Shown here: positions 1-64,000 of the stretch, in pieces
Layout: each line of letters opens with the position of its first letter
Position numbering within the stretch: the first letter of the stretch is position 1
Assembly (NCBI GenBank): GCA_002716045.1
Contig: PAZC01000034.1
Span: 1 to 64,000 of the forward strand
Reading direction: 5' to 3'
DNA: 64,000 nucleotides
Source: Opitutia bacterium
GTDB lineage: Bacteria > Verrucomicrobiota > Verrucomicrobiia > Opitutales > Seribacteraceae
Translations under genes and position numbers: made by a program
The notes under the pieces: model-generated
The model's database searches: none
The model's input: only the letters and a program-made list of their open reading frames with translations
Told to the model about the DNA's origin: nothing

Positions 1-852
1 GAAAGCCCAAAGGGAACCATCTTCCTTGATGAAGAAACTATTGTTCCCTCCCGCGGCCAGTGGTCGGAACTGCATTTCACCGACGGGGTTGAGGTCGGGC
101 TTCTCTAGGTCGTAGAGGGCTTGCACCTCGGCCGCGGACAAGGCCCGATCGTAGATACGGACCTCGTCGATGGAGCCAGAAAAGACTCTTGATCCAGATG
201 TACTCTGGGCTCCAATCAGCAAGACATCATGAACCCCGGAAGTAAAACTGAGATCAATGTTAGTCGTTTCATCTAAAATTCCATTTAAAAAACCTTTAAG
301 TGAAGTATCGCCTTCCGAGTACACGGCTACAACCTGATGCCATTCATTTATCTGAGGCGGTGTATTCAGTAGTGCTCGCTCACTAGCCACACCAACCCCT
401 TTTCCTCCCAAACAAAAAGTATTGGAACAGGCAGTCATGCCATACCGTATGTTCCAACCATTCCAACCAGATGATTCTGTATCTAATACGGTTTGCTCCT
501 TTTCACTGTCATTCGAATTTATCCAAAAACTAAAGGTGAAATCTTCATTAATTAAATCGAATTCAGAATCAGCATTATTGATTACAATGTAATCATCAAC
601 CCCATCGAAACTGTAGGCATTCCCCGCCCCACCATGGCGGTCAACGCCCGGTGCCGCACCGTTCACGGTGCCGTGATTCCCGTTGCCTGACATATCGGAG
701 GCGTTGCCGTCGAAGGGATAGTAGGCCACTAGGCCGTTGGTTAGATCGGCGGAAGCGGTCAGGGGAAGAAGCAGGAGGCACAAGGCAATTCCTGTGCGTG
801 AGCGTGTGTGCAAACGCGCGCGAAGTAGCTTTATGCCACTGTTTTTAATCAT
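1..852 (-). CDS. LamG-domain surface protein, N-terminal part (runs off the window)
   Basis: The reading frame stays open from an ATG at 852 to base 1, giving 284 codons with no stop, so the gene continues outside the window. A basic n-region (R-rich) and a hydrophobic stretch ending TASA form a signal peptide. After it comes a concanavalin-like LamG domain, with the typical opening GLVAYYPFDGNASDMSGNGN and closing GSIDEVRIYDRALSAAEV. The last visible residues (AAGGNNSFFIKEDGSLWAF) read like the first strand of an RCC1-type propeller repeat. Such multidomain proteins are exported and probably bind glycans or other surfaces. The ligand cannot be deduced. The 253 bases up to ychF hold nothing I can support. 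Confidence 0.85.
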   Translation of the reverse strand, partial: MIKNSGIKLLRARLHTRSRTGIALCLLLLPLTASADLTNGLVAYYPFDGNASDMSGNGNHGTVNGAAPGVDRHGGAGNAYSFDGVDDYIVINNADSEFDLINEDFTFSFWINSNDSEKEQTVLDTESSGWNGWNIRYGMTACSNTFCLGGKGVGVASERALLNTPPQINEWHQVVAVYSEGDTSLKGFLNGILDETTNIDLSFTSGVHDVLLIGAQSTSGSRVFSGSIDEVRIYDRALSAAEVQALYDLEKPDLNPVGEMQFRPLAAGGNNSFFIKEDGSLWAF

Positions 853-1105
853 TCGAACCTATAGGTATTAGCGGAAAACGCCGAAATATTACATTTTATT
901 ATGAAAAACTTTCGGGGTCACTTGTGGACGGGTTCCTGGCTGAGGGACAAAGGCACGGCAAAAGAAAACCAAGCCGGCACACTGAAAAGGGCTTTGTGCC
1001 TCCTTGGCTCCGTGAGAAAACTCTTTCATAGCCAGGTTCCGTTTTCCAACTTTCCGATTTGACCACAGGCCCGCCCGTAGGCAGGATGGACGGTTTTTCG
1101 GAAAC

Positions 1106-2209
1106 ATGCTACAAGCTGGTATAGTGGGATTGCCCAACGTGGGCAAAAGTACCTTGTTCAATGCGCTCACGCGCAGTCGCAAGGCGGAGGCCGCGAACTA
1201 CCCGTTTTGCACCATCGACCCGAACGTGGGGGTGGTGCAGGTGCCGGACGAACGGCTGGCCCCGCTGGCCGAGTTGGCTGGCACCACGACGATCATTCCC
1301 GCAGCCATCGAGATGGTGGACATAGCGGGTCTGGTGGAAGGCGCCAGCAAGGGAGAGGGATTAGGGAACAAGTTCCTAGCCAACGTACGGGAAGTGGATG
1401 CCATCGTGCACGTGGTGCGTTGCTTCGAGGACGAGGACGTGATCCACAACATGGGAAGCGTGGACCCGGTGCGTGACGCCGAGGTGATTTTGACCGAGCT
1501 CGTGCTGGCCGACGCCCAGTCAGTGGAGAGCCAGATGGACAAGAACGTAAAAAAGGCCCGCGGCATGGACAAGGAAGCCATGGCCAACGTGGCGCTACTG
1601 GAAAAACTGGTGCCGCACCTCGACGAAGGCAAGCCAGCCAACTTGCTGCCGCTGGACGAGGACGAGGCGAAGCGCCTGCCGACTTTTTGCCTGCTGACGA
1701 GCAAGGCGATGCTCTACGCCTGCAACGTGAAGGAAGAGGACGTGGCCGACGTGAGCGGCAACGAATACGTTGCGAAACTGCGCGACTGGGCGGCCACGCA
1801 ACAGGATGCGGGCTCCTGCGTGATATCTGCCAAGATGGAGGAGGAATTGACTGAGCTGGAGGAAGCGGACGCCAGCGAATATTTGGAAGCGCTCGGAGTG
1901 GAGGACTCCGGTGTATCCGGCTTGATCAATGCCACTTACGAATTACTGGGATTGGCCTCCTACCTCACCGCAGGCGAAAAGGAAGTGCGGGCGTGGACCT
2001 TCCGCAAAGGGATGACTGCCCCGCAATGCGCCGGCGTGATACACACCGATTTCGAGAATGGCTTCATCAAAGCGGACGTCATATCCTACGACGAATTAAT
2101 CGCAGCCGGATCGATGCCCGCTGCCCGTGACGCGGGCAAGTGGCGACTGGAAGGCAAGGAGTACTTGTTCGTGGACGGAGACGTTGCCCTCTTCAAATTC
2201 AGTTCATGA
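1106..2209 (+). CDS. ychF: Redox-regulated ATPase YchF (Obg-like)
   Basis: This 367-residue protein has the usual YchF length. The P-loop GLPNVGKST is near residue 8, followed by the family signature NYPFCTIDPN near residue 31 and the switch II region DIAGLVEGASKGEGLGN. The C-terminal TGS domain includes AWTFRKGMTAPQCAG. YchF binds ATP in preference to GTP, associates with ribosomes and is linked to stress and translation quality control. The gene appears monocistronic: the next gene starts 54 bases downstream and I see no terminator between them. The ATG at 1106 puts the P-loop at the normal distance from the N terminus. Confidence 0.97.
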   Translation: MLQAGIVGLPNVGKSTLFNALTRSRKAEAANYPFCTIDPNVGVVQVPDERLAPLAELAGTTTIIPAAIEMVDIAGLVEGASKGEGLGNKFLANVREVDAIVHVVRCFEDEDVIHNMGSVDPVRDAEVILTELVLADAQSVESQMDKNVKKARGMDKEAMANVALLEKLVPHLDEGKPANLLPLDEDEAKRLPTFCLLTSKAMLYACNVKEEDVADVSGNEYVAKLRDWAATQQDAGSCVISAKMEEELTELEEADASEYLEALGVEDSGVSGLINATYELLGLASYLTAGEKEVRAWTFRKGMTAPQCAGVIHTDFENGFIKADVISYDELIAAGSMPAARDAGKWRLEGKEYLFVDGDVALFKFSS

Positions 2210-2263
2210 AACTAGTGACTCGTTGTTGAAACCAAAAGAAAAAGCAGCATACTGAGTAATCCA

Positions 2264-3322
2264 ATGTCGACCAGTGACCAGACAGGCAGATTTCTCTGCC
2301 TGAGCATTGCCAGCCTCTTCTTCCTTGGTTGTGAAAAGCCTCCGGAAAGCGCAACCTATGAGATTGCCAAGGAATTCAGGGAAGCCGCCTTGTTGTGGAC
2401 CACCCCGGAAGGGTGGACGAAGGACGTGAATTCGCCGGCCCCCAAGGGCGCCAGTTTCCTCATAGAAGGAAAAGACGGGCGCATGGGCAAGGTGGCGGCG
2501 ATGGCCTTTGGGAAGGAAGTCACCATGGTCAGCGTGGCGAACATGTTTAGCCGCGACCTCGGCTTGGGCTTCTTGACCGAGGAGGATTTGGCCGCCGTAA
2601 GCGAAAAGAAGACTTTGGGCCCGCACGACTTCGAGATCGCCATTCTGGGCGGCGATGACAACGCCAACCTTGCGCAACGCTCGGCAACCATCGCCCTGCT
2701 CCCCGGCGAGAACGAGGCATGGCTGCTTATGATGATTGCAGAAACGGCCTTGGCCAAGGAACAACGCCCCAAATTCGAGGAGTTCCTCGGGTCGCTGACC
2801 ATGCTGGCTTCGCGTGCCGCGCCGAAAAATCCTGAATTGGACAGTTTCTTCACCCCCACCTTGCCAGCAGACGGACCCCCACCCTTTGTTCCTCCACCGG
2901 CCGCCCCAAAGCCGGAATGGACTGTACCCGAGGACTGGGAGGAACAGGCCATCTCCGGACCACGCATAGGCAGCTTCGCAGTGAAAGGAGAAGGCGATGC
3001 CCTGCTTGACATTTCGGTGACGACCTTTCCCGGCAGCATGGGCGGCCCCATGGCCAACCTAAACCGTTGGCGCGGCCAACTCGGCCTCGATGCCGCGGAG
3101 GAGCCGGTTGAAAACTTGGAATACGTCACCGCCCGCGAAGTGGGCGGACGCCCCGCCCACTTGGTCGAACTGCTCGGAGGGGAACGTGGCATGCTGGCCG
3201 TGATGGTCCTCGACGAAGCGGGCTCCTGGTTTGTCAAGGCGATGGGGGACGGTGCCCTCGCCAAGGCCCAAAAAGCCAACTTCGTGGCATTCATCGACTC
3301 AATGCGTTTCACTGCCCCATGA
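2264..3322 (+). CDS. Lipoprotein with two tandem related domains
   Basis: The N terminus has a hydrophobic segment and a lipobox (FFLGC, Cys23), so this 352-residue protein is predicted to be a lipoprotein. It contains two similar modules, each starting with a TxPExW motif (TTPEGWTKD and TVPEDWEEQ). Each continues through a beta-rich stretch to a helix ending FEEFLGSL or FVAFIDSM. A proline-rich linker joins them (PPPFVPPPAAPKPE). This looks like an internal duplication. The stop overlaps the ATG of the ResB-like gene (ATGA at 3319-3322), so it is probably translated together with the cytochrome c assembly genes and may help haem delivery or c-type cytochrome maturation. That role is inference from position only. 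Confidence 0.8.
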   Translation: MSTSDQTGRFLCLSIASLFFLGCEKPPESATYEIAKEFREAALLWTTPEGWTKDVNSPAPKGASFLIEGKDGRMGKVAAMAFGKEVTMVSVANMFSRDLGLGFLTEEDLAAVSEKKTLGPHDFEIAILGGDDNANLAQRSATIALLPGENEAWLLMMIAETALAKEQRPKFEEFLGSLTMLASRAAPKNPELDSFFTPTLPADGPPPFVPPPAAPKPEWTVPEDWEEQAISGPRIGSFAVKGEGDALLDISVTTFPGSMGGPMANLNRWRGQLGLDAAEEPVENLEYVTAREVGGRPAHLVELLGGERGMLAVMVLDEAGSWFVKAMGDGALAKAQKANFVAFIDSMRFTAP

Positions 3323-4566
3323 GCTCGCTGAAGAACAACCCGTTACTGAAAGCGATTAGTTCGCTTCGGCTCACCCTTTTCCTCTTGGGGTGCTCCATGG
3401 TGTTGATTTTCATCGCCACTTTGGAACAGGTTCACTTGGGAATTCGGGGTGCCCAGAAGGAATATTTCGAGTCTGCCTTCGGCATGTGGCAATACCCCGA
3501 GCAATGGTACGGCGGCGAGTACCTGACTTGGCTCATCCTGCCTATCCCCGGTGGCTACTTGGTCGGCCCTCTCTTGTTTCTCAACTTGGTCGCCGCGCAT
3601 GCCCAGCGCTTTCGCCTGACATGGAAAAAGGCCGGCATTCAGTGCATTCACCTCGGCATCATCCTCCTGCTCTTGGGGCAACTTCTGGCCCAGTTGATTC
3701 AGGTGGAAAGCAAGATGGTAATCGACAAGGGGGAAAAAGCCAACTTCATCTCCCGTTTCCACGAGGTGGAACTGGCCTTCGTCAACGTTTCCGACCCCGA
3801 CAAGGACACAGTGATCGCCATCTCGGAGGATCGCTTGGAGGAAGGCGGAACGATTCGTACGAAGGATCTGCCCTTCACCGCCCGCATTCAAGGCTATGGC
3901 CGAAATTGCGACTTCAAGTTCAAGCGCAACCCGGGCGAGCAGGTAAAAGGCGTGGCGGCCGAGGTCGACCGCGGAGCAGGAGCCGAACTGCGGATCGAGC
4001 TAGAAGAGGAGGAAGAAGACATGAACCCGGACGCCGCCAACTTTGCCTGGGCGGTGGTTGAACTCAAGGACGGGAAAGATCGAATCGGCACCTGGCTGAC
4101 CATTGCCCATCCCAACGGGCGCAACGATTTCTGGGAAAGAGGCAACGACTTCATGGCTCCAATGGTGTCTCAGCAATTTCGCCACGAAGATCAGCTCTGG
4201 GTACTGGAAATTCGCCAAAAGAGAGAGTATCTCCCCTACTCCATCGAACTGGCCGAACTGGCCAACGAGTACTACCAAGGCACGGACTTGCCACGTAACT
4301 TCGAAAGCGACGTACGCATACATGAAGAGGACTCGGCCAGCGCCAGCGGGCGGCGGGCTTTGGTTTACATGAACCATCCCCTGCGCCACGCAGGCAAAAC
4401 TTTCTACCAGTACCAAATGGGCCAAGTGGACAACTACACCGTATTTCAGGTAATCGAGAACCCGAGTTGGCTAACGCCTTACGCTGCATGCGTTCTAGTC
4501 TCCCTCGGCTTGCTCCTGCAGTTTGGCTACCACTTGATCCGTTTCATGAGAAAGGTGCGCTCATGA
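3319..4566 (+). CDS. resB: ResB-like cytochrome c biogenesis protein
   Basis: This 415-residue membrane protein has hydrophobic helices near residues 13-35, 65-90 and 105-130, a long extracytoplasmic region, and a last helix near 385-410 (LTPYAACVLVSLGLLLQFGY). The pattern SSLRLTLFLLGCSMVLIF followed by IFIATLEQ is typical of the ResB/Ccs1 family. In system II this protein works with CcsA/ResC to carry haem across the membrane and attach it to apocytochromes c. It overlaps both neighbours by ATGA, which implies translational coupling and an obligate complex with the next gene product. Confidence 0.9.
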   Translation: MSSLKNNPLLKAISSLRLTLFLLGCSMVLIFIATLEQVHLGIRGAQKEYFESAFGMWQYPEQWYGGEYLTWLILPIPGGYLVGPLLFLNLVAAHAQRFRLTWKKAGIQCIHLGIILLLLGQLLAQLIQVESKMVIDKGEKANFISRFHEVELAFVNVSDPDKDTVIAISEDRLEEGGTIRTKDLPFTARIQGYGRNCDFKFKRNPGEQVKGVAAEVDRGAGAELRIELEEEEEDMNPDAANFAWAVVELKDGKDRIGTWLTIAHPNGRNDFWERGNDFMAPMVSQQFRHEDQLWVLEIRQKREYLPYSIELAELANEYYQGTDLPRNFESDVRIHEEDSASASGRRALVYMNHPLRHAGKTFYQYQMGQVDNYTVFQVIENPSWLTPYAACVLVSLGLLLQFGYHLIRFMRKVRS

Positions 4567-7112
4567 AGAATCGCTCCGCAGGTTCATTGATCGTATTCGG
4601 CGGCCTCCTCTTGCTCGGAATCTACATCGCATTCTTGCCAAGCAAGCGGCTCTCGCCCAACTCTCTCGGCTCCTTCTTCCAAGGGGAACCAGAAGCCGTC
4701 ACGGAAGCTTTTGACTACGACGCCTTTTCTCGTATCGCCGTGCTTCGGGGCGGCCGAGTGAAACCAATCGACAGCGTGGCCCGCAATTGCCTCCTGGTAA
4801 TGAGTAACAAGCGCACCGCCGTGCGTGAAGGAGCAGATGGCAAAGACGAGAAATTGCCCGCGGTCGAATGGTTCGCCGAAGTGCTCTTGAAGCCGGAGGA
4901 AGGAAACAAAATACTCACTTTCCTGGTCGACCACGACCAAGTGCTCGGCCTTCTGGGAATAAAGCAGGGAGACAAGAAACGTTTCTCCTACGAGGAACTG
5001 GAAGAACATTTCGTGGAGATAGAAAAAGAGGCGAGGAAGGCCGGCGAAATGGAAACCGCCGATCGCGGTCCCTTCGAGCAAAACGTTCTCGACCTGTACC
5101 GTTCGCTTCTGCTCTACCGCAAATTGCAAAACACCCTGCAACCTCCACCGATCCCATCCAAGCTTGCCCAGGACGAAGAGTTCGGTCTCCAAGATATACT
5201 CCGCAAGGAAGACGAGCCCGGTTACGTAGCGGAGTACGAACGCTTCCGCTCATTGGCCAAGGAATTAGCCGACAACCCTGAGGAGATCGCCCCTGGATCG
5301 CAAACCTTCTCCCGCCTCGTGGCGATGATGGACCGTTACTCCAACTGGACGCTGTTCGCCGAATTTCACGCCATCCCCCCGGCCAAGGATAGTGACTCGG
5401 CAGACTGGAGCCGAATCGGCGAAACCTTGGTCGGGACCGACGCCCGCCATGCCAAGCCCTCCATGATGCGAGATTTGGATTTCCGTATTTTTCCCGCTCA
5501 GATTCGAGACTTGGTTAAACTAGAGCCCAAGGCCCTACAGGAACGTATTGGAGCCTTGCGGGACGAACACAAGATGAACCCGAACGTTCTCTTCGCCACA
5601 AAGTACGCCGACGCCATCAAACTACGAGGCGAGGTAGATCCATTGGTCAAAGATTACCAAGCATTGGCCTTGGCCTACAAGAACGACGATCACGCCACCT
5701 TCAATGCCACCGTGGCCAAGTTGCGAAAGGAAATTGACGAGCGGGCCGGCGAGGCGACTGCTATGCTGAGCTTCGAAAAAGCATTCAATGGATATGAGCC
5801 ATTCTATCGTAGCCTGGTGGTTTACGTCATAGGTATGCTAGTTGCCTGCTTGTCGTGGCTATTTGCAGCAGGTTCGGACAAGGAAAAGAGCGCCGGCGGA
5901 ACCGCCGAGAATTTGCGCCAAGCAGCCTTCTGGCTGATGGTGATTGCCTTTGCGGCCCATACTTTCGGTCTGTTTGCCCGTATGTACGTACAGGGCCGTC
6001 CGCCGGTTACGACGCTCTATTCGTCCGCCCTCTTCATCGGATGGGCAGCCGTTCTGCTGTGTGTTTTCATCGAACGCTACCACAAGTTTGGCATCGCTTC
6101 CGCGATGGGATCTTTCCTTGGCTTCGGGGCATTGGTCATCGCCCATAACCTGAGCCTCGACTCCAGCCTCAACCCATCGGGAGACACCATGGAGATGATG
6201 CGGGCAGTGCTCGACGACAACTTCTGGCTGGCCACGCACGTCGTGACCGTGACGATTGGCTACTCAACCACCTTTCTCGCCGGTTTCGTGGCGATTGCAT
6301 TCGTGCTGCTGCACGTGCTGACCTCCGTCCTCGGCAACCAGAGCGGCTTCGGCCAAAAAATTGGAGCCGTCTACAAGCGTATGGAAAAAGACGCCGGCAC
6401 CATGATCTACGGCGTAACCTGTTTTGCCCTCTTCTTCAGTTTCGTTGGCACCGTGCTCGGTGGCATTTGGGCAGACCAGTCGTGGGGTCGGTTCTGGGGT
6501 TGGGACGCCAAGGAGAACGGCGCCATACTGATCGTATTGTGGAACGCCATCATACTGCACGCCCGCTGGGCCGGCATAGCGAGAACACGGGGCATAGCCT
6601 GTCTCGCCATCTTTGGCAACGTAGTGACCTCATGGTCTTGGTTCGGAACCAACATGCTGGGTGTCGGCCTTCATTCCTATGGATTCATGGACAAGGCGTT
6701 CGTTCCGCTGATGGTGTTCATTCTGGTCCAGCTCGGATTGATCGTGCTGGGCAGCCTGCCCAAGCCGAACAAAGAACCCGTGACAGAAGCCGATATCAAA
6801 CATACCCGCGACGATGACTCTACCACAGCCCCGAGAACGTCACGAATGGCCATTGCCAGCTTCTGGTTGGCTATCATCGGTCTTAGCGGCCCCGGTATTT
6901 TTATGCGATCTGCCGAAACCTTTTTATTTGGACCAGGGGGTTTGTGGAATATTGTACTTGTTGCTCTCCCCATTTATTTGGGCCATCGGGCAAGAGCTAA
7001 GATAAGGCGTTCGGAAGGCAAGCTTACCGGAAATGGCTTTGCCCTCGCTGGATTGATCATAGGTTATTTAACCCTTTTGATTTTCCTCAAAATAGCGCTG
7101 TCAACAACTTGA
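4563..7112 (+). CDS. ccsA: CcsA/ResC-type cytochrome c assembly protein with C-terminal DUF4190
   Basis: I chose the ATG at 4563 because it overlaps the resB stop (ATGA) and begins with a clean membrane segment; an upstream in-frame ATG at 4467 lies inside resB. The product is 849 residues. After one N-terminal helix there is a soluble region of about 400 residues (it includes GGRVKPIDSVARN, seen in large CcsA proteins of this kind). A polytopic CcsA domain follows with the tryptophan-rich haem-handling motif WGRFWGWDAKENG and conserved histidines in flanking helices. Unusually, the last 100 residues form a two-helix DUF4190-like module (GHRARAKIRRSEGKLTGNG). The protein transports and ligates haem in system II cytochrome c maturation. 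Confidence 0.92.
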   Translation: MKNRSAGSLIVFGGLLLLGIYIAFLPSKRLSPNSLGSFFQGEPEAVTEAFDYDAFSRIAVLRGGRVKPIDSVARNCLLVMSNKRTAVREGADGKDEKLPAVEWFAEVLLKPEEGNKILTFLVDHDQVLGLLGIKQGDKKRFSYEELEEHFVEIEKEARKAGEMETADRGPFEQNVLDLYRSLLLYRKLQNTLQPPPIPSKLAQDEEFGLQDILRKEDEPGYVAEYERFRSLAKELADNPEEIAPGSQTFSRLVAMMDRYSNWTLFAEFHAIPPAKDSDSADWSRIGETLVGTDARHAKPSMMRDLDFRIFPAQIRDLVKLEPKALQERIGALRDEHKMNPNVLFATKYADAIKLRGEVDPLVKDYQALALAYKNDDHATFNATVAKLRKEIDERAGEATAMLSFEKAFNGYEPFYRSLVVYVIGMLVACLSWLFAAGSDKEKSAGGTAENLRQAAFWLMVIAFAAHTFGLFARMYVQGRPPVTTLYSSALFIGWAAVLLCVFIERYHKFGIASAMGSFLGFGALVIAHNLSLDSSLNPSGDTMEMMRAVLDDNFWLATHVVTVTIGYSTTFLAGFVAIAFVLLHVLTSVLGNQSGFGQKIGAVYKRMEKDAGTMIYGVTCFALFFSFVGTVLGGIWADQSWGRFWGWDAKENGAILIVLWNAIILHARWAGIARTRGIACLAIFGNVVTSWSWFGTNMLGVGLHSYGFMDKAFVPLMVFILVQLGLIVLGSLPKPNKEPVTEADIKHTRDDDSTTAPRTSRMAIASFWLAIIGLSGPGIFMRSAETFLFGPGGLWNIVLVALPIYLGHRARAKIRRSEGKLTGNGFALAGLIIGYLTLLIFLKIALSTT

Positions 7113-7165
7113 ATCTAGTAGCGAGATTGACTCGCCCTCTGTTCGCCTGGAGCAAGGATTGGCAT

Positions 7166-7639
7166 CTATTCAAGCATGGACGATCCTTCGGGCAAGCTGT
7201 TCCGCAAAGTCTCGAAGATTTCGTTGACGGGACGGCCAAAAGTGCAAGGAAACGGAATTTCTGCCTTGGGAAACCCTCTCTCCGTGGCCGCGGAATCAGT
7301 CAGTTTAGCCAAAATAAGGTCTCTGGCCATATACTCGGTGAAAAGAAAGTTCTCCACTTCGTCTATTCGAAACTCGAGTTTGCGAAACCACGTTCGCAAG
7401 GAATAGCCATTGGAATCGATCCGTAGTCTGGACCAGGAGCACATTTGGTCGAGCAAATTGAGAAGAGAGAAAAAACCAAAGACACCAACAAGCCCGGTGT
7501 TGAAGAACTGCCAACCAAAATCAAGAGCCGCAAAAAAAACCGCCAATACACCAAGCAACAAGGTGAAAGCAAGTTGCCGCCACCAGACGGGCTTGATCAC
7601 GATGACGGTTTCGCCCGCTTTCTCTTCAGGCCTAACCAT
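7166..7639 (-). CDS. Small membrane protein with PH-like domain
   Basis: The product is about 157 residues from the ATG at 7639. A TTG at 7672 that overlaps the lysS stop is an alternative start. Two hydrophobic segments lie close together (LAFTLLLGVLAVFFAALDF and the following FFNTGLVGVFGFFSLLNLL). After them comes a beta-rich region (RLRIDSNGYSLRTWFRKLEF, then RIDEVENFLFTEY) that resembles bacterial PH-like domains of the YdbT/STM3941 kind. It lies immediately downstream of lysS on the same strand and converges with ccsA. Function is unknown; membrane location is a firm reading. Confidence 0.7.
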   Translation of the reverse strand: MVRPEEKAGETVIVIKPVWWRQLAFTLLLGVLAVFFAALDFGWQFFNTGLVGVFGFFSLLNLLDQMCSWSRLRIDSNGYSLRTWFRKLEFRIDEVENFLFTEYMARDLILAKLTDSAATERGFPKAEIPFPCTFGRPVNEIFETLRNSLPEGSSMLE

Positions 7640-7668
7640 GGGCAGCAAGCAAATTCCCGGCGCAGACC

Positions 7669-9132
7669 TCAAGAGGGCCGCAAAGTCGGGAAAAGGATGG
7701 TGTCGCGTATATTGGCCGCCTTGGTCAGAAAGATGACAAGGCGATCAATGCCAAGTCCCATACCGCCGGCGGGAGGCATGCCATGCTCAAGCGCGAGGAG
7801 AAAATCTTCGTCGAGCTCGTGGGTCTCCTCCCCCACTTGACGTTCGAAGGCCTCGCGCTGAACGAACGGGTTGTTTTGCTCGGAATAAGCGGGAGCAATT
7901 TCCTGTCCGTTGATGCAGAGCTCGAAGACATCTATGGTGGTGGGGTCGTCTTGAGTGATCTTGGCGAGGGGGCAGAGCTCCCGTGGAATGTGTGTAACGA
8001 AGGTTGGCTGAACGAGGGTGTGCTCGATTATTTTCTCGAATACGTCGTTGGTTACCTCGTGGTCCTCGAGATCGGGGTCCACCTCGATACCAAGTTCCTT
8101 GGAACGTTCCAACTTGGCGCTTTTGGGCAAATCAAACCAATCGTCGCGCTCGGTGGCCTCGAGGATGAGATCCTTGTACTTTGCCTCGCGCCACTCGCCG
8201 GAAAGGTCGATGACGTCTCCATCGGGGCGTTCGATGGTCAAGCTGCCAATGGCCCGCTCGGCGACCCGCTGGATGAGGGAACGAGTCAGTTCCATCATCC
8301 CGCGATAGTCGGAATAAGCCTGATAAGCCTCGAGCATGGTGAACTCGGGATTATGGCGACGAGAAAGCCCTTCGTTACGGAAAACACGCCCCACTTCGAA
8401 AACTCGGTCGAAACCACCCACCAACAAGCGCTTCAGATGCAGCTCGAGAGCAATGCGCAAATTGAAGTCGCAGGACAAGGCGTTGAAATGAGTTTGGAAC
8501 GGCCGCGCGGCGGCGCCTCCGGAGACAGTCTGGAGCATGGGGGTCTCCACCTCGAGGAATTCGCGCTCCCACATGAATTCACGGATTTCACGGATGATTG
8601 CGCTGCGGGCCTTGAAGCGGTCACGAGACTCTTGGTTGACCACGAGGTCCAGATAGCGCTGTCGGTAAATTTGCTCGTTGTCGGTGAGCCCGTGCCATTT
8701 CTCAGGGAGGGGGCGCAGCGCCTTGGATACCAACGTGTATTCAACCGCCCGCACGGTGATTTCGCCGGTCTTGGTGCGAAACAACTTTCCGCGTACCCCG
8801 ATGAAGTCGCCAAGGTCGAGCTTCTTGAAGGAAGCATAGGCGTCCTCCCCTATTTCGTCACGTCGAACGTAGGCCTGTATCTGACCATCGCGATCGAGCA
8901 ACTTGAGAAAAGTGGCCTTGCCCATGAGGCGGAAGATGACGATTCGCCCGGCAACCGATACCTCGGGGCCTTCTTCCTCGTCTTCCGGCAAGAGCTCCTT
9001 GGCTTGGGTCGAGGTATGGGTTTGCTCGACGTTGGCGAGAAAAGGATCCTGGCCTGACTCAAGCATGGCATCCAACTTCGCTTTGCGCACAGCGAAGAGG
9101 TCATGTGTTTCTTCCTCGGGAATTTCAGTCAT
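7669..9132 (-). CDS. lysS: Lysyl-tRNA synthetase, class II
   Basis: The ATG at 9132 gives 487 residues and starts MTEIPEEETHDLFAVRKAKL, the normal LysS beginning; a longer in-frame form from 9171 adds 13 atypical residues. The N-terminal OB-fold anticodon-binding domain covers roughly residues 50-160. Class II motif 1 (FLEVETPMLQ), motif 2 (FEVGRVFRNEGLSRRHNPEFT) and motif 3 (GMGLGIDRLVIFL) are all present. The enzyme attaches lysine to tRNA-Lys in the cytoplasm. Length and motifs show an intact housekeeping enzyme. Confidence 0.97.
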   Translation of the reverse strand: MTEIPEEETHDLFAVRKAKLDAMLESGQDPFLANVEQTHTSTQAKELLPEDEEEGPEVSVAGRIVIFRLMGKATFLKLLDRDGQIQAYVRRDEIGEDAYASFKKLDLGDFIGVRGKLFRTKTGEITVRAVEYTLVSKALRPLPEKWHGLTDNEQIYRQRYLDLVVNQESRDRFKARSAIIREIREFMWEREFLEVETPMLQTVSGGAAARPFQTHFNALSCDFNLRIALELHLKRLLVGGFDRVFEVGRVFRNEGLSRRHNPEFTMLEAYQAYSDYRGMMELTRSLIQRVAERAIGSLTIERPDGDVIDLSGEWREAKYKDLILEATERDDWFDLPKSAKLERSKELGIEVDPDLEDHEVTNDVFEKIIEHTLVQPTFVTHIPRELCPLAKITQDDPTTIDVFELCINGQEIAPAYSEQNNPFVQREAFERQVGEETHELDEDFLLALEHGMPPAGGMGLGIDRLVIFLTKAANIRDTILFPTLRPS

Positions 9133-9214
9133 TGGAGCGATGGATAGTGCCTTAGGCGGGAGAACTGGCAAACGAATTCAAGAAACGATTGGTATGCAAA
9201 TATAATGTCCTTGA

Positions 9215-10729
9215 TCACGAAGACTCGCCTTCTGGATCGGAAACGATGCCTGAAAGCACCATTCGAAAGCCCAGATTACGGAATCGGTGAAAGAGCGAAT
9301 TAGTCACCCTGCTAGTGGAATCGCAGTCCTTGCGGCGAGCCATGTAGCCACCGCCTCGACTGATCCTGAACTCATCGGGGATCTCTCCGGCGAGCCCTTC
9401 GTTGATGGAAGTATAATAAGAATCATGCACCCACTCGCGCACATTGCCGTACATGTCATGAAAACCCCAGGGGTTGGGCTTCTTTTGGGAAACTTCATGG
9501 GTGCGATGCTTACTGTTTCCGCGGACCCAGCCGTAATCAAAAAGTTCGTCCGGGTCAGTGCCGAAGAAATAAGGAGTTTCCGTTCCCGCCCGGCAGGCAT
9601 ATTCCCACTCGATTTCCAAAGGCAAACGAAACTCGAAACCCTTGGGCAACCTTTCCTCCCTTTGCTCAAGGGCGGTCAAGGCCTTGCAAAACTCAATGCA
9701 ATCCAGCCATGAAACTTGCTCCACAGGTAATTTGTCGGAGTCCCAGAAATAATTCGTGTGACGACCCACAATTCGTAGATAGTCGCCTTGGGTAATAAGA
9801 CGTTCGCCCAACCAATAGCCATGAGTCACGTCCACTGTGTCGGGCTCATCGTTCCAAGGCAAGTTAACAACCAAAGGGCCAGGTTTGACCCATAGCATGG
9901 GGTAATCAATTTCACTGACGGTGAACGGGCTGCCAACGACAGGAACATTGGCAAAGTCATCAGGCTCCCTGATCTCAATTACTGGAGCAGCCGGCTCAAC
10001 CAAAGAGGGAACAGTTTCTTCCTGCAGAGGTGGTTCAGGCTCTTTTACCGGGACAATATCTTCCTTGACCTCCTCCTCCGGTGCAGCGGTCTCCTCCTTG
10101 AGCCCGATCGAGGAAGTCTCTTCGCTAGCAACTTCTTCGGTTGGTAGATCCTCTTCCACTTTGGGTGGCTGCGGCTGCGGCAGCGACTCGATGCCTGGCC
10201 ACAAGTGCCGCGTGTCAATCTTGCGGATCGGCAAGTCAATGCTCGGGCGAACCATATCGATCTTCGTGCTCGAACTGAGGAAACCATTCAGTACGTTACG
10301 CAATTTTCTTTGATACCGCTCTTCTTCCAGTTCGTACTTGCGAAGAGCCTGGTGACCACTCATGCAAAGTTCAAGCCCCTTGGGCAAACCGGTCTTCTCC
10401 AGATGAATGGCTAAAAAGGGTCTTCCCTTGTCGAGGGCGTAGAGGATTTCGTTCTTCACGAACTGGGACACCACCGAACGCGGTGAAATAAGGACAATGA
10501 ACAAGGAACAACCCCCAATGGCCTCGGCTATTTCCTCCAACCATTCACCGGCCGCCGAAATACCTTCGTCATACCAAAGCCTGAATCCTTGGTCATTCCA
10601 TTTGGTGATCTCGGGATAGACGGTTTTCACATCCTGATGCGCATAACTGACGAAGGCATAGGATTCATCGCCGAGGTAGGCCTCGAAGGGGGGGTGAGTG
10701 TAACTCGATTTTTCTTGGTCGCCCGACAT
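9215..10729 (-). CDS. TIR domain fused to FGE-sulfatase-like domain
   Basis: The 504-residue protein opens with a TIR domain (residues about 20-140): YAFVSYAHQD strand A, WYDEGISAAGEW in the BB-loop region, and QFVKNEILYAL carrying Glu94 where NADase TIR proteins have the catalytic glutamate. A proline- and glutamate-rich linker (about 180-255) leads to an FGE-sulfatase/SUMF1 C-type-lectin-like fold (about 265-490), with VSWLDCIEFCKAL, RLPLEIEWEYACRAG, WGFHDMYGNVREWV and LGFRMVLSG. The copper-binding cysteine pair of true formylglycine enzymes is not complete: in GGGYMARRKDCDS only the second Cys is kept. It starts 13 bases after the cyclase gene, so the two are almost certainly co-transcribed. 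I infer an NAD-cleaving effector or scaffold whose FGE-like part senses a ligand. Confidence 0.88.
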   Translation of the reverse strand: MSGDQEKSSYTHPPFEAYLGDESYAFVSYAHQDVKTVYPEITKWNDQGFRLWYDEGISAAGEWLEEIAEAIGGCSLFIVLISPRSVVSQFVKNEILYALDKGRPFLAIHLEKTGLPKGLELCMSGHQALRKYELEEERYQRKLRNVLNGFLSSSTKIDMVRPSIDLPIRKIDTRHLWPGIESLPQPQPPKVEEDLPTEEVASEETSSIGLKEETAAPEEEVKEDIVPVKEPEPPLQEETVPSLVEPAAPVIEIREPDDFANVPVVGSPFTVSEIDYPMLWVKPGPLVVNLPWNDEPDTVDVTHGYWLGERLITQGDYLRIVGRHTNYFWDSDKLPVEQVSWLDCIEFCKALTALEQREERLPKGFEFRLPLEIEWEYACRAGTETPYFFGTDPDELFDYGWVRGNSKHRTHEVSQKKPNPWGFHDMYGNVREWVHDSYYTSINEGLAGEIPDEFRISRGGGYMARRKDCDSTSRVTNSLFHRFRNLGFRMVLSGIVSDPEGESS

Positions 10730-10742
10730 TTGTTACCTTGGC

Positions 10743-12719
10743 TCAGTAGTCGACGTAACCCGGTCGTTGCAACAGGTATATTGGGAAACTGCCAAAAGAC
10801 TTCGCCAATTCGACGTTCCCCACGTACTCGAAAGCAAAATCATGGCCGCGAAAAGCAAGCAGAGAAGCAACCGTTTCTGATACGTAAACACAGCCAGGCA
10901 AAGCAATTGGCTCTATGCGGGCGGCATTGTTTACGTGTCGGCCAAAGAAGTTTGTTTTGCCCAACAAAGGATCCTCAATCGCGTAGGCCGGGCCTGCATG
11001 CAAGGCTATGCGGGCACTGAATTCACTGGGGAGACCTTTTTCCTCCCATTTGGTGCGGACCACGAAATCCCTGAGATCCAACGCCATGTTAAGGCCATCA
11101 CCCAATTGATCGAAAACAGCGAAAATGCTATCGCCCCAAGTGTTAATGAAACGGGGCGGCTTGGACAAGCCTCCCATAATGTCGGCAATTCCTCCCAGGA
11201 AATTTTTTGCGTAGGCGGGATTTTTCTCGTCCGGCAACTTGCTGAATCCCTCGACGTCCGCGAACAGCATGGTCTTCACTTCACGCTTCACCTCGGGGGG
11301 AAGTTGGTCATGCCCCGCCCTTTCCTGAGGCAAGGGAGGCGGATCTTCAGATACAACGACTTCCGGGGAAGGAAGCTTGTCCACCAATGCGCCAACGTCG
11401 ATCTGGATAGGCTCGCCATATCGTTCCTGCCAACGCTTGATGAGGTCCGCGGTACCACCGACCAGTCCCTGGTCACCATTCCAGACAGTTAGCAAATGGG
11501 GATCTTCGGACAAAGAGCGACTGCGCATGGAAGCAAAGCCTGCGAAAACCTCGTTGCAGAGCACAAATAGTTCATCCTCGCCGAGGTATGCGCCATCCGT
11601 GACATAGTGGACGGTGGTCGCCGAATCAGCCAGAACTGCAGCAAAGCGCCGGACCCAATCTTCTCCGGCAAAGCGCACGCTCGATTCGATGAAATCCTTC
11701 TTCTCGAAAGGAAGGAAAACGTGAACGTCACCCCCTCTGGCCAACATGCATTCGATGAATAGTATGTCGGCTCCGCAAGCAGCGGAACTGTAGCCTATGT
11801 TGGCTCCGATTTGATCGAGTTTCGCAATGATCTCTTTTTTCACGAGTTCCTCGGCTGACGCGGGAAAACGCGGCGGCGAACCTGGCCTGTCGATCATGTG
11901 GCCGGAAAACACAACTATCCCCGCGGGAGGAAAAACGGAGGCAAGTTTCTCTCGGGCGTCATAAAGATCAGCAATCTTCATGGCTTGAGAACAGGTACTT
12001 GCAATTTGAGCAGGCTTGGCTCCCTCAAAGGCAACTGCAGCTGCATATGCCTCGATGGCATCATCCAGATGACCATAGATCAGTTGAGCTTCAGCGGCAG
12101 TGGCCAATACCCAGTAGTCGGATTCCTTGGCCCGGATCAAGTCCTGGCAAATCTTTAGCGCCTGCTGAGCGTATTCTCGGGCCTCGTCATATTGACGTAG
12201 CGCCACGAAATAGAGAAAGGCCACGTTTATACATGGGTAGTATTGCTTGTCTCCCCGACGACTCGATCTGAGAGATCCCAAACTAGTCGCTGCCAATCCT
12301 TTGGTGTAATACTTGATGGCTAGGCCGGCATACTTGTTCTTTTTTTTCTCATCGGCTGCATATTCCCACAAGTCCTTGTAGCAACTGGCGAGCAAACTAT
12401 AGGTTTCGACGTCATGATGCGACTCGAGAAGATTTTCCAAAATAATCGAAGCATTCAATGGCGACCCCGAATTCTTCAAGGCCAAGCCAGCCTTTTGAGT
12501 AAGCAGCTTGTTCTTGGGAAAGCCATCCAAACCTCTTTTGGCGATATCGTAGGCCAACAAGGACTCACCTACGTCAATGGCTCTTTCGCACAAGTTCAGG
12601 TAGCTAGAGGGATGAGAGCCTTCGTGATCAAAGGCATCCCATTCGGTGCGCAGATTGGAAGTTTTGTCTTCCGGCAGTTTGCCGACAGCCAAGTCACTCG
12701 ATCCTTTGTCAGCGCTCAC
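10743..12719 (-). CDS. TPR / SLOG-like / class III nucleotide cyclase protein
   Basis: The N-terminal 280 residues are helical TPR-like repeats of the kind annotated as TRAFs-binding. A Rossmann-like module follows (VVFSGHMIDRPG, AACGADILFIECML, VHVFLPFEKKDF) that resembles SLOG nucleotide-binding folds. The last 180 residues are a class III cyclase: LFADVEGFS and TWGDSIFAVF carry the two metal-binding Asp, and VNNAARIE carries the transition-state Asn and Arg. The residues that pick adenine in adenylate cyclases (Lys in KTIGD, Asp before the FG pair) are both Asn here (INTWGD, TNFFGR), so the substrate base cannot be called. I chose GTG at 12719, because the TTG at 12764 lies inside the hairpin after rpsU. 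The TIR-FGE gene follows at once. Confidence 0.85.
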   Translation of the reverse strand: MSADKGSSDLAVGKLPEDKTSNLRTEWDAFDHEGSHPSSYLNLCERAIDVGESLLAYDIAKRGLDGFPKNKLLTQKAGLALKNSGSPLNASIILENLLESHHDVETYSLLASCYKDLWEYAADEKKKNKYAGLAIKYYTKGLAATSLGSLRSSRRGDKQYYPCINVAFLYFVALRQYDEAREYAQQALKICQDLIRAKESDYWVLATAAEAQLIYGHLDDAIEAYAAAVAFEGAKPAQIASTCSQAMKIADLYDAREKLASVFPPAGIVVFSGHMIDRPGSPPRFPASAEELVKKEIIAKLDQIGANIGYSSAACGADILFIECMLARGGDVHVFLPFEKKDFIESSVRFAGEDWVRRFAAVLADSATTVHYVTDGAYLGEDELFVLCNEVFAGFASMRSRSLSEDPHLLTVWNGDQGLVGGTADLIKRWQERYGEPIQIDVGALVDKLPSPEVVVSEDPPPLPQERAGHDQLPPEVKREVKTMLFADVEGFSKLPDEKNPAYAKNFLGGIADIMGGLSKPPRFINTWGDSIFAVFDQLGDGLNMALDLRDFVVRTKWEEKGLPSEFSARIALHAGPAYAIEDPLLGKTNFFGRHVNNAARIEPIALPGCVYVSETVASLLAFRGHDFAFEYVGNVELAKSFGSFPIYLLQRPGYVDY

Positions 12720-12754
12720 TAAGAAAAGGGGCGATAACTGAAACGCGTGGTGGA

Positions 12755-12770
12755 ACCGGCACAAGCCGGT
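12755..12770 (-). terminator. Hairpin downstream of rpsU
   Basis: A perfect inverted repeat with a 6-base stem (ACCGGC/GCCGGT) and a 4-base loop sits 11 bases after the rpsU stop. There is no T-run after it, so it may slow or protect transcripts rather than terminate fully. It overlaps the earliest possible start (TTG 12764) of the cyclase gene. Confidence 0.4.
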
Positions 12771-12780
12771 CTATCGAGAA

Positions 12781-12981
12781 CTATCGATTCTCGTAACGAA
12801 GGCGCACCATGTTGTTAAAAGCGGCTAGCTTCGACTTGCGACGCTTCTCGTCCGAGGGCTTCTCGAAGTAACGCTTTGCGCGGGCATCACGCAAAACACC
12901 CTCACGATCAAGGCGCTTCTTCAAACGGCGGAGAGCGCGGTCCATCGTCTCTCCCTTGCGAATCTTAATTTCAACAGGCAT
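12781..12981 (-). CDS. rpsU: 30S ribosomal protein S21
   Basis: The ATG at 12981 gives 66 residues beginning MPVEIKIRKGETMDRALRRL, the usual S21 start; an in-frame codon at 13005 would add eight atypical residues. The protein is very basic, with REGVLRDARAKRYFEKPS in the middle as in other S21 proteins. S21 binds the 30S platform near the anti-Shine-Dalgarno region and helps initiation. It sits between dnaE and the cyclase gene, 81 bases from dnaE. Confidence 0.96.
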   Translation of the reverse strand: MPVEIKIRKGETMDRALRRLKKRLDREGVLRDARAKRYFEKPSDEKRRKSKLAAFNNMVRLRYENR

Positions 12982-13062
12982 TGGATTAATTGCTAAAAGA
13001 GACAATTACATCATTTTCCGGCTGCCATGGTCAAACCTATTATGAGGGAGGCTCAGGAAGAA

Positions 13063-16000
13063 TCAGGATGCTCGTTTGGCATAACGGGGTGGTTCAGGTT
13101 CAGGCACGGGCTCGAAGACAACGTGAGCCCCAACTACCGCCGGATGGGCGCGTAGTTTGCCATAGGTACTCGGTCCCATTTGCAAGCGAAGCGAATCGGG
13201 CAATTCGGTAACGAGGATTTGATCTGGAGCCATTCTAAGCGCTAGCTTCATGGAGGCGGAACCTGGCTTTGTTTCAATGAGATTACGCAATTCCTGTAAG
13301 AAATCGTCGACGTCCTTTTCGGGATCAAGAACCCAACCCACTTCCTTCAACAAGTTGGTGAGGGCGCGCTCGGCCACCCAAACCTCGGTGACGTTTACGC
13401 GAACTTCGCCGTTTGAGGAATTGGCCACGCCTTGCACAACGACAGTATCGCCGTCTCGAAGATTGGCCCCATATTTCTCAAAGGCCTCGGTGAAAATGTT
13501 TAGGGAAATTCCAAAATCCTTCGCTTCGAGATGGAACCTTGCCCATGGTTTGTTTTCCTTCTTGGTGAAACGTTTAGTCAAACTGGAAACGACACCACAA
13601 AGTCTAAAGGATCTACGTTCGTCCAAGGTTTCCAATTCCTCAGGAGAAAGATTGGAAGCAGCTTCGCCCAGTCCATGAAAGGCATCCACCGGATGCCCCG
13701 AGAGATAAAAGCCGAGCAATTCCTTCTCGTATCGCAGTTTCTCCAAGGGATCGATTCCAGAATCTTCCGAAACAGGTTTCCCTTGGTCTTCGGAAGAAGG
13801 AGAAGATGACGCCTCTGCATCCAGACCGCCCATGGCCTCGAAGAAATTCTCCTGACCAGCATCTCGATCTTTTTGGAGCAGGGCTACTTCGCCCAAGGCA
13901 CGGTCCATATCCTCGAGCAAGGCTTTGCGGCTTTCACCCAAAGAATCAAAAGCACCGGACTTGACCAGACATTCCAAGACGCGTTTGTTGACGGCCTTTT
14001 GGTCAAGGCGCTCAGCGAGATCATTAAAACTGAGATAGGGTCCGGCATTTTCTCGTTCCGAGACAACAAATCCAGCAGCGGCATCGCCCACCCCCTTGAT
14101 TGCTGCAAGCCCAAAGCGGATGGACCCTTGGCTCTCCTCACTTGGAATTGGAGTGAAATCTTCGAACGACTCGTTAACGTCAGGACCGAGAACCTGAATC
14201 AACATATGTGAACATTCCGCGATGAAACGGGATACCTTGTCGGCATTGCCAAGTTCGCTGGAAAGCAAGCCTGACATGAATTCGACAGGATAGTTCGCCT
14301 TCAAGTAAGCGGTTTGGTAGCTTATTATGCCATAAGCGGCGGAGTGGGATTTGTTGAATCCGTACCCAGCAAATTTCTCTAGTACATCAAAAATTTTGTC
14401 GGCCTGCTTCTCTGGAATATTATTTTTCTCCTTCGCTCCGGCGACGAAGAACTTTCTTTGCTGGGCCATTTCCTTGTGCTTCTTCTTGCCCATGGCTCGA
14501 CGCAGAATATCGGCGCCACCGAGGGTATATCCGGCAATTATGCGAGCCGCTTCCATGACTTGCTCCTGATAGACCATCACGCCGTAGGTTTCGCGGCAAA
14601 CGTCCTCAAGCAAGGGATGTGGAAATTTGATTACGGAAGGATCCTCCTTGCCTTTCAGGTAATCGGGAATCCATTCCATGGGACCAGGTCGATAAAGCGC
14701 GATTAGGGCGATGATTTCGTCGACGTTGGTTATGGTCATTTGCCTGCACAGGCGACGCATGCCATCCGATTCCAATTGAAAGACACCTATGGTGCGGGCG
14801 TCGTTGAGCAGCTCGAAGGTGAGGTCGTCCTCAAAAGGAAGTTTGTCCACCCGAAAGTCCTTGTTTCCGGTGGTTCGGCGAACGTTTTTCTCGGCATCTG
14901 AAATTACGGTGAGGGTCTTGAGACCAAGAAAGTCCATCTTGAGCAAGCCAAGTTGCTCGACGGGATCCTTGGGGTACTGGGTGGTGAGGGCGCCCTCCTG
15001 CAAGGTAAGGGGGACCAGTTCCCGCAGAGGGCGGTCAGCAATGATGACACCTGCGGCATGGGTACCTGAATTTCTCACCATGCCTTCGATCACCTTGCCA
15101 AGCTCAACGATCTCTTTCGCTTCGTCACTGCTCTCGTACTCCTTGCGAAAGTCAGGGCTCTTCACCAGAGATTCCTCAAGCGTGATATTGAGATCGTCCG
15201 GAATCATCTTGGCCAATCGATCAGCTTCGGCGTAAGGCAAATCCTTTACGCGGGCAATGTCCCGAATCACCATCTTGGCGCCAAAAGTGCCAAAGGTAAT
15301 GATATTTGCCACGCAGTCTCGACCGTACTTCTCACGAACATACTCGATTACCTCGGGGCGGCGCCTCATGCAAAAATCTATGTCGAAATCCGGGGGAGAA
15401 ACACGCTCGGGATTGAGGAACCTCTCGAAAAGCAAACCAAAGCGAAGTGGGTCCACGTCCGTGATGCCGAGAAGATAAGCGACGAGGCAACCGGCGCCGG
15501 AACCGCGACCAGGGCCAACAGGAATATCGTTGTCGCGCGACCAACGAATGAAATCAGCCACAATGAGGAAGTAATCGTTGAAACCGGTCTTGTCGATGAC
15601 TCCCAACTCGTAGTCCAAGCGCTCACTCAACTCATTCGCCTTGGCCAGCTTATCATCATCTGGAGAGCGCTCCTCCGGCACAAGATAGTTTAAGTCGTAA
15701 TGTCCCTCGAATCCATCGATGCAGAGTCCACGGAGGTAATCGGCGTTGGTGGGGTATTGCGATGACACTTCCGGCGGCAAAGGGAAGACCGGGTAATTGT
15801 TCTCCCCAAAAGGGAGTTTCACGTCACACATCTCTGCGACCGCAAAGACATTGGTGATCGATTCGGGAATCTCCGAAAACAACAACTCCATCTCCTGACG
15901 TGACTTGAGGTAGAACTGTTTGCCCGAATAGCGCATGCGTTTTTCGTCATCGATTTTTGCACCCGTCTGGATGCAAAGCAGGGCATCATGCGGTTGCCAG

Positions 16001-16656
16001 TCCTGGCCATTGACGTAATGAACGTCATTGGAGGCAATGAGCTTGAGATCAAACTCCTCGGCTAATTTCACCAAGTCGGGAATGAGCTTTTCCTGTTCGG
16101 GAATGCCATGGCTATGCAATTCAACGAAATAGTTTTCCTTGCCAAAGATATCGACGAACTGCCCCATCGCCTCCCGGGCACCTTCGAAATCATCCTGCAG
16201 AAGCAACTGAGGCACCCTGCCCTGCATGCAGCCAGTAAAGCCAATTAGTCCTTCCGCATATTCGGCCAATTTCTCCAAGTCAGTGCGTGGCCTGTAATAC
16301 AAGCCATTCACGTGAGCATCGGAAACAAGGAGCGAAAGATTTTGATAACCCGTGAAATTCTTGGCCAACAGTCCAATGTGATACGTGACGTTCTTTTCTC
16401 GACCGGGACGATCCACGTTCTTGTGGTCGGTCACCAAATATGCCTCGCAACCGATGATTGGCTTGACCCCGTGTTTCTCTGCTTGCTGGACGAAGGATGC
16501 AGCTCCAAATAAATTGCCATGATCAGTCAAGGCCATGGCGGACATGCCCATTTCCTCGGCTTTGCCCAGCAACTTGTCCATCCGAGCGCAACCATCGAGC
16601 AGGCTGTAGTCGGAATGAACGTGGAGGTGAACGAAATCTCGATCCTTGTTAGGCAT
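13063..16656 (-). CDS. dnaE: DNA polymerase III subunit alpha
   Basis: This is a full-length 1197-residue DnaE. The N-terminal PHP domain starts [15 protein letters not shown]. The polymerase core contains [19 protein letters not shown] and the catalytic acidic motif [10 protein letters not shown]. It is followed by the thumb and fingers ([21 protein letters not shown]), a helix-hairpin-helix region, and a C-terminal OB domain ([16 protein letters not shown]). It is the replicative polymerase catalytic subunit. The gene lies in the same direction as rpsU and the AI-2E permease, with 117 bases upstream of its start that hold nothing I can assign. Confidence 0.97.
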
Positions 16657-16773
16657 CAGAGATACCCTTCTACGAAGTGGCCCAACCTTTCAAGCCGAAG
16701 TTGCGCACATGAGGGCAATCTTGAGCTAATGAGGCAAAACAAAAAAACCTCAGAGAAATCGAAATGTTGCGGT

Positions 16774-18063
16774 TCAGGTCTCGGCAGCAGCTGCTGGCTG
16801 CTCTTCGGCTTGCCCTAAATATTTCCGTCGCAGCAAGCGCCAGGCAACTATGAGAAAGGCAGTTAACGGAATGGCCGCTATCATTCCCAGGAGACCGTTC
16901 AAAGCAGTGCCCCAGAAGAAGATTGCAACAATTACGACCACGGGGTGCATCCCGGTTTGGCGACCCATGATCTTTGGCGTGAGCAAATAGCTCTCTAGCA
17001 ATTGCACGGCAGCGAAGGCCGCCATGCAGAAACCCAAGGTCTCGATGCCTCCGCCCTCTTGAAAATAAGCCAAGGGCACGACCACGGACAATCCCACGAT
17101 GGAACCGAGATAGGGCACGATATTGAGGAAACCAAAGAGAAAGCCCAGAGCCACTCCAAACTGAAGATTGGCAAAGGAAAAACCAATCGCGTACAAGGTT
17201 CCCATGATCATCGCGATAAGAAGTTGGCCGCGAAAGAACGCCACCACGATGGAAACAAATTCTCGCGCCAGGAAAATCAAGTCGGCGCGCAGTGAGGGAC
17301 GCAGGAAACCCAACTGCTCCTCCATGTCATCGAGCAAATCGCGACGAGTGCCGAGAAAGTAAAACATGTAAATGGGAATTATCGCGAGAAAAGTGATTTG
17401 CTTGAAGAGCGAGAAAAGAAACATTTTTGCCTTCTGCAATGCCTCACCCGCTTTCTCGGCCAAAGCCCCACTCTGTTTTTGAAGATTCTCCAGCATGCGA
17501 TTTTGCTCCATCTCCCGTTGGCGCTGCATAAATTCCTCCAACTCGCTCGGACTCAATCCATCGGCTTCATTTCCAGATGTCGCATTTTGTTCGGAAGCAA
17601 ATACTTTGCCCCAGGATTCATTGACCTCAAGCATGGCCGCACCGACAATTCCCTTGGCTTTGTCCGGCAGTCGCTCTTCCAAGGACTTTTGGATTTTTCC
17701 CGGCCAATGAGAAGCGCTTTGGGATAATTCATCTATTTGAGTAACAACGATCGGGGCCACCAGCAACATGCCCGCTGCCGATGCCAGAATCACCAAGGCA
17801 TACAATGCCAGTACGGAAGATGCCCTCCCCAATCGAAGCCGTTCCTCAAAAAAGGCCACCACCGGCCGCAACATGATCGAAAGGATGCCTGCAACTGCCA
17901 AAGGCCAAATCACGCCGCCGAAGAAAGAAAAGGCTTTTGCCAGAGCCCAAGTAACCAAGCCCAACAAAGCAACGAAGAAAACAGCGGCTGCGAAAGATAC
18001 CACGATGCCAAGAAAGCGGCGTTCTCGCGGGGTAAGTAACGTTGAGCTTTCCTTTTCCGTCAT
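16774..18063 (-). CDS. AI-2E family (PerM/UPF0118) transporter
   Basis: The 429-residue protein has a pair of N-terminal membrane segments, a third one, a helical insertion (residues about 110-210), and a C-terminal block of five or so helices. Family-typical features include GVALGFLFGFLNIVPYLGSI and FLLTPKIMGRQTGMHPVVV (here SYLLTPKIMG), which match the conserved P-Y-x-G and P-x-x-x-G-x-x-x-x-x-H-P patterns. Family members export small molecules; AI-2 export is shown for only a few, and others act as sodium/proton antiporters, so the substrate is open. The start at 18063 is divergent from the HtrA gene. Confidence 0.9.
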   Translation of the reverse strand: MTEKESSTLLTPRERRFLGIVVSFAAAVFFVALLGLVTWALAKAFSFFGGVIWPLAVAGILSIMLRPVVAFFEERLRLGRASSVLALYALVILASAAGMLLVAPIVVTQIDELSQSASHWPGKIQKSLEERLPDKAKGIVGAAMLEVNESWGKVFASEQNATSGNEADGLSPSELEEFMQRQREMEQNRMLENLQKQSGALAEKAGEALQKAKMFLFSLFKQITFLAIIPIYMFYFLGTRRDLLDDMEEQLGFLRPSLRADLIFLAREFVSIVVAFFRGQLLIAMIMGTLYAIGFSFANLQFGVALGFLFGFLNIVPYLGSIVGLSVVVPLAYFQEGGGIETLGFCMAAFAAVQLLESYLLTPKIMGRQTGMHPVVVIVAIFFWGTALNGLLGMIAAIPLTAFLIVAWRLLRRKYLGQAEEQPAAAAET

Positions 18064-18176
18064 TGTTTTGTGAAAAATATTATGGGACTAACGATAATCT
18101 CGCTATTATAAGAAAACTGTTGTCTTGCCTTTTGAGTCAACCAACAAGTAAAACCGCCCTTTACAAACCATCCATT

Positions 18177-18183
18177 GGAGGAG
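18177..18183 (+). promoter_or_regulatory. Strong ribosome binding site deciding a TTG start
   Basis: GGAGGAG lies 5 bases before the TTG at 18189. Most genes here lack so good a site, and it supports TTG 18189 over the ATG at 18249 as the HtrA start. Confidence 0.7.
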
Positions 18184-18188
18184 CCTCT

Positions 18189-20264
18189 TTGGCAAGTCAA
18201 TCGAAACCCCCCTTGCGTTACCATTTCGGAAACACAGCAAAACGCGTCATGGCGACCGTTTGTTCCGTGCTATTTATCTCGCTCGCAAACAGCTCACCTG
18301 CTGAGGAAGGCATCAGTCAGGAAGAAGCGATCAAGCTTTCCGTAAAAAAGGTATATCCCGCTATTGTCAGAATTCACGTGGTGGCAGAAAATGGCTCGGG
18401 AGGCCGTATGAAAAAGTCTCGAGGCTCCGGCAGCGGCGTGATTATCTCAAAGCAAGGCCACGTCGTGACCAATCATCATGTCGCAGGAAAGGCCACCAGG
18501 CTAACCTGCCGGCTCTACGACGGACAGGAACTCGAAGCTACGCTCGTCGGCACCGACACCCTTACAGACCTATCAGTGCTGCGCCTGCAACTCGATCAAC
18601 GAAAAGGCAAGAAGGCGCTCCCAACTGCGAAATTCGGAGATTCAGACAAAGTCAAGGTGGGTGACATCGTGCTCGCGATGGGCAGCCCGGCGGGACTTTC
18701 ACAATCGGTCACCCGGGGCATCGCCTCGAATCTCGCCATGATTACGCCACAAAGAAACTCTTTTCGCCTAGATGGAGAAAACGTTGGCATGCTAGTGCGC
18801 TGGATCGGCCATGATGCGATCATCTTTCCAGGCAACAGCGGCGGACCTTTGGTGAATCTGCATGCAGAAATTATTGGAATCAATGAAGTGGGGATAGGAA
18901 GTTTGGGAGGAGCAATCCCTGGTAATCTCGCGCGGAGCGTCGCCAAACAATTGATTGATGGCGGAATCGTAAAAAGAAGTTGGGTCGGGGTCGAGGCTCA
19001 GCCTCTGCTTGAAGACCAAGCAGAAGGAGAAGGCGTCCTTGTGGCAGGCGTGATCTCCGGTTCTCCGGCAGAAGAAGCCGGCCTTGCCCCAGGCGACGTC
19101 ATCCAGAGCTACGATGGCGTGAAAGTAAACGCCCTGATCCCCGAAGATTTGCCCCTTTTCAATCGCATTGCCTTGGGCACCCCGATCGGGAAACAAGTTG
19201 AGATAGTGGGTCTGCGCGACGGCAAAAAACAAAGCTGGACGCTCACGACCTCTGCCCGAGAAGCCGCGCGAATGCCTGAACGCGAACTCAAGAACTGGGG
19301 AATTACGGCACGAAACTTCAGCATGCTTTCGGCCCTCGAGGCCAGGCGCCCTAACGTCAAGGGGATACAAGTGCATAGCGTACGATCCGGAAGTCCAGCT
19401 GACAGCGCCAAACCCGGACTACGCCCAGGAGACGTCATTAATGGACTGGATGGCAAATCCGTTAATAATCTCGAGGAACTTGTTAATTTGACGAAGGAAA
19501 TCGTATCCGAAGAAGAACAAGCAGTGCCTGTCCTAGTATCATTTGAGCGAAGTTTGGCCAACCTTCTTACGGTTGTGAAGTTAGGACCTGAGAGAGAGCG
19601 AAACAATCCACTGCAAGCTTGGAAACCATGGCTCGGAATCGGCACTCAAGTATTAACCCGTGATCTCTCGACCGCACTTGATCTAAAAAATACAAGGGGC
19701 GTGCGAGTCATTCAAATCTATCCCGATACTCCAGCGGAAAAGGCCAAACTAATGACTGGAGATATCCTGATGAAAATGGATGGGCAGATCATTCAGGCTA
19801 GCAGGGAAGAGGATTCCGAAGTATTCCGGAACATGCTCCGAGAATACAAAATTGGAAGCAAAGTTGTTTTTTCCATTATGCGGGATGGCAAAGCAATGGA
19901 ACTAACAGCCCAGCTCGAGCGTCGCCCCACCCCCGCAAACGAATTGGATGAGTACGATGATCGGGAGTTTGAATTCAAAGTGAGAGAACTATCTTTTGGC
20001 GATCGAGTCTCGCTGCGCCTCGACAATAAAGACAAGGGACTGATGGTCGAAAACGTCGAAGCTGCCGGATGGGCTTCCCTCGCCGGTCTGCGACAAGGAG
20101 ACGTAATCCTGAAGGTGGACGACAAATCCTTCAATGCAATCGCTGATTTCAAGAAACAAATGGAGTCGATTGCCGAAGAAAAACCGAATCGGGTCATTTT
20201 CTTCGTCAAACGAGGAATTCATACCATGTTCGTCGAATTCGAACCTAACTGGAAAAACCCATGA
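18189..20264 (+). CDS. HtrA/DegP-like serine protease with four PDZ domains
   Basis: I start the gene at TTG 18189, preceded by a perfect GGAGGAG. This gives 691 residues and a signal peptide with a basic n-region (NTAKR) before the hydrophobic core; the ATG at 18249 would remove all positive charges. The trypsin-like domain has a complete triad: His97 in TNHHVAG, Asp127 in TLTDLSVL and Ser217 in PGNSGGPL. Four PDZ domains follow, recognised by GSPAEEAGLAPGDVI, GSPADSAKPGLRPGDVI, DTPAEKAKLMTGDIL and GWASLAGLRQGDVIL. Usual DegP/DegQ proteins have two PDZ domains and are shorter. It is predicted to be a periplasmic quality-control protease/chaperone. A catalytically dead relative follows 4 bases downstream. 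Confidence 0.92.
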   Translation: MASQSKPPLRYHFGNTAKRVMATVCSVLFISLANSSPAEEGISQEEAIKLSVKKVYPAIVRIHVVAENGSGGRMKKSRGSGSGVIISKQGHVVTNHHVAGKATRLTCRLYDGQELEATLVGTDTLTDLSVLRLQLDQRKGKKALPTAKFGDSDKVKVGDIVLAMGSPAGLSQSVTRGIASNLAMITPQRNSFRLDGENVGMLVRWIGHDAIIFPGNSGGPLVNLHAEIIGINEVGIGSLGGAIPGNLARSVAKQLIDGGIVKRSWVGVEAQPLLEDQAEGEGVLVAGVISGSPAEEAGLAPGDVIQSYDGVKVNALIPEDLPLFNRIALGTPIGKQVEIVGLRDGKKQSWTLTTSAREAARMPERELKNWGITARNFSMLSALEARRPNVKGIQVHSVRSGSPADSAKPGLRPGDVINGLDGKSVNNLEELVNLTKEIVSEEEQAVPVLVSFERSLANLLTVVKLGPERERNNPLQAWKPWLGIGTQVLTRDLSTALDLKNTRGVRVIQIYPDTPAEKAKLMTGDILMKMDGQIIQASREEDSEVFRNMLREYKIGSKVVFSIMRDGKAMELTAQLERRPTPANELDEYDDREFEFKVRELSFGDRVSLRLDNKDKGLMVENVEAAGWASLAGLRQGDVILKVDDKSFNAIADFKKQMESIAEEKPNRVIFFVKRGIHTMFVEFEPNWKNP

Positions 20265-20268
20265 TCTT

Positions 20269-21057
20269 ATGAGATCTCTCCATCAATTCGCATTACTAAC
20301 CTGCGTCACATGGACCGCCGGATTGATCGGTGTAACGCACGCTGCAAAGAAGCCAAATGCTCTCCAAGCTACCGCTCAACGACTAGTTTCTGATGCAAAT
20401 GCTACCGTGGTGTGGGTTCGTGCCGTCGTGCGCATCGAAGTAAGTGCCGGTGGAAGAAGTTTCCCCGCTCAGGAACAAAAACTTGAGGCGCTTGGAACCA
20501 TCGTTGACAAAAGTGGACTTACGGTTGTTTCCAACTCAATGATTGATCCAACCGCCTCTATCCGTAAACAAATTCGCTCTCCTGGAGCCAGGGTAAACGT
20601 TGAGTTTCAGGAAGTTCGCATTCTATTAGACGATGGTTCGGAGATACCCTCTCGACTACAGCTAAAGGATTCCGATCTCGACTTGGCGTTTGTAAAACCC
20701 ATCGAAGGAAGCGAAGAATTAAAGGCTGCCGCCATTCGGCCCGTCAATCTACGATCAAAGGTCAAAGCAGCGATCCTAGACGAGGTGCTAGTGCTTGGAA
20801 AACTGGGACGCACCCTCTATCGACAGCCTACAGTGGGTTTAGCTCACGTGAGTTCCGTAATAGAAAAGCCACGCAATTACTATGTCATCTCCAAAGCCAT
20901 GCCCGGAGCCCCCATATTTGATACCAGAGGCCGACTTCTTGGTATTGCGGTATACAAGATTGCCTCCGGAACCCCTACCAGTATCGTGACATTGCCGGCC
21001 GAAGACATCCTTGAGATCGCTGAGCAAGCCAAGGACAGAGCCAAGAACGATAAATAA
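20269..21057 (+). CDS. HtrA-like pseudoprotease
   Basis: The ATG at 20269 gives 262 residues with a signal peptide cleaved near HAAKK. The fold is trypsin-like and parallels the gene before it: EALGTIVDKSGLTVVSNS in place of the His strand, DSDLDLAFVKP at the Asp, and PGAPIFDTRGRLLGIAVYK at the active-site loop. The catalytic His is missing (SNSM instead of TNxHV) and the Ser is Ala (PGAP instead of GNSGG), so it should be inactive. No PDZ domain is visible. It starts 4 bases after the active protease, so they are co-translated neighbours. I infer a regulatory, adaptor or competing-subunit role. Confidence 0.85.
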   Translation: MRSLHQFALLTCVTWTAGLIGVTHAAKKPNALQATAQRLVSDANATVVWVRAVVRIEVSAGGRSFPAQEQKLEALGTIVDKSGLTVVSNSMIDPTASIRKQIRSPGARVNVEFQEVRILLDDGSEIPSRLQLKDSDLDLAFVKPIEGSEELKAAAIRPVNLRSKVKAAILDEVLVLGKLGRTLYRQPTVGLAHVSSVIEKPRNYYVISKAMPGAPIFDTRGRLLGIAVYKIASGTPTSIVTLPAEDILEIAEQAKDRAKNDK

Positions 21058-21113
21058 ATTGGCGTTGCCTTCAAACGAGAGCAAAAGTTATCTTTAAGCT
21101 CCAAAAGGATGAG

Positions 21114-22115
21114 ATGAGTTCAACCCCACGAAAGAAACTCTTTTTTCGGCTTCTATTCCTAGGTTTTTGCACCTTGGTCTTGAATATATTGACCAGCGGT
21201 TGCTCAAAGGTTGCCGAGGAGAATAATTTGGAAGAAAGAGCCGATGGACTAGTTTACAAAATCGGCTCCAAAACACCTTTCACTGGAATCCGGATCAAAT
21301 TCCACGAGGAATTGGAAGGTCGCCGCAAAGCTTATGAGTTTCACTACGAAGGTGGGTTGCTAAATGGCCCTTCGGAAACCTACTACCTTCATGGAATCAC
21401 TGAGAGCAAAGGCGAATATATAGTGATTCCCCAAAAGGGTTCCGTGAAGCACGGAACCTTCTACTCGTGGCGAAAAAACGGGACCCTAGTGCACAAGAAG
21501 TCATACAAGCACGGTGAGCTTCACGGGCCTCAAATCCTTTATCATGACAAATGGACCGAAGAAAAACGCGAGGTGGTGGGCAATGGAAATCAACCCGAAG
21601 AAGACGCAATTGTCCAAGAGGAAATCCACTATGTCAATGGATTGAAAGATGGACCTTATGAACGTCTGCAAAGAGATGGTTCCTTGCTTGAAACAGGCAG
21701 TTACCGAAATGGTCAGTTTGATGGTGAACAAGTCTATTATTTTCCTTCTATTCGCGGCTTGGCAGTAAAGGATCACCTAGGCTTTAATCGACCCGGCGAA
21801 TTCCCCGCGAGCGCTGAAGGCTTCACCCGGGCCAAAGCAAGGGCAAACTCACTTTATGAATCCATACCCTTGAGTCGTAACCCGGAAAAGAAGCCCGCAA
21901 GTGTGGCCGGTTTTGATGCAGACGCCAAGCTTTTGACAATTGTCTGGAACACCGAACAAGATGAGGCGATTTCCTGGAATGACATATCAAAACCACGCCC
22001 CAAGTATCGCAGGGTATGGCAAAACGGAAAAGTAATCAAAACCTCCTGGCACGACCCCCAAGACCAGAGGTTTCTCTTTCAAAAGAATCCCTCCTCCGGA
22101 TTATCGAGTCAGTGA
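21114..22115 (+). CDS. Lipoprotein with MORN-type (YwqK-like) repeats
   Basis: The 333-residue protein has a basic N terminus, a hydrophobic stretch and a lipobox (LTSGC). Several MORN_2-like units follow, such as YEGGLLNGPSETYY, HGTFYSWRKNGTLVHKKSY, KHGELHGPQILY and YVNGLKDGPYERLQRDG. These alternate G-x-x-x-G-P turns with aromatic strands. Such repeats occur in bacterial surface lipoproteins and in YwqK-family immunity proteins. I see no toxin gene nearby, so immunity is not supported. It follows the pseudoprotease after 56 bases on the same strand. Confidence 0.82.
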   Translation: MSSTPRKKLFFRLLFLGFCTLVLNILTSGCSKVAEENNLEERADGLVYKIGSKTPFTGIRIKFHEELEGRRKAYEFHYEGGLLNGPSETYYLHGITESKGEYIVIPQKGSVKHGTFYSWRKNGTLVHKKSYKHGELHGPQILYHDKWTEEKREVVGNGNQPEEDAIVQEEIHYVNGLKDGPYERLQRDGSLLETGSYRNGQFDGEQVYYFPSIRGLAVKDHLGFNRPGEFPASAEGFTRAKARANSLYESIPLSRNPEKKPASVAGFDADAKLLTIVWNTEQDEAISWNDISKPRPKYRRVWQNGKVIKTSWHDPQDQRFLFQKNPSSGLSSQ

Positions 22116-22150
22116 AAATCCCTTGATCAAGTTCCAGTTCTCAATTTTGC

Positions 22151-23302
22151 ATGCCCTCCCCTTTTCATTCAGCTGGCATCAGCCATCGTAACACAAACCA
22201 AGCGGGCCTTGGCCTGATAAGATTTTCCGCGCTTGTCCCATTGGTTTCCCTCGGGCTTCCTTGGGATATCGTGGGAGACGACCAGGTCGCCAAACTAGTC
22301 GAGCAGATGGGAGTTGGTAGTTCCACCGAACTGGTGTGGGGTTTCCAGTATCCGATCGCTTACTTAATAGTGGCATCATGGCTTTTTCCGGCCTTTGGAA
22401 TCAGGAGGCGACCCGGCGAAAATGAAAAGTTTGATTTACTGTGCTCCTTTCTACCTTTGCTCCTACTCGTGCTAACAGGCAGTGTTTTCGGAGTGAATCC
22501 AGGACCTCTAATCTGTTTGTTGGGTGCCTTCACTTTGATAAATGGTGTCGCAAAATTCCATAAGTCCGGTGAATCGGGCTTAAGTGCAATCAGTTCGATT
22601 TTAATGACTTCGCGGAGCCCAATGGAAGATGGGGAAGATGATGAAGCAAGTGAAGAACTAGGCTCTGCGGCATCAACGGAAAAGGAGGAAAAGAAATCCA
22701 CCGAATCAACTATATCATCACCCATTTACTCTTCTCCTGGATTTTCAATCCCAGGTTATTCTCCTGCTTCCGAAAAAAGTGCTTCAACAAATGAGGATGA
22801 TGACTTTGAGGCCCTTTTGTCCGAAGATCACAATGAGGATTCACCAAAAAGAAGTGATGAAGATCAGCCAGTTGATTCTGCTTCCAAGGATGACATCCCA
22901 ACGGATCCCGAAACTGAGGAATCAGTGAACTTCACAAATCAAAAGCCGGATTCCGATACTGAATCACCCCATGAAAGCAAGGACACCATAGAGTTTGGTG
23001 ACGAGGGGGAGGAGCAAACCGAAACTAACGAAGAGGTGCCTGACCGAATGGATCCTCCGGAGCAGGTTGAGGCGCCGGTTGATCAAACGGATTCTCCGGA
23101 TTCGAAGGAGGTGCCCCAGCCCCGAATGGATCCTCCGGGGCAGGTTGAGGCTCCGGTTGATCAAACGGATTCCCCTGATTCGAAGGAGGTGCTCCAGCCC
23201 CGAATGGATCCTCCGGAGCAGGTTGAGGTGTCTGAACCGGAGTCGGATTTTGCTGATCAAAAGGATTCTCCGGATTCGGAGGAGAAACCACACCAGGATT
23301 AA
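22151..23302 (+). CDS. Membrane protein with long acidic disordered tail
   Basis: The first 140 residues hold about four hydrophobic segments (IRFSALVPLVSLGLPW, YPIAYLIVASWLFPAF, LLCSFLPLLLLVLTGSVFG, PLICLLGAFTLINGV). The remaining 240 residues are Glu/Asp/Ser/Pro-rich and surely disordered, ending in three 26-residue repeats (MDPPEQVEAPVDQTDSPDSK type). The last 278 bases overlap, tail to tail, the coding region of the opposite-strand repeat protein. I do not recognise the family. The membrane part looks real; whether the tail is translated to 23302 needs proof, because the repeat is open on both strands. Confidence 0.6.
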   Translation: MPSPFHSAGISHRNTNQAGLGLIRFSALVPLVSLGLPWDIVGDDQVAKLVEQMGVGSSTELVWGFQYPIAYLIVASWLFPAFGIRRRPGENEKFDLLCSFLPLLLLVLTGSVFGVNPGPLICLLGAFTLINGVAKFHKSGESGLSAISSILMTSRSPMEDGEDDEASEELGSAASTEKEEKKSTESTISSPIYSSPGFSIPGYSPASEKSASTNEDDDFEALLSEDHNEDSPKRSDEDQPVDSASKDDIPTDPETEESVNFTNQKPDSDTESPHESKDTIEFGDEGEEQTETNEEVPDRMDPPEQVEAPVDQTDSPDSKEVPQPRMDPPGQVEAPVDQTDSPDSKEVLQPRMDPPEQVEVSEPESDFADQKDSPDSEEKPHQD

Positions 23303-24101
23303 ACGAACCTCCAGGTGAGGGAGTAATAGGTGGAATCGGTTGAATGGAAAAATCTGGTTTTGAAAATTCCAGGGGATCAGGTAAGCCAGCGGCAACTTTC
23401 CCCTTCTCCCGATCCGGAAACCAAGGCTGTCCTGGGGGTGGCGGGAAGAGGTAGGGATACCCAGGGGGAAAGGCTACCACTTCATCATCAGGGTCTGGTG
23501 GCGGATTCGGATCATTGAAAGCGGTGATTCGCTTGCGATCGTCATAAATCCAATCAAAAAGGATTTCTTCACCGATAATTGCCTTGTCTATGCCAGCAAG
23601 GATTTCTTGATCCAATCCTCCTCCATCTTCGGGAAGCCGACCTAGCCAAACGGCATGAAAACGCTGTAAACGCTGCTGAGGAATTCGAACGTCGATCCAG
23701 TGCTCACCTTTGGCCACCAACATACCTCGTGAGGTGCCATGAGAACGAAAGGGCTTGAGGGTGCGGACGTTAATCACCCGAAAGTGTTGATCGAACCCCC
23801 AATGCAATTCCACTCGGTTGCCGGTTCGCAAATCCTTGAACTTGTTGAGAACAAAAACATCCAAATGGCCTCCCTGTCGAGGCAAAGCGCCCTGCCAAGA
23901 AGGAATGAAGCGACGAGAATTAGCTTCGCCATCGAGCTTTACTTCGATCCAAGTAGCACTCTTGGCAGTCAGGATACCTCTAAGTTTGCCTGAGGCTTGA
24001 AAATCAGCTTGAAGGCCAAACGGGAAAAGGAGAGAGAGAAAAACAAAGATCGAGCAAAATACTCGGTTTTCCTCCAGCACCAATGTTCTCCGCATGGTCA
24101 A
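23025..24101 (-). CDS. Secreted protein with duplicated beta module and proline-rich repeat tail
   Basis: The 358-residue product has a signal peptide (FCSIFVFLSLLFPFGLQA). Two related beta-rich modules follow: GILTAKSATWIEVKLDG with RRFIPSWQG, and GMLVAKGEHWIDVRIP with QRFHAVWLG. The last 150 residues are Pro/Gln/Phe-rich with three repeats of the type NPFDQPxPQPAPEDPFGAG. It is the last gene of the array that starts at 42304 and lies 8 bases after the toroid gene. The modules look like small SH3-like or OB-like barrels, but I do not recognise the family. An extracytoplasmic spacer or surface-binding tail is an inference from composition. Confidence 0.78.
   Translation of the reverse strand: MTMRRTLVLEENRVFCSIFVFLSLLFPFGLQADFQASGKLRGILTAKSATWIEVKLDGEANSRRFIPSWQGALPRQGGHLDVFVLNKFKDLRTGNRVELHWGFDQHFRVINVRTLKPFRSHGTSRGMLVAKGEHWIDVRIPQQRLQRFHAVWLGRLPEDGGGLDQEILAGIDKAIIGEEILFDWIYDDRKRITAFNDPNPPPDPDDEVVAFPPGYPYLFPPPPGQPWFPDREKGKVAAGLPDPLEFSKPDFSIQPIPPITPSPGGSFNPGVVSPPNPENPFDQQNPTPVQTPQPAPEDPFGAGAPPSNQGNPFDQPEPQPAPEDPFGAGAPPSNPENPFDQPAPQPAPEDPFGQAPLR
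23045..23290. repeat. Three 78-bp tandem repeats coding on both strands
   Basis: Units start at 23045, 23123 and 23201, each beginning CGAATGGATCCTCCGG. The first two are nearly identical and the third decays in its second half. The 78-bp period is 26 codons, so the array stays in frame for the acidic plus-strand protein and for the proline-rich minus-strand protein at the same time. Confidence 0.9.
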
Positions 24102-24109
24102 TTACCGCC

Positions 24110-26287
24110 TTAATAGACGTATCGGTAATAGACTTCGAGCATCAAAAGGCAGAGGGTTGTTCGGTAAACCTTTGCATCCTCTGATGCTCTGGACTTTGTG
24201 GTACCTGAACCCTCTTCCTTAAAACTCCCATCGGGATTTTGAGCCCGAATAAGCTGTGGTTGCATTTGTTCGTTCCACTTTGCCCAATAGCTTCCGCCTT
24301 TGTTAAAAAGAGCCTGGGTATCGTAATACCAAGAGTAGAGATTGGATTCTTTGCTGTCATAACGAAAACGCGAACTCTTCAAGATGTGCTGACAGGCTTT
24401 GTTAACGACAAGATTACGATCCTGTCCATCGTGTCCGAATTTCCACCCCTGCAAGCCCAGGGCCCCAACCCCGGTGAGCTTGTGTTTGGCATTCTTGGCA
24501 TCGGAGCGTTTGCGGTAGCCAAAACCACCGTTTGTTGGAGAGTAAACACGATAGAAATTTTTGATGGACTCGGTTAGCGACTCCTTGACCCCCGGGAATT
24601 CAGCTCCGGAATTATAAGCTGCCTTGAGAGCCTGAAATTGCCATCCACTGACGGACGTATCGCTACCTTCAGCATCATTGCGCTTGAAGTCCAACTCGGT
24701 TTTACCATTCGCTTTGCGTACGTTCTCCAAATAAAACCAACCGCCATCACTCTTTTGACCGTTTACAATGTGTGCAACGGACTTCGTCAGAACCGGTAGC
24801 ATCCATTCTTTTTCAGTCATGCTGAAAGCTTCGGCCAAACCATAGGTCGCAATTCCATGGGCATAGGCAGCTCCATGCCGATGATTGTTATGATAGAGCC
24901 ACCCATTTTGCTTGTCACCTTTTTCCACTAGCCATTTGGCGCCTCTGGAGACTGCGTCTCCATACTCGGAAGAGTCTGTTAATTCACAGTGTCCGAGAAA
25001 ACAAAGAAGGGCCAATCCAGTCATGGCTCCAATGTGCTTCTTCCCCCATGAACCGTCCTCATTCTGAGTGGCCTTCAGCCAATCCAAACCCTTGAGTACA
25101 GCAGTCTCTACACCCACGCCTCCGCCACCCTCGGCCAAGCGACTACGGCGACCGATCTTGTCACAACGGCCCGACATGGACTTAGGGACGGACACGCCCA
25201 TGGTATTCAATTTGGCAAGAGTTCGCTTTATCTCGGTGTCACGAGCTTCAGGCCTATCCAGTTCCTGTACTTCCTCTGCCTCAAACAAGGATTGGTCTAT
25301 GGAAAACTTATCTCGCCTGGGGGTGAGGACGAAACCTTCAGAAGCCAAATCAATATTCTCCTCACCAGATCCCTCTCGTTGAAAAACAGGGGCGCCGCTA
25401 TCCTCATCCAAGTTATCTCCGATCAAAGCTTGACCAGATTCGTCCTGCTCTTCCAGCGGTTTGGAAGCAACGTTGGTAATATCTCCTTCTCCTTGGGCCG
25501 CGCCAGCTAATTGATCGTTGATGAGCTGGTCTTCATGCAGCGCATTTTGATCGTTCTCATTTGATCCTCCCTTGCGAACGTCACCTGATTCACCTGTGCC
25601 AACGTCACCAAGCTTGGCTCGTTCGCCACCCGAAGCAATTTGTCGAGATTCGCTATCAGGGACATCATCCATGGCCACATCCGATTCATCGACAATCTCA
25701 ACTTGAAACTGTTCGGACTTGGCTTCCTGCACTCCGTCATCGACCACAACGTAATAAGTAACAACGTCACCTATCTCTAGTTTCATTTTGGAAAGCGGCA
25801 GCACGCAACTAAGTTGAGCTATCTTCTTTTTCGCAGCGGAATCGACGTCCATGGGTAGATTAGCTTCTTTGCCGTCCTTGGACACGACCAGTTTGGCATT
25901 TTCCACTCCATTGTCGTCCGTAACGTCCAACTTGATCATTAGCTCATGATAAGAGGGCTTCCTTACTTTTTCACTCGGGCTGGTAATAGTAACGGTAGGA
26001 GGCTCATCCTGAAACAGGGACATCGCCGCGGTGGCCAACCAACCAAAAAGAAATGCATAGCCGAGGATCACATTGCCCAAGGCCAAGCCTTTGCCTTTCT
26101 TTGTCTTTGATTTACGACCTGTGCGTTCTAGCAACGCAAGGTGAGCAGTGGTGAGATGACCGGAAAGAAGGCCAAATATAGCTGCTGTAAGGAGAAAGCC
26201 TCCTCCATCCTCAAGGGAAAAACCTGCAGCGAGAGCAGAACCTGTTGCACCGGCAAGTATAAGGGATGATAACAGCTTACCGGTCAT
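24110..26287 (-). CDS. Membrane protein with DUF4190-like anchor and alpha/alpha-toroid (prenyltransferase-repeat) domain
   Basis: I chose the ATG at 26287 (725 residues). A TTG at 26347 overlapping the upstream stop would add 20 residues encoded by a terminator-like hairpin. The N terminus has DUF4190-like helices (GHLTTAHLALLERTGRK, then LALGNVILGYAFLFGWL). An Ig-like domain follows (PPTVTITSPSEKV to VTYYVVVDDGVQEAKS), then an acidic linker. The last 330 residues form a toroid with squalene-cyclase/prenyltransferase-like motifs: QNEDGSWG, QKSDGGWFY, PTNGGFGYR and QNPDGSFKEEG. The acidic DxDD motif of class II cyclases is not evident, so a binding role is more likely than cyclisation. It is gene 10 of the 42.3-23.0 kb array. 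Confidence 0.82.
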   Translation of the reverse strand: MTGKLLSSLILAGATGSALAAGFSLEDGGGFLLTAAIFGLLSGHLTTAHLALLERTGRKSKTKKGKGLALGNVILGYAFLFGWLATAAMSLFQDEPPTVTITSPSEKVRKPSYHELMIKLDVTDDNGVENAKLVVSKDGKEANLPMDVDSAAKKKIAQLSCVLPLSKMKLEIGDVVTYYVVVDDGVQEAKSEQFQVEIVDESDVAMDDVPDSESRQIASGGERAKLGDVGTGESGDVRKGGSNENDQNALHEDQLINDQLAGAAQGEGDITNVASKPLEEQDESGQALIGDNLDEDSGAPVFQREGSGEENIDLASEGFVLTPRRDKFSIDQSLFEAEEVQELDRPEARDTEIKRTLAKLNTMGVSVPKSMSGRCDKIGRRSRLAEGGGGVGVETAVLKGLDWLKATQNEDGSWGKKHIGAMTGLALLCFLGHCELTDSSEYGDAVSRGAKWLVEKGDKQNGWLYHNNHRHGAAYAHGIATYGLAEAFSMTEKEWMLPVLTKSVAHIVNGQKSDGGWFYLENVRKANGKTELDFKRNDAEGSDTSVSGWQFQALKAAYNSGAEFPGVKESLTESIKNFYRVYSPTNGGFGYRKRSDAKNAKHKLTGVGALGLQGWKFGHDGQDRNLVVNKACQHILKSSRFRYDSKESNLYSWYYDTQALFNKGGSYWAKWNEQMQPQLIRAQNPDGSFKEEGSGTTKSRASEDAKVYRTTLCLLMLEVYYRYVY

Positions 26288-26329
26288 GAAAAAAAGGGAG
26301 GACCGGAAGGATGAGTTGCATCCTTCCGG
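26288..26329 (-). terminator. Rho-independent-type hairpin between two genes of the array
   Basis: On the minus strand CCGGAAGGATG pairs perfectly with CATCCTTCCGG (11-bp stem, 5-base loop; bases 26303-26329). A pyrimidine tract ending in seven T follows, right up to the ATG of the toroid gene at 26287. It has every mark of an intrinsic terminator and lies between the vWA gene and the toroid gene, so it may set unequal expression within the array. Confidence 0.75.
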
Positions 26330-26343
26330 CCCCAAACCCGTTA

Positions 26344-28776
26344 TCAATCGCTTTGCGTCTTGGGGTTGTAATTACCGTCTTCGAGACCTCCACCATATTT
26401 CTGGAGATCGACGCCGACTTTACGGGACGCTTCGAAAATCAGGTTCATGTAGTACTGCGGATCAGCATCGTCCTTAACGTGATAAACGTCGCTGAACACC
26501 ACGCCATCGTGGTTCTTGATGTGATGGCGATTTTCTTCCCAATAGTACTTCTTGAGGTTGGCTCCGGAGAGGTAGCCCTCGCCGCGCCAGGCATTGCCCA
26601 CGAATTCCTTGAAGGACTTGGCATGTGTCCGGCCGCGATCGACTTGGAACATCACTCCTCGATAGAGTCCGCCATAACCACCGAGACCACCTTTGAGAGA
26701 TTTGAGATCTTCAAGGTATTTCTCTTCTGGCTCCTTGTTGAAATTAGGCATGTGGTAGATGGGTTGTGCCTCATCTTGGAAAACAAACGCCAACACGTTG
26801 TCTTTCTTGGTTGCTTCCTTGAAGAACTGTAAAGTGCGCTCACCGTTTCCATCGACTACCACCACACGACGATTGTAGAGATTCTCGTCGTTCAAGTAGT
26901 AGGGAAGAAGAGCTTGCTTCATGATCGTGCCACGCATCTCCTCAAGGGATTTACGGGTTTCCAATATCGATCCACTGCCATCGACGTGCATCATGATCCA
27001 GAGATTGCCGTCGGGAGGAAGGTCATCGTAACGGCGCTCATCGAAATCGTGATCGCCACCGCGGCCACCATGCCCATGTCCACCCACGCCACAATCAGCG
27101 CAACCTTTATCTCCACAATCGGTGCAACCTATGCCGAGACCTAGAGGTTGCTTGACCATGCCAGACACAAGTCCGGCAGCTCCGCCTGTGCCGGCTCCGC
27201 TTACCAGACCACCAACGCCTCCAGCGGCGCCAGGGCCCATAGCCATGGCTGGTCCGCCGATGCCTGGGGCACCTGGATTGCTTTTTGCATCGGTTGGAAT
27301 GGTCATGGAGCTAAGCTCTTGACCATCGTTGAAACCATCGCCGTCACTATCGGCAACCTCAGGATTGGTGCCATAAGCTCTTTCCAAAGATGCAGAGAGT
27401 CCGTCGCCATCGACGTCGGGATCGCCGGTCGGGGCTGCATTTCCTGGCTTGCTGCGGGGATCATTCGGGTTACTAAGAGCCTTGACCTCGTCTGCATCCG
27501 AAAAACCATCTGAATCTGAATCGGACTTGGCTGGATCTGTACCATAGGCAGCTTCAAGAGCATCAGGGAGGGCATCGCCATCACCATCAGGTCCAGCAGG
27601 CGCCGCGTTAGCTGGCGGAGCATAAGTACCGGTGCCGCCGAGTGCGGGAACAGGCTTGCCGTCAAGGACAGCTTCTCCGATTCCAGCTCCAATTCCGGCA
27701 GCGCCGACTCCGGCACCAATGGCTGGTGTACCGATGCCAGCTCCAACACCCAGGCTAGGAGTTTCATAAGCGTATAGCTTGCCGCCTTTGTCGACGCCCA
27801 AGCCATCACCGGCTGCATTGGCGTCTTCGGCGAAATCACCTACGTCTGCTTTGAAATCAACGTTTTCGGCATCTTTACGACGATCGACGTCTAATCCACG
27901 GAAATTGCGATCGGCGCGATCGTCCACGTCATAGCGTTCTTCCACTACGCGTTCTTCTTCGAGGGCTCTATCCAAGGCTCCGAGATCAACCAAGGCTCCG
28001 TCATCATCACCGATGCCACCCCGGTCGCGTCCCACAACGTCGACACCTCCGTCAGCACCGCCACGATGGCCGCCGCCATGACCGACCAAGTCAGGTCCGC
28101 CTATACCGCCGATGCCACCGCCATGCACATTGTTTCCGAGATTACGGCCAACGATGCGATCATCCACAACATACCCCGGATTGTCGATCACCGCAACGTC
28201 GGGAGAGTCGTCGAGAATCACGCCGTTGCCTCGATCGATGCCAACACCAGAATCATGGGCGAAACGGTTATCCACGATATTTACATAGCGGGTTACGGTC
28301 TTGGTGTTCCCTTCGGAATCGGTTACCATGTAATCAATCGGGTAACTAATGCCGGGAACCAAGCTATTGATCTTGTCAGCCCCGCTGACAGTGACTTGAT
28401 CCGTGAGAAGAGTACCATCGGCCGCCTTGGCGGTGAAGCCAGGCTCGACGTAAGTTCCGCCCAAGGGAATCGTGACGCGATCTCCTTGAGCCAGTTCGAT
28501 GACGGGCTTGTCAGGATCAGCTATCTCGTTAGCGCCTGTAATTTCATCCGTATCGACGAAAAGGCCTTCCGGATCCTCAGCGGCAAGCTGTTCCTCCGAT
28601 GAGGCCTCAGGCTTGTTGATCGCAACAAGAGCAATGAACGCGGCAGCTAGCAAGTAGCCCCCCACGACATTCGCCATGGCGAAACGTTTATATTTAGAAT
28701 CAACGACGGGGGAGGTTTCTTCCTCCAAATCCTCAGTCGTCGAATCCATCTCCACTTCTTTTTTCTTTTCGGTCAT
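26344..28776 (-). CDS. Membrane-anchored protein with DUF5011-like, thrombospondin type 3 Ca repeats and vWA-like MIDAS domain
   Basis: The 810-residue protein has a cytoplasmic acidic N terminus and one membrane helix (residues about 34-53). An Ig-like DUF5011 domain covers about 90-168, with IPLGGTYVEPGFTAKAADG. A long Gly/Asp/Val-rich low-complexity region follows. Two Ca-binding thrombospondin type 3 stretches lie at about 398-490 (DGDGDALPDALEAAYGTDP and DVDGDGLSASLERAYGTNP). A CxxC-x4-CxxC knuckle is at Cys551, 554, 559 and 562, next to a His/Gly/Asp cluster. Finally there is a vWA-like domain whose MIDAS motif is Asp599-Gly-Ser-Gly-Ser603. The C-terminal part should bind a divalent metal and a partner outside the cytoplasm. 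The start overlaps the preceding small gene by 44 bases; ATG 28749 is an alternative start. Confidence 0.82.
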   Translation of the reverse strand: MTEKKKEVEMDSTTEDLEEETSPVVDSKYKRFAMANVVGGYLLAAAFIALVAINKPEASSEEQLAAEDPEGLFVDTDEITGANEIADPDKPVIELAQGDRVTIPLGGTYVEPGFTAKAADGTLLTDQVTVSGADKINSLVPGISYPIDYMVTDSEGNTKTVTRYVNIVDNRFAHDSGVGIDRGNGVILDDSPDVAVIDNPGYVVDDRIVGRNLGNNVHGGGIGGIGGPDLVGHGGGHRGGADGGVDVVGRDRGGIGDDDGALVDLGALDRALEEERVVEERYDVDDRADRNFRGLDVDRRKDAENVDFKADVGDFAEDANAAGDGLGVDKGGKLYAYETPSLGVGAGIGTPAIGAGVGAAGIGAGIGEAVLDGKPVPALGGTGTYAPPANAAPAGPDGDGDALPDALEAAYGTDPAKSDSDSDGFSDADEVKALSNPNDPRSKPGNAAPTGDPDVDGDGLSASLERAYGTNPEVADSDGDGFNDGQELSSMTIPTDAKSNPGAPGIGGPAMAMGPGAAGGVGGLVSGAGTGGAAGLVSGMVKQPLGLGIGCTDCGDKGCADCGVGGHGHGGRGGDHDFDERRYDDLPPDGNLWIMMHVDGSGSILETRKSLEEMRGTIMKQALLPYYLNDENLYNRRVVVVDGNGERTLQFFKEATKKDNVLAFVFQDEAQPIYHMPNFNKEPEEKYLEDLKSLKGGLGGYGGLYRGVMFQVDRGRTHAKSFKEFVGNAWRGEGYLSGANLKKYYWEENRHHIKNHDGVVFSDVYHVKDDADPQYYMNLIFEASRKVGVDLQKYGGGLEDGNYNPKTQSD

Positions 28777-28987
28777 CTTCGTCGTCCTCTTTGACGGTTT
28801 CCGGTTCTGTTACGTTTTTGAATTGATTATAGGCCAAGTGAGCCGTGACCACATGCCCGATTACGCAGGCTACGGCTACGACCAAGAAAAGCAAATTCGA
28901 GAGAACTGAAGTATCAATCAGTCCCCATACGAAAGCAAGGAGAAATATCCCCAGAAAAACAATGGAAAGTACAAGTTCTTTCGGCAT
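28733..28987 (-). CDS. Small two-helix membrane protein (DUF4190-like motif)
   Basis: The 84-residue protein has two membrane helices (LVLSIVFLGIFLLAFVWGL and LLFLVVAVACVIGHVV) and a charged, Asp/Glu/Lys-rich cytoplasmic tail. The motif VIGHVVTAHLAYNQFKN closely resembles GHLTTAHLALLERTG in the toroid protein two genes downstream, so both may use the same membrane-anchor type. Its 3' end overlaps the vWA gene start. The ATG overlaps the -10 element of a promoter-like sequence, which would truncate the gene if transcription began only there. Confidence 0.72.
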   Translation of the reverse strand: MPKELVLSIVFLGIFLLAFVWGLIDTSVLSNLLFLVVAVACVIGHVVTAHLAYNQFKNVTEPETVKEDDEDDRKEKRSGDGFDD

Positions 28988-29014
28988 TATACGGTTTTTG
29001 GTTTATTTATTCAA
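28986..29014 (-). promoter_or_regulatory. Sigma-70-like promoter inside the array
   Basis: On the minus strand TTGAAT (29009-29014) and TATAAT (28986-28991) are separated by exactly 17 bases in an A/T-rich tract. The 198-base gap (28988-29185) is the largest in the array. It also holds a weak GGGATTTT/AAAATCCC inverted repeat (29129-29161) downstream of the ExbD-like gene. The -10 overlaps the ATG at 28987, so transcripts from here would mainly serve the vWA gene and those after it. Confidence 0.5.
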
Positions 29015-29185
29015 ATTAGAGCGAAATTAAGCCGCTGAGCAAGGGAATTTAGGTGATAAATTTGAATTTTGAGCTTGTTCAACGTCTATTGCTTTCGGAG
29101 ATTGGACGCGCGAAACGAGGTCTTATTAGGGATTTTGGAGAAATATTTGAAAAAAAATCCCATTGAGTGAAACAGAGTGCAAGAA

Positions 29186-30118
29186 TCAACCGCCCTTGTT
29201 TAGAATCGTGCCGCCGTCCGTACCAACACCAAATGGGACGGGCAAAGTGGTGATAGGCTTCCAATTGTAACCAATCTTGCGGAGCGAGGCCGCATCCCTC
29301 AGATTATTGAAGACGGTAAAGCTTTGGGAGTCCGCGAATACGATCATCTCAATGAAGAATTCCTTGCCAAATTGACGAGGGGCGTCCTGGAGGGCCTGAA
29401 GGAATGCATTAATGGCGTCCTTGTTTAATTCGGGATCCAAGCCCATTGCGGGATTAGGTTGGGCAATTTGCCGGTTTTTATCATCGGTACCCCAATTGAT
29501 GTGCGTGGAATCGAGATTCTGTCGACCTCGTTCGATGGTAGCGGTTGGATATATCTTACCATTGGCGAGAATGAGGTTAATTTTTTCGGCTTTGGTCGCG
29601 CTTTCGATAGGAAGACTAATTTTCCGATAAGGTATTTTGTCGAGAGCCTTGGCCAAATTGTCGTGCTCCAGCACTGTTTCAAGTCGCGCGATATCCTCAC
29701 TCACGGTCAGGGATTCCTCTTCCAAGCTCTCGATTTCCTCTCGAAGTTCAAGTTGCTCGAGTTCGTTGCGCTTGGCCAACAATTCAGCGGAAACACCTTC
29801 TTCCTGCAATTGCTTCAACAGCTCCGAGAGTTCGATCTTTTCGGTTTCGATTTCATCAACGACAACTTGTTTTTGTAGCTGGAGTTGCTGGAAATTAAGA
29901 ACCGTGGCATTGTGTTCGGCCACCAAGTCCAAGAATTCCTGCTCGAGCAACTCAGTGGAATTTTCGTCCAGTCGACGCATCTTGTCCTTGAGTTCGGCCC
30001 CCTTCTTCTCGACACTCAAGGCTAGTAGCAAGGCGATCAATATGATACCGCCAAAGGTGTTGCAGAGGGTGTCCAGCAACATGTCGAGGCTACCTGAATC
30101 GTCTTTTTCCCGGGCCAT
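29186..30118 (-). CDS. ExbD/MotB-like single-pass coiled-coil protein (second copy)
   Basis: The 310-residue protein has a short cytoplasmic N terminus and one membrane helix (residues about 12-34: LDMLLDTLCNTFGGIILIAL, then LLALSV). Asp residues at 12 and 16 mark the start of the helix, where ExbD/TolR/MotB carry the proton-accepting Asp. About 120 residues of coiled coil follow and then a globular extracytoplasmic domain (ISLPIESATKAEKINLILAN, FFIEMIVFADSQSFTVFNNL). No OmpA-type peptidoglycan-binding motif is visible. It lies 5 bases after its paralogue-like neighbour, and I infer that it pairs with the ExbB-like protein. Confidence 0.78.
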   Translation of the reverse strand: MAREKDDSGSLDMLLDTLCNTFGGIILIALLLALSVEKKGAELKDKMRRLDENSTELLEQEFLDLVAEHNATVLNFQQLQLQKQVVVDEIETEKIELSELLKQLQEEGVSAELLAKRNELEQLELREEIESLEEESLTVSEDIARLETVLEHDNLAKALDKIPYRKISLPIESATKAEKINLILANGKIYPTATIERGRQNLDSTHINWGTDDKNRQIAQPNPAMGLDPELNKDAINAFLQALQDAPRQFGKEFFIEMIVFADSQSFTVFNNLRDAASLRKIGYNWKPITTLPVPFGVGTDGGTILNKGG

Positions 30119-30123
30119 GGCAA

Positions 30124-31092
30124 TTAGTTCTGAGGAACACCCTCACGCTTCTTGTTTGAGAAAATAAGGGCAGCTTCCTCATGAATGGGTTCGTAACCGA
30201 ATTTGAATTTGAGGCTTTCGGCATAACCAATAGCGGTATCGAAGAGCTCGAGTTGGCCCATACCTCCGCCTCCGCTTTTGGGCACAGGCACCATCATTCG
30301 GCAAGCAGAAGGTTTGAAGAAGAAAACAAAGTAGTGGGTGCGAGGATCGTACCTACGGTATCCTCGCATGAGTTCACGAACAAAAGTATTTCGGTTGAAG
30401 GGCGTGGTGGTCTGCTCTTGATTGAACTCCCCAATGCTCAATTCATTGCCGCTTAGACCAACTAGAACAGGCTTCAATCTGGTATTGGTCTCCTCAGGTA
30501 TAACCCTGACGTCATTCTGAATCTGCTCCTTGAGCTGCTCAATGTCAGTCATCAACCTTTCAACGTAAGCGTCTTTCTCGTCCTCGTCCATAAAGGCCAT
30601 GGGATTTGAATCCATTTGGTCCATCAGGCCTTTTTTCTCATTCTCCAGTTCCGAAATATTATTTTTTGTGAAAGAAAGCTGATTGTTCAGTTCCTCCAGA
30701 GCCTGTTTGAATTTTTCAGCTAGAGGCGCATCCACTTCAGCCTCTATTTCCTGAATTTGTTTCTGAAGCAGGACGACAGCCAGTTGAGCGTCTTCTATCT
30801 GTTCGTCGATCTCCTCGATCTTCAAGAGGACAAAATGCTCAAATTCCTTGTTCTTCTTTTTCTGCGCGGCAATGAGCGCCTTGAAGTCCGTGCCGTTATT
30901 TTCTTCACTCAAATCAATTTCAACAGACGAAGGCGCCACGCTTTGGTTCCCCTCTTCGGGGGGTTTCTCCCGGATTTCGAGAGCAAGGATCAAGGTGATG
31001 AGAACAAGAATGCCGATAACAGCTGTTATTATGTCCTGAAAGGCGAAGAAACTAACGCCTCCTTCGTCCCCCTTTCTTCCGCCTCTTGCCAT
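30124..31092 (-). CDS. ExbD/MotB-like single-pass coiled-coil protein (first copy)
   Basis: The 322-residue protein starts with a Gly/Arg-rich cytoplasmic tip and one membrane helix (residues about 14-39: SFFAFQDIITAVIGILVLIT, then LILALEI). Asp20 lies in the position of the ExbD/MotB proton-binding residue. A long coiled coil (about 75-200) and a C-terminal globular domain (RTHYFVFFFKPSACRMMVPV) follow. It does not share obvious sequence with the second ExbD-like protein outside the general plan, so the motor would have two different stator rods. It starts 31 bases after the ExbB-like gene. Confidence 0.8.
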   Translation of the reverse strand: MARGGRKGDEGGVSFFAFQDIITAVIGILVLITLILALEIREKPPEEGNQSVAPSSVEIDLSEENNGTDFKALIAAQKKKNKEFEHFVLLKIEEIDEQIEDAQLAVVLLQKQIQEIEAEVDAPLAEKFKQALEELNNQLSFTKNNISELENEKKGLMDQMDSNPMAFMDEDEKDAYVERLMTDIEQLKEQIQNDVRVIPEETNTRLKPVLVGLSGNELSIGEFNQEQTTTPFNRNTFVRELMRGYRRYDPRTHYFVFFFKPSACRMMVPVPKSGGGGMGQLELFDTAIGYAESLKFKFGYEPIHEEAALIFSNKKREGVPQN

Positions 31093-31123
31093 ATCAAGAA
31101 ATCCTTCTTAGCTTGAAATCGAT

Positions 31124-32050
31124 TTAGCGACCACCTCGCTCACGACCTCCGCCTCCTTTCTCTAGGCGCAACTTCGAAAGGACGTATGATTGGCAATATT
31201 CATTGCATTCGTCCAGGATCAGGAATTCCTGTCTCTTACGAAACGTAACGAACATTTGCACGGCAATCGAGCCAACCAATCCAAGTAAGGTGGTATCGAA
31301 AGCAGTGGCCAAGCCACCGGTAACGTCCTTGAGCGAATCCTTCAATTTGGCCATGTCTTCGGCCAACTGAATGGTCTGGCCAAACTCCCCAATGGCTTGG
31401 CCGAGACCGAGCACAGTACCAATAAACCCAAGGACCGGAATGGCCCAAAGGAAACCGTTTAGCAAATTATAACTGGAAGATATTTGGTCCTCGTCCATGG
31501 TTGCCTGAGCATTCACAATGCTGGAAACATCGCTAATTTGGCCAATGTTCTGCAAATTGGAGAGTGCCACCTCGATACGATTGAGGAGCAGGAAATGGGA
31601 AGTATCATCAACAGAACCGCGGATTCTGAGAAGAGCTTCGCGGGCTGTTGCAGTGTTGAGGAAGAAATTTGGATCCTGAGGAACCAAATTCAAGGCAAGG
31701 GCTTTGCGTTGGAATTTCGCCTTGCGTCCCTTCACAAATAATATCGTGCAAGACCAGAAGAACAAGAGCATGATGCCAGCGGCCATGACGTAACCTCCGA
31801 TACCCCGATCAATGAACTTGCTGGAGAACTGAACCATGAAGGAATCGGCGTCTCCCATGCGCGGTGCGGTTGAATCACCGATGATAAACTCGAGCATCAG
31901 AAAGAAGATCGTAGCCATTATGAGCCCCACCAAGAAGGTGAAGAAAGCGTTGGTGTCGGTGTAACGCCCACCAGTAAATCCGATCTTTTGCTCAAAGTCC
32001 TGGGTGGACCAACTCAATTCCGGTTCGTCGAAGCCTACGTCATCTGCCAC
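31124..32050 (-). CDS. MotA/TolQ/ExbB-type proton channel protein
   Basis: The 308-residue protein has an N-terminal helix (residues about 35-57), a second helix near 85-105, then a cytoplasmic segment. The MotA_ExbB core follows, with helices LLNGFLWAIPVLGFIGTVLG (about 200-225) and TAFDTTLLGLVGSIAVQMFV (about 250-272). The GxxGTVxG and Thr/Ser pattern lining the pore is kept. The C terminus is Gly/Arg-rich. The family forms pentamers around ExbD-type dimers and turns proton flow into mechanical work. The two ExbD-like genes follow directly, and a GTPase with membrane partners lies upstream in the same array. Confidence 0.88.
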   Translation of the reverse strand: MADDVGFDEPELSWSTQDFEQKIGFTGGRYTDTNAFFTFLVGLIMATIFFLMLEFIIGDSTAPRMGDADSFMVQFSSKFIDRGIGGYVMAAGIMLLFFWSCTILFVKGRKAKFQRKALALNLVPQDPNFFLNTATAREALLRIRGSVDDTSHFLLLNRIEVALSNLQNIGQISDVSSIVNAQATMDEDQISSSYNLLNGFLWAIPVLGFIGTVLGLGQAIGEFGQTIQLAEDMAKLKDSLKDVTGGLATAFDTTLLGLVGSIAVQMFVTFRKRQEFLILDECNEYCQSYVLSKLRLEKGGGGRERGGR

Positions 32051-32099
32051 AGTTCTACTCCTTGTTTAGTAGCTATTGTTGGGTCGAAAATATGAAAAG

Positions 32100-33221
32100 T
32101 CATGCGTCGTCACCGTCTGAGTCATCCTCATCCGCAAAGTCATCTTCCATCGAAGCGATACTCTGCCTAACAATAGTACCGGTAATCATATCATGGAGCG
32201 CTTGGCGGCGACGGGAAGTAAAAATCATGAAAAAGCCCACCACCCCGATGATCTTGGCAAATGCCCGACCAGTTGCGCGGCCAAAACCAATACGTCGATT
32301 GGTTTCCTCGAGGCATACCTGAGCCTTTACCATGCGTTTGCCCAGAGTAGCCATTCCCGCGGAAGATTCCGTCAGACTGGAATAAAGCCAGCCCACGATA
32401 ACGGCAATGACCATAGGGACAGCAAATAGCTGCCACCTCTCGATGTCCTTGCCGGGATTGGTCATGGTGTGCAGCCAGAAAACAAGTCCAACGACTGCAG
32501 AGGAAGCAGCTGCAATCAACAGAACGTCAATGAACAAGGCAAGGGCTCGGGCACCCAAACCGGCGATGCCCTTGCGTTCATCCTCGAGAGCCGAATCATC
32601 GTCGTCATCGTCATCTTCACCTCCAAAGACAGGTTCCTGACGGGCAACTTGCGGAGGAGCTTCCGTAGCCACAGGAGCTTGGGGAGGACCAGCAGGGGCT
32701 GGTGGCGGCTTGGGTGGCGGAGGCGCGGCGGCATGCAAGGTCTTGACGCCCTCACCCACCCCAGGCACAGAGGACAGAGGTAGCCACTCGGTTACACCAT
32801 CATACCACACCAGATCGGAAAAACGCAGATTACCTGACTTCAAGTAATCCTTCACCTCGTTTAAAAGATAAGGCCCAAAGCGTTGGCCTTCCCGGGAAAT
32901 ATGAATTTCATCCGTGGGACCAGGTTCGGGAGGAGGAGTGTCAGCGGGCGGCTCGGGTGGAGGAGGCTCCTCGAACTCTTCGGGTTCCTCTGGTTCCTCC
33001 TCCTCGACGGGAGCCTCTGGCTTGCCTAAGTTTTGTTCGGGCAACCCTCCGGTCTCGTATGTATCAATGAAAGTCGCCACGGTCATTTCCTGATCATCAA
33101 CCTTCACTTTGTGAATGGTGCTCAATTCCTTCATGCGAAGCAAATCGATGATCTCCCGGGCAGTAAAGGAACCAGCCGGTTGGCCTCGCTTGGAAACAAC
33201 GTATTTATCTTCGAAACTCAC
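32100..33221 (-). CDS. Two GYF_2 domains plus RDD membrane domain
   Basis: Residues about 6-55 (YVVSKRGQPAGSFTAREIID) and about 105-160 (ISREGQRFGPYLLNEVKDYL, with WYDGVTEWLPLSS) are GYF_2-like domains, which usually bind proline-rich peptides. A Pro/Glu-rich linker separates them and a second one (PPPPKPPPAPAGPPQAP) leads to an acidic DDDDDDD patch. The C-terminal 150 residues are an RDD domain with GLGARALALFIDVLLIAA, GMATLGKRMVKAQV and RRQALHDMITGTIV. It probably works as a cytoplasmic adaptor fixed in the membrane. It sits between the 1227-residue protein and the ExbB-like gene. Confidence 0.88.
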   Translation of the reverse strand: MSFEDKYVVSKRGQPAGSFTAREIIDLLRMKELSTIHKVKVDDQEMTVATFIDTYETGGLPEQNLGKPEAPVEEEEPEEPEEFEEPPPPEPPADTPPPEPGPTDEIHISREGQRFGPYLLNEVKDYLKSGNLRFSDLVWYDGVTEWLPLSSVPGVGEGVKTLHAAAPPPPKPPPAPAGPPQAPVATEAPPQVARQEPVFGGEDDDDDDDSALEDERKGIAGLGARALALFIDVLLIAAASSAVVGLVFWLHTMTNPGKDIERWQLFAVPMVIAVIVGWLYSSLTESSAGMATLGKRMVKAQVCLEETNRRIGFGRATGRAFAKIIGVVGFFMIFTSRRRQALHDMITGTIVRQSIASMEDDFADEDDSDGDDA

Positions 33222-33227
33222 AACTAC

Positions 33228-36200
33228 TCAATCGGAATACCGAAAGGGAACAAGATTCTTCAAACTTCCAAATCTGTTTGCACTACTTGCTCCCGACTCT
33301 AAAAGAGCCTTCTTAAAGACAGCCTCCAAATCCTTGTCAACCGTCAACAGAGGACTGAACAGAAGCGCATTGGAGCCTACGTAGCGCTCAAGAGAAAGCT
33401 TTCCTTCCTCACGACTGACGCACCAAACGAAGGCTGGCGGTTTGCCGGAATCCAAGTAGCGAGGGTTGCCGCGTTCGTCAACATAACCCGCAAATGGAAA
33501 ATTGACCCCTGTCAGGCCTCGTAAAAAACTGAGGTTAAACTTAACCTCGCTGCCATAGCGGCGTTGACCCAAAGGACGATAGAAAGTGGTTAGTTGCGCT
33601 TGCATGGCTTGATAGGAAGTGGGGCTCATCCAATCCGTAACCTTCAGGGGCAACTGCATGATGGCCTTGAGTTGCTCATGATCTTTTTTCAAGTAAGGCG
33701 AAAGCCGCACGCCCCATTCGTCTGCCCGCATCGACATGATCTCAAAAAGTTTGTCGTGCATATAAGCCTTGAACAAAGGGGAAATCTGTGGATCCAGCAA
33801 AAGGGCATCAAGCAAGTCCAACAAAGGTTTAAGGACCTTGCGGTTTTCACTATTGAGTCGCCTTTCGATTTGCTCCTGCACAAATTTCGATTCGGGAGTC
33901 AACTGCGGTTCCTCGAGCATCGGTCCTTTGATAGCACCACCCCAGTGAGTGGATTCAAACAGACGCCCTTCGCGTTTTCCCCCTATAAGGAAGTTACCCT
34001 GCTGCATAACCTTTGCCACGGGATTATCCACCGGCTTTCCGGTCTCATCAAATTTCTCCTCGATCTTTTCTTGCTGGATTTGTCCAAAGGACAGGAGAAA
34101 CTGGAGCAAGTCTTTCTTGGTATTATATTTTGGTTGGCCACCAGTGCCTATGCCCGCTGACACGGGGGTACAGTTGTTAAGCTTGTATCGCCAAACGTCA
34201 CGGATACCAGAGGCGCTCACGATAACGGAAAGGTCCTCGTATTCTCGCTGTGAGTCATCTGGCAGCACACCCAGCTCTCCAGTCTTGATCTTACCCCAAA
34301 CCTCTTCCGGCCCAATGAAGATGAGCTTGCGATGAAGTTGCCCCCGATCGTTGGAGAAAATGTTACGGTTGGTGGTAATCTCCTGAAGCGCTTGTAACGC
34401 GATGCCATCGTAAGCCTTGACCTGACGGGCACGATCCATGGCCGCGAGATAGCTCTCGAGATCGGTAGCCTCACTCAATTCACCACGAGCTTGGGTGCCC
34501 TGCCCCATCTTGGCCAAAATCTTGCCCTGCATCTCGACGAGCTTGTTGATGCGTCTCTCTTGGACGAAGGAGGGTTTGAACGCTTCCTCCTGATTACCTC
34601 GAAAAGAAACCAACTTCTTTATGGTTTCGCCCAAAGTGGAAAGATCGCCTTTGGGATTTTGGGAACGACCAGCGTCAAGAGAGTCTGCAATTTCTTCGGC
34701 TTGTACTAAAAGTTCCTCAATTTTTTTTTTGGAAGATTCTCTCACCAAGTGCCTGTAGGTATTCCAAAGAGTTCGAACTTCCCTCAATTGCTTGGAAACC
34801 TCCAGTTGTTCCGTGGCCTGCAACTTGTTCTTAAGCTTTTCATAGCGAGCCCCGAGTTCTTCGATGAAAGTTCCTTGATTAAGGACGAAATTGTCAATTT
34901 CCGCTTCTGATTTGAACTTTTGAGCGGCAGCGACAATGCGACTCTTTAGTTTGGCAAGTTCTCCCGTAAGATCGTCGTATTCATCTGCAGCAATGGCCGA
35001 ATTCTCCTGAATGGACCTAATCTTGCCGTCAATTTCATCCAAAAGGGACGAGACCTCTGGAGAAGAAGCATAGAGATGAAAAGGAAACTCGGCAGTAAGC
35101 TGAACTTCCTGCTCCATGAGAGGTTGCCATTGAAGCAATTTGGGCTGTTGGTTGAGATCCTTCAATTCAGTCAAAACTGCAATTAAACCATCAATGTCCT
35201 GCTTGCGTTCTTTGGAAAAGCTGAGGTGAGCGCGCGTGACTTCGGAGCGAAGATCTCGATCGACATCTTTCATGGCTTCTTCATAGGCCGGCAGGAGAGC
35301 ATCAACTCGCTTGCGCAAGACCTTTCTCAATTTGATTCCTTTCGCGATGTCCTCGTCTCGAAAGCGTTGAACGAAATCCCACATTGCATTAAGATTCGGG
35401 GGATTTGTTGCTAACATCCCCTCACAAAGTTTGATTACTACGTCGGTGCGACCACGCTTCATGGTAGGTTCATCCGCGAAGGAAAGCGTCGTACCTTCAG
35501 TGGCCACAAGAAAGTCTTCCTGTTTGCCGGCAGTGTCCAAGGCGCAAGCGTTAACGAATGTCTTTTCCACAACCGAAGCCAAGCCTTTTTGGAGTTCTTC
35601 GTCTTTGCTCTCCATGTACTTTTTTTGCACCTCATCTTGACCAAAAGATTGAAGGAAAGCCCACTGCTTGAATGGATCCTGAAGATTTTCAGCGGCTACA
35701 ACTGAATCGAGCAAATCGGATCGTTCCTGCCTGAAGTTAAACCAGATCAGGAAGGCCACCACGGCCGCAACAGTCAGAACGACTGTGCCAATCCAAATCC
35801 TCTTGGTGCGTCCTCTCTGTTTGGCAATGCGGTTTTTGACCCATCCAACGCCTTTCTGCAGGTCCATGAGCACTTCGGGAGGCACGTCGGAACGTCCCAT
35901 GTCCTCGAATTCCTTCCTGAAAGTATTTATTTCAGCTTGGAACTCGAGATAGTTTTCGATTGAAAGCCCGCCAGCGTTCTCGGCTTGCTTCATCTCAGTG
36001 ATACGGTTCTTGAAACGAGAAACCAACGCCTGCAAGGCACGGGCGTCGCGATCTTCCTCCATGCGCTCTTCGGCCCACTCCCTGAACTCGTTATAGGCAT
36101 TGATATCGTCTGCAGCGTGCTCGCTCTCCAAATCGTATTCCTGACTGAGCTCGTAAAATTCTCCAATAAGAGACAGGGCTTCTTTCCATTCCTCGGCATC

Positions 36201-36911
36201 ACGGAGTTGGCCCAAGTCGACAAGAATTTGCTCGCACCTCAACTTGGAATCCGCCCGTCGATAGGTTTGGCGAACAGCGAGCGCATTTTCCCAAAGAGTT
36301 GCCTTAGTGGATTTTTCCGGCGGAATCACCCAGTCGGTCGATTCCACCTCGTCCATAATGTCCAGAAGTTCGTCTTTGCGCCCCTCCCGGATGAGCAAGT
36401 CCAAATGGTCAAGGCGCTGCTCCAGTATCTTTACACTGAGTTGACCAAAGTGTCGCTTGGCCGCCTCATGATCTGGATTCATGCGGAGAATCGTCTTGAG
36501 AATCTTAAATGTTCGCTGCTCGTCTCGACTACGCATGGCGGTGCGATATTCTCGAAAAACCGGATGGTCTTCACTGATCTTCTCCCCATAAAGACCTTCG
36601 AGCATATCAACGTGGTCATCGGTGAAATTGGGTCCCAGATAGATACTCTTCTCTTCGCACAGCTCCTTCCATTTGGCATCGCCACCAAAAGAGAGTCGCT
36701 CCATCAAATCCAAGACGTTTGGCGATTCCTCGGCCAACTCCAAGGCCGTGTACTTGTTGCCACTTCGAATCAGGGCAACGCATTGATCCAATCGCTGGTC
36801 GATGATCGTACGATAACGAGCATACTCTTTCGCAAGAGAATGGATAACAGGATCGGTAGCGCCTTCACGGAGCACCTTTTCTATGCGGTCTACAAGTCTG
36901 TCTATATTCAC
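33228..36911 (-). CDS. Large helical/coiled-coil single-pass membrane protein
   Basis: The 1227-residue protein has a cytoplasmic, TPR-like all-helical region of 360 residues, one membrane helix at about 371-391 (RIWIGTVVLTVAAVVAFLIW) behind a basic stop (KQRGRTK), and more than 800 extracytoplasmic residues. Residues about 390-850 are rich in heptads. The last 300 residues look globular, with beta segments (YGSEVKFNLSFLRGLTGVNF, PAFVWCVSREEGKLSLERYV). I do not recognise a named family. The topology is the same as that of the GAP1-like neighbour, and the two genes are separated by 8 bases. I infer a structural rod that spans from cytoplasm to periplasm. Confidence 0.78.
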   Translation of the reverse strand: MNIDRLVDRIEKVLREGATDPVIHSLAKEYARYRTIIDQRLDQCVALIRSGNKYTALELAEESPNVLDLMERLSFGGDAKWKELCEEKSIYLGPNFTDDHVDMLEGLYGEKISEDHPVFREYRTAMRSRDEQRTFKILKTILRMNPDHEAAKRHFGQLSVKILEQRLDHLDLLIREGRKDELLDIMDEVESTDWVIPPEKSTKATLWENALAVRQTYRRADSKLRCEQILVDLGQLRDAEEWKEALSLIGEFYELSQEYDLESEHAADDINAYNEFREWAEERMEEDRDARALQALVSRFKNRITEMKQAENAGGLSIENYLEFQAEINTFRKEFEDMGRSDVPPEVLMDLQKGVGWVKNRIAKQRGRTKRIWIGTVVLTVAAVVAFLIWFNFRQERSDLLDSVVAAENLQDPFKQWAFLQSFGQDEVQKKYMESKDEELQKGLASVVEKTFVNACALDTAGKQEDFLVATEGTTLSFADEPTMKRGRTDVVIKLCEGMLATNPPNLNAMWDFVQRFRDEDIAKGIKLRKVLRKRVDALLPAYEEAMKDVDRDLRSEVTRAHLSFSKERKQDIDGLIAVLTELKDLNQQPKLLQWQPLMEQEVQLTAEFPFHLYASSPEVSSLLDEIDGKIRSIQENSAIAADEYDDLTGELAKLKSRIVAAAQKFKSEAEIDNFVLNQGTFIEELGARYEKLKNKLQATEQLEVSKQLREVRTLWNTYRHLVRESSKKKIEELLVQAEEIADSLDAGRSQNPKGDLSTLGETIKKLVSFRGNQEEAFKPSFVQERRINKLVEMQGKILAKMGQGTQARGELSEATDLESYLAAMDRARQVKAYDGIALQALQEITTNRNIFSNDRGQLHRKLIFIGPEEVWGKIKTGELGVLPDDSQREYEDLSVIVSASGIRDVWRYKLNNCTPVSAGIGTGGQPKYNTKKDLLQFLLSFGQIQQEKIEEKFDETGKPVDNPVAKVMQQGNFLIGGKREGRLFESTHWGGAIKGPMLEEPQLTPESKFVQEQIERRLNSENRKVLKPLLDLLDALLLDPQISPLFKAYMHDKLFEIMSMRADEWGVRLSPYLKKDHEQLKAIMQLPLKVTDWMSPTSYQAMQAQLTTFYRPLGQRRYGSEVKFNLSFLRGLTGVNFPFAGYVDERGNPRYLDSGKPPAFVWCVSREEGKLSLERYVGSNALLFSPLLTVDKDLEAVFKKALLESGASSANRFGSLKNLVPFRYSD

Positions 36912-36919
36912 GGCAATTA

Positions 36920-39900
36920 TTACTTGAAGTGGATCAATTCAGCCTCGGGTTGAAGCTGACCTTGGCGAAAGAGACGCAATGACCATTCCTCGGAATGAAA
37001 ATATGAGTTCATTAACCGCAGTTTGCGGGCAGGCTCATATTCTTGGGGCACAAGACGAGGATCTTTCTTGCTGATCTCGGTTTGGAGCAAGGCAAACCAT
37101 TGCTTGAGTGGACCCAGTTGACGAGTGGTAGTGCCTCGATCAAAAAGGTGTTCCTTGTACATTTTGACGAGATCGGGATTCTCGATGCAGGTAATTCCTT
37201 TGCGAAGCTCTGCCGAGGTAAGCTCGGCGGGAGCATGGACTTCGGCGAAATCCTGCAAATAACGGTTCCACTCCTGCGTGTACCTAGGGGTTGCAACGCG
37301 GGCCTCGGGCGTTGCCTTGTGCGCGATCAATTGATCATAGAGTTTCTTTACGGCGCCGGTATTCGGTTCGATAATTTCCCTGACCACGGCGAAGATCATG
37401 GTCCCAATGCCTTGGTCATTCACTCCGAAAGCTCTCTCCGCCTCGCGCAAAAAACGCAAAGTGCCGATGACTCTATCGATATCCCGTGAGAGGTTCTTGG
37501 GATCGTAACCCAAACCAAAAGGCCTGAAAGCCTCCTCTTTGGCTCGCATCGCAACTTTACGCCAAAATTCCTGATACTCCAAATCGTTGAGGTAAAACTT
37601 CCTGGGATCCAAGGTTAAATCACTCCTCAACTTATCCAGGGCGGCAGGAGAGTAACCGTGGATCTTGCGGAAAAAATCCAATACAGCGTCTATCACGTGG
37701 GGACCAAAGCTACCCACGCCAGATCCAGCCTTGTAATTGCCTTTGGATGAGCCTGCTCGAGACCCGAACTGCTCCAAGGCTTGGTAAATTTTAGGCAAGG
37801 GCATCTTGGCGGCCTGTTCGCCAGTGGTTTTTTGATTCAAACTAGAAATCTGCTCCTGAAACTTTTTTCGTAAATCCGTCATGTAATCGATGAACAAAGC
37901 AAGTTCGCAGGTCAAGGAATCCTCGGCAACCGGCTTTACCAAGAGGTTTGGAAAATCGAGTAACCTGCGATTCGTAAAATCTTTCGGAGAAAGGCTCGCT
38001 CCGTAAAAAACTCTGGCACTTGGATTGACGGACAATTTCAACAAGCGCGGCCCAGTCGAACCAACCACTCGCAAACCGTGCCCAAAAGCACCTTTCTTGG
38101 CTAAGCTGACCCGATTGCCAGTCATTGCGAGATAGGCTTTGGGCAATTCGTTAGGCTTGTTGCCAACGACCCGTGGGGAAAGCAAATAAAGATCAATGGA
38201 TCGATTGGTTTGAGGATCGGGCAAACGCAAGACAACACCTCGGGAAGCCGCGTTTCGGGCTCGCTGATTCTCAAAAATAACGCTCACTTCGCTAGACGAC
38301 TTGAAAAGAAACCTAAGAAATAAAGTAGATCCTTCTTCCTGGGGAGTCTCCAAAGAATATCGCTCAATGCCAAGAAGCTCTTTCACCCGGGCATCGTAAA
38401 TGGCAACATACCGTTGGGCTCCTTCCATCAGGGGGGTATCAACAAGAGCCTGCGCCCCAGCATAATCAGTTTCCCAAACGAAAGCAGTCTTCGAATCTGC
38501 GATCCGAGACAAGGCGGTCTTCAACGTTTGGACAAAGGCTGCATCACCTTGGGCAGAAACAGATTCGAGTTGGGGATCCTCAACTTCGCCCTTGGTTAGC
38601 CACAAGACATGGCTGCCAACAACCGGAAAGGGGGGAGGCGCCGTGGTCAAAACAGGGGTGGGAGTGGGGGGAGCAATAACCGCAGCTTCGACAGAGAAAT
38701 CAAATTCGCGGACATGGCCTTGGTCTTCGTTCCAAATGAATGTCACCTTACGGCCAGCAGCCAAATACTCTCTCAACTCTTCAAATCTAGCACGCCGTTC
38801 CGGAGGAAACACATACTTCAATTGAACACCTTGAGGGGAAACGAAACTAAGCATGAAATTGTCCTCGACGACATCAATGTCACTGGCTGCAAACTCAAGT
38901 TTTCTCGAGAGCGGAGTGCTTGGCAAACGGGGCGGATTATTGGGCGCGGTTGAGTCCGTTCCATCAGTCCCAGCAAGAGCTAGAGTCGAAGGAGCTGCCA
39001 AGGACTCAAGAAGAAAAGTTCCTGGCTGCTTTCCATTGCGAAAAGTCACAGCCATTTCCTGGCCAACCTTCAAGTCTCTTAGTCTATCGCCGAATCGATC
39101 ATAGTCATCGTTGCTCATGGCGGAAACGTCGATTCGAGCGGGAGGAGACTCCCCAACCGTGAATTCAATCCAAGTATTTAAACGTTCATCCTTCGCCGTA
39201 ACTTTAGCCAAAGAAGCTACTCCTGCTTGAACAAATTCTGCCGTACCATTCGGATTATTCGCCTCTGGGTCGGCGTCCAGGTCACCGCCATTATCCTTAG
39301 CTTTCCCACTATTCTCGGCAATGGGATTAGGATCCACTGGATCATCTTTCAATACATCCAAGACGCCAGACTTAAGCACGATGAAAACAGCCAAAAGCAT
39401 AACGGCAGCCAAAGCCGAAATCCAAGGCCATTTGGCTGGTTTCTTCTTTTTCCTGCCAGCCTCTCCTCCACTTTGTGCGGTAGCGGTGGATTGGGCCGCA
39501 GCATGAGAAGCGGCGGCTTGGCGAAATTGCTCCTTTTCGGTCCGTGAAAATCCTCCAGATCCACTTCTGCCTTCGCTGATACGAGTTGATTCACCAAACT
39601 CTCCAGCAGAAGAGCCTGCCTCAGCCGCTTCACCCACAGGGGGCGGTGGAGGAGTTTTCTTGATTGCTGCCTTACGCCCATTGCGGGCAACGAAAACCTG
39701 CTTCTCATCCATGGGGTCCCGGACAGCACTCTGCTCAAAGGCCGTAAAATCCAAATGGTTGGGAACTCCATTTTGCTTCAAGCGAAGGGATGCAGGTTGC
39801 CCACAACCACCTATCCAAGCGTAATCTTTCGCATTATCAGTTTCCTGAAGATAGGTGGTAAATGCAAACTGCCAAGCGTCCATTGGCATCGCAACAAGAG

Positions 39901-40477
39901 CCGAAGATTCGGCAAATAAATGAAGTAAGTTACCTTCTTGGCCAGGATGATTTTCGAGCAAGATTGGGTGCTTCGCCTTTTCAGCGACCAGATAGGCAGC
40001 ATTACCGCCATCGCCAGTGATGGCTTGCCAGTTTTGGGCTGGAGACAATCCAGACATCTTGCAGGCAGATACGTCGGTAATCTCATCGTCCTCAATCCAT
40101 CGGGAAGAACCTTCCCAAAAATCCAGCCAACCGTTCCATTGGAGGAAAATTTCAGGAGGGCTAGGACTTACCGCTATCTCCAAGCCATCGAAGATCAAAT
40201 GGTGAGCAATGTAATTCGTCCGGTTGGTGTAATCGAGGCCTGCGTCACGAATGCGAGTCAGGACGTAAAATTCTTCGGTTCCTAATTCGAATCGACGAAA
40301 ACTGTTGATCTCTGCCTTGGTGGCACCTTCGCCAAGATTGAAGTCATATACACTAAGCCTCTCCAGCTCCCGAACTAACCGGCTTCGCAAACTCCTGTGG
40401 CGAGCTACCGTACAAAAACCAGTACGCCCGGGCTCAAGCCCTTGGGGGGTACTGGTGAAGATCATTTGGCGAGCCAT
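36920..40477 (-). CDS. GAP1-like (GTPase-associated protein 1) single-pass membrane protein
   Basis: The first 240 residues resemble the GAP1 N-terminal domain type found next to prokaryotic conflict-system GTPases: IFTSTPQGLEPGRTGFCTVA, TNYIAHHLIFDG and WQFAFTTYLQ. A Pro- and Gly-rich linker (about 270-345) leads to one membrane helix at about 350-370 (WPWISALAAVMLLAVFIVL). About 800 extracytoplasmic residues follow, including two similar stretches around FEFTV/DVSAMSNDDYDRFGDRL and VEDNFMLSFVSPQGVQLKYV. Classical GAP1 proteins are soluble, so membrane anchoring is unusual. It is 33 bases after the GTPase gene. Family assignment is from memory of the motifs and would need a profile search. 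Confidence 0.75.
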   Translation of the reverse strand: MARQMIFTSTPQGLEPGRTGFCTVARHRSLRSRLVRELERLSVYDFNLGEGATKAEINSFRRFELGTEEFYVLTRIRDAGLDYTNRTNYIAHHLIFDGLEIAVSPSPPEIFLQWNGWLDFWEGSSRWIEDDEITDVSACKMSGLSPAQNWQAITGDGGNAAYLVAEKAKHPILLENHPGQEGNLLHLFAESSALVAMPMDAWQFAFTTYLQETDNAKDYAWIGGCGQPASLRLKQNGVPNHLDFTAFEQSAVRDPMDEKQVFVARNGRKAAIKKTPPPPPVGEAAEAGSSAGEFGESTRISEGRSGSGGFSRTEKEQFRQAAASHAAAQSTATAQSGGEAGRKKKKPAKWPWISALAAVMLLAVFIVLKSGVLDVLKDDPVDPNPIAENSGKAKDNGGDLDADPEANNPNGTAEFVQAGVASLAKVTAKDERLNTWIEFTVGESPPARIDVSAMSNDDYDRFGDRLRDLKVGQEMAVTFRNGKQPGTFLLESLAAPSTLALAGTDGTDSTAPNNPPRLPSTPLSRKLEFAASDIDVVEDNFMLSFVSPQGVQLKYVFPPERRARFEELREYLAAGRKVTFIWNEDQGHVREFDFSVEAAVIAPPTPTPVLTTAPPPFPVVGSHVLWLTKGEVEDPQLESVSAQGDAAFVQTLKTALSRIADSKTAFVWETDYAGAQALVDTPLMEGAQRYVAIYDARVKELLGIERYSLETPQEEGSTLFLRFLFKSSSEVSVIFENQRARNAASRGVVLRLPDPQTNRSIDLYLLSPRVVGNKPNELPKAYLAMTGNRVSLAKKGAFGHGLRVVGSTGPRLLKLSVNPSARVFYGASLSPKDFTNRRLLDFPNLLVKPVAEDSLTCELALFIDYMTDLRKKFQEQISSLNQKTTGEQAAKMPLPKIYQALEQFGSRAGSSKGNYKAGSGVGSFGPHVIDAVLDFFRKIHGYSPAALDKLRSDLTLDPRKFYLNDLEYQEFWRKVAMRAKEEAFRPFGLGYDPKNLSRDIDRVIGTLRFLREAERAFGVNDQGIGTMIFAVVREIIEPNTGAVKKLYDQLIAHKATPEARVATPRYTQEWNRYLQDFAEVHAPAELTSAELRKGITCIENPDLVKMYKEHLFDRGTTTRQLGPLKQWFALLQTEISKKDPRLVPQEYEPARKLRLMNSYFHSEEWSLRLFRQGQLQPEAELIHFK

Positions 40478-40510
40478 AACAAATTAAAGACGCGCGGTGG
40501 ATGTGTTTTA

Positions 40511-42304
40511 TTAGGCTACTGGTACGAGATCGGGAACAATTTCCGAGAGTACCCAGATCGTCGGAACCTCAATCATTATGGGATCGATCTTATCTGGATC
40601 CGGGGCAATGAATTCCTGTTCGCCGTTCTTAAAAGTGCGAGGGCTATGACCAAAAGCGCTAACGGGGAAAAATTTCACGTTCTTCGACAAAGCTTCGGAG
40701 TTAGCTACCAAGGAAGGATGCATATCTGTTAGCCAATCGCGTAAAATGCTAGAGTTACTGTCAACGACATCAATATCCAAACGCTTGTCCACTATAGGGT
40801 TACGGATCATATCCCAATCAATCCCTTCGGCTTCAGCCAAGATATCGCATTTCCCAATCATCACAGCCATGGGAGCATCGATCTTGTCCGAAATAGCGAT
40901 ATTCTGATTCTGCTTCACGCGAATCTCCAACTCCGCCATGATGACATCTTGCTGGTCAAGGCGCTTGCCGCTGGGATCCAGAGCAAACTGCGGGTCATCA
41001 TGACCACGTAGCACACGTCGAAATTCGGGGCTGGCAATAGGGTCGAAAAGGAAAAAGATTCCGGATGAACTCGCCACGTGCAACGCTCCAGGCGATTCCT
41101 CGTTGGCAATGCCGGGCTCGAAATGCTCTCCCGCGTTGTCATAGAAAATCAGCGAACAATCATGGCCGCTTCCTCGAGGGTCTGACATGCTGAAAACAAA
41201 AGGTTTGGGCAATGCCACGATTTTCCCATGGCGTGGGAAACGTTCGTACATCTCCCCTTCCAACTGGGTTTTGATAAGCATCGCCGACTCAACTGCAGCC
41301 GCCGAAAATAGCCTATTCTTCATGGCATTCAAAATAGCGTTGCAGGTAGGATCGGCATCACGAAAGGCTACCCCGAACTCACGAAACAACGAGCGTTGCA
41401 GCTCTCGGACCAAGACACTCAAGTAATATGATTTACCGGCGCTCGGCGCACCCACTATAGAGAAAATGTGATGTGGCACGTCCATGAAACCCGGGGGTAA
41501 TTTCCGATGGCAATGCGGACAAGCGCCATCAGTCGTTGGCAACCCCATAGGATCCAATGCTTGTCCCTTTGAATTGAACTCGGTGGGAACGAAACGCAAC
41601 ATGGCGTCGTCACCCAATTTGGGATCGCCACGCAAATCATCGTGCAAGGCAATGCTCAAGACATCGGGACGGTCAAATTTCAGCCAACAGATAGGGCAAG
41701 TAAACTCACCTCGATCGGGGTCAACGACAACGGGCGCCTGATACTCCTGCTCGATATCTTCCTCAGTTTCCTCCTCAGGCGGAGACAAGGCATCAATCAA
41801 AGAAACCACCCAAAAAGCAACGTCAAGCCCCACTGGCTTGATGGCGCAATCCTCGAAGCTTGCACCCATTTCTCGGATCAAGTCCGGGATTCCGTAAAGA
41901 TTGGTTTGTCCCAAGGAACCACCCGATCGACCATTAACCACTTCCCAGCGATCCCTGGTAATTTGTTCGGCCCATGCCTTGGGATCCTTACCGACGAAAA
42001 CACACAATGGGGTGCTGGCAAACTGCAGCGTACAAACCTGATCCTCTTCCACCGTAAAAGGCTCGGTAACGGGACCACCATTTATAAGAAGCAAGGAATC
42101 GTTTTTCTTGTTCGCAACCAATCGAAAGTTGGAACCCGACTTCTTGATCATGCAGGCACCTTCCCAATCCGGCGCATCCTCGGGAGGAGGAACCTTCCAG
42201 TCACTGTTGCCCAAGCAACCAGCGATAAAAGGAAATTTCTCCAAGGTTCGGTATTCCCCGGTCAGACAGTGGTATATTCCGATTTGGTTTTTCTTGAGAA
42301 TCAC
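40511..42304 (-). CDS. Zinc-ribbon TRAFAC-like (double-GTPase family type) GTPase
   Basis: The gene starts with GTG at 42304 and encodes 597 residues. The N-terminal 120 residues are beta-rich and FHA-like (SLLLINGGPVTEPFTVEEDQ). A zinc ribbon with Cys203/206 and Cys262/265 (CPICWLKF, CPHCHRKL) comes next. The G domain has a Walker A GAPSAGKS at 285-292, a switch II-like FYDNAGEHF with Asp389, a G4-like IGKCD at 483-487 and a G5-like SAFG. No membrane helix is seen. Such GTPases with zinc ribbons sit beside GAP1 proteins in predicted counter-invader systems. It is the first gene of the array and I infer that it is the cytoplasmic switch. Confidence 0.82.
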   Translation of the reverse strand: MILKKNQIGIYHCLTGEYRTLEKFPFIAGCLGNSDWKVPPPEDAPDWEGACMIKKSGSNFRLVANKKNDSLLLINGGPVTEPFTVEEDQVCTLQFASTPLCVFVGKDPKAWAEQITRDRWEVVNGRSGGSLGQTNLYGIPDLIREMGASFEDCAIKPVGLDVAFWVVSLIDALSPPEEETEEDIEQEYQAPVVVDPDRGEFTCPICWLKFDRPDVLSIALHDDLRGDPKLGDDAMLRFVPTEFNSKGQALDPMGLPTTDGACPHCHRKLPPGFMDVPHHIFSIVGAPSAGKSYYLSVLVRELQRSLFREFGVAFRDADPTCNAILNAMKNRLFSAAAVESAMLIKTQLEGEMYERFPRHGKIVALPKPFVFSMSDPRGSGHDCSLIFYDNAGEHFEPGIANEESPGALHVASSSGIFFLFDPIASPEFRRVLRGHDDPQFALDPSGKRLDQQDVIMAELEIRVKQNQNIAISDKIDAPMAVMIGKCDILAEAEGIDWDMIRNPIVDKRLDIDVVDSNSSILRDWLTDMHPSLVANSEALSKNVKFFPVSAFGHSPRTFKNGEQEFIAPDPDKIDPIMIEVPTIWVLSEIVPDLVPVA

Positions 42305-42609
42305 AACTATGAAAATATTAAAGGAATGGATTGCTGTCCAAAAAGAGATTCAACTTTGGGAGAAAAGAACTCCTGCATGTTAAATGAATTTCTGATCAGG
42401 CAAAAAATAAGGCACTTGGATGATAAATATGTAGTTAGTGTATTTACTTTTGTCAAGGAAAAACTCTGGGGGCTGAATGACAAATCCATCCTTGGAAAAG
42501 GTGTGGGTTGGCCAATTATGAAGATGTCATGGAAAACTTTTCTGGCTCGAAGGCAAATCGGAAATTCCAATAGTTAGAAGCTCGAAGAAAGACTGGAGCG
42601 CAGCGACAA
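42305..42609. other. Gene-poor gap upstream of the GTPase array
   Basis: This A/T-rich 305-base stretch separates the aldehyde dehydrogenase from the GTPase gene and should carry the array promoter (minus strand). I see only a poor match (TTGGAC and TAATAT, 15 bases apart, at about 42326-42352). No terminator-like hairpin is evident. Confidence 0.4.
42377..42577 (+). CDS. Possible small hypothetical protein
   Basis: An ATG at 42377 opens 66 residues (MLNEFLIRQKIRHLDDKYVV and on to RRQIGNSNS). The composition is like that of a soluble basic protein. There is no good Shine-Dalgarno site, and the frame stays open upstream through the antisense of the GTPase gene, so this may be chance. No family is recognised. 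Confidence 0.15.
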   Translation: MLNEFLIRQKIRHLDDKYVVSVFTFVKEKLWGLNDKSILGKGVGWPIMKMSWKTFLARRQIGNSNS

Positions 42610-44190
42610 CTATGCCTTATCTCCATCAATCAGGCGATTGATGCCCAAAGGATTGTTGTCCCTGAGCTCATCGGGCAAGTGCTCGTCGGGGAAACCTTGG
42701 TAGCAAACTGGACGGGCGAAACGAAGGATGGCTGCAGTGCCCACTGAAGTGGATCGCCCGTCCGCTGTGGCGGGATAGGGGCCACCGTGTACAATGGACT
42801 GACAGACTTCCACACCGGTTGGAAATTGGTTCAAAAGAAGGCGACCGGCTTTGGTTTCCAAGATAGCTACGAGATCTTCAGCTGCAGCGATCTCCTCTTT
42901 GGAACCAAAGATAGTTGCGGTCAATTGGCCTTCCAGATTGCGGGCAACTTCGAGCATTTGATCCATGCCGTCACACCCTACCAGCAAAGTGGATGGTCCA
43001 AAGATTTCCTCGGAAAGAGCCTCATCGGAAAGGAATGCGGCTGCATCGGCGGCAAAAACGGCGGCTTGAGCATCGCAATTACCTTGGCCACGATCATCGC
43101 CGCAATCATTCAAGGCCTCGATCTGTGGTCGGCTTGACAACGAGGAAACGCCTTGCCCATAGGCATCTCGAATACCGGAATGGAGCATCGGAGCTGCACT
43201 TGATTGCCCCATGAGCTTGGCATAGTCGTTCTTGAACTTTTCGCCTAACTCTCCCTTGTCATGGAGAACAATTCCTGGATTCGTGCAAAACTGTCCTACG
43301 CCCAAGGTGGCCGAACCCAAGAGACCTTCAGCGATCTGCTCACCTCGATCTGCCAAGGCACTCGGGAGCAGGAAAATAGGGTTTACGCTGCTCATTTCGG
43401 CATAGACGGGAATGGGTTCAGGTCTGGACGCAGCCAAGTCGAACAAGGCTCTTCCCCCAGATCGTGACCCAGTAAAGCCCACCGCCTTGAGAGAAGGGTG
43501 ACGGACCAGATGCTGCCCCACGGTACGACCGCCCCCATAAAGCAGGGAAAAGGTTCCTTCTGGCAAACCGCAGGACGCAACGGCTGCCTGCACCACCTTG
43601 CCCACAGCAAGGGCAGTGCCGGGATGGGCATGATGAGCCTTTACTATAACGGGGCAGCCCGCAGCAAAAGCAGAAGCGGTGTCTCCACCTGCAACCGAAA
43701 ACGCCAATGGAAAGTTGCTGGCGCAAAAAACGCCTACCGGGCCGATTGGCCGGAGCATTGAACGGATATCGGGCTTGGGGATTGGCTGGCGATCAGGAAT
43801 CGCATGATCGATACGGGCATCCACCCAGGAACCTTCCTCGACCAAGTCAGCAAACATTCGAAGTTGTCCCGAAGTTCGGCCCGTTTCTCCTCGAACGCGG
43901 GGCTCGGGCAGACCTGTTTCGGCCGTCATAATGGAAACGAGTTCTTCCACTATATGATCGACGCCATCCGCTATGGCTCGCAGGAACTTGCCCTTTTCGG
44001 ACCCTGAAAGCGCTGCCAAACGAAGAGAGGCCTGCTCCGCGAGTTCGGCGGATCGCTCTGTCTCGGCTTCGGAAGCGGGGGCATAGAAAGTATTTAGATG
44101 CTCACCGGTTGCTGGATTCGTGGCACAAAAGGCATCTCCCGAGTTCTTGCCACGAGTTGAGCCTAGGATGGATGTTTCTGGTTCGGTCAT
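42610..44190 (-). CDS. Aldehyde dehydrogenase, 2,5-dioxovalerate dehydrogenase type
   Basis: The 526-residue enzyme has the ALDH cofactor fold, with PVGVFCASNFPLAFSVAGGD, IVKAHHAHPGTA and the glycine motif AVGFTGSRSGGRALFD. The general base Glu is in VYAEMSSVNP and the catalytic Cys in GVGQFCTNPG. The HHAHPGT and EMSSVNPIFLLP patterns are typical of alpha-ketoglutarate semialdehyde dehydrogenases. These use NAD(P)+ to make 2-oxoglutarate from 2,5-dioxovalerate in pentonate and hexarate breakdown (Weimberg-type routes). The upstream gene encodes an FAH-family protein that could supply this substrate. Confidence 0.88.
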   Translation of the reverse strand: MTEPETSILGSTRGKNSGDAFCATNPATGEHLNTFYAPASEAETERSAELAEQASLRLAALSGSEKGKFLRAIADGVDHIVEELVSIMTAETGLPEPRVRGETGRTSGQLRMFADLVEEGSWVDARIDHAIPDRQPIPKPDIRSMLRPIGPVGVFCASNFPLAFSVAGGDTASAFAAGCPVIVKAHHAHPGTALAVGKVVQAAVASCGLPEGTFSLLYGGGRTVGQHLVRHPSLKAVGFTGSRSGGRALFDLAASRPEPIPVYAEMSSVNPIFLLPSALADRGEQIAEGLLGSATLGVGQFCTNPGIVLHDKGELGEKFKNDYAKLMGQSSAAPMLHSGIRDAYGQGVSSLSSRPQIEALNDCGDDRGQGNCDAQAAVFAADAAAFLSDEALSEEIFGPSTLLVGCDGMDQMLEVARNLEGQLTATIFGSKEEIAAAEDLVAILETKAGRLLLNQFPTGVEVCQSIVHGGPYPATADGRSTSVGTAAILRFARPVCYQGFPDEHLPDELRDNNPLGINRLIDGDKA

Positions 44191-44232
44191 CTATGGATAA
44201 TTTGAGTTACAAAAAAGAGAGGTAGCAGTGGC

Positions 44233-45072
44233 CTATGCCACCGAGTTGGTCAAAGTGCCAATACCATCGATGGAAATGGAGACTTGGTCGCCCGAGAGCA
44301 AGGTAAAGTCAGTTCCCGGCACAATCCCCGTACCAGTCATAAGAAAAACTCCACTGGAGAAACTTGTTTCACGAAAAAGAAATCCTATCAATTCCTCGGG
44401 CGTTCGCTTCATTTGCTTTAATTCCGTTTCGTCAAGGAAAGCAACTTCGTGATTCCGACGAATCTCGAGTTTCACTTTTGTCTCAGGAGGTAGTGGTTCT
44501 AGAGGGACATAAAGACAGGGTCCCAAGCAGGCACAATCGTCATAAGTCTTGGCTTGAGGCAGATAAAGGGGATTCTCGCCCTCGATGCTGCGCGAGCTGA
44601 CGTCATTGCCCACAGTATAGGCTACGATCTTCCCGGAGGAAGAAGCAAACAAGGTAAGTTCGGGCTCAGGAACATCCCACTCCGAATCCTTGCGCACACG
44701 AAAAGGTTTGCCAGGGCCAACAACGCGAGCCGGAGTGGCCTTCATGAAAAGTTCAGGGCGATCCGCTTCGTAGACGCGGGAATAGAAATCCCCTCCACCA
44801 GCGTCGTGGGATTCTTCCATTCGAGCTAGTCGGCTTGAGTAGTAAGTTACACCGGCCGCCCAAAGTTCCTGCGAGCCAATAGGAGCCAAAGCTTCATGAG
44901 TAGCGGCAACGGCAGCGGCAGCGGATGATTCGCTCGAGGAAAGCAATTCATCTAGGCTTCCCCTCAAATCATCGCAGTTGATGAGGGCATCCCAATCATC
45001 CGCAACAGTCAAAAAGCGGAAACTACCATCAGTTTCCATGACCGGACCACTTTTAGTTTTATATAATCTCAC
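44233..45072 (-). CDS. FAH-family 2-keto-3-deoxy-sugar-acid dehydratase-like protein
   Basis: I chose GTG at 45072, which gives 279 residues starting at [15 protein letters not shown], the usual beginning of this family; an in-frame TTG at 45138 would add 22 untypical residues. The FAH fold is seen in [24 protein letters not shown] (metal-binding Glu) and [20 protein letters not shown] with [14 protein letters not shown]. This pattern is typical of 2-keto-3-deoxy-arabinonate/xylonate dehydratases (KdaD, XylX) rather than fumarylacetoacetate hydrolase. It would convert a 2-keto-3-deoxypentonate to 2,5-dioxovalerate for the dehydrogenase encoded 42 bases downstream. Confidence 0.8.
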
Positions 45073-45138
45073 GGCAGAAAAAAAGAAGTTCGGCCCATTC
45101 AGCAAACTGCCGAAAAAGTCACTGGGCTTGAGTGGCAA

Positions 45139-45441
45139 TCAATCTCCATCGCGATTAGGTTGATTGCCGACAATAGTTTCCACCAACTTGTCGTCCTCGT
45201 ATCGAAGTTGCTCGATGATGGTGCCATTGGCATCCCACTTGGTGGAGAGCCCATGACGCAGGTCACCTTTGTAAAACTCCTCCAACTTCTTTGTGCCATT
45301 GGGATGATAGTTGACCAAGGCGCCGGGAGGAATATCTTGCCCCACCTCTTCGGAATTGGAACCCTCAGAACCACAACCTAAAAGACAGCAAAGAAGAGAC
45401 GTTGCCGCGAAACACCGTAAAATATCCAAAAATATTCGCAT
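45139..45441 (-). CDS. Small lipoprotein with MORN-type repeats
   Basis: The 100-residue protein has a hydrophobic N terminus and lipobox (CLLGC), then YHPNGTKKLEEFYKGDLRHG, LSTKWDANGTIIEQLRYEDD: two MORN_2/YwqK-like units. It resembles a shorter version of the repeat lipoprotein at 21.1 kb. It lies upstream of the sugar-acid genes on the same strand and diverges from gntK. Function unknown. Confidence 0.78.
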   Translation of the reverse strand: MRIFLDILRCFAATSLLCCLLGCGSEGSNSEEVGQDIPPGALVNYHPNGTKKLEEFYKGDLRHGLSTKWDANGTIIEQLRYEDDKLVETIVGNQPNRDGD

Positions 45442-45500
45442 TATTCTAACTAAAAGTTCCCAATGAAGATTTCAAAATCTCAATCAATCGTTCTGCCCTC

Positions 45501-46010
45501 ATGAAGGAAAGCATAATCGTGCTCATGGGTGTATCGGGATGCGGGAAGACTGCCGTGGGCAAAGCATTGGCCGAAAAGCTAGGCATAGCATTTCTGGAAG
45601 GAGATGATTTCCATTCGCAAGAAAACATCGCAAAGATGAGTTCGGGTGTCCCTCTCGATGACAATGATCGAAAAAGTTGGTTTCGAGCGATTAGAGACGC
45701 CCTGCAAAAACATCCAGGTTCGGCTGTCGTTTCCTGTTCAGCCTTGAAGCAAAAATATCGCGTAGACCTGACGGACTGTTCGAAAACAGTTCGCTTCGTT
45801 CACTTGGATGGAGAACCCGAGTTGTTAGAGAAACGAATCCAAGCGAGGACCGGACACTTCTTCGATCCCAAGTTGCTAGACTCACAACTAAAATCTCTCG
45901 AAAAACCAAGCCCTGAAGAAAACGCCTTTGCGGTGAATATTGAACCATCGGTGCAAAAAATCGTTGCCTTTATTCGGGCTCGGCTGGAAGCATCTGATCA
46001 ATCCTTGTGA
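45501..46010 (+). CDS. gntK: Gluconokinase
   Basis: The 169-residue protein is the normal GntK length. It starts with the P-loop GVSGCGKTAVGKALA, followed by FLEGDDFHSQENIAKMSSGVP (substrate side) and VVSCSALKQKYRVDL. RTGHFFDPKLLDSQLKSLE matches the family signature near the LID. It phosphorylates D-gluconate to 6-phosphogluconate with ATP. The gene diverges from the small lipoprotein and shares its stop with the start of the DUF1080 gene (GTGA), so they form an operon. It fits with the sugar-acid enzymes on the other strand. Confidence 0.93.
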   Translation: MKESIIVLMGVSGCGKTAVGKALAEKLGIAFLEGDDFHSQENIAKMSSGVPLDDNDRKSWFRAIRDALQKHPGSAVVSCSALKQKYRVDLTDCSKTVRFVHLDGEPELLEKRIQARTGHFFDPKLLDSQLKSLEKPSPEENAFAVNIEPSVQKIVAFIRARLEASDQSL

Positions 46011-46696
46011 AACATACCATGATAATAATCTGCAGAAAACTATTACTCTTGTTGGGGATCTCTTCAGTTTCCCTTCTTGTTGCTTGCTCCACTACCTCTA
46101 CAAATAGCGGTAAAGCCTCGGCCGGAAAACAAGCGGATGAATGGATCTCGCTCTTCGACGGAAAAACCTTGGGCAAATGGGCCAAAACGGATTTTTCGGG
46201 AAAAGGTGAGGTCAGCATAGATAAAAAAGGCAATCTCGTGCTCGGCATGGGAATTGAGCTCACCGGTGTCCATTGGACCGGCAAGGATTACCCTACGTTG
46301 AATTACGAAATTCAGCTGGAAGCCAAGAGAACCCAAGGAGGCGACTTCTTTTGCGGGCTAACCTTCCCCTATGGCGACTCCAATGCCTCGCTTATTTTGG
46401 GCGGTTGGGGCGGTGCATTGGTCGGAATCTCCAGTATCGATGACTTTGACGCCTCCGAAAACGAAACAGGCGACGTTTATGTCTTCGAGGAAAACCGCTG
46501 GTACAAGGTCAAGCTTCGTGTGACCAAGGAAAAACTTTCGGCTTGGATCGATGACAAGCAGATCGTGGAGGTCGATGTCGAGGATCGAAAGATCAGCATG
46601 CGCACGGGAGAAATCGAAATGTCAGCTCCACTGGGAATTGCCACTTACTCAACCACCGGCGTGATCCGCAACATACGCCTTCGCAAATTAGATTGA
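46007..46696 (+). CDS. DUF1080 (3-keto-disaccharide hydrolase-like) lipoprotein
   Basis: The start is either GTG at 46007, which overlaps the gntK stop, or ATG at 46019. The 229-residue product has a signal with lipobox (LLVACS). A DUF1080 domain follows: WISLFDGKTLGKWAKTDFSG, LNYEIQLEAKRTQGGDFFCG and the closing strand GVIRNIRLRKL. DUF1080 is a lectin/glucanase-like jelly roll, abundant in Planctomycetes and Verrucomicrobia; some members hydrolyse 3-keto-glycosides. Catalytic residues cannot be judged from the sequence alone. Confidence 0.87.
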   Translation: MKHTMIIICRKLLLLLGISSVSLLVACSTTSTNSGKASAGKQADEWISLFDGKTLGKWAKTDFSGKGEVSIDKKGNLVLGMGIELTGVHWTGKDYPTLNYEIQLEAKRTQGGDFFCGLTFPYGDSNASLILGGWGGALVGISSIDDFDASENETGDVYVFEENRWYKVKLRVTKEKLSAWIDDKQIVEVDVEDRKISMRTGEIEMSAPLGIATYSTTGVIRNIRLRKLD

Positions 46697-46774
46697 GGCG
46701 AGCAGCGTTTCCCTTGGTTCGGCTGAAACCAAGCGTTTGGCAGGTCAGCATGCTATGGGAAGCAGCCCTATTTA

Positions 46775-46824
46775 GTGCAAATGCACTTGGTGCGCTTGCA
46801 TTTTCTCGGAATGAGGGCTATAGT
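46775..46824 (+). promoter_or_regulatory. Sigma-70-like promoter with adjoining inverted repeat upstream of the lipid operon
   Basis: TTGCAT (46796-46801) and TATAGT (46819-46824) are 17 bases apart. Just upstream, GTGCA-AA-TGCAC (46775-46786) is a perfect inverted repeat suited to a dimeric regulator. The 280-base gap (46697-46976) also holds a weak hairpin without T-run (46713-46733) after the DUF1080 gene and a 22-codon open frame (46869-46937) that could be a leader peptide. Confidence 0.45.
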
Positions 46825-46976
46825 ATGAAATCGGCAATTCACGGACCACGCGAAGGCACGATTAAAACATGAACCAGAAAAAAGAAGCAAACCTAGGCGA
46901 AGGAGACTCCTCTGCCAACGGTCAAGCTCCGCCCTAACTTAGATAAACTTAGCAATACGACGATCTAGCGCCGCCG

Positions 46977-48077
46977 ATGGTCCGTGCCGCCGATTCAATC
47001 CTCAAAAAAATGATGCGAATCTCAGAGACGGCACCGCGACCTCGCGGAAACCATGACGTTCTCGACCGAAACAATCGGCGAGCAACTAAATCCGGTTGGC
47101 AAAAAGAGGACAACAAGTTCCGAGCCAAAGGAAATTCGCTGAAGAAGGAAAGTCCTCCTTGCGCGAAAGAAGAGACTGCAAAAGCAAAACGACCACGAAT
47201 TGGTTTGGCTATGTCAGCCGGTGGGGCACGTGGTTTAGCCCATGTCGGAATGATTCAAGTTCTGGAAGAGAACGAGATCAAGATAGATTGTGTGGCCGGC
47301 ACGAGCATGGGGGCATACGTGGGAGCTTGCTGGAGCAGAGGGCACAATGGGAAAAGTCTGGAGAGAATCGCCCTGTCCCACCAAGGACGTTATGGTCCTT
47401 GGGAACTAATGGACTTGGCTTGGCCTTTTAGACGCGGATTGGTTCTAGGCAACAAGGTCGAAAAGAGTCTGCGAAAAGAAATAGGTGACATAAACTTCAA
47501 CCAACTGAGTCGACCCTTTGCAGTTTCCGCTACCCGTTTTGATAACTTGGCACCAACAATTTTTGCGGAGGGAGACGTGGCCTCCGCCACTCGAGCTAGC
47601 TGCAGTATGCCTGGCATCTGCGTGCCAGCGATCAGAGATGAAGTCGAATACATCGATGGCGGAGTCACCGATCCGCTGGCAATCAAGGCTCTGCACACTT
47701 TGGGGGTCGACAAAATAATCGCGTGCTGTGCTCTGCGCGACCCTCGACACAAGCGATTGCACTTAACCACGAAGCGCCTGAAATGCAGTAAACTTTGCAC
47801 CTTCGCAAAGTTTCTCAACAGGAAGCTTAATCCCTTTGCCAAAGGAAATGTATATGACATCGTGATGCGGGCAGTTGAAGCTGCCCAGCATCGCGTCTTG
47901 GAGCGCGACTTGCTCGAAGCCGATGTCGTGATTCGGCCTTCCACGACGCGTTTGCGTTGGTACGCTTTCCACGAACCGGAGCAATACGTAATGGCTGGCA
48001 GGCGAGCCGCTGAAAGTCGACTGGATGCCATAAAGGCCTTGGTTGATGAACCAGCAAACAAAAGGAGGAAGTCATGA
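46977..48077 (+). CDS. Patatin-like phospholipase
   Basis: The 366-residue protein has a basic N-terminal extension of 70 residues of uncertain translation (ATG 47010 or 47013 would shorten it). A patatin domain follows: oxyanion loop SAGGARG, nucleophile Ser110 in GTSMG, and Asp227 in the DGG motif, so the Ser/Asp dyad is intact. It belongs to the RssA-like bacterial group. The likely reaction is release of fatty acids from lipids. It heads an operon of fatty-acid activation and beta-oxidation genes and overlaps the next gene by ATGA, which supports a lipid catabolic role. Confidence 0.9.
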   Translation: MVRAADSILKKMMRISETAPRPRGNHDVLDRNNRRATKSGWQKEDNKFRAKGNSLKKESPPCAKEETAKAKRPRIGLAMSAGGARGLAHVGMIQVLEENEIKIDCVAGTSMGAYVGACWSRGHNGKSLERIALSHQGRYGPWELMDLAWPFRRGLVLGNKVEKSLRKEIGDINFNQLSRPFAVSATRFDNLAPTIFAEGDVASATRASCSMPGICVPAIRDEVEYIDGGVTDPLAIKALHTLGVDKIIACCALRDPRHKRLHLTTKRLKCSKLCTFAKFLNRKLNPFAKGNVYDIVMRAVEAAQHRVLERDLLEADVVIRPSTTRLRWYAFHEPEQYVMAGRRAAESRLDAIKALVDEPANKRRKS

Positions 48078-49582
48078 AACGAAATTGGGACAAAGAGCCA
48101 ATTGAAAGACAAATGACGAGACAAGACGAGGCCTTGAAAAAATACCTGAGCAAGGTCGTCTTGCCCAACTCGGCTTATTACCGAAACCTCTTTCAAGCAT
48201 ATGGCATTGGCCTGAATGAGGTTCGGTGCATGGCCGATCTGCAAGCAGTGCCCTTCACCTCGAAGGAAACCCTAGTTGCTGCCTTGGCAGAACCTGATGG
48301 AATAAGATCTTTCGTGCTTGAACCAGACGCCAAAGCACTGGCTCGGAAACCCTCAGTTATCTTGAAGTCGCTTCTTCTTGGCAAAAAAAGCGTCAGGAAG
48401 TCGATGGAGCGTGAATTTCGACCCGTGTTCATGACTAGCACAACCGGTCGCTCCGCAGATCCGATTCCTTTCCTTTATTCTCATCATGACCTGAATAACC
48501 TGCGCAAAGCAGGCGGGCGGGTCATTGAACTGGGAGATGCCAGGAGGAAAGATCGTATCTTGAACGCGTTCCCTTATGCCCCTCACCTCGCCTATTGGCT
48601 GACCCATTACGCTGCCCTTGAGAAAAACATCTTCTGCGTAAGCACAGGTGGAGGGAAGGTGATGGGAACAGCAGGCAATCTTCGGCTGATCAAGAAAACG
48701 CGCCCAAGCATTCTTGTGGGAATGCCAACCTTCATCTACCACTTGCTAAGGCAAGCGGAGGAAGATGGTCAAATGATTCGCGGTTTGCGTCGCATTGTTC
48801 TGGGTGGAGAAAAAGTGGTTGCCGGAACAAGACGAAAGTTGGCAGACTTGGCTGAGAGACTTGGCTCCCCCGGAATTCGAGTAATAGCAACTTACGGATT
48901 TACGGAAGCAAAACTAGCTTGGCCCGAATGTTCGCATGACCCTGCGAAGGAATCGACAGGCTATCATGTCTCTCCAGATCTGGGGATAGTTGAAATTGTG
49001 GATCCCGAAACTGGTTGGCCAGTGCCAGACGGGCATCCCGGGGAAATTGTTTTCACTCCTCTCAAGGCAAGGGGAAGCGTCGTCTTGCGCTATCGAACAG
49101 GCGACCTGACGGAAGGTGGTCTGGTACGAGATACATGCCCTTGTTGCGGTCGCACGGTTCCTCGCATCACCGGGAAGATTTCACGGGTTTCCCAACATCT
49201 ATCGGTCAATATGGAAAAGTTAAAAGGCACTCTGGTGGACTTTAATGAAATCGAGCACTTTCTCGATGACCTCGAGGGTGTGGGGTCTTGGCAACTTGAG
49301 TTAAGCAAGGCAAACAACGACCCCTTGGACCTAGACGAGCTCACTCTTCGAATCTGCCCCGAGTCAGGATTAGATAACAGGAGCCTGGCCAATGAAATTT
49401 GTGAATCCTTCGAGCAAGCCATGGAATTGCGCCCAAACCGCATAAGTTTCGTTACTCCCGAGGAACTTCGCAAAAGACATGGTGTGGGCGATCTGCTGAA
49501 AGAGGAAAAAATCGTCGATCGCAGACAAAATGCCGTTCGATCGACACCGATTGAACCACACCTCGTGAAAGCTGACGCATGA
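48074..49582 (+). CDS. PaaK-like AMP-forming acyl-CoA ligase
   Basis: The 502-residue protein has the adenylate-forming P-loop in TSTTGRSADPIPF, the ATP-binding YGFTEAK and the RYRTGDLT motif. A Cys-rich loop (DTCPCCGRTVPRITG) follows, as in PaaK-type phenylacetate/coenzyme F390 ligases. The start has a near-perfect Shine-Dalgarno site (AAAGGAGG at 48060-48067) and overlaps the patatin stop. I infer that it activates the acids released by the patatin or other carboxylic acids. The substrate is not certain, because PaaK relatives often act on aromatic acids. Confidence 0.87.
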   Translation: MKRNWDKEPIERQMTRQDEALKKYLSKVVLPNSAYYRNLFQAYGIGLNEVRCMADLQAVPFTSKETLVAALAEPDGIRSFVLEPDAKALARKPSVILKSLLLGKKSVRKSMEREFRPVFMTSTTGRSADPIPFLYSHHDLNNLRKAGGRVIELGDARRKDRILNAFPYAPHLAYWLTHYAALEKNIFCVSTGGGKVMGTAGNLRLIKKTRPSILVGMPTFIYHLLRQAEEDGQMIRGLRRIVLGGEKVVAGTRRKLADLAERLGSPGIRVIATYGFTEAKLAWPECSHDPAKESTGYHVSPDLGIVEIVDPETGWPVPDGHPGEIVFTPLKARGSVVLRYRTGDLTEGGLVRDTCPCCGRTVPRITGKISRVSQHLSVNMEKLKGTLVDFNEIEHFLDDLEGVGSWQLELSKANNDPLDLDELTLRICPESGLDNRSLANEICESFEQAMELRPNRISFVTPEELRKRHGVGDLLKEEKIVDRRQNAVRSTPIEPHLVKADA

Positions 49583-50865
49583 AAGAACAAATTCATATTG
49601 TGGGCGGAGTCCGAACGCCATTTTGCAAAGCCGGAGGCGACTTGGCTGACAAATCATCGGCGGACTTGGGCGTGGACGCGACAAAGGCTCTTCTGGCCAG
49701 GACTCATCTCGATCCTGGGGTCATTGACGAAGTGATTTTCGGTTGCGTGGGACAACCAATTGACAGCTCAAACGTCGCCCGAGTCATTGCCCTTCGGTCC
49801 GGTATACCAGAAGAAGTTCCCGCAGTGACCACCCATCGTAATTGCGCATCCGGAATGGAGGCTATCACTCATGCAATTGACCTCGCGAATGCAAGAAGAG
49901 GGCAAGTATTCCTTGTCGGAGGAACCGAAAGCATGAGCAATATGCCTCTGCTTTTCAACAGACGGACAGCCGGCAAGTTCGCTCGACTAGCCAAAGCAAA
50001 GGGAGTCGGGAGAAAAATTGCTGCCATGGCCAGATTTCGTACATCGGATTTCCGTCCCCAAATAGCATTGAGACTCGGTTTGCATGACCCTACTTGCAAC
50101 CTAAATATGGGACAAACCGCAGAATTGCTGGCTCGTGAATTCAACGTATCCCGAGAGGAACAAGATCGATTTGCATTACGATCTCATCGCCTGGCAGTAG
50201 CTTCAGCGAATCGGTTGGCATCGGAAATCGAGCCTTCCTATGCCAAAGATCAAAAGTCTCGGTTCCAGGTTGTGGACGCTGACGTCGGCCCGCGAGAAAA
50301 ACAATCGGAGGAAGCTCTCGGTCGCTTGCGTCCGGTATTTGAAAAAGACGGAACAGTCACGCCGGGCAATGCCTCCCAAGTCACAGATGGCGCAGTGACC
50401 TTGCTTCTCGCCACCGAGAAAGCGTGCCACAAGCACAACCTAATGTCATTGGGTCGCGTTGTAGGCCATTGCTACGCCGGATGTGAACCAGAACGCATGG
50501 GGTTGGGTCCTGTTCACGCGATTGCACGATCTCAGTTGGAATTAGGCCTGAGCCCCGAAGATGCCGACCTAGTGGAAATAAACGAAGCTTTTGCAGCACA
50601 AGTGCTGGCAGTTCAAAAGGCCATGGACTCCGCTCGGTTTTGCCGGGAAAGGTTGGATCTCCCTGCTGCCATCGGATCAGTCCCTTCGGAAAAACTAAAC
50701 GTAAATGGAGGAGCAATTGCCTTGGGGCATCCAGTTGGAGCCAGCGGGGCGCGCCTCGCCCTAACTACCCTCAAGGAACTTCACCGCAGAAAGGCAAAGC
50801 GGGGACTTGTTTCCCTATGCGTTGGCGGAGGGCAAGGAGGCGCCCTCTGGCTGGAAGCCGCATGA
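49579..50865 (+). CDS. Thiolase (acetyl-CoA acyltransferase)
   Basis: The 428-residue protein has the nucleophilic Cys in HRNCASGMEAIT, the His-containing NGGAIALGHPVGASGAR and the second active Cys in CVGGGQGGA. An insertion near residues 135-175 (FNRRTAGKFARLAKAKGVGR) is typical of trifunctional-complex beta subunits (FadI/FadA type). It performs the last step of beta-oxidation. It overlaps the ligase gene by ATGA and is followed by its FadB/J partner after 19 bases. Confidence 0.94.
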   Translation: MKEQIHIVGGVRTPFCKAGGDLADKSSADLGVDATKALLARTHLDPGVIDEVIFGCVGQPIDSSNVARVIALRSGIPEEVPAVTTHRNCASGMEAITHAIDLANARRGQVFLVGGTESMSNMPLLFNRRTAGKFARLAKAKGVGRKIAAMARFRTSDFRPQIALRLGLHDPTCNLNMGQTAELLAREFNVSREEQDRFALRSHRLAVASANRLASEIEPSYAKDQKSRFQVVDADVGPREKQSEEALGRLRPVFEKDGTVTPGNASQVTDGAVTLLLATEKACHKHNLMSLGRVVGHCYAGCEPERMGLGPVHAIARSQLELGLSPEDADLVEINEAFAAQVLAVQKAMDSARFCRERLDLPAAIGSVPSEKLNVNGGAIALGHPVGASGARLALTTLKELHRRKAKRGLVSLCVGGGQGGALWLEAA

Positions 50866-50884
50866 GGACAAAGGAATAGACATC

Positions 50885-53044
50885 ATGAAAACACCACTAC
50901 TCAGCCACAGCACGAAGGACGGTTTCCGCATCTGGACATTCGATCAGCCGAGGTCTTCGGCAAACGTACTAGGCCTAAGGGCTTTCGATGCCATGGAACG
51001 AGAATTGGAGTTGCTTGAAAGCAAGAAGGTTCCTGCATCAGGCCTACTTATTCGGAGCGCCAAATCAGGAGTATTCCTAGCCGGAGCCGACTTGAAGGAA
51101 TTGCATGCCTTCAAGACCAAGGATCTCGAAGACATGGTTAAGCGAGGCCAGGCAATGTTCGAGCGATTGGCCTCCCTCCCCTTCCCCACAATTTGCCTGA
51201 TCGACGGCATCTGTCTCGGAGGAGGATACGAATTAGCCCTCGCCTGTGATTACCGCATCGCATCCAGTAGAAAAAAAACAAAGATAGGGCTATCGGAAGT
51301 ACAACTCGGATTGCTACCGGCATGGGGCGGGTGTTCTCGTCTCCCGCGACTAATCGGTATCCCCAAAGCAATTTCCGTAATCTCCTCAGGGAAAGCCTTC
51401 CCTGCGTCAAAGGCACTTAAGCTGGGGATGATCGATGCTGTAACTCGACCGGAGAAACTGGATCAGGAAGCGAAGAAATTGCTAGCCAAAGGCAAGAAAC
51501 GAGCATTGCCCAAAGTTCCGCTATGCAGTCGGGGCACGGGTTATTTGATGGCCTTTCTGGCCAAGCGTAAGATTCGAGAGAAAACCTATGGCAATTACCC
51601 TGCTCCTCTACGGGCAATCGAGGTGATTTGCAAAGGAGCAGGAGAACCTTTGAAGTTTTCTCTCGACCGAGAGTTAAGAAGCTTTGTGAAATTGGCCGAA
51701 ACCGAGGTATCGAAGAATCTCGTGAGGATATTCTTCCTTCAGGACCGAGCCAAGAAATCAGCATTGGGACTGGGATCCGCCAAAGTGAAAAAGCCACACG
51801 CGGAAACTGTCTTAGTAATTGGAGCAGGGGTAATGGGTGCAGGCATTGCTCACTGGCTGGCTTCACGGGGCAAGCGGGTTCTGCTTCGAGACATCGAACC
51901 TGACTTCGTCGCAAAAGGGCTGACTGGCATCCAAAAATTATTCGAAGCAGGCATTCGACGGGGCATCATCTCAGCGCACGAGGCGGGACAAGGGATGGAT
52001 CGAATAACACCTTGCTCCGCTGAAGTAGACCCAGGTAGTGCAGACTTGGTCATCGAGGCAGTGCCAGAGAAGCTCGACATCAAGCGGAAGGTGCTCGAAG
52101 AACTAGAGCCTCATTTGAGCGAGGATTGCTTGCTCGCAACCAACACTTCGGCTTTGTCCATAGACCAATTGGCGAAGGGCCTGATTCGCCCTGACCAATT
52201 CGTCGGGCTACACTTCTTCAATCCCGTGCACAGGATGCGACTAATAGAGGTGGTTCGAGGAAAAGGAACCTCCTCTGAAACACTGCGCAGAACGGTCTCG
52301 CTCGTTCGCGAAATAGGAAAGTTCCCGGTCCTTGCATGGGATTCTCCCGGCTTTCTAGTAAACAGGGTATTGATGCCGTACCTCGGCGAAGCAATCCATC
52401 TTTTCGAAGAAGGTGAAAACATGCGGCGACTCGATGAAGCCATGTTGAAGTTCGGAATGCCGATGGGTCCCTTTCGTTTGCTGGACGAAGTAGGGCTAGA
52501 TGTCTCACGTCATGTTTCCGAAGACTTGTCCGATCGACTGGCCCATTTCTCGTTCCCCTCAACCATCTTGGAAATATTGGCGCATAACGGTCAACTAGGG
52601 CGCAAGGAAGGCAAAGGATTCTATCTCTACGGGAAAAAGGGATCGACTCCGCATCCCAATCCCTTTGCCCGGAGATTGCGTCGACCAGCTCCTCCTCGCA
52701 GAAACAATGCTGTTCTCGCTGATCAAATGGCTCTTGTCATGGTGAACGAAGCCGCCCGCATTCTCGAGGAGGGCGTGGTAAACAGCTCTAAGGACATTGA
52801 TTTCGGCATGATGCTTGGAGCTGGCTGGGCTCCCTTCCGAGGTGGTCCGCTGCGGTACGCCGACCACGAAGGAATCACTCGTGTAGTCCTAAGGCTCGAG
52901 AAATTGCATCAAAAGGAAGGGGCACCTTACAGGCCTTGTGACCTCCTCATTGCAATGGCTCGGAAAGCTAAGAAATTCCATCACCTGAACAACTCAAGAA
53001 GATACTCCATTCGAACCCGCAAAACAGTCGTTCCTGCAAAATGA
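50885..53044 (+). CDS. Bifunctional enoyl-CoA hydratase/3-hydroxyacyl-CoA dehydrogenase (FadB/FadJ type)
   Basis: I chose the ATG at 50885, preceded by AAAGGA, which gives 719 residues; the frame upstream overlaps the thiolase. The crotonase domain (1-200) has GVFLAGADLKEL, FPTICLIDGICLGGGYELAL and the SEVQLGLLPAWGG signature with the expected acidic residue. The NAD-binding domain starts at about 310 (ETVLVIGAGVMGAGIAHWLA), with EAVPEKLDIKRKVLEELEP, NTSALSIDQL and GLHFFNPVHRMRLIEVV. The C-terminal 3HCDH domains follow. It hydrates and oxidises acyl-CoA intermediates together with the thiolase. Confidence 0.94.
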   Translation: MKTPLLSHSTKDGFRIWTFDQPRSSANVLGLRAFDAMERELELLESKKVPASGLLIRSAKSGVFLAGADLKELHAFKTKDLEDMVKRGQAMFERLASLPFPTICLIDGICLGGGYELALACDYRIASSRKKTKIGLSEVQLGLLPAWGGCSRLPRLIGIPKAISVISSGKAFPASKALKLGMIDAVTRPEKLDQEAKKLLAKGKKRALPKVPLCSRGTGYLMAFLAKRKIREKTYGNYPAPLRAIEVICKGAGEPLKFSLDRELRSFVKLAETEVSKNLVRIFFLQDRAKKSALGLGSAKVKKPHAETVLVIGAGVMGAGIAHWLASRGKRVLLRDIEPDFVAKGLTGIQKLFEAGIRRGIISAHEAGQGMDRITPCSAEVDPGSADLVIEAVPEKLDIKRKVLEELEPHLSEDCLLATNTSALSIDQLAKGLIRPDQFVGLHFFNPVHRMRLIEVVRGKGTSSETLRRTVSLVREIGKFPVLAWDSPGFLVNRVLMPYLGEAIHLFEEGENMRRLDEAMLKFGMPMGPFRLLDEVGLDVSRHVSEDLSDRLAHFSFPSTILEILAHNGQLGRKEGKGFYLYGKKGSTPHPNPFARRLRRPAPPRRNNAVLADQMALVMVNEAARILEEGVVNSSKDIDFGMMLGAGWAPFRGGPLRYADHEGITRVVLRLEKLHQKEGAPYRPCDLLIAMARKAKKFHHLNNSRRYSIRTRKTVVPAK

Positions 53045-54954
53045 AAACCACCCGAACAGCAACCGACAAGGAAACTCGTGTACGTAGTCGCCGGCCAGTT
53101 ATTCCTTTGGATAAAAATGTTTCGAAAGCCAAACGCGAAGCGATTGAATTGACCGAGGCGGCGAGGGACGCGGCTCCTCCCAGCGAAAGTTTTGCGGGAC
53201 GAATCTTCCTAGGCCAAATCGACGTATCGGAAGTTCATCCCTTCTCTGGACAAGAACCTGGAGATCGATGTGCAGGCGATGATTTCATTAGGCGGTTGCT
53301 GCATTTGCTGGACGAGTTCGTCGACCCCGATGAAATCGACCGCAGCGGGGAAATCCCCGAAGACATCCTGCAACGCCTAGCCACGATCGGAGCGTTCGGA
53401 ATCAAAATTCCAAAAAAATACGGTGGGCTCGGTCTCTCACAAGCAAACTATTGTCGCGCAGCCACGTTGTTGGGCTCGCGATGCGGAAACCTAACCGCCC
53501 TGATCTCCGCTCACCAGTCAATCGGAGCTCCACAACCTCTCATGCAATATGGAACAAAGGAGCAAAAAACACTTTACTTGCCACGACTCGCGGGAGGCGA
53601 AATTTCGGCCTTTGCCCTGACCGAAAATGAGGCAGGCTCAGATCCCGCCCGCATGATGACAAAGGCAACACCGGTGGATGGAGGACGCAATTTCATCATT
53701 AGCGGAGAAAAGCTCTGGTGCACCAATGGCACCAAGGCCGGCCTCGTGGTAGTCATGGCCAGAACGCCGAATGAAAAAGGCGACTTCTCAAGAAAAAGCA
53801 TAACCGCATTCCTAGTGGAGACAAAATGGCCGGGAGTTGAAGTCGTGCGACGGTGCCACTTCCTCGGGCTCCGAGCGCTCTACAACGGAGTTCTCCGCTT
53901 CAATGACGTCATCGTGCCAAGGGAAAACATTATCCATGCGGAGGGGAAAGGCCTCAAGGTGGCCTTGAGCACACTAAACATCGGTAGGCTCACCTTGCCA
54001 GCCGCATGCGTCGGACTTTCCAAAGAATGCCTGAAACTGGCTCGCGAATGGGCTTCCCGACGTGAACAATGGGGAGCACGAATAGGGCGGCACGAAGCCA
54101 TTTCTCATAAACTAGCAGGCATGGCGGCAGACCTATACGCGATGGAGGCAATGGTCTCCATGACCGCTTCCCTTGTGGATCGAGGTGGCGTAGACTATAG
54201 AATCGAAACCGCATTCTGCAAAACATGGGCCACTGAAACAACTTGGCGCATCGTGGATGATCTTCTCCAGATCCGCGGTGGCCGCGGTTATGAAACTGCC
54301 GCTTCCCTTATGGCTCGCGGCGAAAAGCCGGTCCCCGTCGAACGTTTTCTGCGCGACTCGAGAATCAATCGAATCTTCGAGGGATCCAGCGAAATCATGC
54401 GCCTTATGTTGGCGCGCGAAGCACTGGACCCACACCTGCGATTAGCGGGACCTCTCCTCGACCCCAAAACATCCCTCCTCCACAAGGCCAAAACCGGGTT
54501 GCGGGCCGGCCTCTTTTACGCAGGTTGGTACCCACGGCTGTGTTCGCCGTTGCCTGCGATGCTTCCGGCCGGCCTGCACCCGGGACCTAAATCCGCGCTC
54601 CAAGTTGCCGCGGTCGCAAGCCGCAAACTAGCGCGGCAATTCGTCCATGCCATGGCTCGACATGGGCCCGCCCTTGATCGTCGTCAATTGCTACTGGGCA
54701 GACTCGTTGACATAGGCATGGAAATCTTTGCCCTCTCCTGTTCAGCAATCAAAGCCGAGAACTCTCTCGAAGGAAAAATGAGCAAGGGCGACAGGAAGGA
54801 TCTGCTTGCCCTGCTCGACTGCGTCAAAAGACGAGCCGAAGTACGAATTGAAAGAAATTTCCGGGCCATCTCCCAGAACGCAGACGCTTCGGAAAATCGT
54901 CTCGCCAAAGCACTCCTTGACGATCGATATCGCGACCTCGAGGAAATCAACTGA
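53041..54954 (+). CDS. Acyl-CoA dehydrogenase (long, FadE/VLCAD-like)
   Basis: The 637-residue protein starts in an ATGA overlap with the FadB/J gene. The N-terminal 90 residues are extra. The dehydrogenase core has IKIPKKYGGLGLSQANYC, the FAD-contacting FALTENEAGSDPA and ISGEKLWCTNG. The catalytic Glu is expected in RINRIFEGSSEIMRL. A C-terminal domain of 150 residues follows, as in very-long-chain enzymes. It makes the first double bond in beta-oxidation. No electron-transfer flavoprotein gene is in the window. Confidence 0.93.
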   Translation: MKTTRTATDKETRVRSRRPVIPLDKNVSKAKREAIELTEAARDAAPPSESFAGRIFLGQIDVSEVHPFSGQEPGDRCAGDDFIRRLLHLLDEFVDPDEIDRSGEIPEDILQRLATIGAFGIKIPKKYGGLGLSQANYCRAATLLGSRCGNLTALISAHQSIGAPQPLMQYGTKEQKTLYLPRLAGGEISAFALTENEAGSDPARMMTKATPVDGGRNFIISGEKLWCTNGTKAGLVVVMARTPNEKGDFSRKSITAFLVETKWPGVEVVRRCHFLGLRALYNGVLRFNDVIVPRENIIHAEGKGLKVALSTLNIGRLTLPAACVGLSKECLKLAREWASRREQWGARIGRHEAISHKLAGMAADLYAMEAMVSMTASLVDRGGVDYRIETAFCKTWATETTWRIVDDLLQIRGGRGYETAASLMARGEKPVPVERFLRDSRINRIFEGSSEIMRLMLAREALDPHLRLAGPLLDPKTSLLHKAKTGLRAGLFYAGWYPRLCSPLPAMLPAGLHPGPKSALQVAAVASRKLARQFVHAMARHGPALDRRQLLLGRLVDIGMEIFALSCSAIKAENSLEGKMSKGDRKDLLALLDCVKRRAEVRIERNFRAISQNADASENRLAKALLDDRYRDLEEIN

Positions 54955-54978
54955 CAAACCTGTTGAACGAAGTCAATT

Positions 54979-55054
54979 TGGCGGAGCCGAGCGGGTTCGA
55001 ACCGCCGACCTCGTCATTGCGAACAACGCGCTCTTCCTACTGAGCTAGGGCCCC
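54979..55054 (-). tRNA. tRNA-Ala(CGC)
   Basis: The 76-base RNA folds into a full cloverleaf: D stem GCTC/GAGC, anticodon stem CGTTG/TGACG with loop TTCGCAA (anticodon CGC, bases 34-36), T stem GGCGG/CCGCT with loop TTCGAAC, and an encoded CCA end. The G3:U70 pair that identifies alanine tRNA is present. Oddities are G at discriminator position 73 (A is usual for alanine), a C7:C66 mismatch and two wobble pairs in the anticodon stem. Confidence 0.93.
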
Positions 55055-55065
55055 GTATCAAGGAA

Positions 55066-55079
55066 GGAAACATGTTTCC
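55066..55079. promoter_or_regulatory. Perfect 14-bp palindrome upstream of the tRNA
   Basis: GGAAACATGTTTCC is a perfect palindrome 11 bases upstream of the tRNA-Ala 5' end and between it and the PQQ-propeller gene terminator. It could be a dimeric regulator site or a processing hairpin. No second copy was noticed in the window. Confidence 0.35.
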
Positions 55080-55080
55080 G

Positions 55081-55108
55081 CAAAAGCTTTCAGGCAAGTC
55101 GAAAGCTT
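55081..55108 (-). terminator. Hairpin after the PQQ-propeller gene
   Basis: On the minus strand AAGCTTTC and GAAAGCTT (8-bp stem, 9-base loop) begin inside the stop codon of the propeller gene and are followed by a short T-run (TTTT). It is a weak intrinsic terminator for the uvrC-CAP-propeller operon, and read-through could reach the tRNA. Confidence 0.5.
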
Positions 55109-56354
55109 ACTCCAGAGGAAGCTCGTAGCAAACGATCTCACGGTCGCTGCGAGCATAAATTCGGTTGCCGGAAAAGGCAGGATGAGCCCATGTCTTGCCA
55201 ATGATCTGGGCACGGTCCAACTCGTTGTAGCCGGTGGGCTTGAGTTCGCACAAAACAAGTTCTCCGTTGGCGTTGAGGGCAAGGGCTCGATTGCTTTGGC
55301 CGAGCCATGTCAGGCTAGCTTGCGGGTTGCGATCCTTGGGTGTCAGTTGATGATCGTCTCGCCAACGTATCTTGCCTGTTTTCAACTCGAAACAGGTAAG
55401 GCCATGACGGCGATCCAACAAGTAACAAAAGCCATCTTTGAAGAGCGGTTGAGACATCAATCCGCAGAGGGCTTCCTCCTCTTCCCAGAGTAAGGTAGCT
55501 TCAGTAGGTTTTGCACCAAGTCGAATGGCCTTGGATCCATGCCAATAGCCACAAACCAAAACGATGCCATCACGAAAAATCGGGGTCGCAATGGCCACGC
55601 CATATTTCACTTTGTACGGAATCTTCCACAATTCCCTCCCATCTCCCAAAGGCAGGCCAACGACATTTTCGGGGCCCCAGCAAATCATCTCCTTACGTCC
55701 ATCCCGCTGAATGATAACGGGTGGCCCGTAACCAGCGAGCTCTTCACCCGAACGCCAGACGGTTTTGCCCGTCAAGGGATCTAGCGCGACCACGCAACCG
55801 ATCGGCCGGGCACCGATCTGATAGAGCACCCTGTTTTCATGAATCAAGGGGGATCCAGCATATCCCCAGAAGGGCCTCTTGGCCTTTTCCTGCTTCGATA
55901 AATCCCTGAACCACAGCTTTTTACCAGTTTTCTCATCGAGACAAAAAGCATGGCCCACCGCGCCTAAGCCAAAGACCTTTCCTTTATGCACAGTAACCGC
56001 TGCTCGTGGTCCGGTACCGTAGTCCAAGTCACCGTAAACGGCTTCGTAAGAAAAGGTCCAAAGAACCTTTCCTGTCTCGGCCTCAAGGCAAAGAACACGC
56101 TCGACTTCTCCGTTCTTTTCCTTGTCCGGTCGATCCATCAGGAAGACCCTTCCCTTGTTCACGGAAACTCCTGAATATCCAGGCTCAACAGGCTTTTTCC
56201 ACACTCTGCGAAGCCCATTCTCCGGCCATTGCTTGGCTAGTTTCGGAGACTGCCAAGACCCATCTCCACGAATACCACGCCATGTCGGCCAATCCTCAGC
56301 CCAAACAATGCCTTGAACTACGAGAACCGCAAGGCAGCCCAATACCTGTTTCAT
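55107..56354 (-). CDS. PQQ-like beta-propeller protein, exported
   Basis: The 415-residue protein has a signal peptide (LGCLAVLVVQGIVWA) and the opening DWPTWRGIRGDGSW, common to PVC exported propellers. Repeated blades follow: CLEAETGKVLWTFSY, CLDEKTGKKLWFRDL, ALDPLTGKTVWRSG and CFELKTGKIRWRDD. The fold is that of BamB and PQQ dehydrogenases, but no quinone-binding Cys pair or metal site is evident, so it is likely a binding protein. It starts 2 bases after the CAP gene stop and is the last gene of the uvrC operon. Confidence 0.87.
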   Translation of the reverse strand: MKQVLGCLAVLVVQGIVWAEDWPTWRGIRGDGSWQSPKLAKQWPENGLRRVWKKPVEPGYSGVSVNKGRVFLMDRPDKEKNGEVERVLCLEAETGKVLWTFSYEAVYGDLDYGTGPRAAVTVHKGKVFGLGAVGHAFCLDEKTGKKLWFRDLSKQEKAKRPFWGYAGSPLIHENRVLYQIGARPIGCVVALDPLTGKTVWRSGEELAGYGPPVIIQRDGRKEMICWGPENVVGLPLGDGRELWKIPYKVKYGVAIATPIFRDGIVLVCGYWHGSKAIRLGAKPTEATLLWEEEEALCGLMSQPLFKDGFCYLLDRRHGLTCFELKTGKIRWRDDHQLTPKDRNPQASLTWLGQSNRALALNANGELVLCELKPTGYNELDRAQIIGKTWAHPAFSGNRIYARSDREIVCYELPLE

Positions 56355-56356
56355 AG

Positions 56357-57193
56357 TTAAAATAGGTTTTGCGTCACAAAGATATGCTCACGCCTAATCC
56401 CGAGGCCGATGCCCTCGAGTTCACGCTCGGGATGGAGAAAATTATCACGATGGCGCGGACTGTTTAACCAGCCATTCACGATCTGCTCAGCTATTTGATC
56501 GGCTCGGTACCAACGAAAGACAAGCCGTGACACCTTGCCGTCCTTCACTTCCCTGCGAAAGGAATGATAGCGGCCTACGCGCCCCACGTTTTCGGTCAAT
56601 CCAGTCACCTGATCTCCGGAAGAAACCCCCTTGCTAGCAGTCCATCCTTGGCGAACGGCTCTGGCAGTGGGATCCTCCCCATCGGGATTGAGATGACTGA
56701 AAAAATCTCTCTTCGCCATGTCCTCGCTGTGGGCTCGGGCAATCGTAGCCACTTGGTCATTCCAGGCCAACTGCTTCAAGTTGCGCTTCAAGCGCTCGCG
56801 ATTAACCACGTTGTGCACCATTTTTTCAATGGCCCTTAAATCAATTTGTGGTGCTGTGGCAAGATGGGCATCGGTCAGGGAAGGGATCTTATCCGTTGCC
56901 AATGTGCCCGGTTGGCGACTTAGCCAATTGTCGAGATAGGCTCGATCGACGGCGGAAAAAGCTTCTTTTTTCAGTACGTAAATTCGCCCGCCCATATCCA
57001 GTTTTGCATTCACCCCATCGTAATCTCGCAAACGGGCCTTGATGGAACGCCCCTCCAAGTTACGCCAAACACGCAACTCGTTTGCAACGGAAGGCATCCT
57101 GCCATTCGAACCCAATCTAATGCTTGTCTGGCCAAGCAAGTCCATTGGAAAACTCGGCAACAAAAGGACCAAAGCCATCAGCAAATTTCTCAT
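56357..57193 (-). CDS. Exported SHD1 plus CAP (SCP/PR1-like) domain protein
   Basis: The 278-residue protein has a signal peptide. An SHD1-like beta module lies at residues about 40-95 (VWRNLEGRSIKARLRDYDGV, IYVLKKEAFSAVDRAYLDNW). The CAP domain covers about 125-278 and has the conserved His/Glu positions in IARAHSEDMAKRDFFSHLNP, TENVGR and VNGWLNSPRHRDNFL. CAP domains bind lipids or cleave peptides; the cavity residues look intact. It overlaps uvrC by ATGA. Confidence 0.88.
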   Translation of the reverse strand: MRNLLMALVLLLPSFPMDLLGQTSIRLGSNGRMPSVANELRVWRNLEGRSIKARLRDYDGVNAKLDMGGRIYVLKKEAFSAVDRAYLDNWLSRQPGTLATDKIPSLTDAHLATAPQIDLRAIEKMVHNVVNRERLKRNLKQLAWNDQVATIARAHSEDMAKRDFFSHLNPDGEDPTARAVRQGWTASKGVSSGDQVTGLTENVGRVGRYHSFRREVKDGKVSRLVFRWYRADQIAEQIVNGWLNSPRHRDNFLHPERELEGIGLGIRREHIFVTQNLF

Positions 57194-58680
57194 GCCTCCA
57201 GTTTTCCCTTCGACAAGAACAAGCGCAACTCTTTACCCAACACCGGACCGATTCCGTCCACTGCCAAGAGCTGTTTTTCGGACGCCTTTCGAATCTTTTC
57301 GAAGGTTCCGAAGTGACTGATTAAGTTCGCTTTGCGCACCGGCCCTAATCCGGGGAAATCGTCCAGCGCCGATTCGCGAATTTTCCGGCTGCGCCACTCG
57401 GCGTTGAATTGGTTGGCAAAACGATGGGATTCGTCCCGCAAACGCTGAAGCAGACGCAAGGCGGGATCACGCCGTGAAAGCACAATGGCTTCTCGCTCGT
57501 CGGGAAATTCTATTCGCTCCTCTTTCTTGGCCAAACCAATCAGGGGAGGTGGCTCAATGGAGGCATTCAGGAAAGCCCGCAAGGCAAAGCCAACTTGTCC
57601 CTTGCCTCCGTCCACGACAACAAGATCGGGGAAAGCGGCTCCCTCTCGACCGAGACGACGATAACGCCGCCCGACCACTTCCTCCATTGCCCGACAATCG
57701 TCATTGCCCACGAAACTTCTTATCTTGTAACGACGATAGTTTGCCTTGTCCGGCAGGCCGTCACAAAAGGACACCATGGAGGCAACCGCAAAGGTGCCAG
57801 AGACATGGGATACGTCGAAACATTCGATCACTGCCGGCAAACCGGACAAGCCCAAGGCTTCGCTCAGTCCTTGCAGTGCTTCGGCAGGATCCGCGGAGGC
57901 TTTGAGGACATGCCTTTGAAACTTGCGGGTGGGCGCAATGGTTTCTCGTAGCGCCCCAACAAGATCACGCAACTCGGCCGCTCGCTCGAACTCGCGTTCC
58001 TCGGCGCAAAGAGCCATTTCTTCCTGAAGCTCCTTTAGCCATTCACGAGCTTTCCCATCCAGAAACTGACATGCCTCTTCTACGCGTTCGCGGTATTCAT
58101 CAGGAGTCACTTCGTTGTGCCCGGCGAAAATTTCGGCGCGAGCATCATCATACAGAGAAAAGCGTCCATCCGAGAGTTTTCGAGGACGGGCATCGTGGAG
58201 CAGTATGCCGAAACGTTTGCGCATTTCCAAAAGCGTTTCACGTAACATGCCGGCATGAGCGAATGGTCCAAAATAACGTCCCTGATCATTCTTTCGATTT
58301 CTGGTTAACCGGAATCGCGGCAATTGGTTTTGCAAGTCAACGCGAACGAGCAGGAACTGTTTGTCATCCACGAAATCCGTGTTGTACTTCGGCTTGTATT
58401 CCTTGATCAATTTGCCTTCCAGCAAAAGCGCCTCGGCCTCGGAACGAACAGTGAGGTGATCCAAGTCCCGGACCATGCTGACCATCGCGGCGATCTTCGG
58501 TTGGCTAAGGGCAAAACGACGGGAAGGCTGAAAATAGGTGGTAGCGCGCTTGCGAAGATCCTTGGCCTTTCCAACGTAGATAACTTTACCAAATCGATCC
58601 TTCATCAAATAGACGCCGGGAGCGTGGGGCAAAGCCCGCGCTTTTCGCAAGACATCGGAAGAGGGATTTGGCATTTGCAA
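57190..58680 (-). CDS. uvrC: Excinuclease ABC subunit C lacking Fe-S cysteines
   Basis: The 496-residue protein has the GIY-YIG nuclease (PGVYLMKDRFGKVIYVGKA, with catalytic Glu in SEAEALLLEGKL), the UVR helix pair (EMALCAEEREFERAAELRD), the RNase H-like domain (ECFDVSHVSGT, LVVVDGGKGQ, LRDESHRFANQFN) and tandem HhH motifs (FPGLGPVRKANLISHFG). It makes both incisions in nucleotide excision repair. It is about 100 residues shorter than E. coli UvrC, and the segment that normally carries four Fe-S cysteines (around residues 150-185, ILLHDARPRKLSDGRFSLYD) has none. A start at 58674 is also possible. It diverges from cinA. Confidence 0.93.
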   Translation of the reverse strand: MQMPNPSSDVLRKARALPHAPGVYLMKDRFGKVIYVGKAKDLRKRATTYFQPSRRFALSQPKIAAMVSMVRDLDHLTVRSEAEALLLEGKLIKEYKPKYNTDFVDDKQFLLVRVDLQNQLPRFRLTRNRKNDQGRYFGPFAHAGMLRETLLEMRKRFGILLHDARPRKLSDGRFSLYDDARAEIFAGHNEVTPDEYRERVEEACQFLDGKAREWLKELQEEMALCAEEREFERAAELRDLVGALRETIAPTRKFQRHVLKASADPAEALQGLSEALGLSGLPAVIECFDVSHVSGTFAVASMVSFCDGLPDKANYRRYKIRSFVGNDDCRAMEEVVGRRYRRLGREGAAFPDLVVVDGGKGQVGFALRAFLNASIEPPPLIGLAKKEERIEFPDEREAIVLSRRDPALRLLQRLRDESHRFANQFNAEWRSRKIRESALDDFPGLGPVRKANLISHFGTFEKIRKASEKQLLAVDGIGPVLGKELRLFLSKGKLEA

Positions 58681-58736
58681 AAAAATGGGGTATCGTAAAC
58701 ATCGTTCGGTTTTTCACATCAAAGGCAACAAAACGC

Positions 58737-60029
58737 ATGAGTTTCGAAAAAAGGGTCGAGGTCATCGATTTAGGAGACGAGTTGCTCCTAGGTCTGAGAG
58801 AGAACAGTCACTTGGTATTCATCGGTGACAAACTAGCTGCCCGTGGGCTCGAAATAGACTATGCTCAAGTCATCAAGGATGATCCCGAGGAAATTCGCCG
58901 CGCATTCTCGGAGAGCTGGGAGCGAGCCGACCTAATAATCACCACGGGCGGTCTTGGCCCCACCGTGGACGACCTGACTCGAGAAACTATTGCCGAGGCG
59001 CTTGGTTTGCCCTTGGTCTTTGACGAGGAGATCTTGGCTCACGTCCAAGAACGCTTTGCCCGCCGCAACATGGAGATGCCGGAAAACAACAAGAAGCAGT
59101 GCTTTGTTCCGGAAGGGGCTGACATTTTAATTAACAGGCTCGGCACGGCACCCGGGCTATTCGTGGAAAAGGAGGGCAAGATCCTAGCCATGCTGCCAGG
59201 CCCCCCGCGCGAACTGCACCCCATGTTGGAAAACGAATTGATTCCGCGGCTCGCGGAACGAGGCATCCTTCATGACTCGGAATCATACGTCGGGTTTCGG
59301 ACCGCCGGAATCGGCGAATCTTCACTGGAAGAAAAATTAGCTACTATCACCAACGAAATCGACGGCTTGCACGTCTCGTTCTGTGCCAACCAAGGCCTCG
59401 TGGACGTTCGGTTGAGCTCCGAAGAACACGGGGAATTATCATTCGATCGCCTCAAGGAAATTGGGCACCAATGTCGTGAAATGCTCGGCCATGACTTTGT
59501 CAGCTTCGGACACCCCAGCATTGCCCGAGTGGTTTTTCGCACGGTGCGTAGCCTGGAAAAAACATTGGCCGTTGCCGAATCGTGCACCGGTGGGCTCCTC
59601 TCCAATGCATTTACGGATATTCCGGGTGTGTCCAAAGTTTTCGCAGGAAGTGTCATTTCCTACCAGAACGACACCAAGATACAGTTGCTCGACGTGCCCG
59701 ACGCACTCATTCACCAACATGGAGCCGTAAGCGCCGAGACTGCCGTGGCTATGGCCACCGGCGCCGCCGAACGCTTTTCCGCCGACTATACCTTGAGCGT
59801 AACCGGATTCGCTGGACCCGACGGTGGCACGAAAAACGATCCCGTCGGCACCATATACATTGGTTATCATTCGCCCGTAGGCGTCTGGTCGCGCAAGGTT
59901 GTGTTCCAAGGAGAACGCCGATCCATCCAACGGCGAGCGACAATCGCAGCATTGGATTGGATGCGCCGCAAACTCTTCAAGTACAAGGCGGAGGAAGTTG
60001 TGGCCAGTGGCGTGGACAGCGGCGACTAA
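58737..60029 (+). CDS. cinA: CinA-like protein (NMN amidohydrolase/COG1058)
   Basis: The ATG at 58737 gives 430 residues; the earlier in-frame ATG at 58668 lies inside the uvrC start region. The N-terminal MoCF-like domain has TTGGLGPTVDDLTRE and MLPGPPREL. The C-terminal CinA domain has VAESCTGGLLSNAFTDIPG, SVISYQNDTKIQLL and FAGPDGGTKNDPVGT. Bacterial members deamidate NMN or hydrolyse ADP-ribose and are linked to competence and DNA damage. Here it is divergent from uvrC and followed by holA. Confidence 0.93.
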   Translation: MSFEKRVEVIDLGDELLLGLRENSHLVFIGDKLAARGLEIDYAQVIKDDPEEIRRAFSESWERADLIITTGGLGPTVDDLTRETIAEALGLPLVFDEEILAHVQERFARRNMEMPENNKKQCFVPEGADILINRLGTAPGLFVEKEGKILAMLPGPPRELHPMLENELIPRLAERGILHDSESYVGFRTAGIGESSLEEKLATITNEIDGLHVSFCANQGLVDVRLSSEEHGELSFDRLKEIGHQCREMLGHDFVSFGHPSIARVVFRTVRSLEKTLAVAESCTGGLLSNAFTDIPGVSKVFAGSVISYQNDTKIQLLDVPDALIHQHGAVSAETAVAMATGAAERFSADYTLSVTGFAGPDGGTKNDPVGTIYIGYHSPVGVWSRKVVFQGERRSIQRRATIAALDWMRRKLFKYKAEEVVASGVDSGD

Positions 60030-60055
60030 TCTCAATTGCGGACAGCTTTTCCGCC

Positions 60056-61189
60056 ATGAGCGAAAAACCCGATTACCCCGACGCTTTTCATATCGTACTC
60101 GGCGACGACGACTACCTCGTGCGCAAAAGCGCCCAAGAAATCTTTGATCGACTTCTCCCCGAATTTCCAGAGGAATTCCAACGAGAAATAATCGACGGGC
60201 GGGCCTCTCGCGTGGACGAGGTAAAGTCCGCGGTCGATAAATTTCGTGAGGCCGCTCAAACATTGTCTCTCTTCGGCGACGGCAAACTCATCTGGTTGCG
60301 CGACGTCGACTTCCTCGGAGATAATCCCACTGGGCGAGCCGAAGGCACTCAAGATGAAGTCGAGCGTCTGCAGGGACTGATCGAGAAGATCGGGACAGAA
60401 GGCATGAAAGTCATTCTGTCGGCCAGTCCCGTCGATCGCCGGCGCAAATTCCCCAAGTGGCTCGCGAAAGCCCCCAACTGCACCGAGGCATATACCAAAA
60501 AGGATCGTGGGGCCGCCGTACGCAGAGTAGTGGATGAAACCTGCAAGGAACTCGAGGTCACCATGGAACCTAATGCCATCGAGTTACTGAACGGCCTGAT
60601 AAACGGGAACGCCCAACTCGCAGTCGAGGAAACTCTCAAACTGGCAACTTTTCTCGGTTCGGATGGGGGAACTATAAATGAAAAACTGGTCACCGAATTG
60701 GTGCCATCTTTCGGGGAAGGCGATTTTTTCGAGGCTGCCGAAGCCTTTTCGTCCTTTGACCTCTCCTGGACTTTGGATGCCCTCACACGTCACTTTTTCC
60801 ATTGGCCGGAAGCCAGACCCTTGTTGTCTAGCCTACAGGGGCGCAACCGGCTCATGATCCAATTGCGGGTACTGCTCGATGCCGGTGAAATTTCCTTGGG
60901 CGGTCGCGGAATTTCCAAGGCGGACCTCGACCGAGCCGCCGAGCGACATGCCGAGCGCTTCGGTGATTCAGGCGAAAAAAACGGATTCAACGTGTTCACC
61001 CAAAACCCATGGTACTTGGGACGACTAGCGATTGGAGCGCAAAAACCCGCCAAGCTGAGGACCTTGATTGAAGTGCAAACCGAACTCTTTCGCTCGTTCG
61101 AGCAACTCATTTCGCGCACCGATGACCACGAGGGAGTAATGAAGGACTTGGCTGTGCGATGCCTTTCCGAAGTGAGCTTTGGCTCATGA
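60056..61189 (+). CDS. holA: DNA polymerase III subunit delta
   Basis: I chose the ATG at 60056, which gives 377 residues beginning MSEKPDYPDAFHIVLGDDDY; the same frame is open upstream only as an overlap with cinA. The AAA+-like domain has the degenerate VLGDDDYLVRKSAQEI start, ATLSLFGDGKLIWLRDVDF-type strand and YTKKDRGAAVRRVVDE. NGNAQLAVEETLKL is typical of HolA's lid region. Delta opens the beta clamp in the clamp loader. It lies 26 bases after cinA. Confidence 0.88.
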   Translation: MSEKPDYPDAFHIVLGDDDYLVRKSAQEIFDRLLPEFPEEFQREIIDGRASRVDEVKSAVDKFREAAQTLSLFGDGKLIWLRDVDFLGDNPTGRAEGTQDEVERLQGLIEKIGTEGMKVILSASPVDRRRKFPKWLAKAPNCTEAYTKKDRGAAVRRVVDETCKELEVTMEPNAIELLNGLINGNAQLAVEETLKLATFLGSDGGTINEKLVTELVPSFGEGDFFEAAEAFSSFDLSWTLDALTRHFFHWPEARPLLSSLQGRNRLMIQLRVLLDAGEISLGGRGISKADLDRAAERHAERFGDSGEKNGFNVFTQNPWYLGRLAIGAQKPAKLRTLIEVQTELFRSFEQLISRTDDHEGVMKDLAVRCLSEVSFGS

Positions 61190-61264
61190 AGAAGCCAAGG
61201 AGTTTGCGGCGATCTTCATTTTCCCGTTGCCCTGAGCCAACAGCGGCATTACCTCGGTAAACCC

Positions 61265-61753
61265 ATGAAATCTTCCAAATTCTTCGCAATTTCTTTTCTT
61301 TTATCATTCGCAGCTTGTCAGCTAAAGGCTCAAAAAGAGGTGACCAATGCCGATTTGCTTCGCAAGCTCGAGGAAATTCAAGGCCAAGTAGAAAGCCTCG
61401 AAAAACGTGTCACCTCCTTGGAAGGCAAGGCAAATGCCTCAGCGGTTGCTTTGCCGCAAGGCAAGGAAGACAGGGAAAGCTTTCTAAAGCGCCTGCGCAA
61501 TGAATTGGGCACTTCCGCCGCCCGTGAAAGTGGTCCATGGGTAAACGCCAAATCATGGGAAAGCATAAAGAAAGGGCTCACTTCGGCGCAAGTGCGGGCC
61601 GTGCTAGGCCGTCCCCACAAGCAAAAATTGTCCATCAATCCGCGCATAAGCGACATTTGGATCTACGAAGGAGACCTAAACGCCGACGGGAAAAAAGAGC
61701 GAGGCATCGTGAATTTCTCGAATGGCAGGGTTCTTTCGGTCGAGAAGCCCTAA
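61265..61753 (+). CDS. Exported BamE/SmpA-like protein with coiled coil
   Basis: The 162-residue protein has a signal peptide with a Cys (FAACQLKAQ) that is not a clean lipobox. A coiled coil follows (LLRKLEEIQGQVESLEKRVT), then a BamE-like C-terminal domain (WESIKKGLTSAQVRAVLGRP, IWIYEGDLNADGKKERGIVN). BamE-like domains often support outer-membrane assembly, and a porin-like gene follows. The family link is moderate. Confidence 0.75.
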   Translation: MKSSKFFAISFLLSFAACQLKAQKEVTNADLLRKLEEIQGQVESLEKRVTSLEGKANASAVALPQGKEDRESFLKRLRNELGTSAARESGPWVNAKSWESIKKGLTSAQVRAVLGRPHKQKLSINPRISDIWIYEGDLNADGKKERGIVNFSNGRVLSVEKP

Positions 61754-61942
61754 TACGAAAGCCCTGGCTTGCCTGGCACGGCAATTGGACCGATTGGGCT
61801 CGAAGCCATACTATTTTGTTCAAATTCAGGGCTTTTATTGGCTTGACCTCATAGCCCTGTATGTACATTATTTAATGCGTATGGTTTTGCGGTTGGCTCC
61901 GTAAAGCCTGTTTAAGGTACCTAACACAAACTAGATAATACT

Positions 61943-62887
61943 ATGAAAATATATAACAAAATCATCGCACTTGTTGCTGCGCTTGGCCTTGTTGGCGTTT
62001 CTTTCGCCCAAGACGAAGCAGCTGGCGGCAATCTCACAGACAATATCAGCATCGCTGGTTTCATTGATGGCTCTTACAGCTCATCCGAAGCTGGTGCTGC
62101 ACAATCAGATAACATCGGTATAGACGAAGTTGAAATCGACTTTCTTTTCGGTTTCGGCAGCGTTAGTGCTGAAGTACACGTCGATGGCGACGGTATTGGC
62201 GACTTCGGTGTGGAACAAGCCTTCGTAACTTATGACGCCGGCAACGGTTTCAGTGTTACTCTTGGTTCTTATGGTTCCGCCCTCGGTCTCGAGCGTGAAG
62301 ACCCAACCGGTCTCTCCACCGTTAGCCGCGCCTATCAGGACACTTCGCTCAACTTGGGCGACGTTGATACCAGGGGCGCGAACGAAGGTGTTGCCATCAG
62401 CTACAGCGCTGACGACTTCAGCATTGCCGTATCGTTCGAAGATTCCGAAAATACAAACATCGATGCTGACAACCTGAACACCGAAGTTTCGATTTCCTAC
62501 ACTGGCATCGAAAATCTCGCAATCGGTGGCGGCTTCTTTACCGGCAACGGTACAGACACCACTGACTACACTAACCTTCATCTTACGTACAATGCTGGTA
62601 AGGCTTTGATTGCTGCAGAATGGGTCGAAGAAGACAACGCAGCCGCCAACACCGACGTTGAAGCCATGATGATCTCGGTTGACTACGACGTGAGTGACAA
62701 AGTTGGCATCGTTCTTCGCTACAGTGAAGAAGACTCCGATGTCGCTAATCAAGACAACGAGAAGTTCACGATTGCTCCTAACTATTCCATCACGGACAAT
62801 CTTGGAGCAATCCTTGAGTTCAGCGATGGAGAGCAAGGCACTACTGACGTTGAGTCCGTTGCACTTGAGCTTACACTTACCTTCTAA
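61943..62887 (+). CDS. Outer-membrane beta-barrel (porin-like) protein
   Basis: The 314-residue protein has a signal peptide (IIALVAALGLVGVSFAQ). Alternating amphipathic strands run through the acidic body and the chain ends in Phe (LELTLTF), as expected for an outer-membrane barrel. Strands such as VEIDFLFGFGSVSAEVHVD and FSVTLGSYGSALGLERE resemble BBP2/OmpL-type porins. Codon use is smooth and rich in GCT/GGC, which suggests high expression. A strong terminator follows. The start has an A/T-rich -10-like tract upstream (GATAATACT). Confidence 0.85.
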   Translation: MKIYNKIIALVAALGLVGVSFAQDEAAGGNLTDNISIAGFIDGSYSSSEAGAAQSDNIGIDEVEIDFLFGFGSVSAEVHVDGDGIGDFGVEQAFVTYDAGNGFSVTLGSYGSALGLEREDPTGLSTVSRAYQDTSLNLGDVDTRGANEGVAISYSADDFSIAVSFEDSENTNIDADNLNTEVSISYTGIENLAIGGGFFTGNGTDTTDYTNLHLTYNAGKALIAAEWVEEDNAAANTDVEAMMISVDYDVSDKVGIVLRYSEEDSDVANQDNEKFTIAPNYSITDNLGAILEFSDGEQGTTDVESVALELTLTF

Positions 62888-62906
62888 TTTAGTTTAGAAG
62901 CTTTTT

Positions 62907-62940
62907 AAAAAGGGCCGCTCGCAAGGGTGGCCCTTTTTTT
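62907..62940 (+). terminator. Rho-independent terminator after the porin gene
   Basis: A hairpin with AAAAAGGGCC (62907-62916) pairing with GGCCCTTTTT, followed by a run of seven T. It is the clearest intrinsic terminator in the window, 20 bases after the stop codon. Confidence 0.92.
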
Positions 62941-63014
62941 ATTCTGCAACCAAGAGGCTGTATCATAATCGTTCTTATGAACCAACAGTTTCACCACTTT
63001 GGAAAAGATATCAA

Positions 63015-63404
63015 ATGATCAATCTCGACGAATCATACGCCACAGATTCGGGCAAGCCTCTGTTTGAACCAGGGGAGTTGGTAATGCACAAGCATTACGG
63101 CTATCGAGGTGTTATCGTTTCGCTGGATCTCTTTTGCAAGGCGAACGAGGAATGGTACCAATCCAACAAAACACAACCGACCAAGAACCAACCATGGTAT
63201 CATGTCCTTGTCGACCAAGAGGCACACGTCACCTATTCCGCGCAAAGCAATCTGTTAGCTGACGAAACCGCCGAACTAGTCACCCACCCGATGACCAAAC
63301 TTTTCTTTTCCGGATTCGAGGGAGGACGATACATACGCAACGAAGTGCCATGGAATCCTGGTGAACCACCAGACATGAAACCTCCTCCACCGCCATCTAG
63401 CTGA
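63015..63404 (+). CDS. hspQ: Heat shock protein HspQ (YccV-like)
   Basis: The 129-residue protein contains the YccV/HspQ domain: FEPGELVMHKHYGYRGVIVS, QPWYHVLVDQEAHVTYSAQS and NLL. The C terminus ends in PPPPPSS. HspQ binds hemimethylated DNA or acts as a Lon-specificity enhancer. The gene starts 75 bases after the porin terminator and is monocistronic. Confidence 0.88.
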   Translation: MINLDESYATDSGKPLFEPGELVMHKHYGYRGVIVSLDLFCKANEEWYQSNKTQPTKNQPWYHVLVDQEAHVTYSAQSNLLADETAELVTHPMTKLFFSGFEGGRYIRNEVPWNPGEPPDMKPPPPPSS

Positions 63405-63428
63405 GGCGCCATTCCAGTAAGAAGGCGG

Positions 63429-64000
63429 CTAGCTAGACTGAGTTTCGAGCAGTTGCTGATACAGTTTTTCTAATTCGGGCATGGCTATTCCCTTCGCTTG
63501 GCCACGACGCAGAGGCTCGCCCCAAATGGCTTCCACCTCCAACTCTCGACCGTCCAGAAAGTCGATCAGGCTGGAGGGCTTGTAGGCTCCCATGGGAATG
63601 GTGTTCGTGAATTGCTGCTCAAGAAACTCATCTTCTATCTCCACTTCATGCACCCCAGCCGCGAGCTGAATCTCTTCCATCAAGGCACGCGCTCTTTGGG
63701 CCAAGGAATTATCCTGAAGAATAAGATCAGTGGTGATTCCACCGGCCGCCACGGTCAACCCATTGAAAGGAACGTTCCAGCAAAGTTTTCGCCATAGGGC
63801 CTCGTCAAGCAGTTCGGCCGCCTTGCAGGAAATCCCTGCAGTGGCAAAAGCATCCATCATGGATTGACCTTCAGTTGAAAGGAGACCTCCTTGTTCGCCG
63901 AACTGCACGTAGCCGGGAAAATAATTTTCCACTTGCCCGGGCGCCACTCGATTGGAGCAAGTAAAGCAAAGACCTGCTACTACTCGGCGCAGTTGAGGAA
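63429..64000 (-). CDS. panE: 2-dehydropantoate 2-reductase-like protein, C-terminal part (runs off the window)
   Basis: The frame is open through base 64000 and lacks its N-terminal NADP-binding domain, which lies outside the window. The visible 190 residues end in the C-terminal ApbA/PanE domain, with the catalytic-Lys region ALWRKLCWNVPFNGLTVAAG, followed by PSSLIDFLDGRELEVEAIWG. PanE reduces ketopantoate to pantoate for CoA synthesis. Some relatives act on other ketoacids, so the substrate is not certain. Confidence 0.85.
   Translation of the reverse strand, partial: PQLRRVVAGLCFTCSNRVAPGQVENYFPGYVQFGEQGGLLSTEGQSMMDAFATAGISCKAAELLDEALWRKLCWNVPFNGLTVAAGGITTDLILQDNSLAQRARALMEEIQLAAGVHEVEIEDEFLEQQFTNTIPMGAYKPSSLIDFLDGRELEVEAIWGEPLRRGQAKGIAMPELEKLYQQLLETQSS

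Follow-up and report, generated by a model that had tools for sequence, protein, structure and literature searches.

A verrucomicrobial operon combining a DO-GTPase2-like GTPase and a GAP1-N2 protein with a candidate ExbB/ExbD-type proton motor

In the window (the whole 64,000-nt stretch of DNA analysed), from a marine verrucomicrobial bacterium, an operon of ten genes (g1–g10) occupies 24110–42304 on the minus strand. All 11 minus-strand ORFs of a preliminary description, made from the sequence alone, were confirmed from 42304 to 23025, on one strand and with small gaps; the smallest ORF is at 28733–28987 (84 aa). The 19-kb, 11-gene system proposed there is reduced to g1–g10, with g11 excluded. 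Neighbouring genes lie 5–49 bp apart, except that g7 and g8 are separated by 198 bp and that g8/g9 and g9/g10 overlap slightly. A promoter-like match at 29014–28986 was set aside, as it overlaps the g8 start codon. Seven genes, encoding the GTPase, GAP1 protein, single-pass TPR-like rod, GYF protein, ExbB and two different ExbDs, make up the core cassette, and g8, g9 and g10 are an add-on specific to the host family. The features are:

40511–42304, minus strand: g1 (core), cytosolic zinc-ribbon P-loop GTPase, DO-GTPase2-like, 597 aa (PF19993)
36920–40477, minus strand: g2 (core), GAP1-N2 protein, 1185 aa, one transmembrane (TM) segment (PF20013)
33228–36911, minus strand: g3 (core), single-pass 'rod', 1227 aa (TPR profile; AlphaFold2 model of an orthologue)
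32100–33221, minus strand: g4 (core), GYF_2 + RDD membrane protein, 373 aa (PF14237, PF06271)
31124–32050, minus strand: g5 (core), ExbB/TolQ/MotA-type subunit, 308 aa (PF01618)
30124–31092, minus strand: g6 (core), ExbD-like subunit a, 322 aa (TM helix with invariant D20)
29186–30118, minus strand: g7 (core), ExbD-like subunit b, 310 aa (TM helix with invariant D16)
28733–28987, minus strand: g8 (add-on), small two-TM membrane protein, 84 aa (conserved in host-family operons)
26344–28776, minus strand: g9 (add-on), TM/Ig-like/TSP3/vWA-like protein, 810 aa (PF16403, PF18884)
24110–26347, minus strand: g10 (add-on), N-terminal TM segments, Ig-like stretch and alpha/alpha toroid, 745 aa (SQHop_cyclase_C, DUF4175)
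23025–24101, minus strand: g11, secreted repeat protein, 358 aa, outside the system (retained beside ALDH)
42610–44190, minus strand: aldehyde dehydrogenase (ALDH) gene, upstream of the insertion/loss site, operon neighbour given for context only

The ten genes are found in identical order in those host-family genomes whose contigs span the whole block, and the ALDH gene adjoins the operon wherever host-family contigs extend to it. Nine relatives without g1–g10 retain g11 beside the upstream ALDH gene; the secreted repeat protein, previously listed as a component, therefore lies outside the system and belongs with ALDH. Presence and absence of g1–g10 in the host family split on one branch (a single gain or loss at one fixed chromosomal site), so inheritance looks vertical.

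g1 matches the DO-GTPase2 profile (PF19993) just below the cut-off of 27 (24.6 bits, E 2.3e-5), and the same profile is matched by 8/8 g1 orthologues (best 8.8e-7). Comparison of orthologues showed intact, invariant G motifs (GAPSAGKS-type Walker A, DNAGE and GKxD) and invariant zinc ligands (C203/C206/C262/C265; CPxC + CPHC) forming one ribbon, where two are usual in DO-GTPase/GAP1-N2 systems. g2 matches GAP1-N2 (PF20013) at 69.8 bits (cut-off 24; E 3.1e-19), GAP1-M under the cut-off (15 bits) and, in the same Pfam profile search, not GAP1-C. The identities first given to both proteins thus stand, as does the one membrane helix of the GAP1-like protein: charge-based topology predicts a single TM (355–373) with a positive N-side and a large extracytoplasmic part. 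Positive-inside topology is predicted for g2, g3 and g9, in line with their earlier description as envelope-spanning single-pass proteins. PDB sequence searches gave no significant relatives of g1.

For g3, the predicted layout is a TPR-like cytoplasmic solenoid, TM 372–390, an extracytoplasmic helical stalk and a C-terminal beta domain; its profile touches designed TPRs. A fold search with the AlphaFold2 model of a g3 orthologue (pLDDT 84, pTM 0.46) returned helical-solenoid matches that were vague and all weaker than E 0.001, and no significant PDB match. In g4, described as a double GYF_2-RDD protein, one GYF_2 match (PF14237) and RDD (PF06271) were confirmed, but the first GYF copy is recognised by eye only; some relatives are GYF-trypsin forms. 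Docking of GYF on Pro-rich GAP1 linkers was considered but is not supported (PPP/PPG in 27/83 linkers versus ~17 expected from shuffling, and missing from most host-family orthologues).

The MotA/TolQ/ExbB-type channel was borne out by a MotA_ExbB match of g5 (PF01618; E 1.4e-9), which also matches TolQ and, weakly through the shared MotA_ExbB domain, ZorA; no significant PDB sequence relatives of g5 were found. g5 T212, T253 and T254 are invariant (n=12 sequences), as are D20 in the g6 TM helix (FxxFQDIIT; n=13) and D16 in that of g7 (LLDTLCNxFGG; n=11). These residues are presumed to correspond to those of E. coli ExbBD/TolQR, and on sequence grounds the locus appears to encode the combination characteristic of such motors, in which the B subunit has an Asp in its TM helix and the A subunit has Thr at the pore. 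Neither g6 nor g7 has a Pfam ExbD match. Both are called ExbD-like, as originally proposed, because of where they lie and because each has a single TM helix at the N terminus, carrying the invariant Asp, followed by coiled coil and a C-terminal domain. A model of g7 (pLDDT 66) has TM/coiled coil followed by a C-terminal domain in b-b-a-b-a-b order, with no significant PDB match (best TolR match 5by4, weak, E 0.19). A second motor, lacking a GTPase, is present in the same genome.

The TolQ match raises the possibility of Ton/Tol-like envelope upkeep or polymer uptake, in which the motor would energise outer-membrane events and the GTPase merely tune it. A force-transducer role has been proposed for a PVC motor that has two TolR-like proteins (PMC12204202), and the system is missing from a host-family clade of mostly smaller (2–2.6 Mb) genomes, but a profile scan of the operon revealed no TonB-dependent receptor or Pal, and neither a TonB/TolA-type CTD nor the SHLS motif pattern was found in window proteins, making this explanation improbable.

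Of the add-on genes, g8 is conserved in host-family operons and g10 shares 50–54% identity across them; the toroid originally assigned to g10 was recovered as a squalene-hopene-cyclase match (SQHop_cyclase_C, 3.4e-5; DUF4175, 6e-4). g9 has one TM, an Ig-like domain, Gly-rich linkers, TSP3 repeats and a vWA-like C-terminal domain. The MIDAS proposed for g9 is present as a DxSGS motif, invariant across all homologues in C-terminal domain alignments, but g9 has no Pfam VWA match, comparing the domain's profile with that of vWA gave a weak match (prob 18%, E 0.0014) and no PDB sequence relatives of it are significant. At locus L047 the g9 domain is fused to GAP1-N2 with a TM between, which puts this domain on the outer side of the membrane and links it with GAP1. 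Beyond the host family, no matches to g8–g10 were found near other operons, and among 388 genomes the g9 domain is present only in its own.

These 388 genomes constitute the survey of Verrucomicrobiota, the only phylum covered in depth. The second ExbD (ExbDb) was identified in 36, with the GTPase present in 34/36 and, in 29 of those 34, within 15 kb. This association is far beyond chance (hypergeometric P 8.6e-26, relatedness ignored); failure to co-occur in other genomes had been named beforehand as grounds for refutation, and the coupling of GTPase-GAP1 to the motor is instead wide, both physically and phylogenetically. The seven-gene order GTPase-GAP1-rod-GYF-ExbB-ExbD-ExbD is seen in Verrucomicrobiaceae (including MAGs named Prosthecobacter) and Victivallales. 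In Victivallales-type loci a vWA gene (gene 8), above the Pfam cut-off, immediately follows ExbDb; Verrucomicrobiaceae loci are without it. Twenty-two loci of >15 kb carry GTPase-GAP1-rod with no ExbB nearby, indicating that the switch is able to function where there is no motor. Such triads, and the existence of a motor without a GTPase, might be taken to mean that GTPase-GAP1-rod and ExbB-ExbD-ExbD are modules independent of each other that happen to adjoin, but this is very improbable given the 34/36 co-occurrence and linkage that is kept across distant lineages, despite changed order or divergent arrangement in L089, L152, L194 and L195.

Defence, one of the roles suggested initially, would imply an anti-invader (conflict) system, in which GTPase and GAP1 would detect infection at the membrane, while the effector would be the ExbB/ExbD channel, by depolarisation or Zorya-like motor action. 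Kaur et al. (PMC7159879) predicted conflict roles for DO-GTPase/GAP1-N2 systems, presence across the phylum is patchy, and the fusion of GYF proteins to trypsin in relatives is compatible with a proteolytic cascade. Positive evidence for defence was not obtained, however: no known effector, nuclease or helicase is found in the system, PADLOC identified no defence system, the operon occupies a single fixed site with one gain or loss in the host family, and searches for the system yielded nothing in phages and two weak partial matches in plasmids. The large conserved periplasmic parts and Ig/TSP3/vWA proteins also point outward, leaving this explanation unlikely.

Roles in force, secretion or envelope remodelling may be inferred, and there is about an even chance that the locus specifies a proton-driven machine that spans the envelope, is switched by the GTPase and performs mechanical work at the cell surface. 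In this machine, the zinc-ribbon DO-GTPase would work with the cytoplasmic GAP1-N2 domain of g2 (supported by homology), and g2 and g3, each predicted to cross the inner membrane once, would carry the GTPase state into the periplasm, with g4 as a putative membrane adaptor. Conserved residues and linkage support the view that g5, g6 and g7 form a 5:2-type proton motor. GTPase state would set when it engages, and its movement would pass through periplasmic stalks to the outer surface. The load in the host family would be g9, which has a TM, a flexible linker, Ca-binding-type TSP3 and a MIDAS-type domain, together with g10; in Victivallales-type genomes it would be a TM-linker-vWA protein. The machine would serve surface adhesion, surface-protein movement or envelope work in the manner of Myxococcus Agl-Glt.

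More doubtful is the idea that GTPase-switched 5:2 proton motors make up a class found throughout the phylum, with DO-GTPase/GAP1 controlling force on vWA/TSP3 surface proteins. Such a class would be a second, independently evolved way of placing surface force under GTPase control, alongside the gliding machine of Myxococcus. If so, this GAP1-N2 branch would control the envelope mechanically instead of serving immunity; the immune role predicted for the branch needs revisiting if it is the motor that the GTPase switch drives. Two lines of work, apart in the literature compared, would be joined: one on DO-GTPase/GAP1-N2 'conflict' systems, the other on orphan TolQ/TolR motors of PVC bacteria that have vWA partners. 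The Verrucomicrobiaceae seven-gene cassette would open the system to experiment, if a cultured strain carries it.

Judged from sequence, the locus falls among the DO-GTPase/GAP1-N2 systems described by Kaur et al. 2020 (PMC7159879), because g1 is DO-GTPase2-like and the next protein carries GAP1-N2. Those systems sit at the membrane, are reported from verrucomicrobiae and planctomycetes, and likewise have a zinc-ribbon GTPase followed by GAP1-N2, a TM in GAP1 and a GYF-domain partner (GYF-trypsin or GYF-TM). The locus differs in adding the ExbB/ExbD/ExbD motor, TPR-like single-pass rod and TSP3/vWA-like protein, and in having no known effector or FNIII protein (no match in the ten proteins scanned, g1–g7 and g9–g11); FNIII partners are typical, although planctomycetes have other variants, and their absence lowers but does not remove membership. 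The main text of that paper does not mention MotA, TolQ, TolR, ExbB or proton.

PVC clusters of TPR, tolQ, two tolR and vWA genes, proposed as force transducers (PMC12204202), resemble the locus in pairing a single TolQ-like gene with two heterologous TolR-like ones and in having a TPR-type protein; in Victivallales the TM-linker-vWA gene is shared as well. Here, by contrast, GTPase (unmentioned in that paper) and GAP1 lead the operon, Verrucomicrobiaceae have no vWA gene, and no window protein combines a TMH bearing the SHLS motif with a vWA CTD, the arrangement defining a vWA force transducer there. The likeness to Zorya (ZorAB) drawn earlier extends no further than the generic MotA_ExbB domain in g5: two ExbDs and a GTPase take the place of ZorB–E, nuclease or helicase.

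Myxococcus Agl-Glt comprises the Ras-like GTPase MglA, one TolQ-like and two TolR-like subunits, the GYF protein GltJ and vWA/TSP3 adhesins. It resembles the locus in having GTPase control, a GYF membrane protein and a single ExbB-type subunit alongside two of ExbD type, and its TSP3 and vWA surface proteins, CglD and CglB, are presumably counterparts of those here. AglRQS is a proton motor (PMC3169522, PMC11444678). The GTPase of the locus is DO-GTPase2-like and not MglA-like, its GAP is not MglB, and full-length Glt/Cgl homologues were not found, similarity being confined to the GYF and TSP3 stretches (GltJ, 16 of 450 bits; CglD, 53 of 400 bits). On the best reading of this comparison, the system would work like the Agl-Glt machinery without being a member of it.

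The eleven ORFs of the preliminary description do lie in one direction, on the minus strand from 42304 to 23025, and encode the following products.

g1 (begins at 42304), GTPase, 597 aa; DO-GTPase2 (2.3e-5, under the curated cut-off)
g2, GAP1 protein, 1185 aa; GAP1-N2 (3.1e-19)
g3, rod, 1227 aa; no family profile match
g4, GYF protein, 373 aa; GYF_2 and RDD
g5, ExbB, 308 aa; MotA_ExbB (1.4e-9)
g6, ExbDa; no match in a search with the ExbD profile
g7, ExbDb; likewise no ExbD profile match
g8 (28733–28987), small membrane protein
g9, vWA-like protein, 810 aa; Ig-like and TSP3
g10 (24110–26347), toroid protein, 745 aa; SQHop cyclase (3.4e-5)
g11 (ends at 23025), secreted repeat protein, 358 aa; no profile match

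The DO-GTPase2 profile was matched by all eight g1 orthologues (best 8.8e-7). With PADLOC, g5 had only weak ZorA matches, and three other proteins had marginal matches of the domain or coiled-coil type.

The DO-GTPase/GAP1-N2 genes and the proton-motor-type trio (g5–g7) form a conserved, physically linked set with conserved functional residues. A GTPase scan of 84,980 species genomes, based on two seed motifs and biased toward close relatives, yielded 46 loci, all in Verrucomicrobia/Verrucomicrobiota (including Verrucomicrobiaceae and Victivallales), with the recurring order GTPase, GAP1, rod, GYF, ExbB, ExbDa, ExbDb. GTPase, GAP1 and rod are present in 54 of 60 loci fetched around GTPase matches, and ExbB plus both ExbDs additionally in 26; none has ExbB without the full set, and 22 long loci carry the triad without ExbB. 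The premise that these genes occur together in other genomes held in an independent search with the ExbDb profile alone: 36 of 388 phylum genomes were positive and 34 of these have the GTPase, found in 74 genomes in total (hypergeometric P 8.6e-26, kinship of genomes ignored), with the two genes within 15 kb of each other in 29.

In the window's family, a marine Opitutia/Opitutales group, operons on sufficiently long contigs have identical gene set and order (identity mostly 35–75%) and are preceded by an aldehyde dehydrogenase gene wherever the contig extends that far, except that in one genome (G009) several other genes intervene. The proposed extent of eleven genes was not confirmed: nine family genomes have the dehydrogenase and lack the operon, and in all nine g11 directly follows the dehydrogenase, with slightly overlapping frames, and downstream genes are retained in place. 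Thus, g1–g10 are a single gained or lost block next to the older g11. In the window, a 198-bp gap (g7/g8) is the border between the phylum-wide cassette and a family add-on (g8–g10), profiles of which had no match near operons outside the family; of the 388 phylum genomes, the window's own is the only one in which the g9 domain was detected. A clade whose genomes are mostly small (2–2.6 Mb) lacks the operon, which is present mainly in larger ones, completeness varying among genomes. In the dehydrogenase tree one branch (support 96/94) divides carriers from non-carriers, indicating one gain or loss of the operon. This single event and the one fixed site argue against a defence role, as do the failure to find effectors and the fact that phages and plasmids all but lack the system, although such a role is possible given that a conflict function has been predicted for the DO-GTPase/GAP1-N2 family (Kaur et al. 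2020, PMC7159879).

In the mechanism proposed here, the GTPase would gate the motor, which would in turn drive surface components. The G1, G3 and G4 motifs are retained in 8/8 GTPase sequences, as are four Cys zinc ligands. GAP1 and rod each have one transmembrane (TM) helix, the N side of which is strongly positive; the topology predicted from this places GAP1-N2 and the TPR-like solenoid in the cytoplasm and the remainder outside. The rod model (orthologue from locus L078, pLDDT 84) runs from a helical solenoid through the TM region into a helical stalk and ends in a beta domain; a fold search found no PDB match. The g4 counterpart in some relatives is a GYF-trypsin protein, like the variant known from planctomycete DO-GTPase/GAP1-N2 systems (PMC7159879). 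One stand-alone GAP1-N2 protein (L046:565-2718) has a single TM and an outer part of leucine-rich repeats. Three ORFs lie about 5–10 kb upstream of the Verrucomicrobiaceae GTPase-GAP1 operon, one of the tubulin/FtsZ family, one kinase-like and one of 516 aa without a family match (L086:3-209 and L086:475-4837). This arrangement recurs at the left of L081, L082, L084, L085 and L096, with the tubulin/FtsZ-family ORF itself visible in L086 and L096, where it lies at the edge; Kaur et al. tie GAP1-N2 systems to tubulins in other phyla (PMC7159879).

ExbB Thr 212, 253 and 254 do not vary among 12 sequences from different parts of the phylum, and each ExbD has an invariant Asp at the start of its single TM helix (D20 in g6, D16 in g7). 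From what is established for ExbBD, TolQR and MotAB, these are the proton-path residues. The ExbDb model (pLDDT 66) has a TM helix and coiled coil followed by a small alpha/beta domain with the strand order expected for TolR/ExbD; its structural match to TolR is weak. A second motor cluster in the same genome (L200:6600-11195, contig C20) contains one ExbB and two ExbD-like genes, the first product lacking the TM Asp, alongside a 437-aa single-TM protein, with GTPase absent.

As putative load, Victivallales-type genomes encode a TM, Gly/Ser linker and vWA-domain protein after ExbDb (vWA above the Pfam cut-off in two of four scanned, below it in a third; the fourth, shorter, has no match). The plan of g9 is the same, in that TM and Ig are followed by a Gly-rich stretch, TSP3 and a domain of 226 aa that contains DxSGS; Pfam VWA gave no match to g9, and profile comparison of its domain with vWA was weak. 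DxSGS does not vary, and a paralogue of only 29% identity still has it (DASGSM); a three-TM protein with a g9-like domain and DASGSM is encoded at L218:7181-8632 (own genome, contig C15). In a stand-alone GAP1-N2 paralogue (L047:3363-7298; also SHD1 and FGE-sulfatase) a g9-type domain follows the one TM, which ties the domain to GAP1 and positions it outside. A GHxxTAHLA motif occurs both in g8 and in the membrane part at the N-terminus of g10, and g8 may be a relative of that membrane domain.

The main text of Kaur et al. 2020 (PMC7159879) does not mention ExbB, MotA, TolQ, TolR or proton, and that of a 2025 force-transducer paper (PMC12204202) does not mention GTPase, so the GTPase/GAP1 and ExbB/ExbD combination appears to be undescribed there. 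The nearest working analogy would be Agl-Glt of Myxococcus, which is controlled by a Ras-like GTPase. A proton motor built from a single TolQ-like protein and two TolR-like ones drives this trans-envelope complex (PMC3169522, PMC11444678). GltJ and CglD match window proteins at domain level only, and the likeness would therefore be one of working, not of membership.

Follow-up and report, generated by a model that had tools for sequence, protein, structure and literature searches.

Systems built on a DO-GTPase and a GAP1-N2 protein have been reported in verrucomicrobia (Kaur et al. 2020, PMC7159879). According to the available part of that account, the GTPase gene is followed by the gene of the GAP1-N2 protein, GAP1 may be fused to a C-terminal transmembrane segment, some planctomycete systems carry a GYF gene with a transmembrane segment or trypsin, and an FNIII-repeat protein is a further component. 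Separately, putative force transducers of the TolQ-TolR-TolR'-vWA type have been described in the PVC bacteria (MBE 2025, PMC12204202). The available text of that paper assigns to them one TolQ-like and two different TolR-like genes, with a gene for a membrane-tethered vWA protein downstream and a TPR-type gene upstream. By analogy, the closest working counterparts of the locus analysed here would be the Agl-Glt machinery of Myxococcus, the Tol/Ton force transducers and the defence system Zorya.

The window, a stretch of 64,000 nucleotides from the Opitutia bacterium contig PAZC01000034.1 (positions 1 to 64,000), contains seven genes of one orientation (the minus strand) with gaps of 5–49 bp. 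They encode a GTPase, GAP1, a protein designated COIL, a protein with GYF and RDD domains, MotA, MotB1 and MotB2. This order is kept in the window's family, and the gene set recurs across Verrucomicrobiota. The GTPase gene directly precedes that of GAP1, as in the systems of 2020, at least in their available description. The main text of that paper mentions neither MotA, ExbB, TolQ nor protons, whereas the window encodes a MotA/TolQ/ExbB-type subunit. The paper on the PVC force transducers does not mention a GTPase, while the window operon has one; GAP1 is likewise absent from the available part of that account. The window seems to join the PVC TolQ-TolR-TolR'-vWA module to the GTPase system of 2020. 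We found no description of this GTPase switch paired with a probable ion-driven membrane motor in the literature searched. What may be new here is the operon joining the two; the membrane-fused GAP1 itself was already known.

The first gene (40511–42304, minus strand) encodes a DO-GTPase2-like protein of 597 amino acids. Its match to the Pfam family DO-GTPase2 (E 2.3e-5) scored 24.6 bits, that is, 2.4 bits under the curated cut-off of 27, and all 10 aligned homologues matched the family at E <= 0.01. Its G domain carries the P-loop GAPSAGKS, the protein has DNAGE and GKCD motifs as well, and the homologue alignment contains invariant motifs. The protein also has two CxxC pairs (zinc ribbon) and an N-terminal region that appears FHA/GYF-like by eye. 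In a scan of named genomes, relatives of the GTPase turned up in Opitutales, Verrucomicrobiales, Puniceicoccales and Chthoniobacter-type genomes.

GAP1 (36920–40477, minus strand) has 1185 amino acids, and its start lies 33 bp behind the end of the GTPase open reading frame; the interval 36920–42304, which the sequence-only reading had given to GAP1, spans both genes. The GAP1-N2 domain (PF20013) was matched at residues 1–122 (40112–40477, minus strand) with 69.8 bits against a cut-off of 24 (E 3e-19), and also in 40 of 40 aligned homologues. The match to GAP1-M stayed below threshold (15.1 bits, cut-off 24) and was seen in 5 of the 40 homologues. In the AlphaFold2 model (mean pLDDT 81), the N-terminal part is folded up to about residue 271. 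A disordered Pro-rich linker then leads to a helix at residues 352–369, and a second disordered linker leads on to two small beta-rich domains, one mixed domain and finally a long helical one. Hydropathy places the one strong hydrophobic helix at residues 355–373 (Kyte-Doolittle mean 2.48), so that the membrane helix covers about residues 352–373 (39359–39424, minus strand). With KKKKPAK in front of the helix and acidic residues behind it, the positive-inside rule predicts an N-in/C-out orientation, and the C-terminal ~812 residues (about 374–1185; 36923–39358, minus strand) should lie outside the cytoplasm. As a membrane helix was present in 81 of the 87 complete homologous open reading frames, it is not a chance hydrophobic stretch.

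These data confirmed the anatomy first read from the letters: a GAP1-type domain at the N-terminus, a proline-rich linker, one membrane helix at about residues 350–370, a periplasmic part of some 800 residues (about 810 follow the helix) and a GTPase gene immediately upstream. The accompanying view that GAP1 proteins are mainly soluble did not hold, given that membrane-fused GAP1-N2 proteins were reported in 2020, and with it fell the claim of novelty, as the layout had already been described in outline (PMC7159879). A structure search with the AlphaFold2 model gave no confident fold match for the GAP1 ectodomain in the PDB. TagF (9t0n) was rejected as a GAP1 fold match, for in spite of a Foldseek probability of 0.96 its E-value was 0.07 and the target TM-score 0.20; as a lead from this weak model-based match, the GAP1 N-terminal domain may be longin-like.

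COIL (33228–36911, minus strand) combines a conserved helical (TPR-like) cytoplasmic domain with one membrane helix (residues 372–390) and a large ectodomain. One helix was found in 75 of 80 COIL open reading frames, and COIL is the most constant membrane-spanning part of the gene set. The homologue from Brevifollis gave a confident, largely helical AlphaFold2 model (pLDDT 87.7). No known family or fold was found for COIL; a Foldseek search of the PDB with this model returned nothing below E 1e-3, and we found no description of COIL in the available part of PMC7159879. Kinship between GAP1 and COIL was also considered, and profile comparison revealed no relation between them. The slot that separates COIL from MotA varies, holding GYF with RDD, PrsW protease or trypsin. 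In the window it encodes a protein with GYF_2 domain(s) and an RDD membrane domain (32100–33221, minus strand; Pfam and alignment), which fits the GYF-with-transmembrane component of the 2020 systems as given in the available text. No fn3 match was found among the scanned operon proteins.

The last three genes encode the putative motor. MotA (31124–32050, minus strand) is a MotA/TolQ/ExbB-type channel subunit that matched Pfam MotA_ExbB with 38.2 bits (cut-off 22.9, E 1.4e-9), as did 31 of 31 homologues. Its Thr212 and Thr254 are invariant in those homologues and, by our own reading of the motifs, appear to correspond in position to the channel threonines of ExbB/TolQ; a pore-facing role may be proposed for them by analogy. 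MotB1 (30124–31092, minus strand; motif SFFAFQDIIT, near-invariant Asp20) and MotB2 (29186–30118, minus strand; motif SLDMLLDTLCNTFGG, near-invariant Asp16) are paralogues of each other (hhalign 99.3%, E 1.5e-20). A single helix was found in 40 of 42 MotB1 and 34 of 34 MotB2 homologues, and the Asp at the helix start is at least 90% conserved in each. Neither protein matched ExbD in Pfam (MotB2 homologues were scanned too) or by hhalign profile comparison, and their provisional label as MotB/TolR-like rests on topology, the Asp residue and the pairing with MotA. The trio is probably an ion-driven membrane motor, its motor activity being predicted from sequence. Profiles of MotA, MotB1, the GTPase and GAP1 gave no meaningful match among PDB sequences. 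As an informal contrast, the window's own genome carries a separate MotA trio without a GTPase (L171).

A six-frame profile search was used for the loci, since greedy calling of open reading frames had overlooked motor genes in several of them. All 18 loci fetched with the close MotA subfamily as anchor contained COIL, MotB1 and MotB2, and also GAP1 and the GTPase except at the ends of stretches or contigs (L158 and L159). In four divergent or reordered operons (L084, L093, L165 and L166) the genes were still linked. At the genome level, 289 Verrucomicrobiota genomes were sampled, the MotA subfamily being called above 200 bits and COIL above 70 bits. The close MotA subfamily occurred in 23 of these genomes, all 23 of which also had COIL; COIL occurred in about 42, and none of the 247 genomes without COIL had the MotA subfamily. 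The Fisher test of this co-occurrence gave p 7e-23, a value that overstates independence because the genomes are related. Distances among the parts correlated with r of 0.82–0.95, which may merely mirror the shared phylogeny of the organisms.

Linkage to the motor has exceptions. The motor was counted in GTPase-anchored loci that had GAP1, COIL and 8.5 kb or more of downstream sequence: of these 41, 24 had it and 17 lacked MotA, so the motor is not obligatory. In four loci of the family f48 (L184, L186, L187 and L195) COIL is followed by PilM-like genes and, further on, by weak similarity to PilO/T2SSM. GAP1 of f48 has about 307–340 residues and usually no membrane helix, whereas COIL keeps its own; therefore, the GAP1 ectodomain is a variable add-on and not the core of the device. 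Mean pairwise identity within the window's family was 68% for the N-terminal part of GAP1 and 28% for its ectodomain, 76% for the cytoplasmic part of COIL and 41–48% for its ectodomain, and 82% for MotA. The conserved cytoplasmic parts and diverging ectodomains suggest that the switch and the motor stay constant while the outer parts change fast.

These results bear on the idea of the sequence-only reading that GAP1 turns a GTPase into a transmembrane signalling device. Such signalling is plausible, but the idea was framed around GAP1 alone, whereas the conserved unit comprises seven genes. In its strict form, GAP1 by itself would be an outside-in receptor whose ectodomain senses a ligand and switches the GTPase, the neighbouring genes being unrelated. 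The anatomy of GAP1 fits a receptor, and orphan genes for membrane-anchored GAP1 without COIL or motor neighbours do exist (L038 and L040). Meanwhile, the conserved linkage with COIL and the motor, the presence or absence of all these genes as one block, and the several f48 loci whose GAP1 has no membrane helix make this explanation very improbable.

The block extends beyond the seven genes. Downstream of MotB2 lies a gene for a membrane-anchored protein with an Ig-like domain, TSP3 repeats (Pfam) and a C-terminal vWA-like MIDAS motif, DGSGS (26344–28776, minus strand). The last gene of the block encodes a membrane-anchored protein with a squalene-cyclase-like toroid, its start codon being uncertain (24110–26347, minus strand). 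In nine relatives without the system, the aldehyde dehydrogenase gene (42610–44190 in the window) directly abuts the homologue of 23025–24101. In occupied relatives the whole block, including homologues of 26344–28776 and 24110–26347, lies between those two genes, with additional genes separating the dehydrogenase from the GTPase in genus g3. Within the window's family the block is either complete at one chromosomal site or missing there altogether, a comparison in which gain and loss look the same. A mobile-element origin was considered and rejected: there was no phage match, and on plasmids only about 25% identity was found, on two from Rhodococcus. No long repeats marking the block ends as mobile were found, an Rfam search gave no match, and promoter and terminator scans gave signals near chance level.

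The block resembles the PVC force transducers, as far as these are described in the available text, in having one TolQ-like gene with a pair of different TolR-like genes, a TPR-type gene upstream of this trio and, downstream, a membrane-anchored protein that may be of the vWA type. In four other loci (L161, L162, L164 and L197) the protein encoded after MotB2 is membrane-anchored with a Pfam vWA domain. The window protein has no Pfam VWA match and no His in its helix; the His/SHLS motif given there for the force transducers was not seen in it.

The same features could belong to a membrane-associated anti-phage or conflict system, in which an attacker at the envelope would be detected by the variable ectodomains of GAP1 and COIL and would trigger the GTPase switch. 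The effector would be either the motor, in the way that ZorAB serves Zorya, or the variable protein linked to GYF. Published classification counts GAP1-N2/DO-GTPase systems among the conflict systems (PMC7159879), and Zorya shows that 5:2 motors work in defence (PMC11890865). Fast ectodomain divergence, the swapping of RDD, PrsW protease and trypsin in the slot after COIL, and presence or absence at one site would agree with such a role. However, we saw neither a nuclease nor any other toxic domain, the site is constant and lies between metabolic genes rather than in a defence island, and no close GTPase was found on plasmids and none on phages. The PADLOC defence matches were weak only and mainly to ZorA. 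ZorAB is a MotA/MotB-type motor like that predicted here, but the similarity to ZorA is weak (11–16 bits against model cut-offs of 100–700), and ZorB, ZorC, ZorD and ZorE had no match among the scanned operon proteins. MotA also lacks the long ZorA tail, and no OmpA-like domain was found in MotB1 or MotB2. We consider a defence system unlikely.

A gliding, adhesion or surface-transport machine like Agl-Glt is a further possibility, though a doubtful one, in which one TolQ-like and two TolR-like subunits, the GTPase, GYF and large periplasmic proteins would move or anchor surface adhesins. AglRQS likewise has one TolQ-like and two TolR-like subunits (PMC3169522, PMC9389320), and Agl-Glt shares with the window a GTPase and one-helix proteins spanning the periplasm (PMC3169522). 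The Ig/TSP3/vWA-like protein of the block is partly similar to CglD (53 bits, E 1e-14), but this match and that to GltJ (16.2 bits) fall far below the cut-offs of 400 and 450 bits and reflect shared domains, and no Glt homologue was found above cut-off. The GTPase is of a different family and not MglA-like. The host organisms are mostly uncultured. Both a surface machine and a defence system still stand as readings of the output.

With moderate confidence we favour a GTPase/GAP1 switch that controls an envelope machine driven by the proton motive force, like Agl-Glt of Myxococcus or the Tol systems. It is directly supported by the domain content, the conserved membrane helices, the linkage and the presence or absence of the genes as a unit. 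In this view a single operon would encode the machine, with GAP1 as one of its subunits. The GAP1-N2 domain would pair with the GTPase in the cytoplasm as a nucleotide switch. GAP1 and COIL would each cross the inner membrane once and extend far into the periplasm; MotA and the two Asp-bearing MotB subunits would form an ion-driven motor of the TolQR/MotAB type in the same membrane, and the membrane-anchored vWA-type protein encoded downstream is a candidate force transducer. The switch would set when the motor engages the periplasmic parts, and the outcome would be mechanical work on the cell envelope or on something bound at the surface. Complex formation, ion flow, the direction of signalling and the output, be it surface force or defence, are what we infer from the genes.

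More tentatively, GTPase-GAP1-COIL may be an inner-membrane core under GTP control that is reused with different energy modules. In many lineages the module would be a proton-driven TolQR-type motor with two distinct B subunits, and in the f48 loci named above it would be a platform of the PilM/PilO-like kind. If so, GTPase-gated envelope force machines would form a class whose outer parts are hypervariable.

GAP1/DO-GTPase systems have so far counted as conflict systems whose output is not known, and the PVC TolQ-TolR-TolR'-vWA modules have counted as motors whose controller is not known. Should the two be parts of a single machine, which is what the linkage suggests, each would account in part for the other. 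The output would then be testable by mutating one Asp per MotB subunit and the P-loop of the GTPase, and GTPase control of ion-driven envelope motors would be wider than Myxococcus gliding.

The structural model of the GAP1 protein (window 36920-40477; model m759b44b7c48c) was used for a Foldseek search, in which TagF of the type VI secretion system (9t0n) ranked second with a probability of 0.96 but an E-value of only 0.07. In the model, the GAP1-N domain looks longin-like by the order of its secondary structure elements.

A second GAP1-N2 protein of the same genome (contig C49:565-2718; about 717-727 aa) is an orphan with a membrane helix, and no GTPase gene was seen among the neighbouring genes covered. 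COIL also has an orphan relative: a 288 aa homologue of its cytoplasmic domain is encoded on contig C39 (locus L183, 9192 onward), with a GYF-domain gene ~5 kb beyond it.

Versions of GTPase-GAP1-COIL without the motor were seen in L109, L111, L117, and other Opitutales loci; by sequence reading, the one in L109 adjoins an apparent ECF sigma/anti-sigma pair. In L184, L186, L187, and L195, the GTPase, a short GAP1, and COIL are followed by a PilM-like gene together with weakly PilO/T2SSM-like genes in place of the motor. The gene flanking the block in the window (23025-24101) carries proline-rich C-terminal repeats (NPENPFDQ..PAPEDPFGAGAPPSN).

Contig C20 of the genome (L171:9599-14194) holds a stand-alone set in which MotA is accompanied by a pair of MotB-like genes and by a gene for a one-helix protein. 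This MotA/MotB-like set is related to the trio of the operon but lacks the GTPase.
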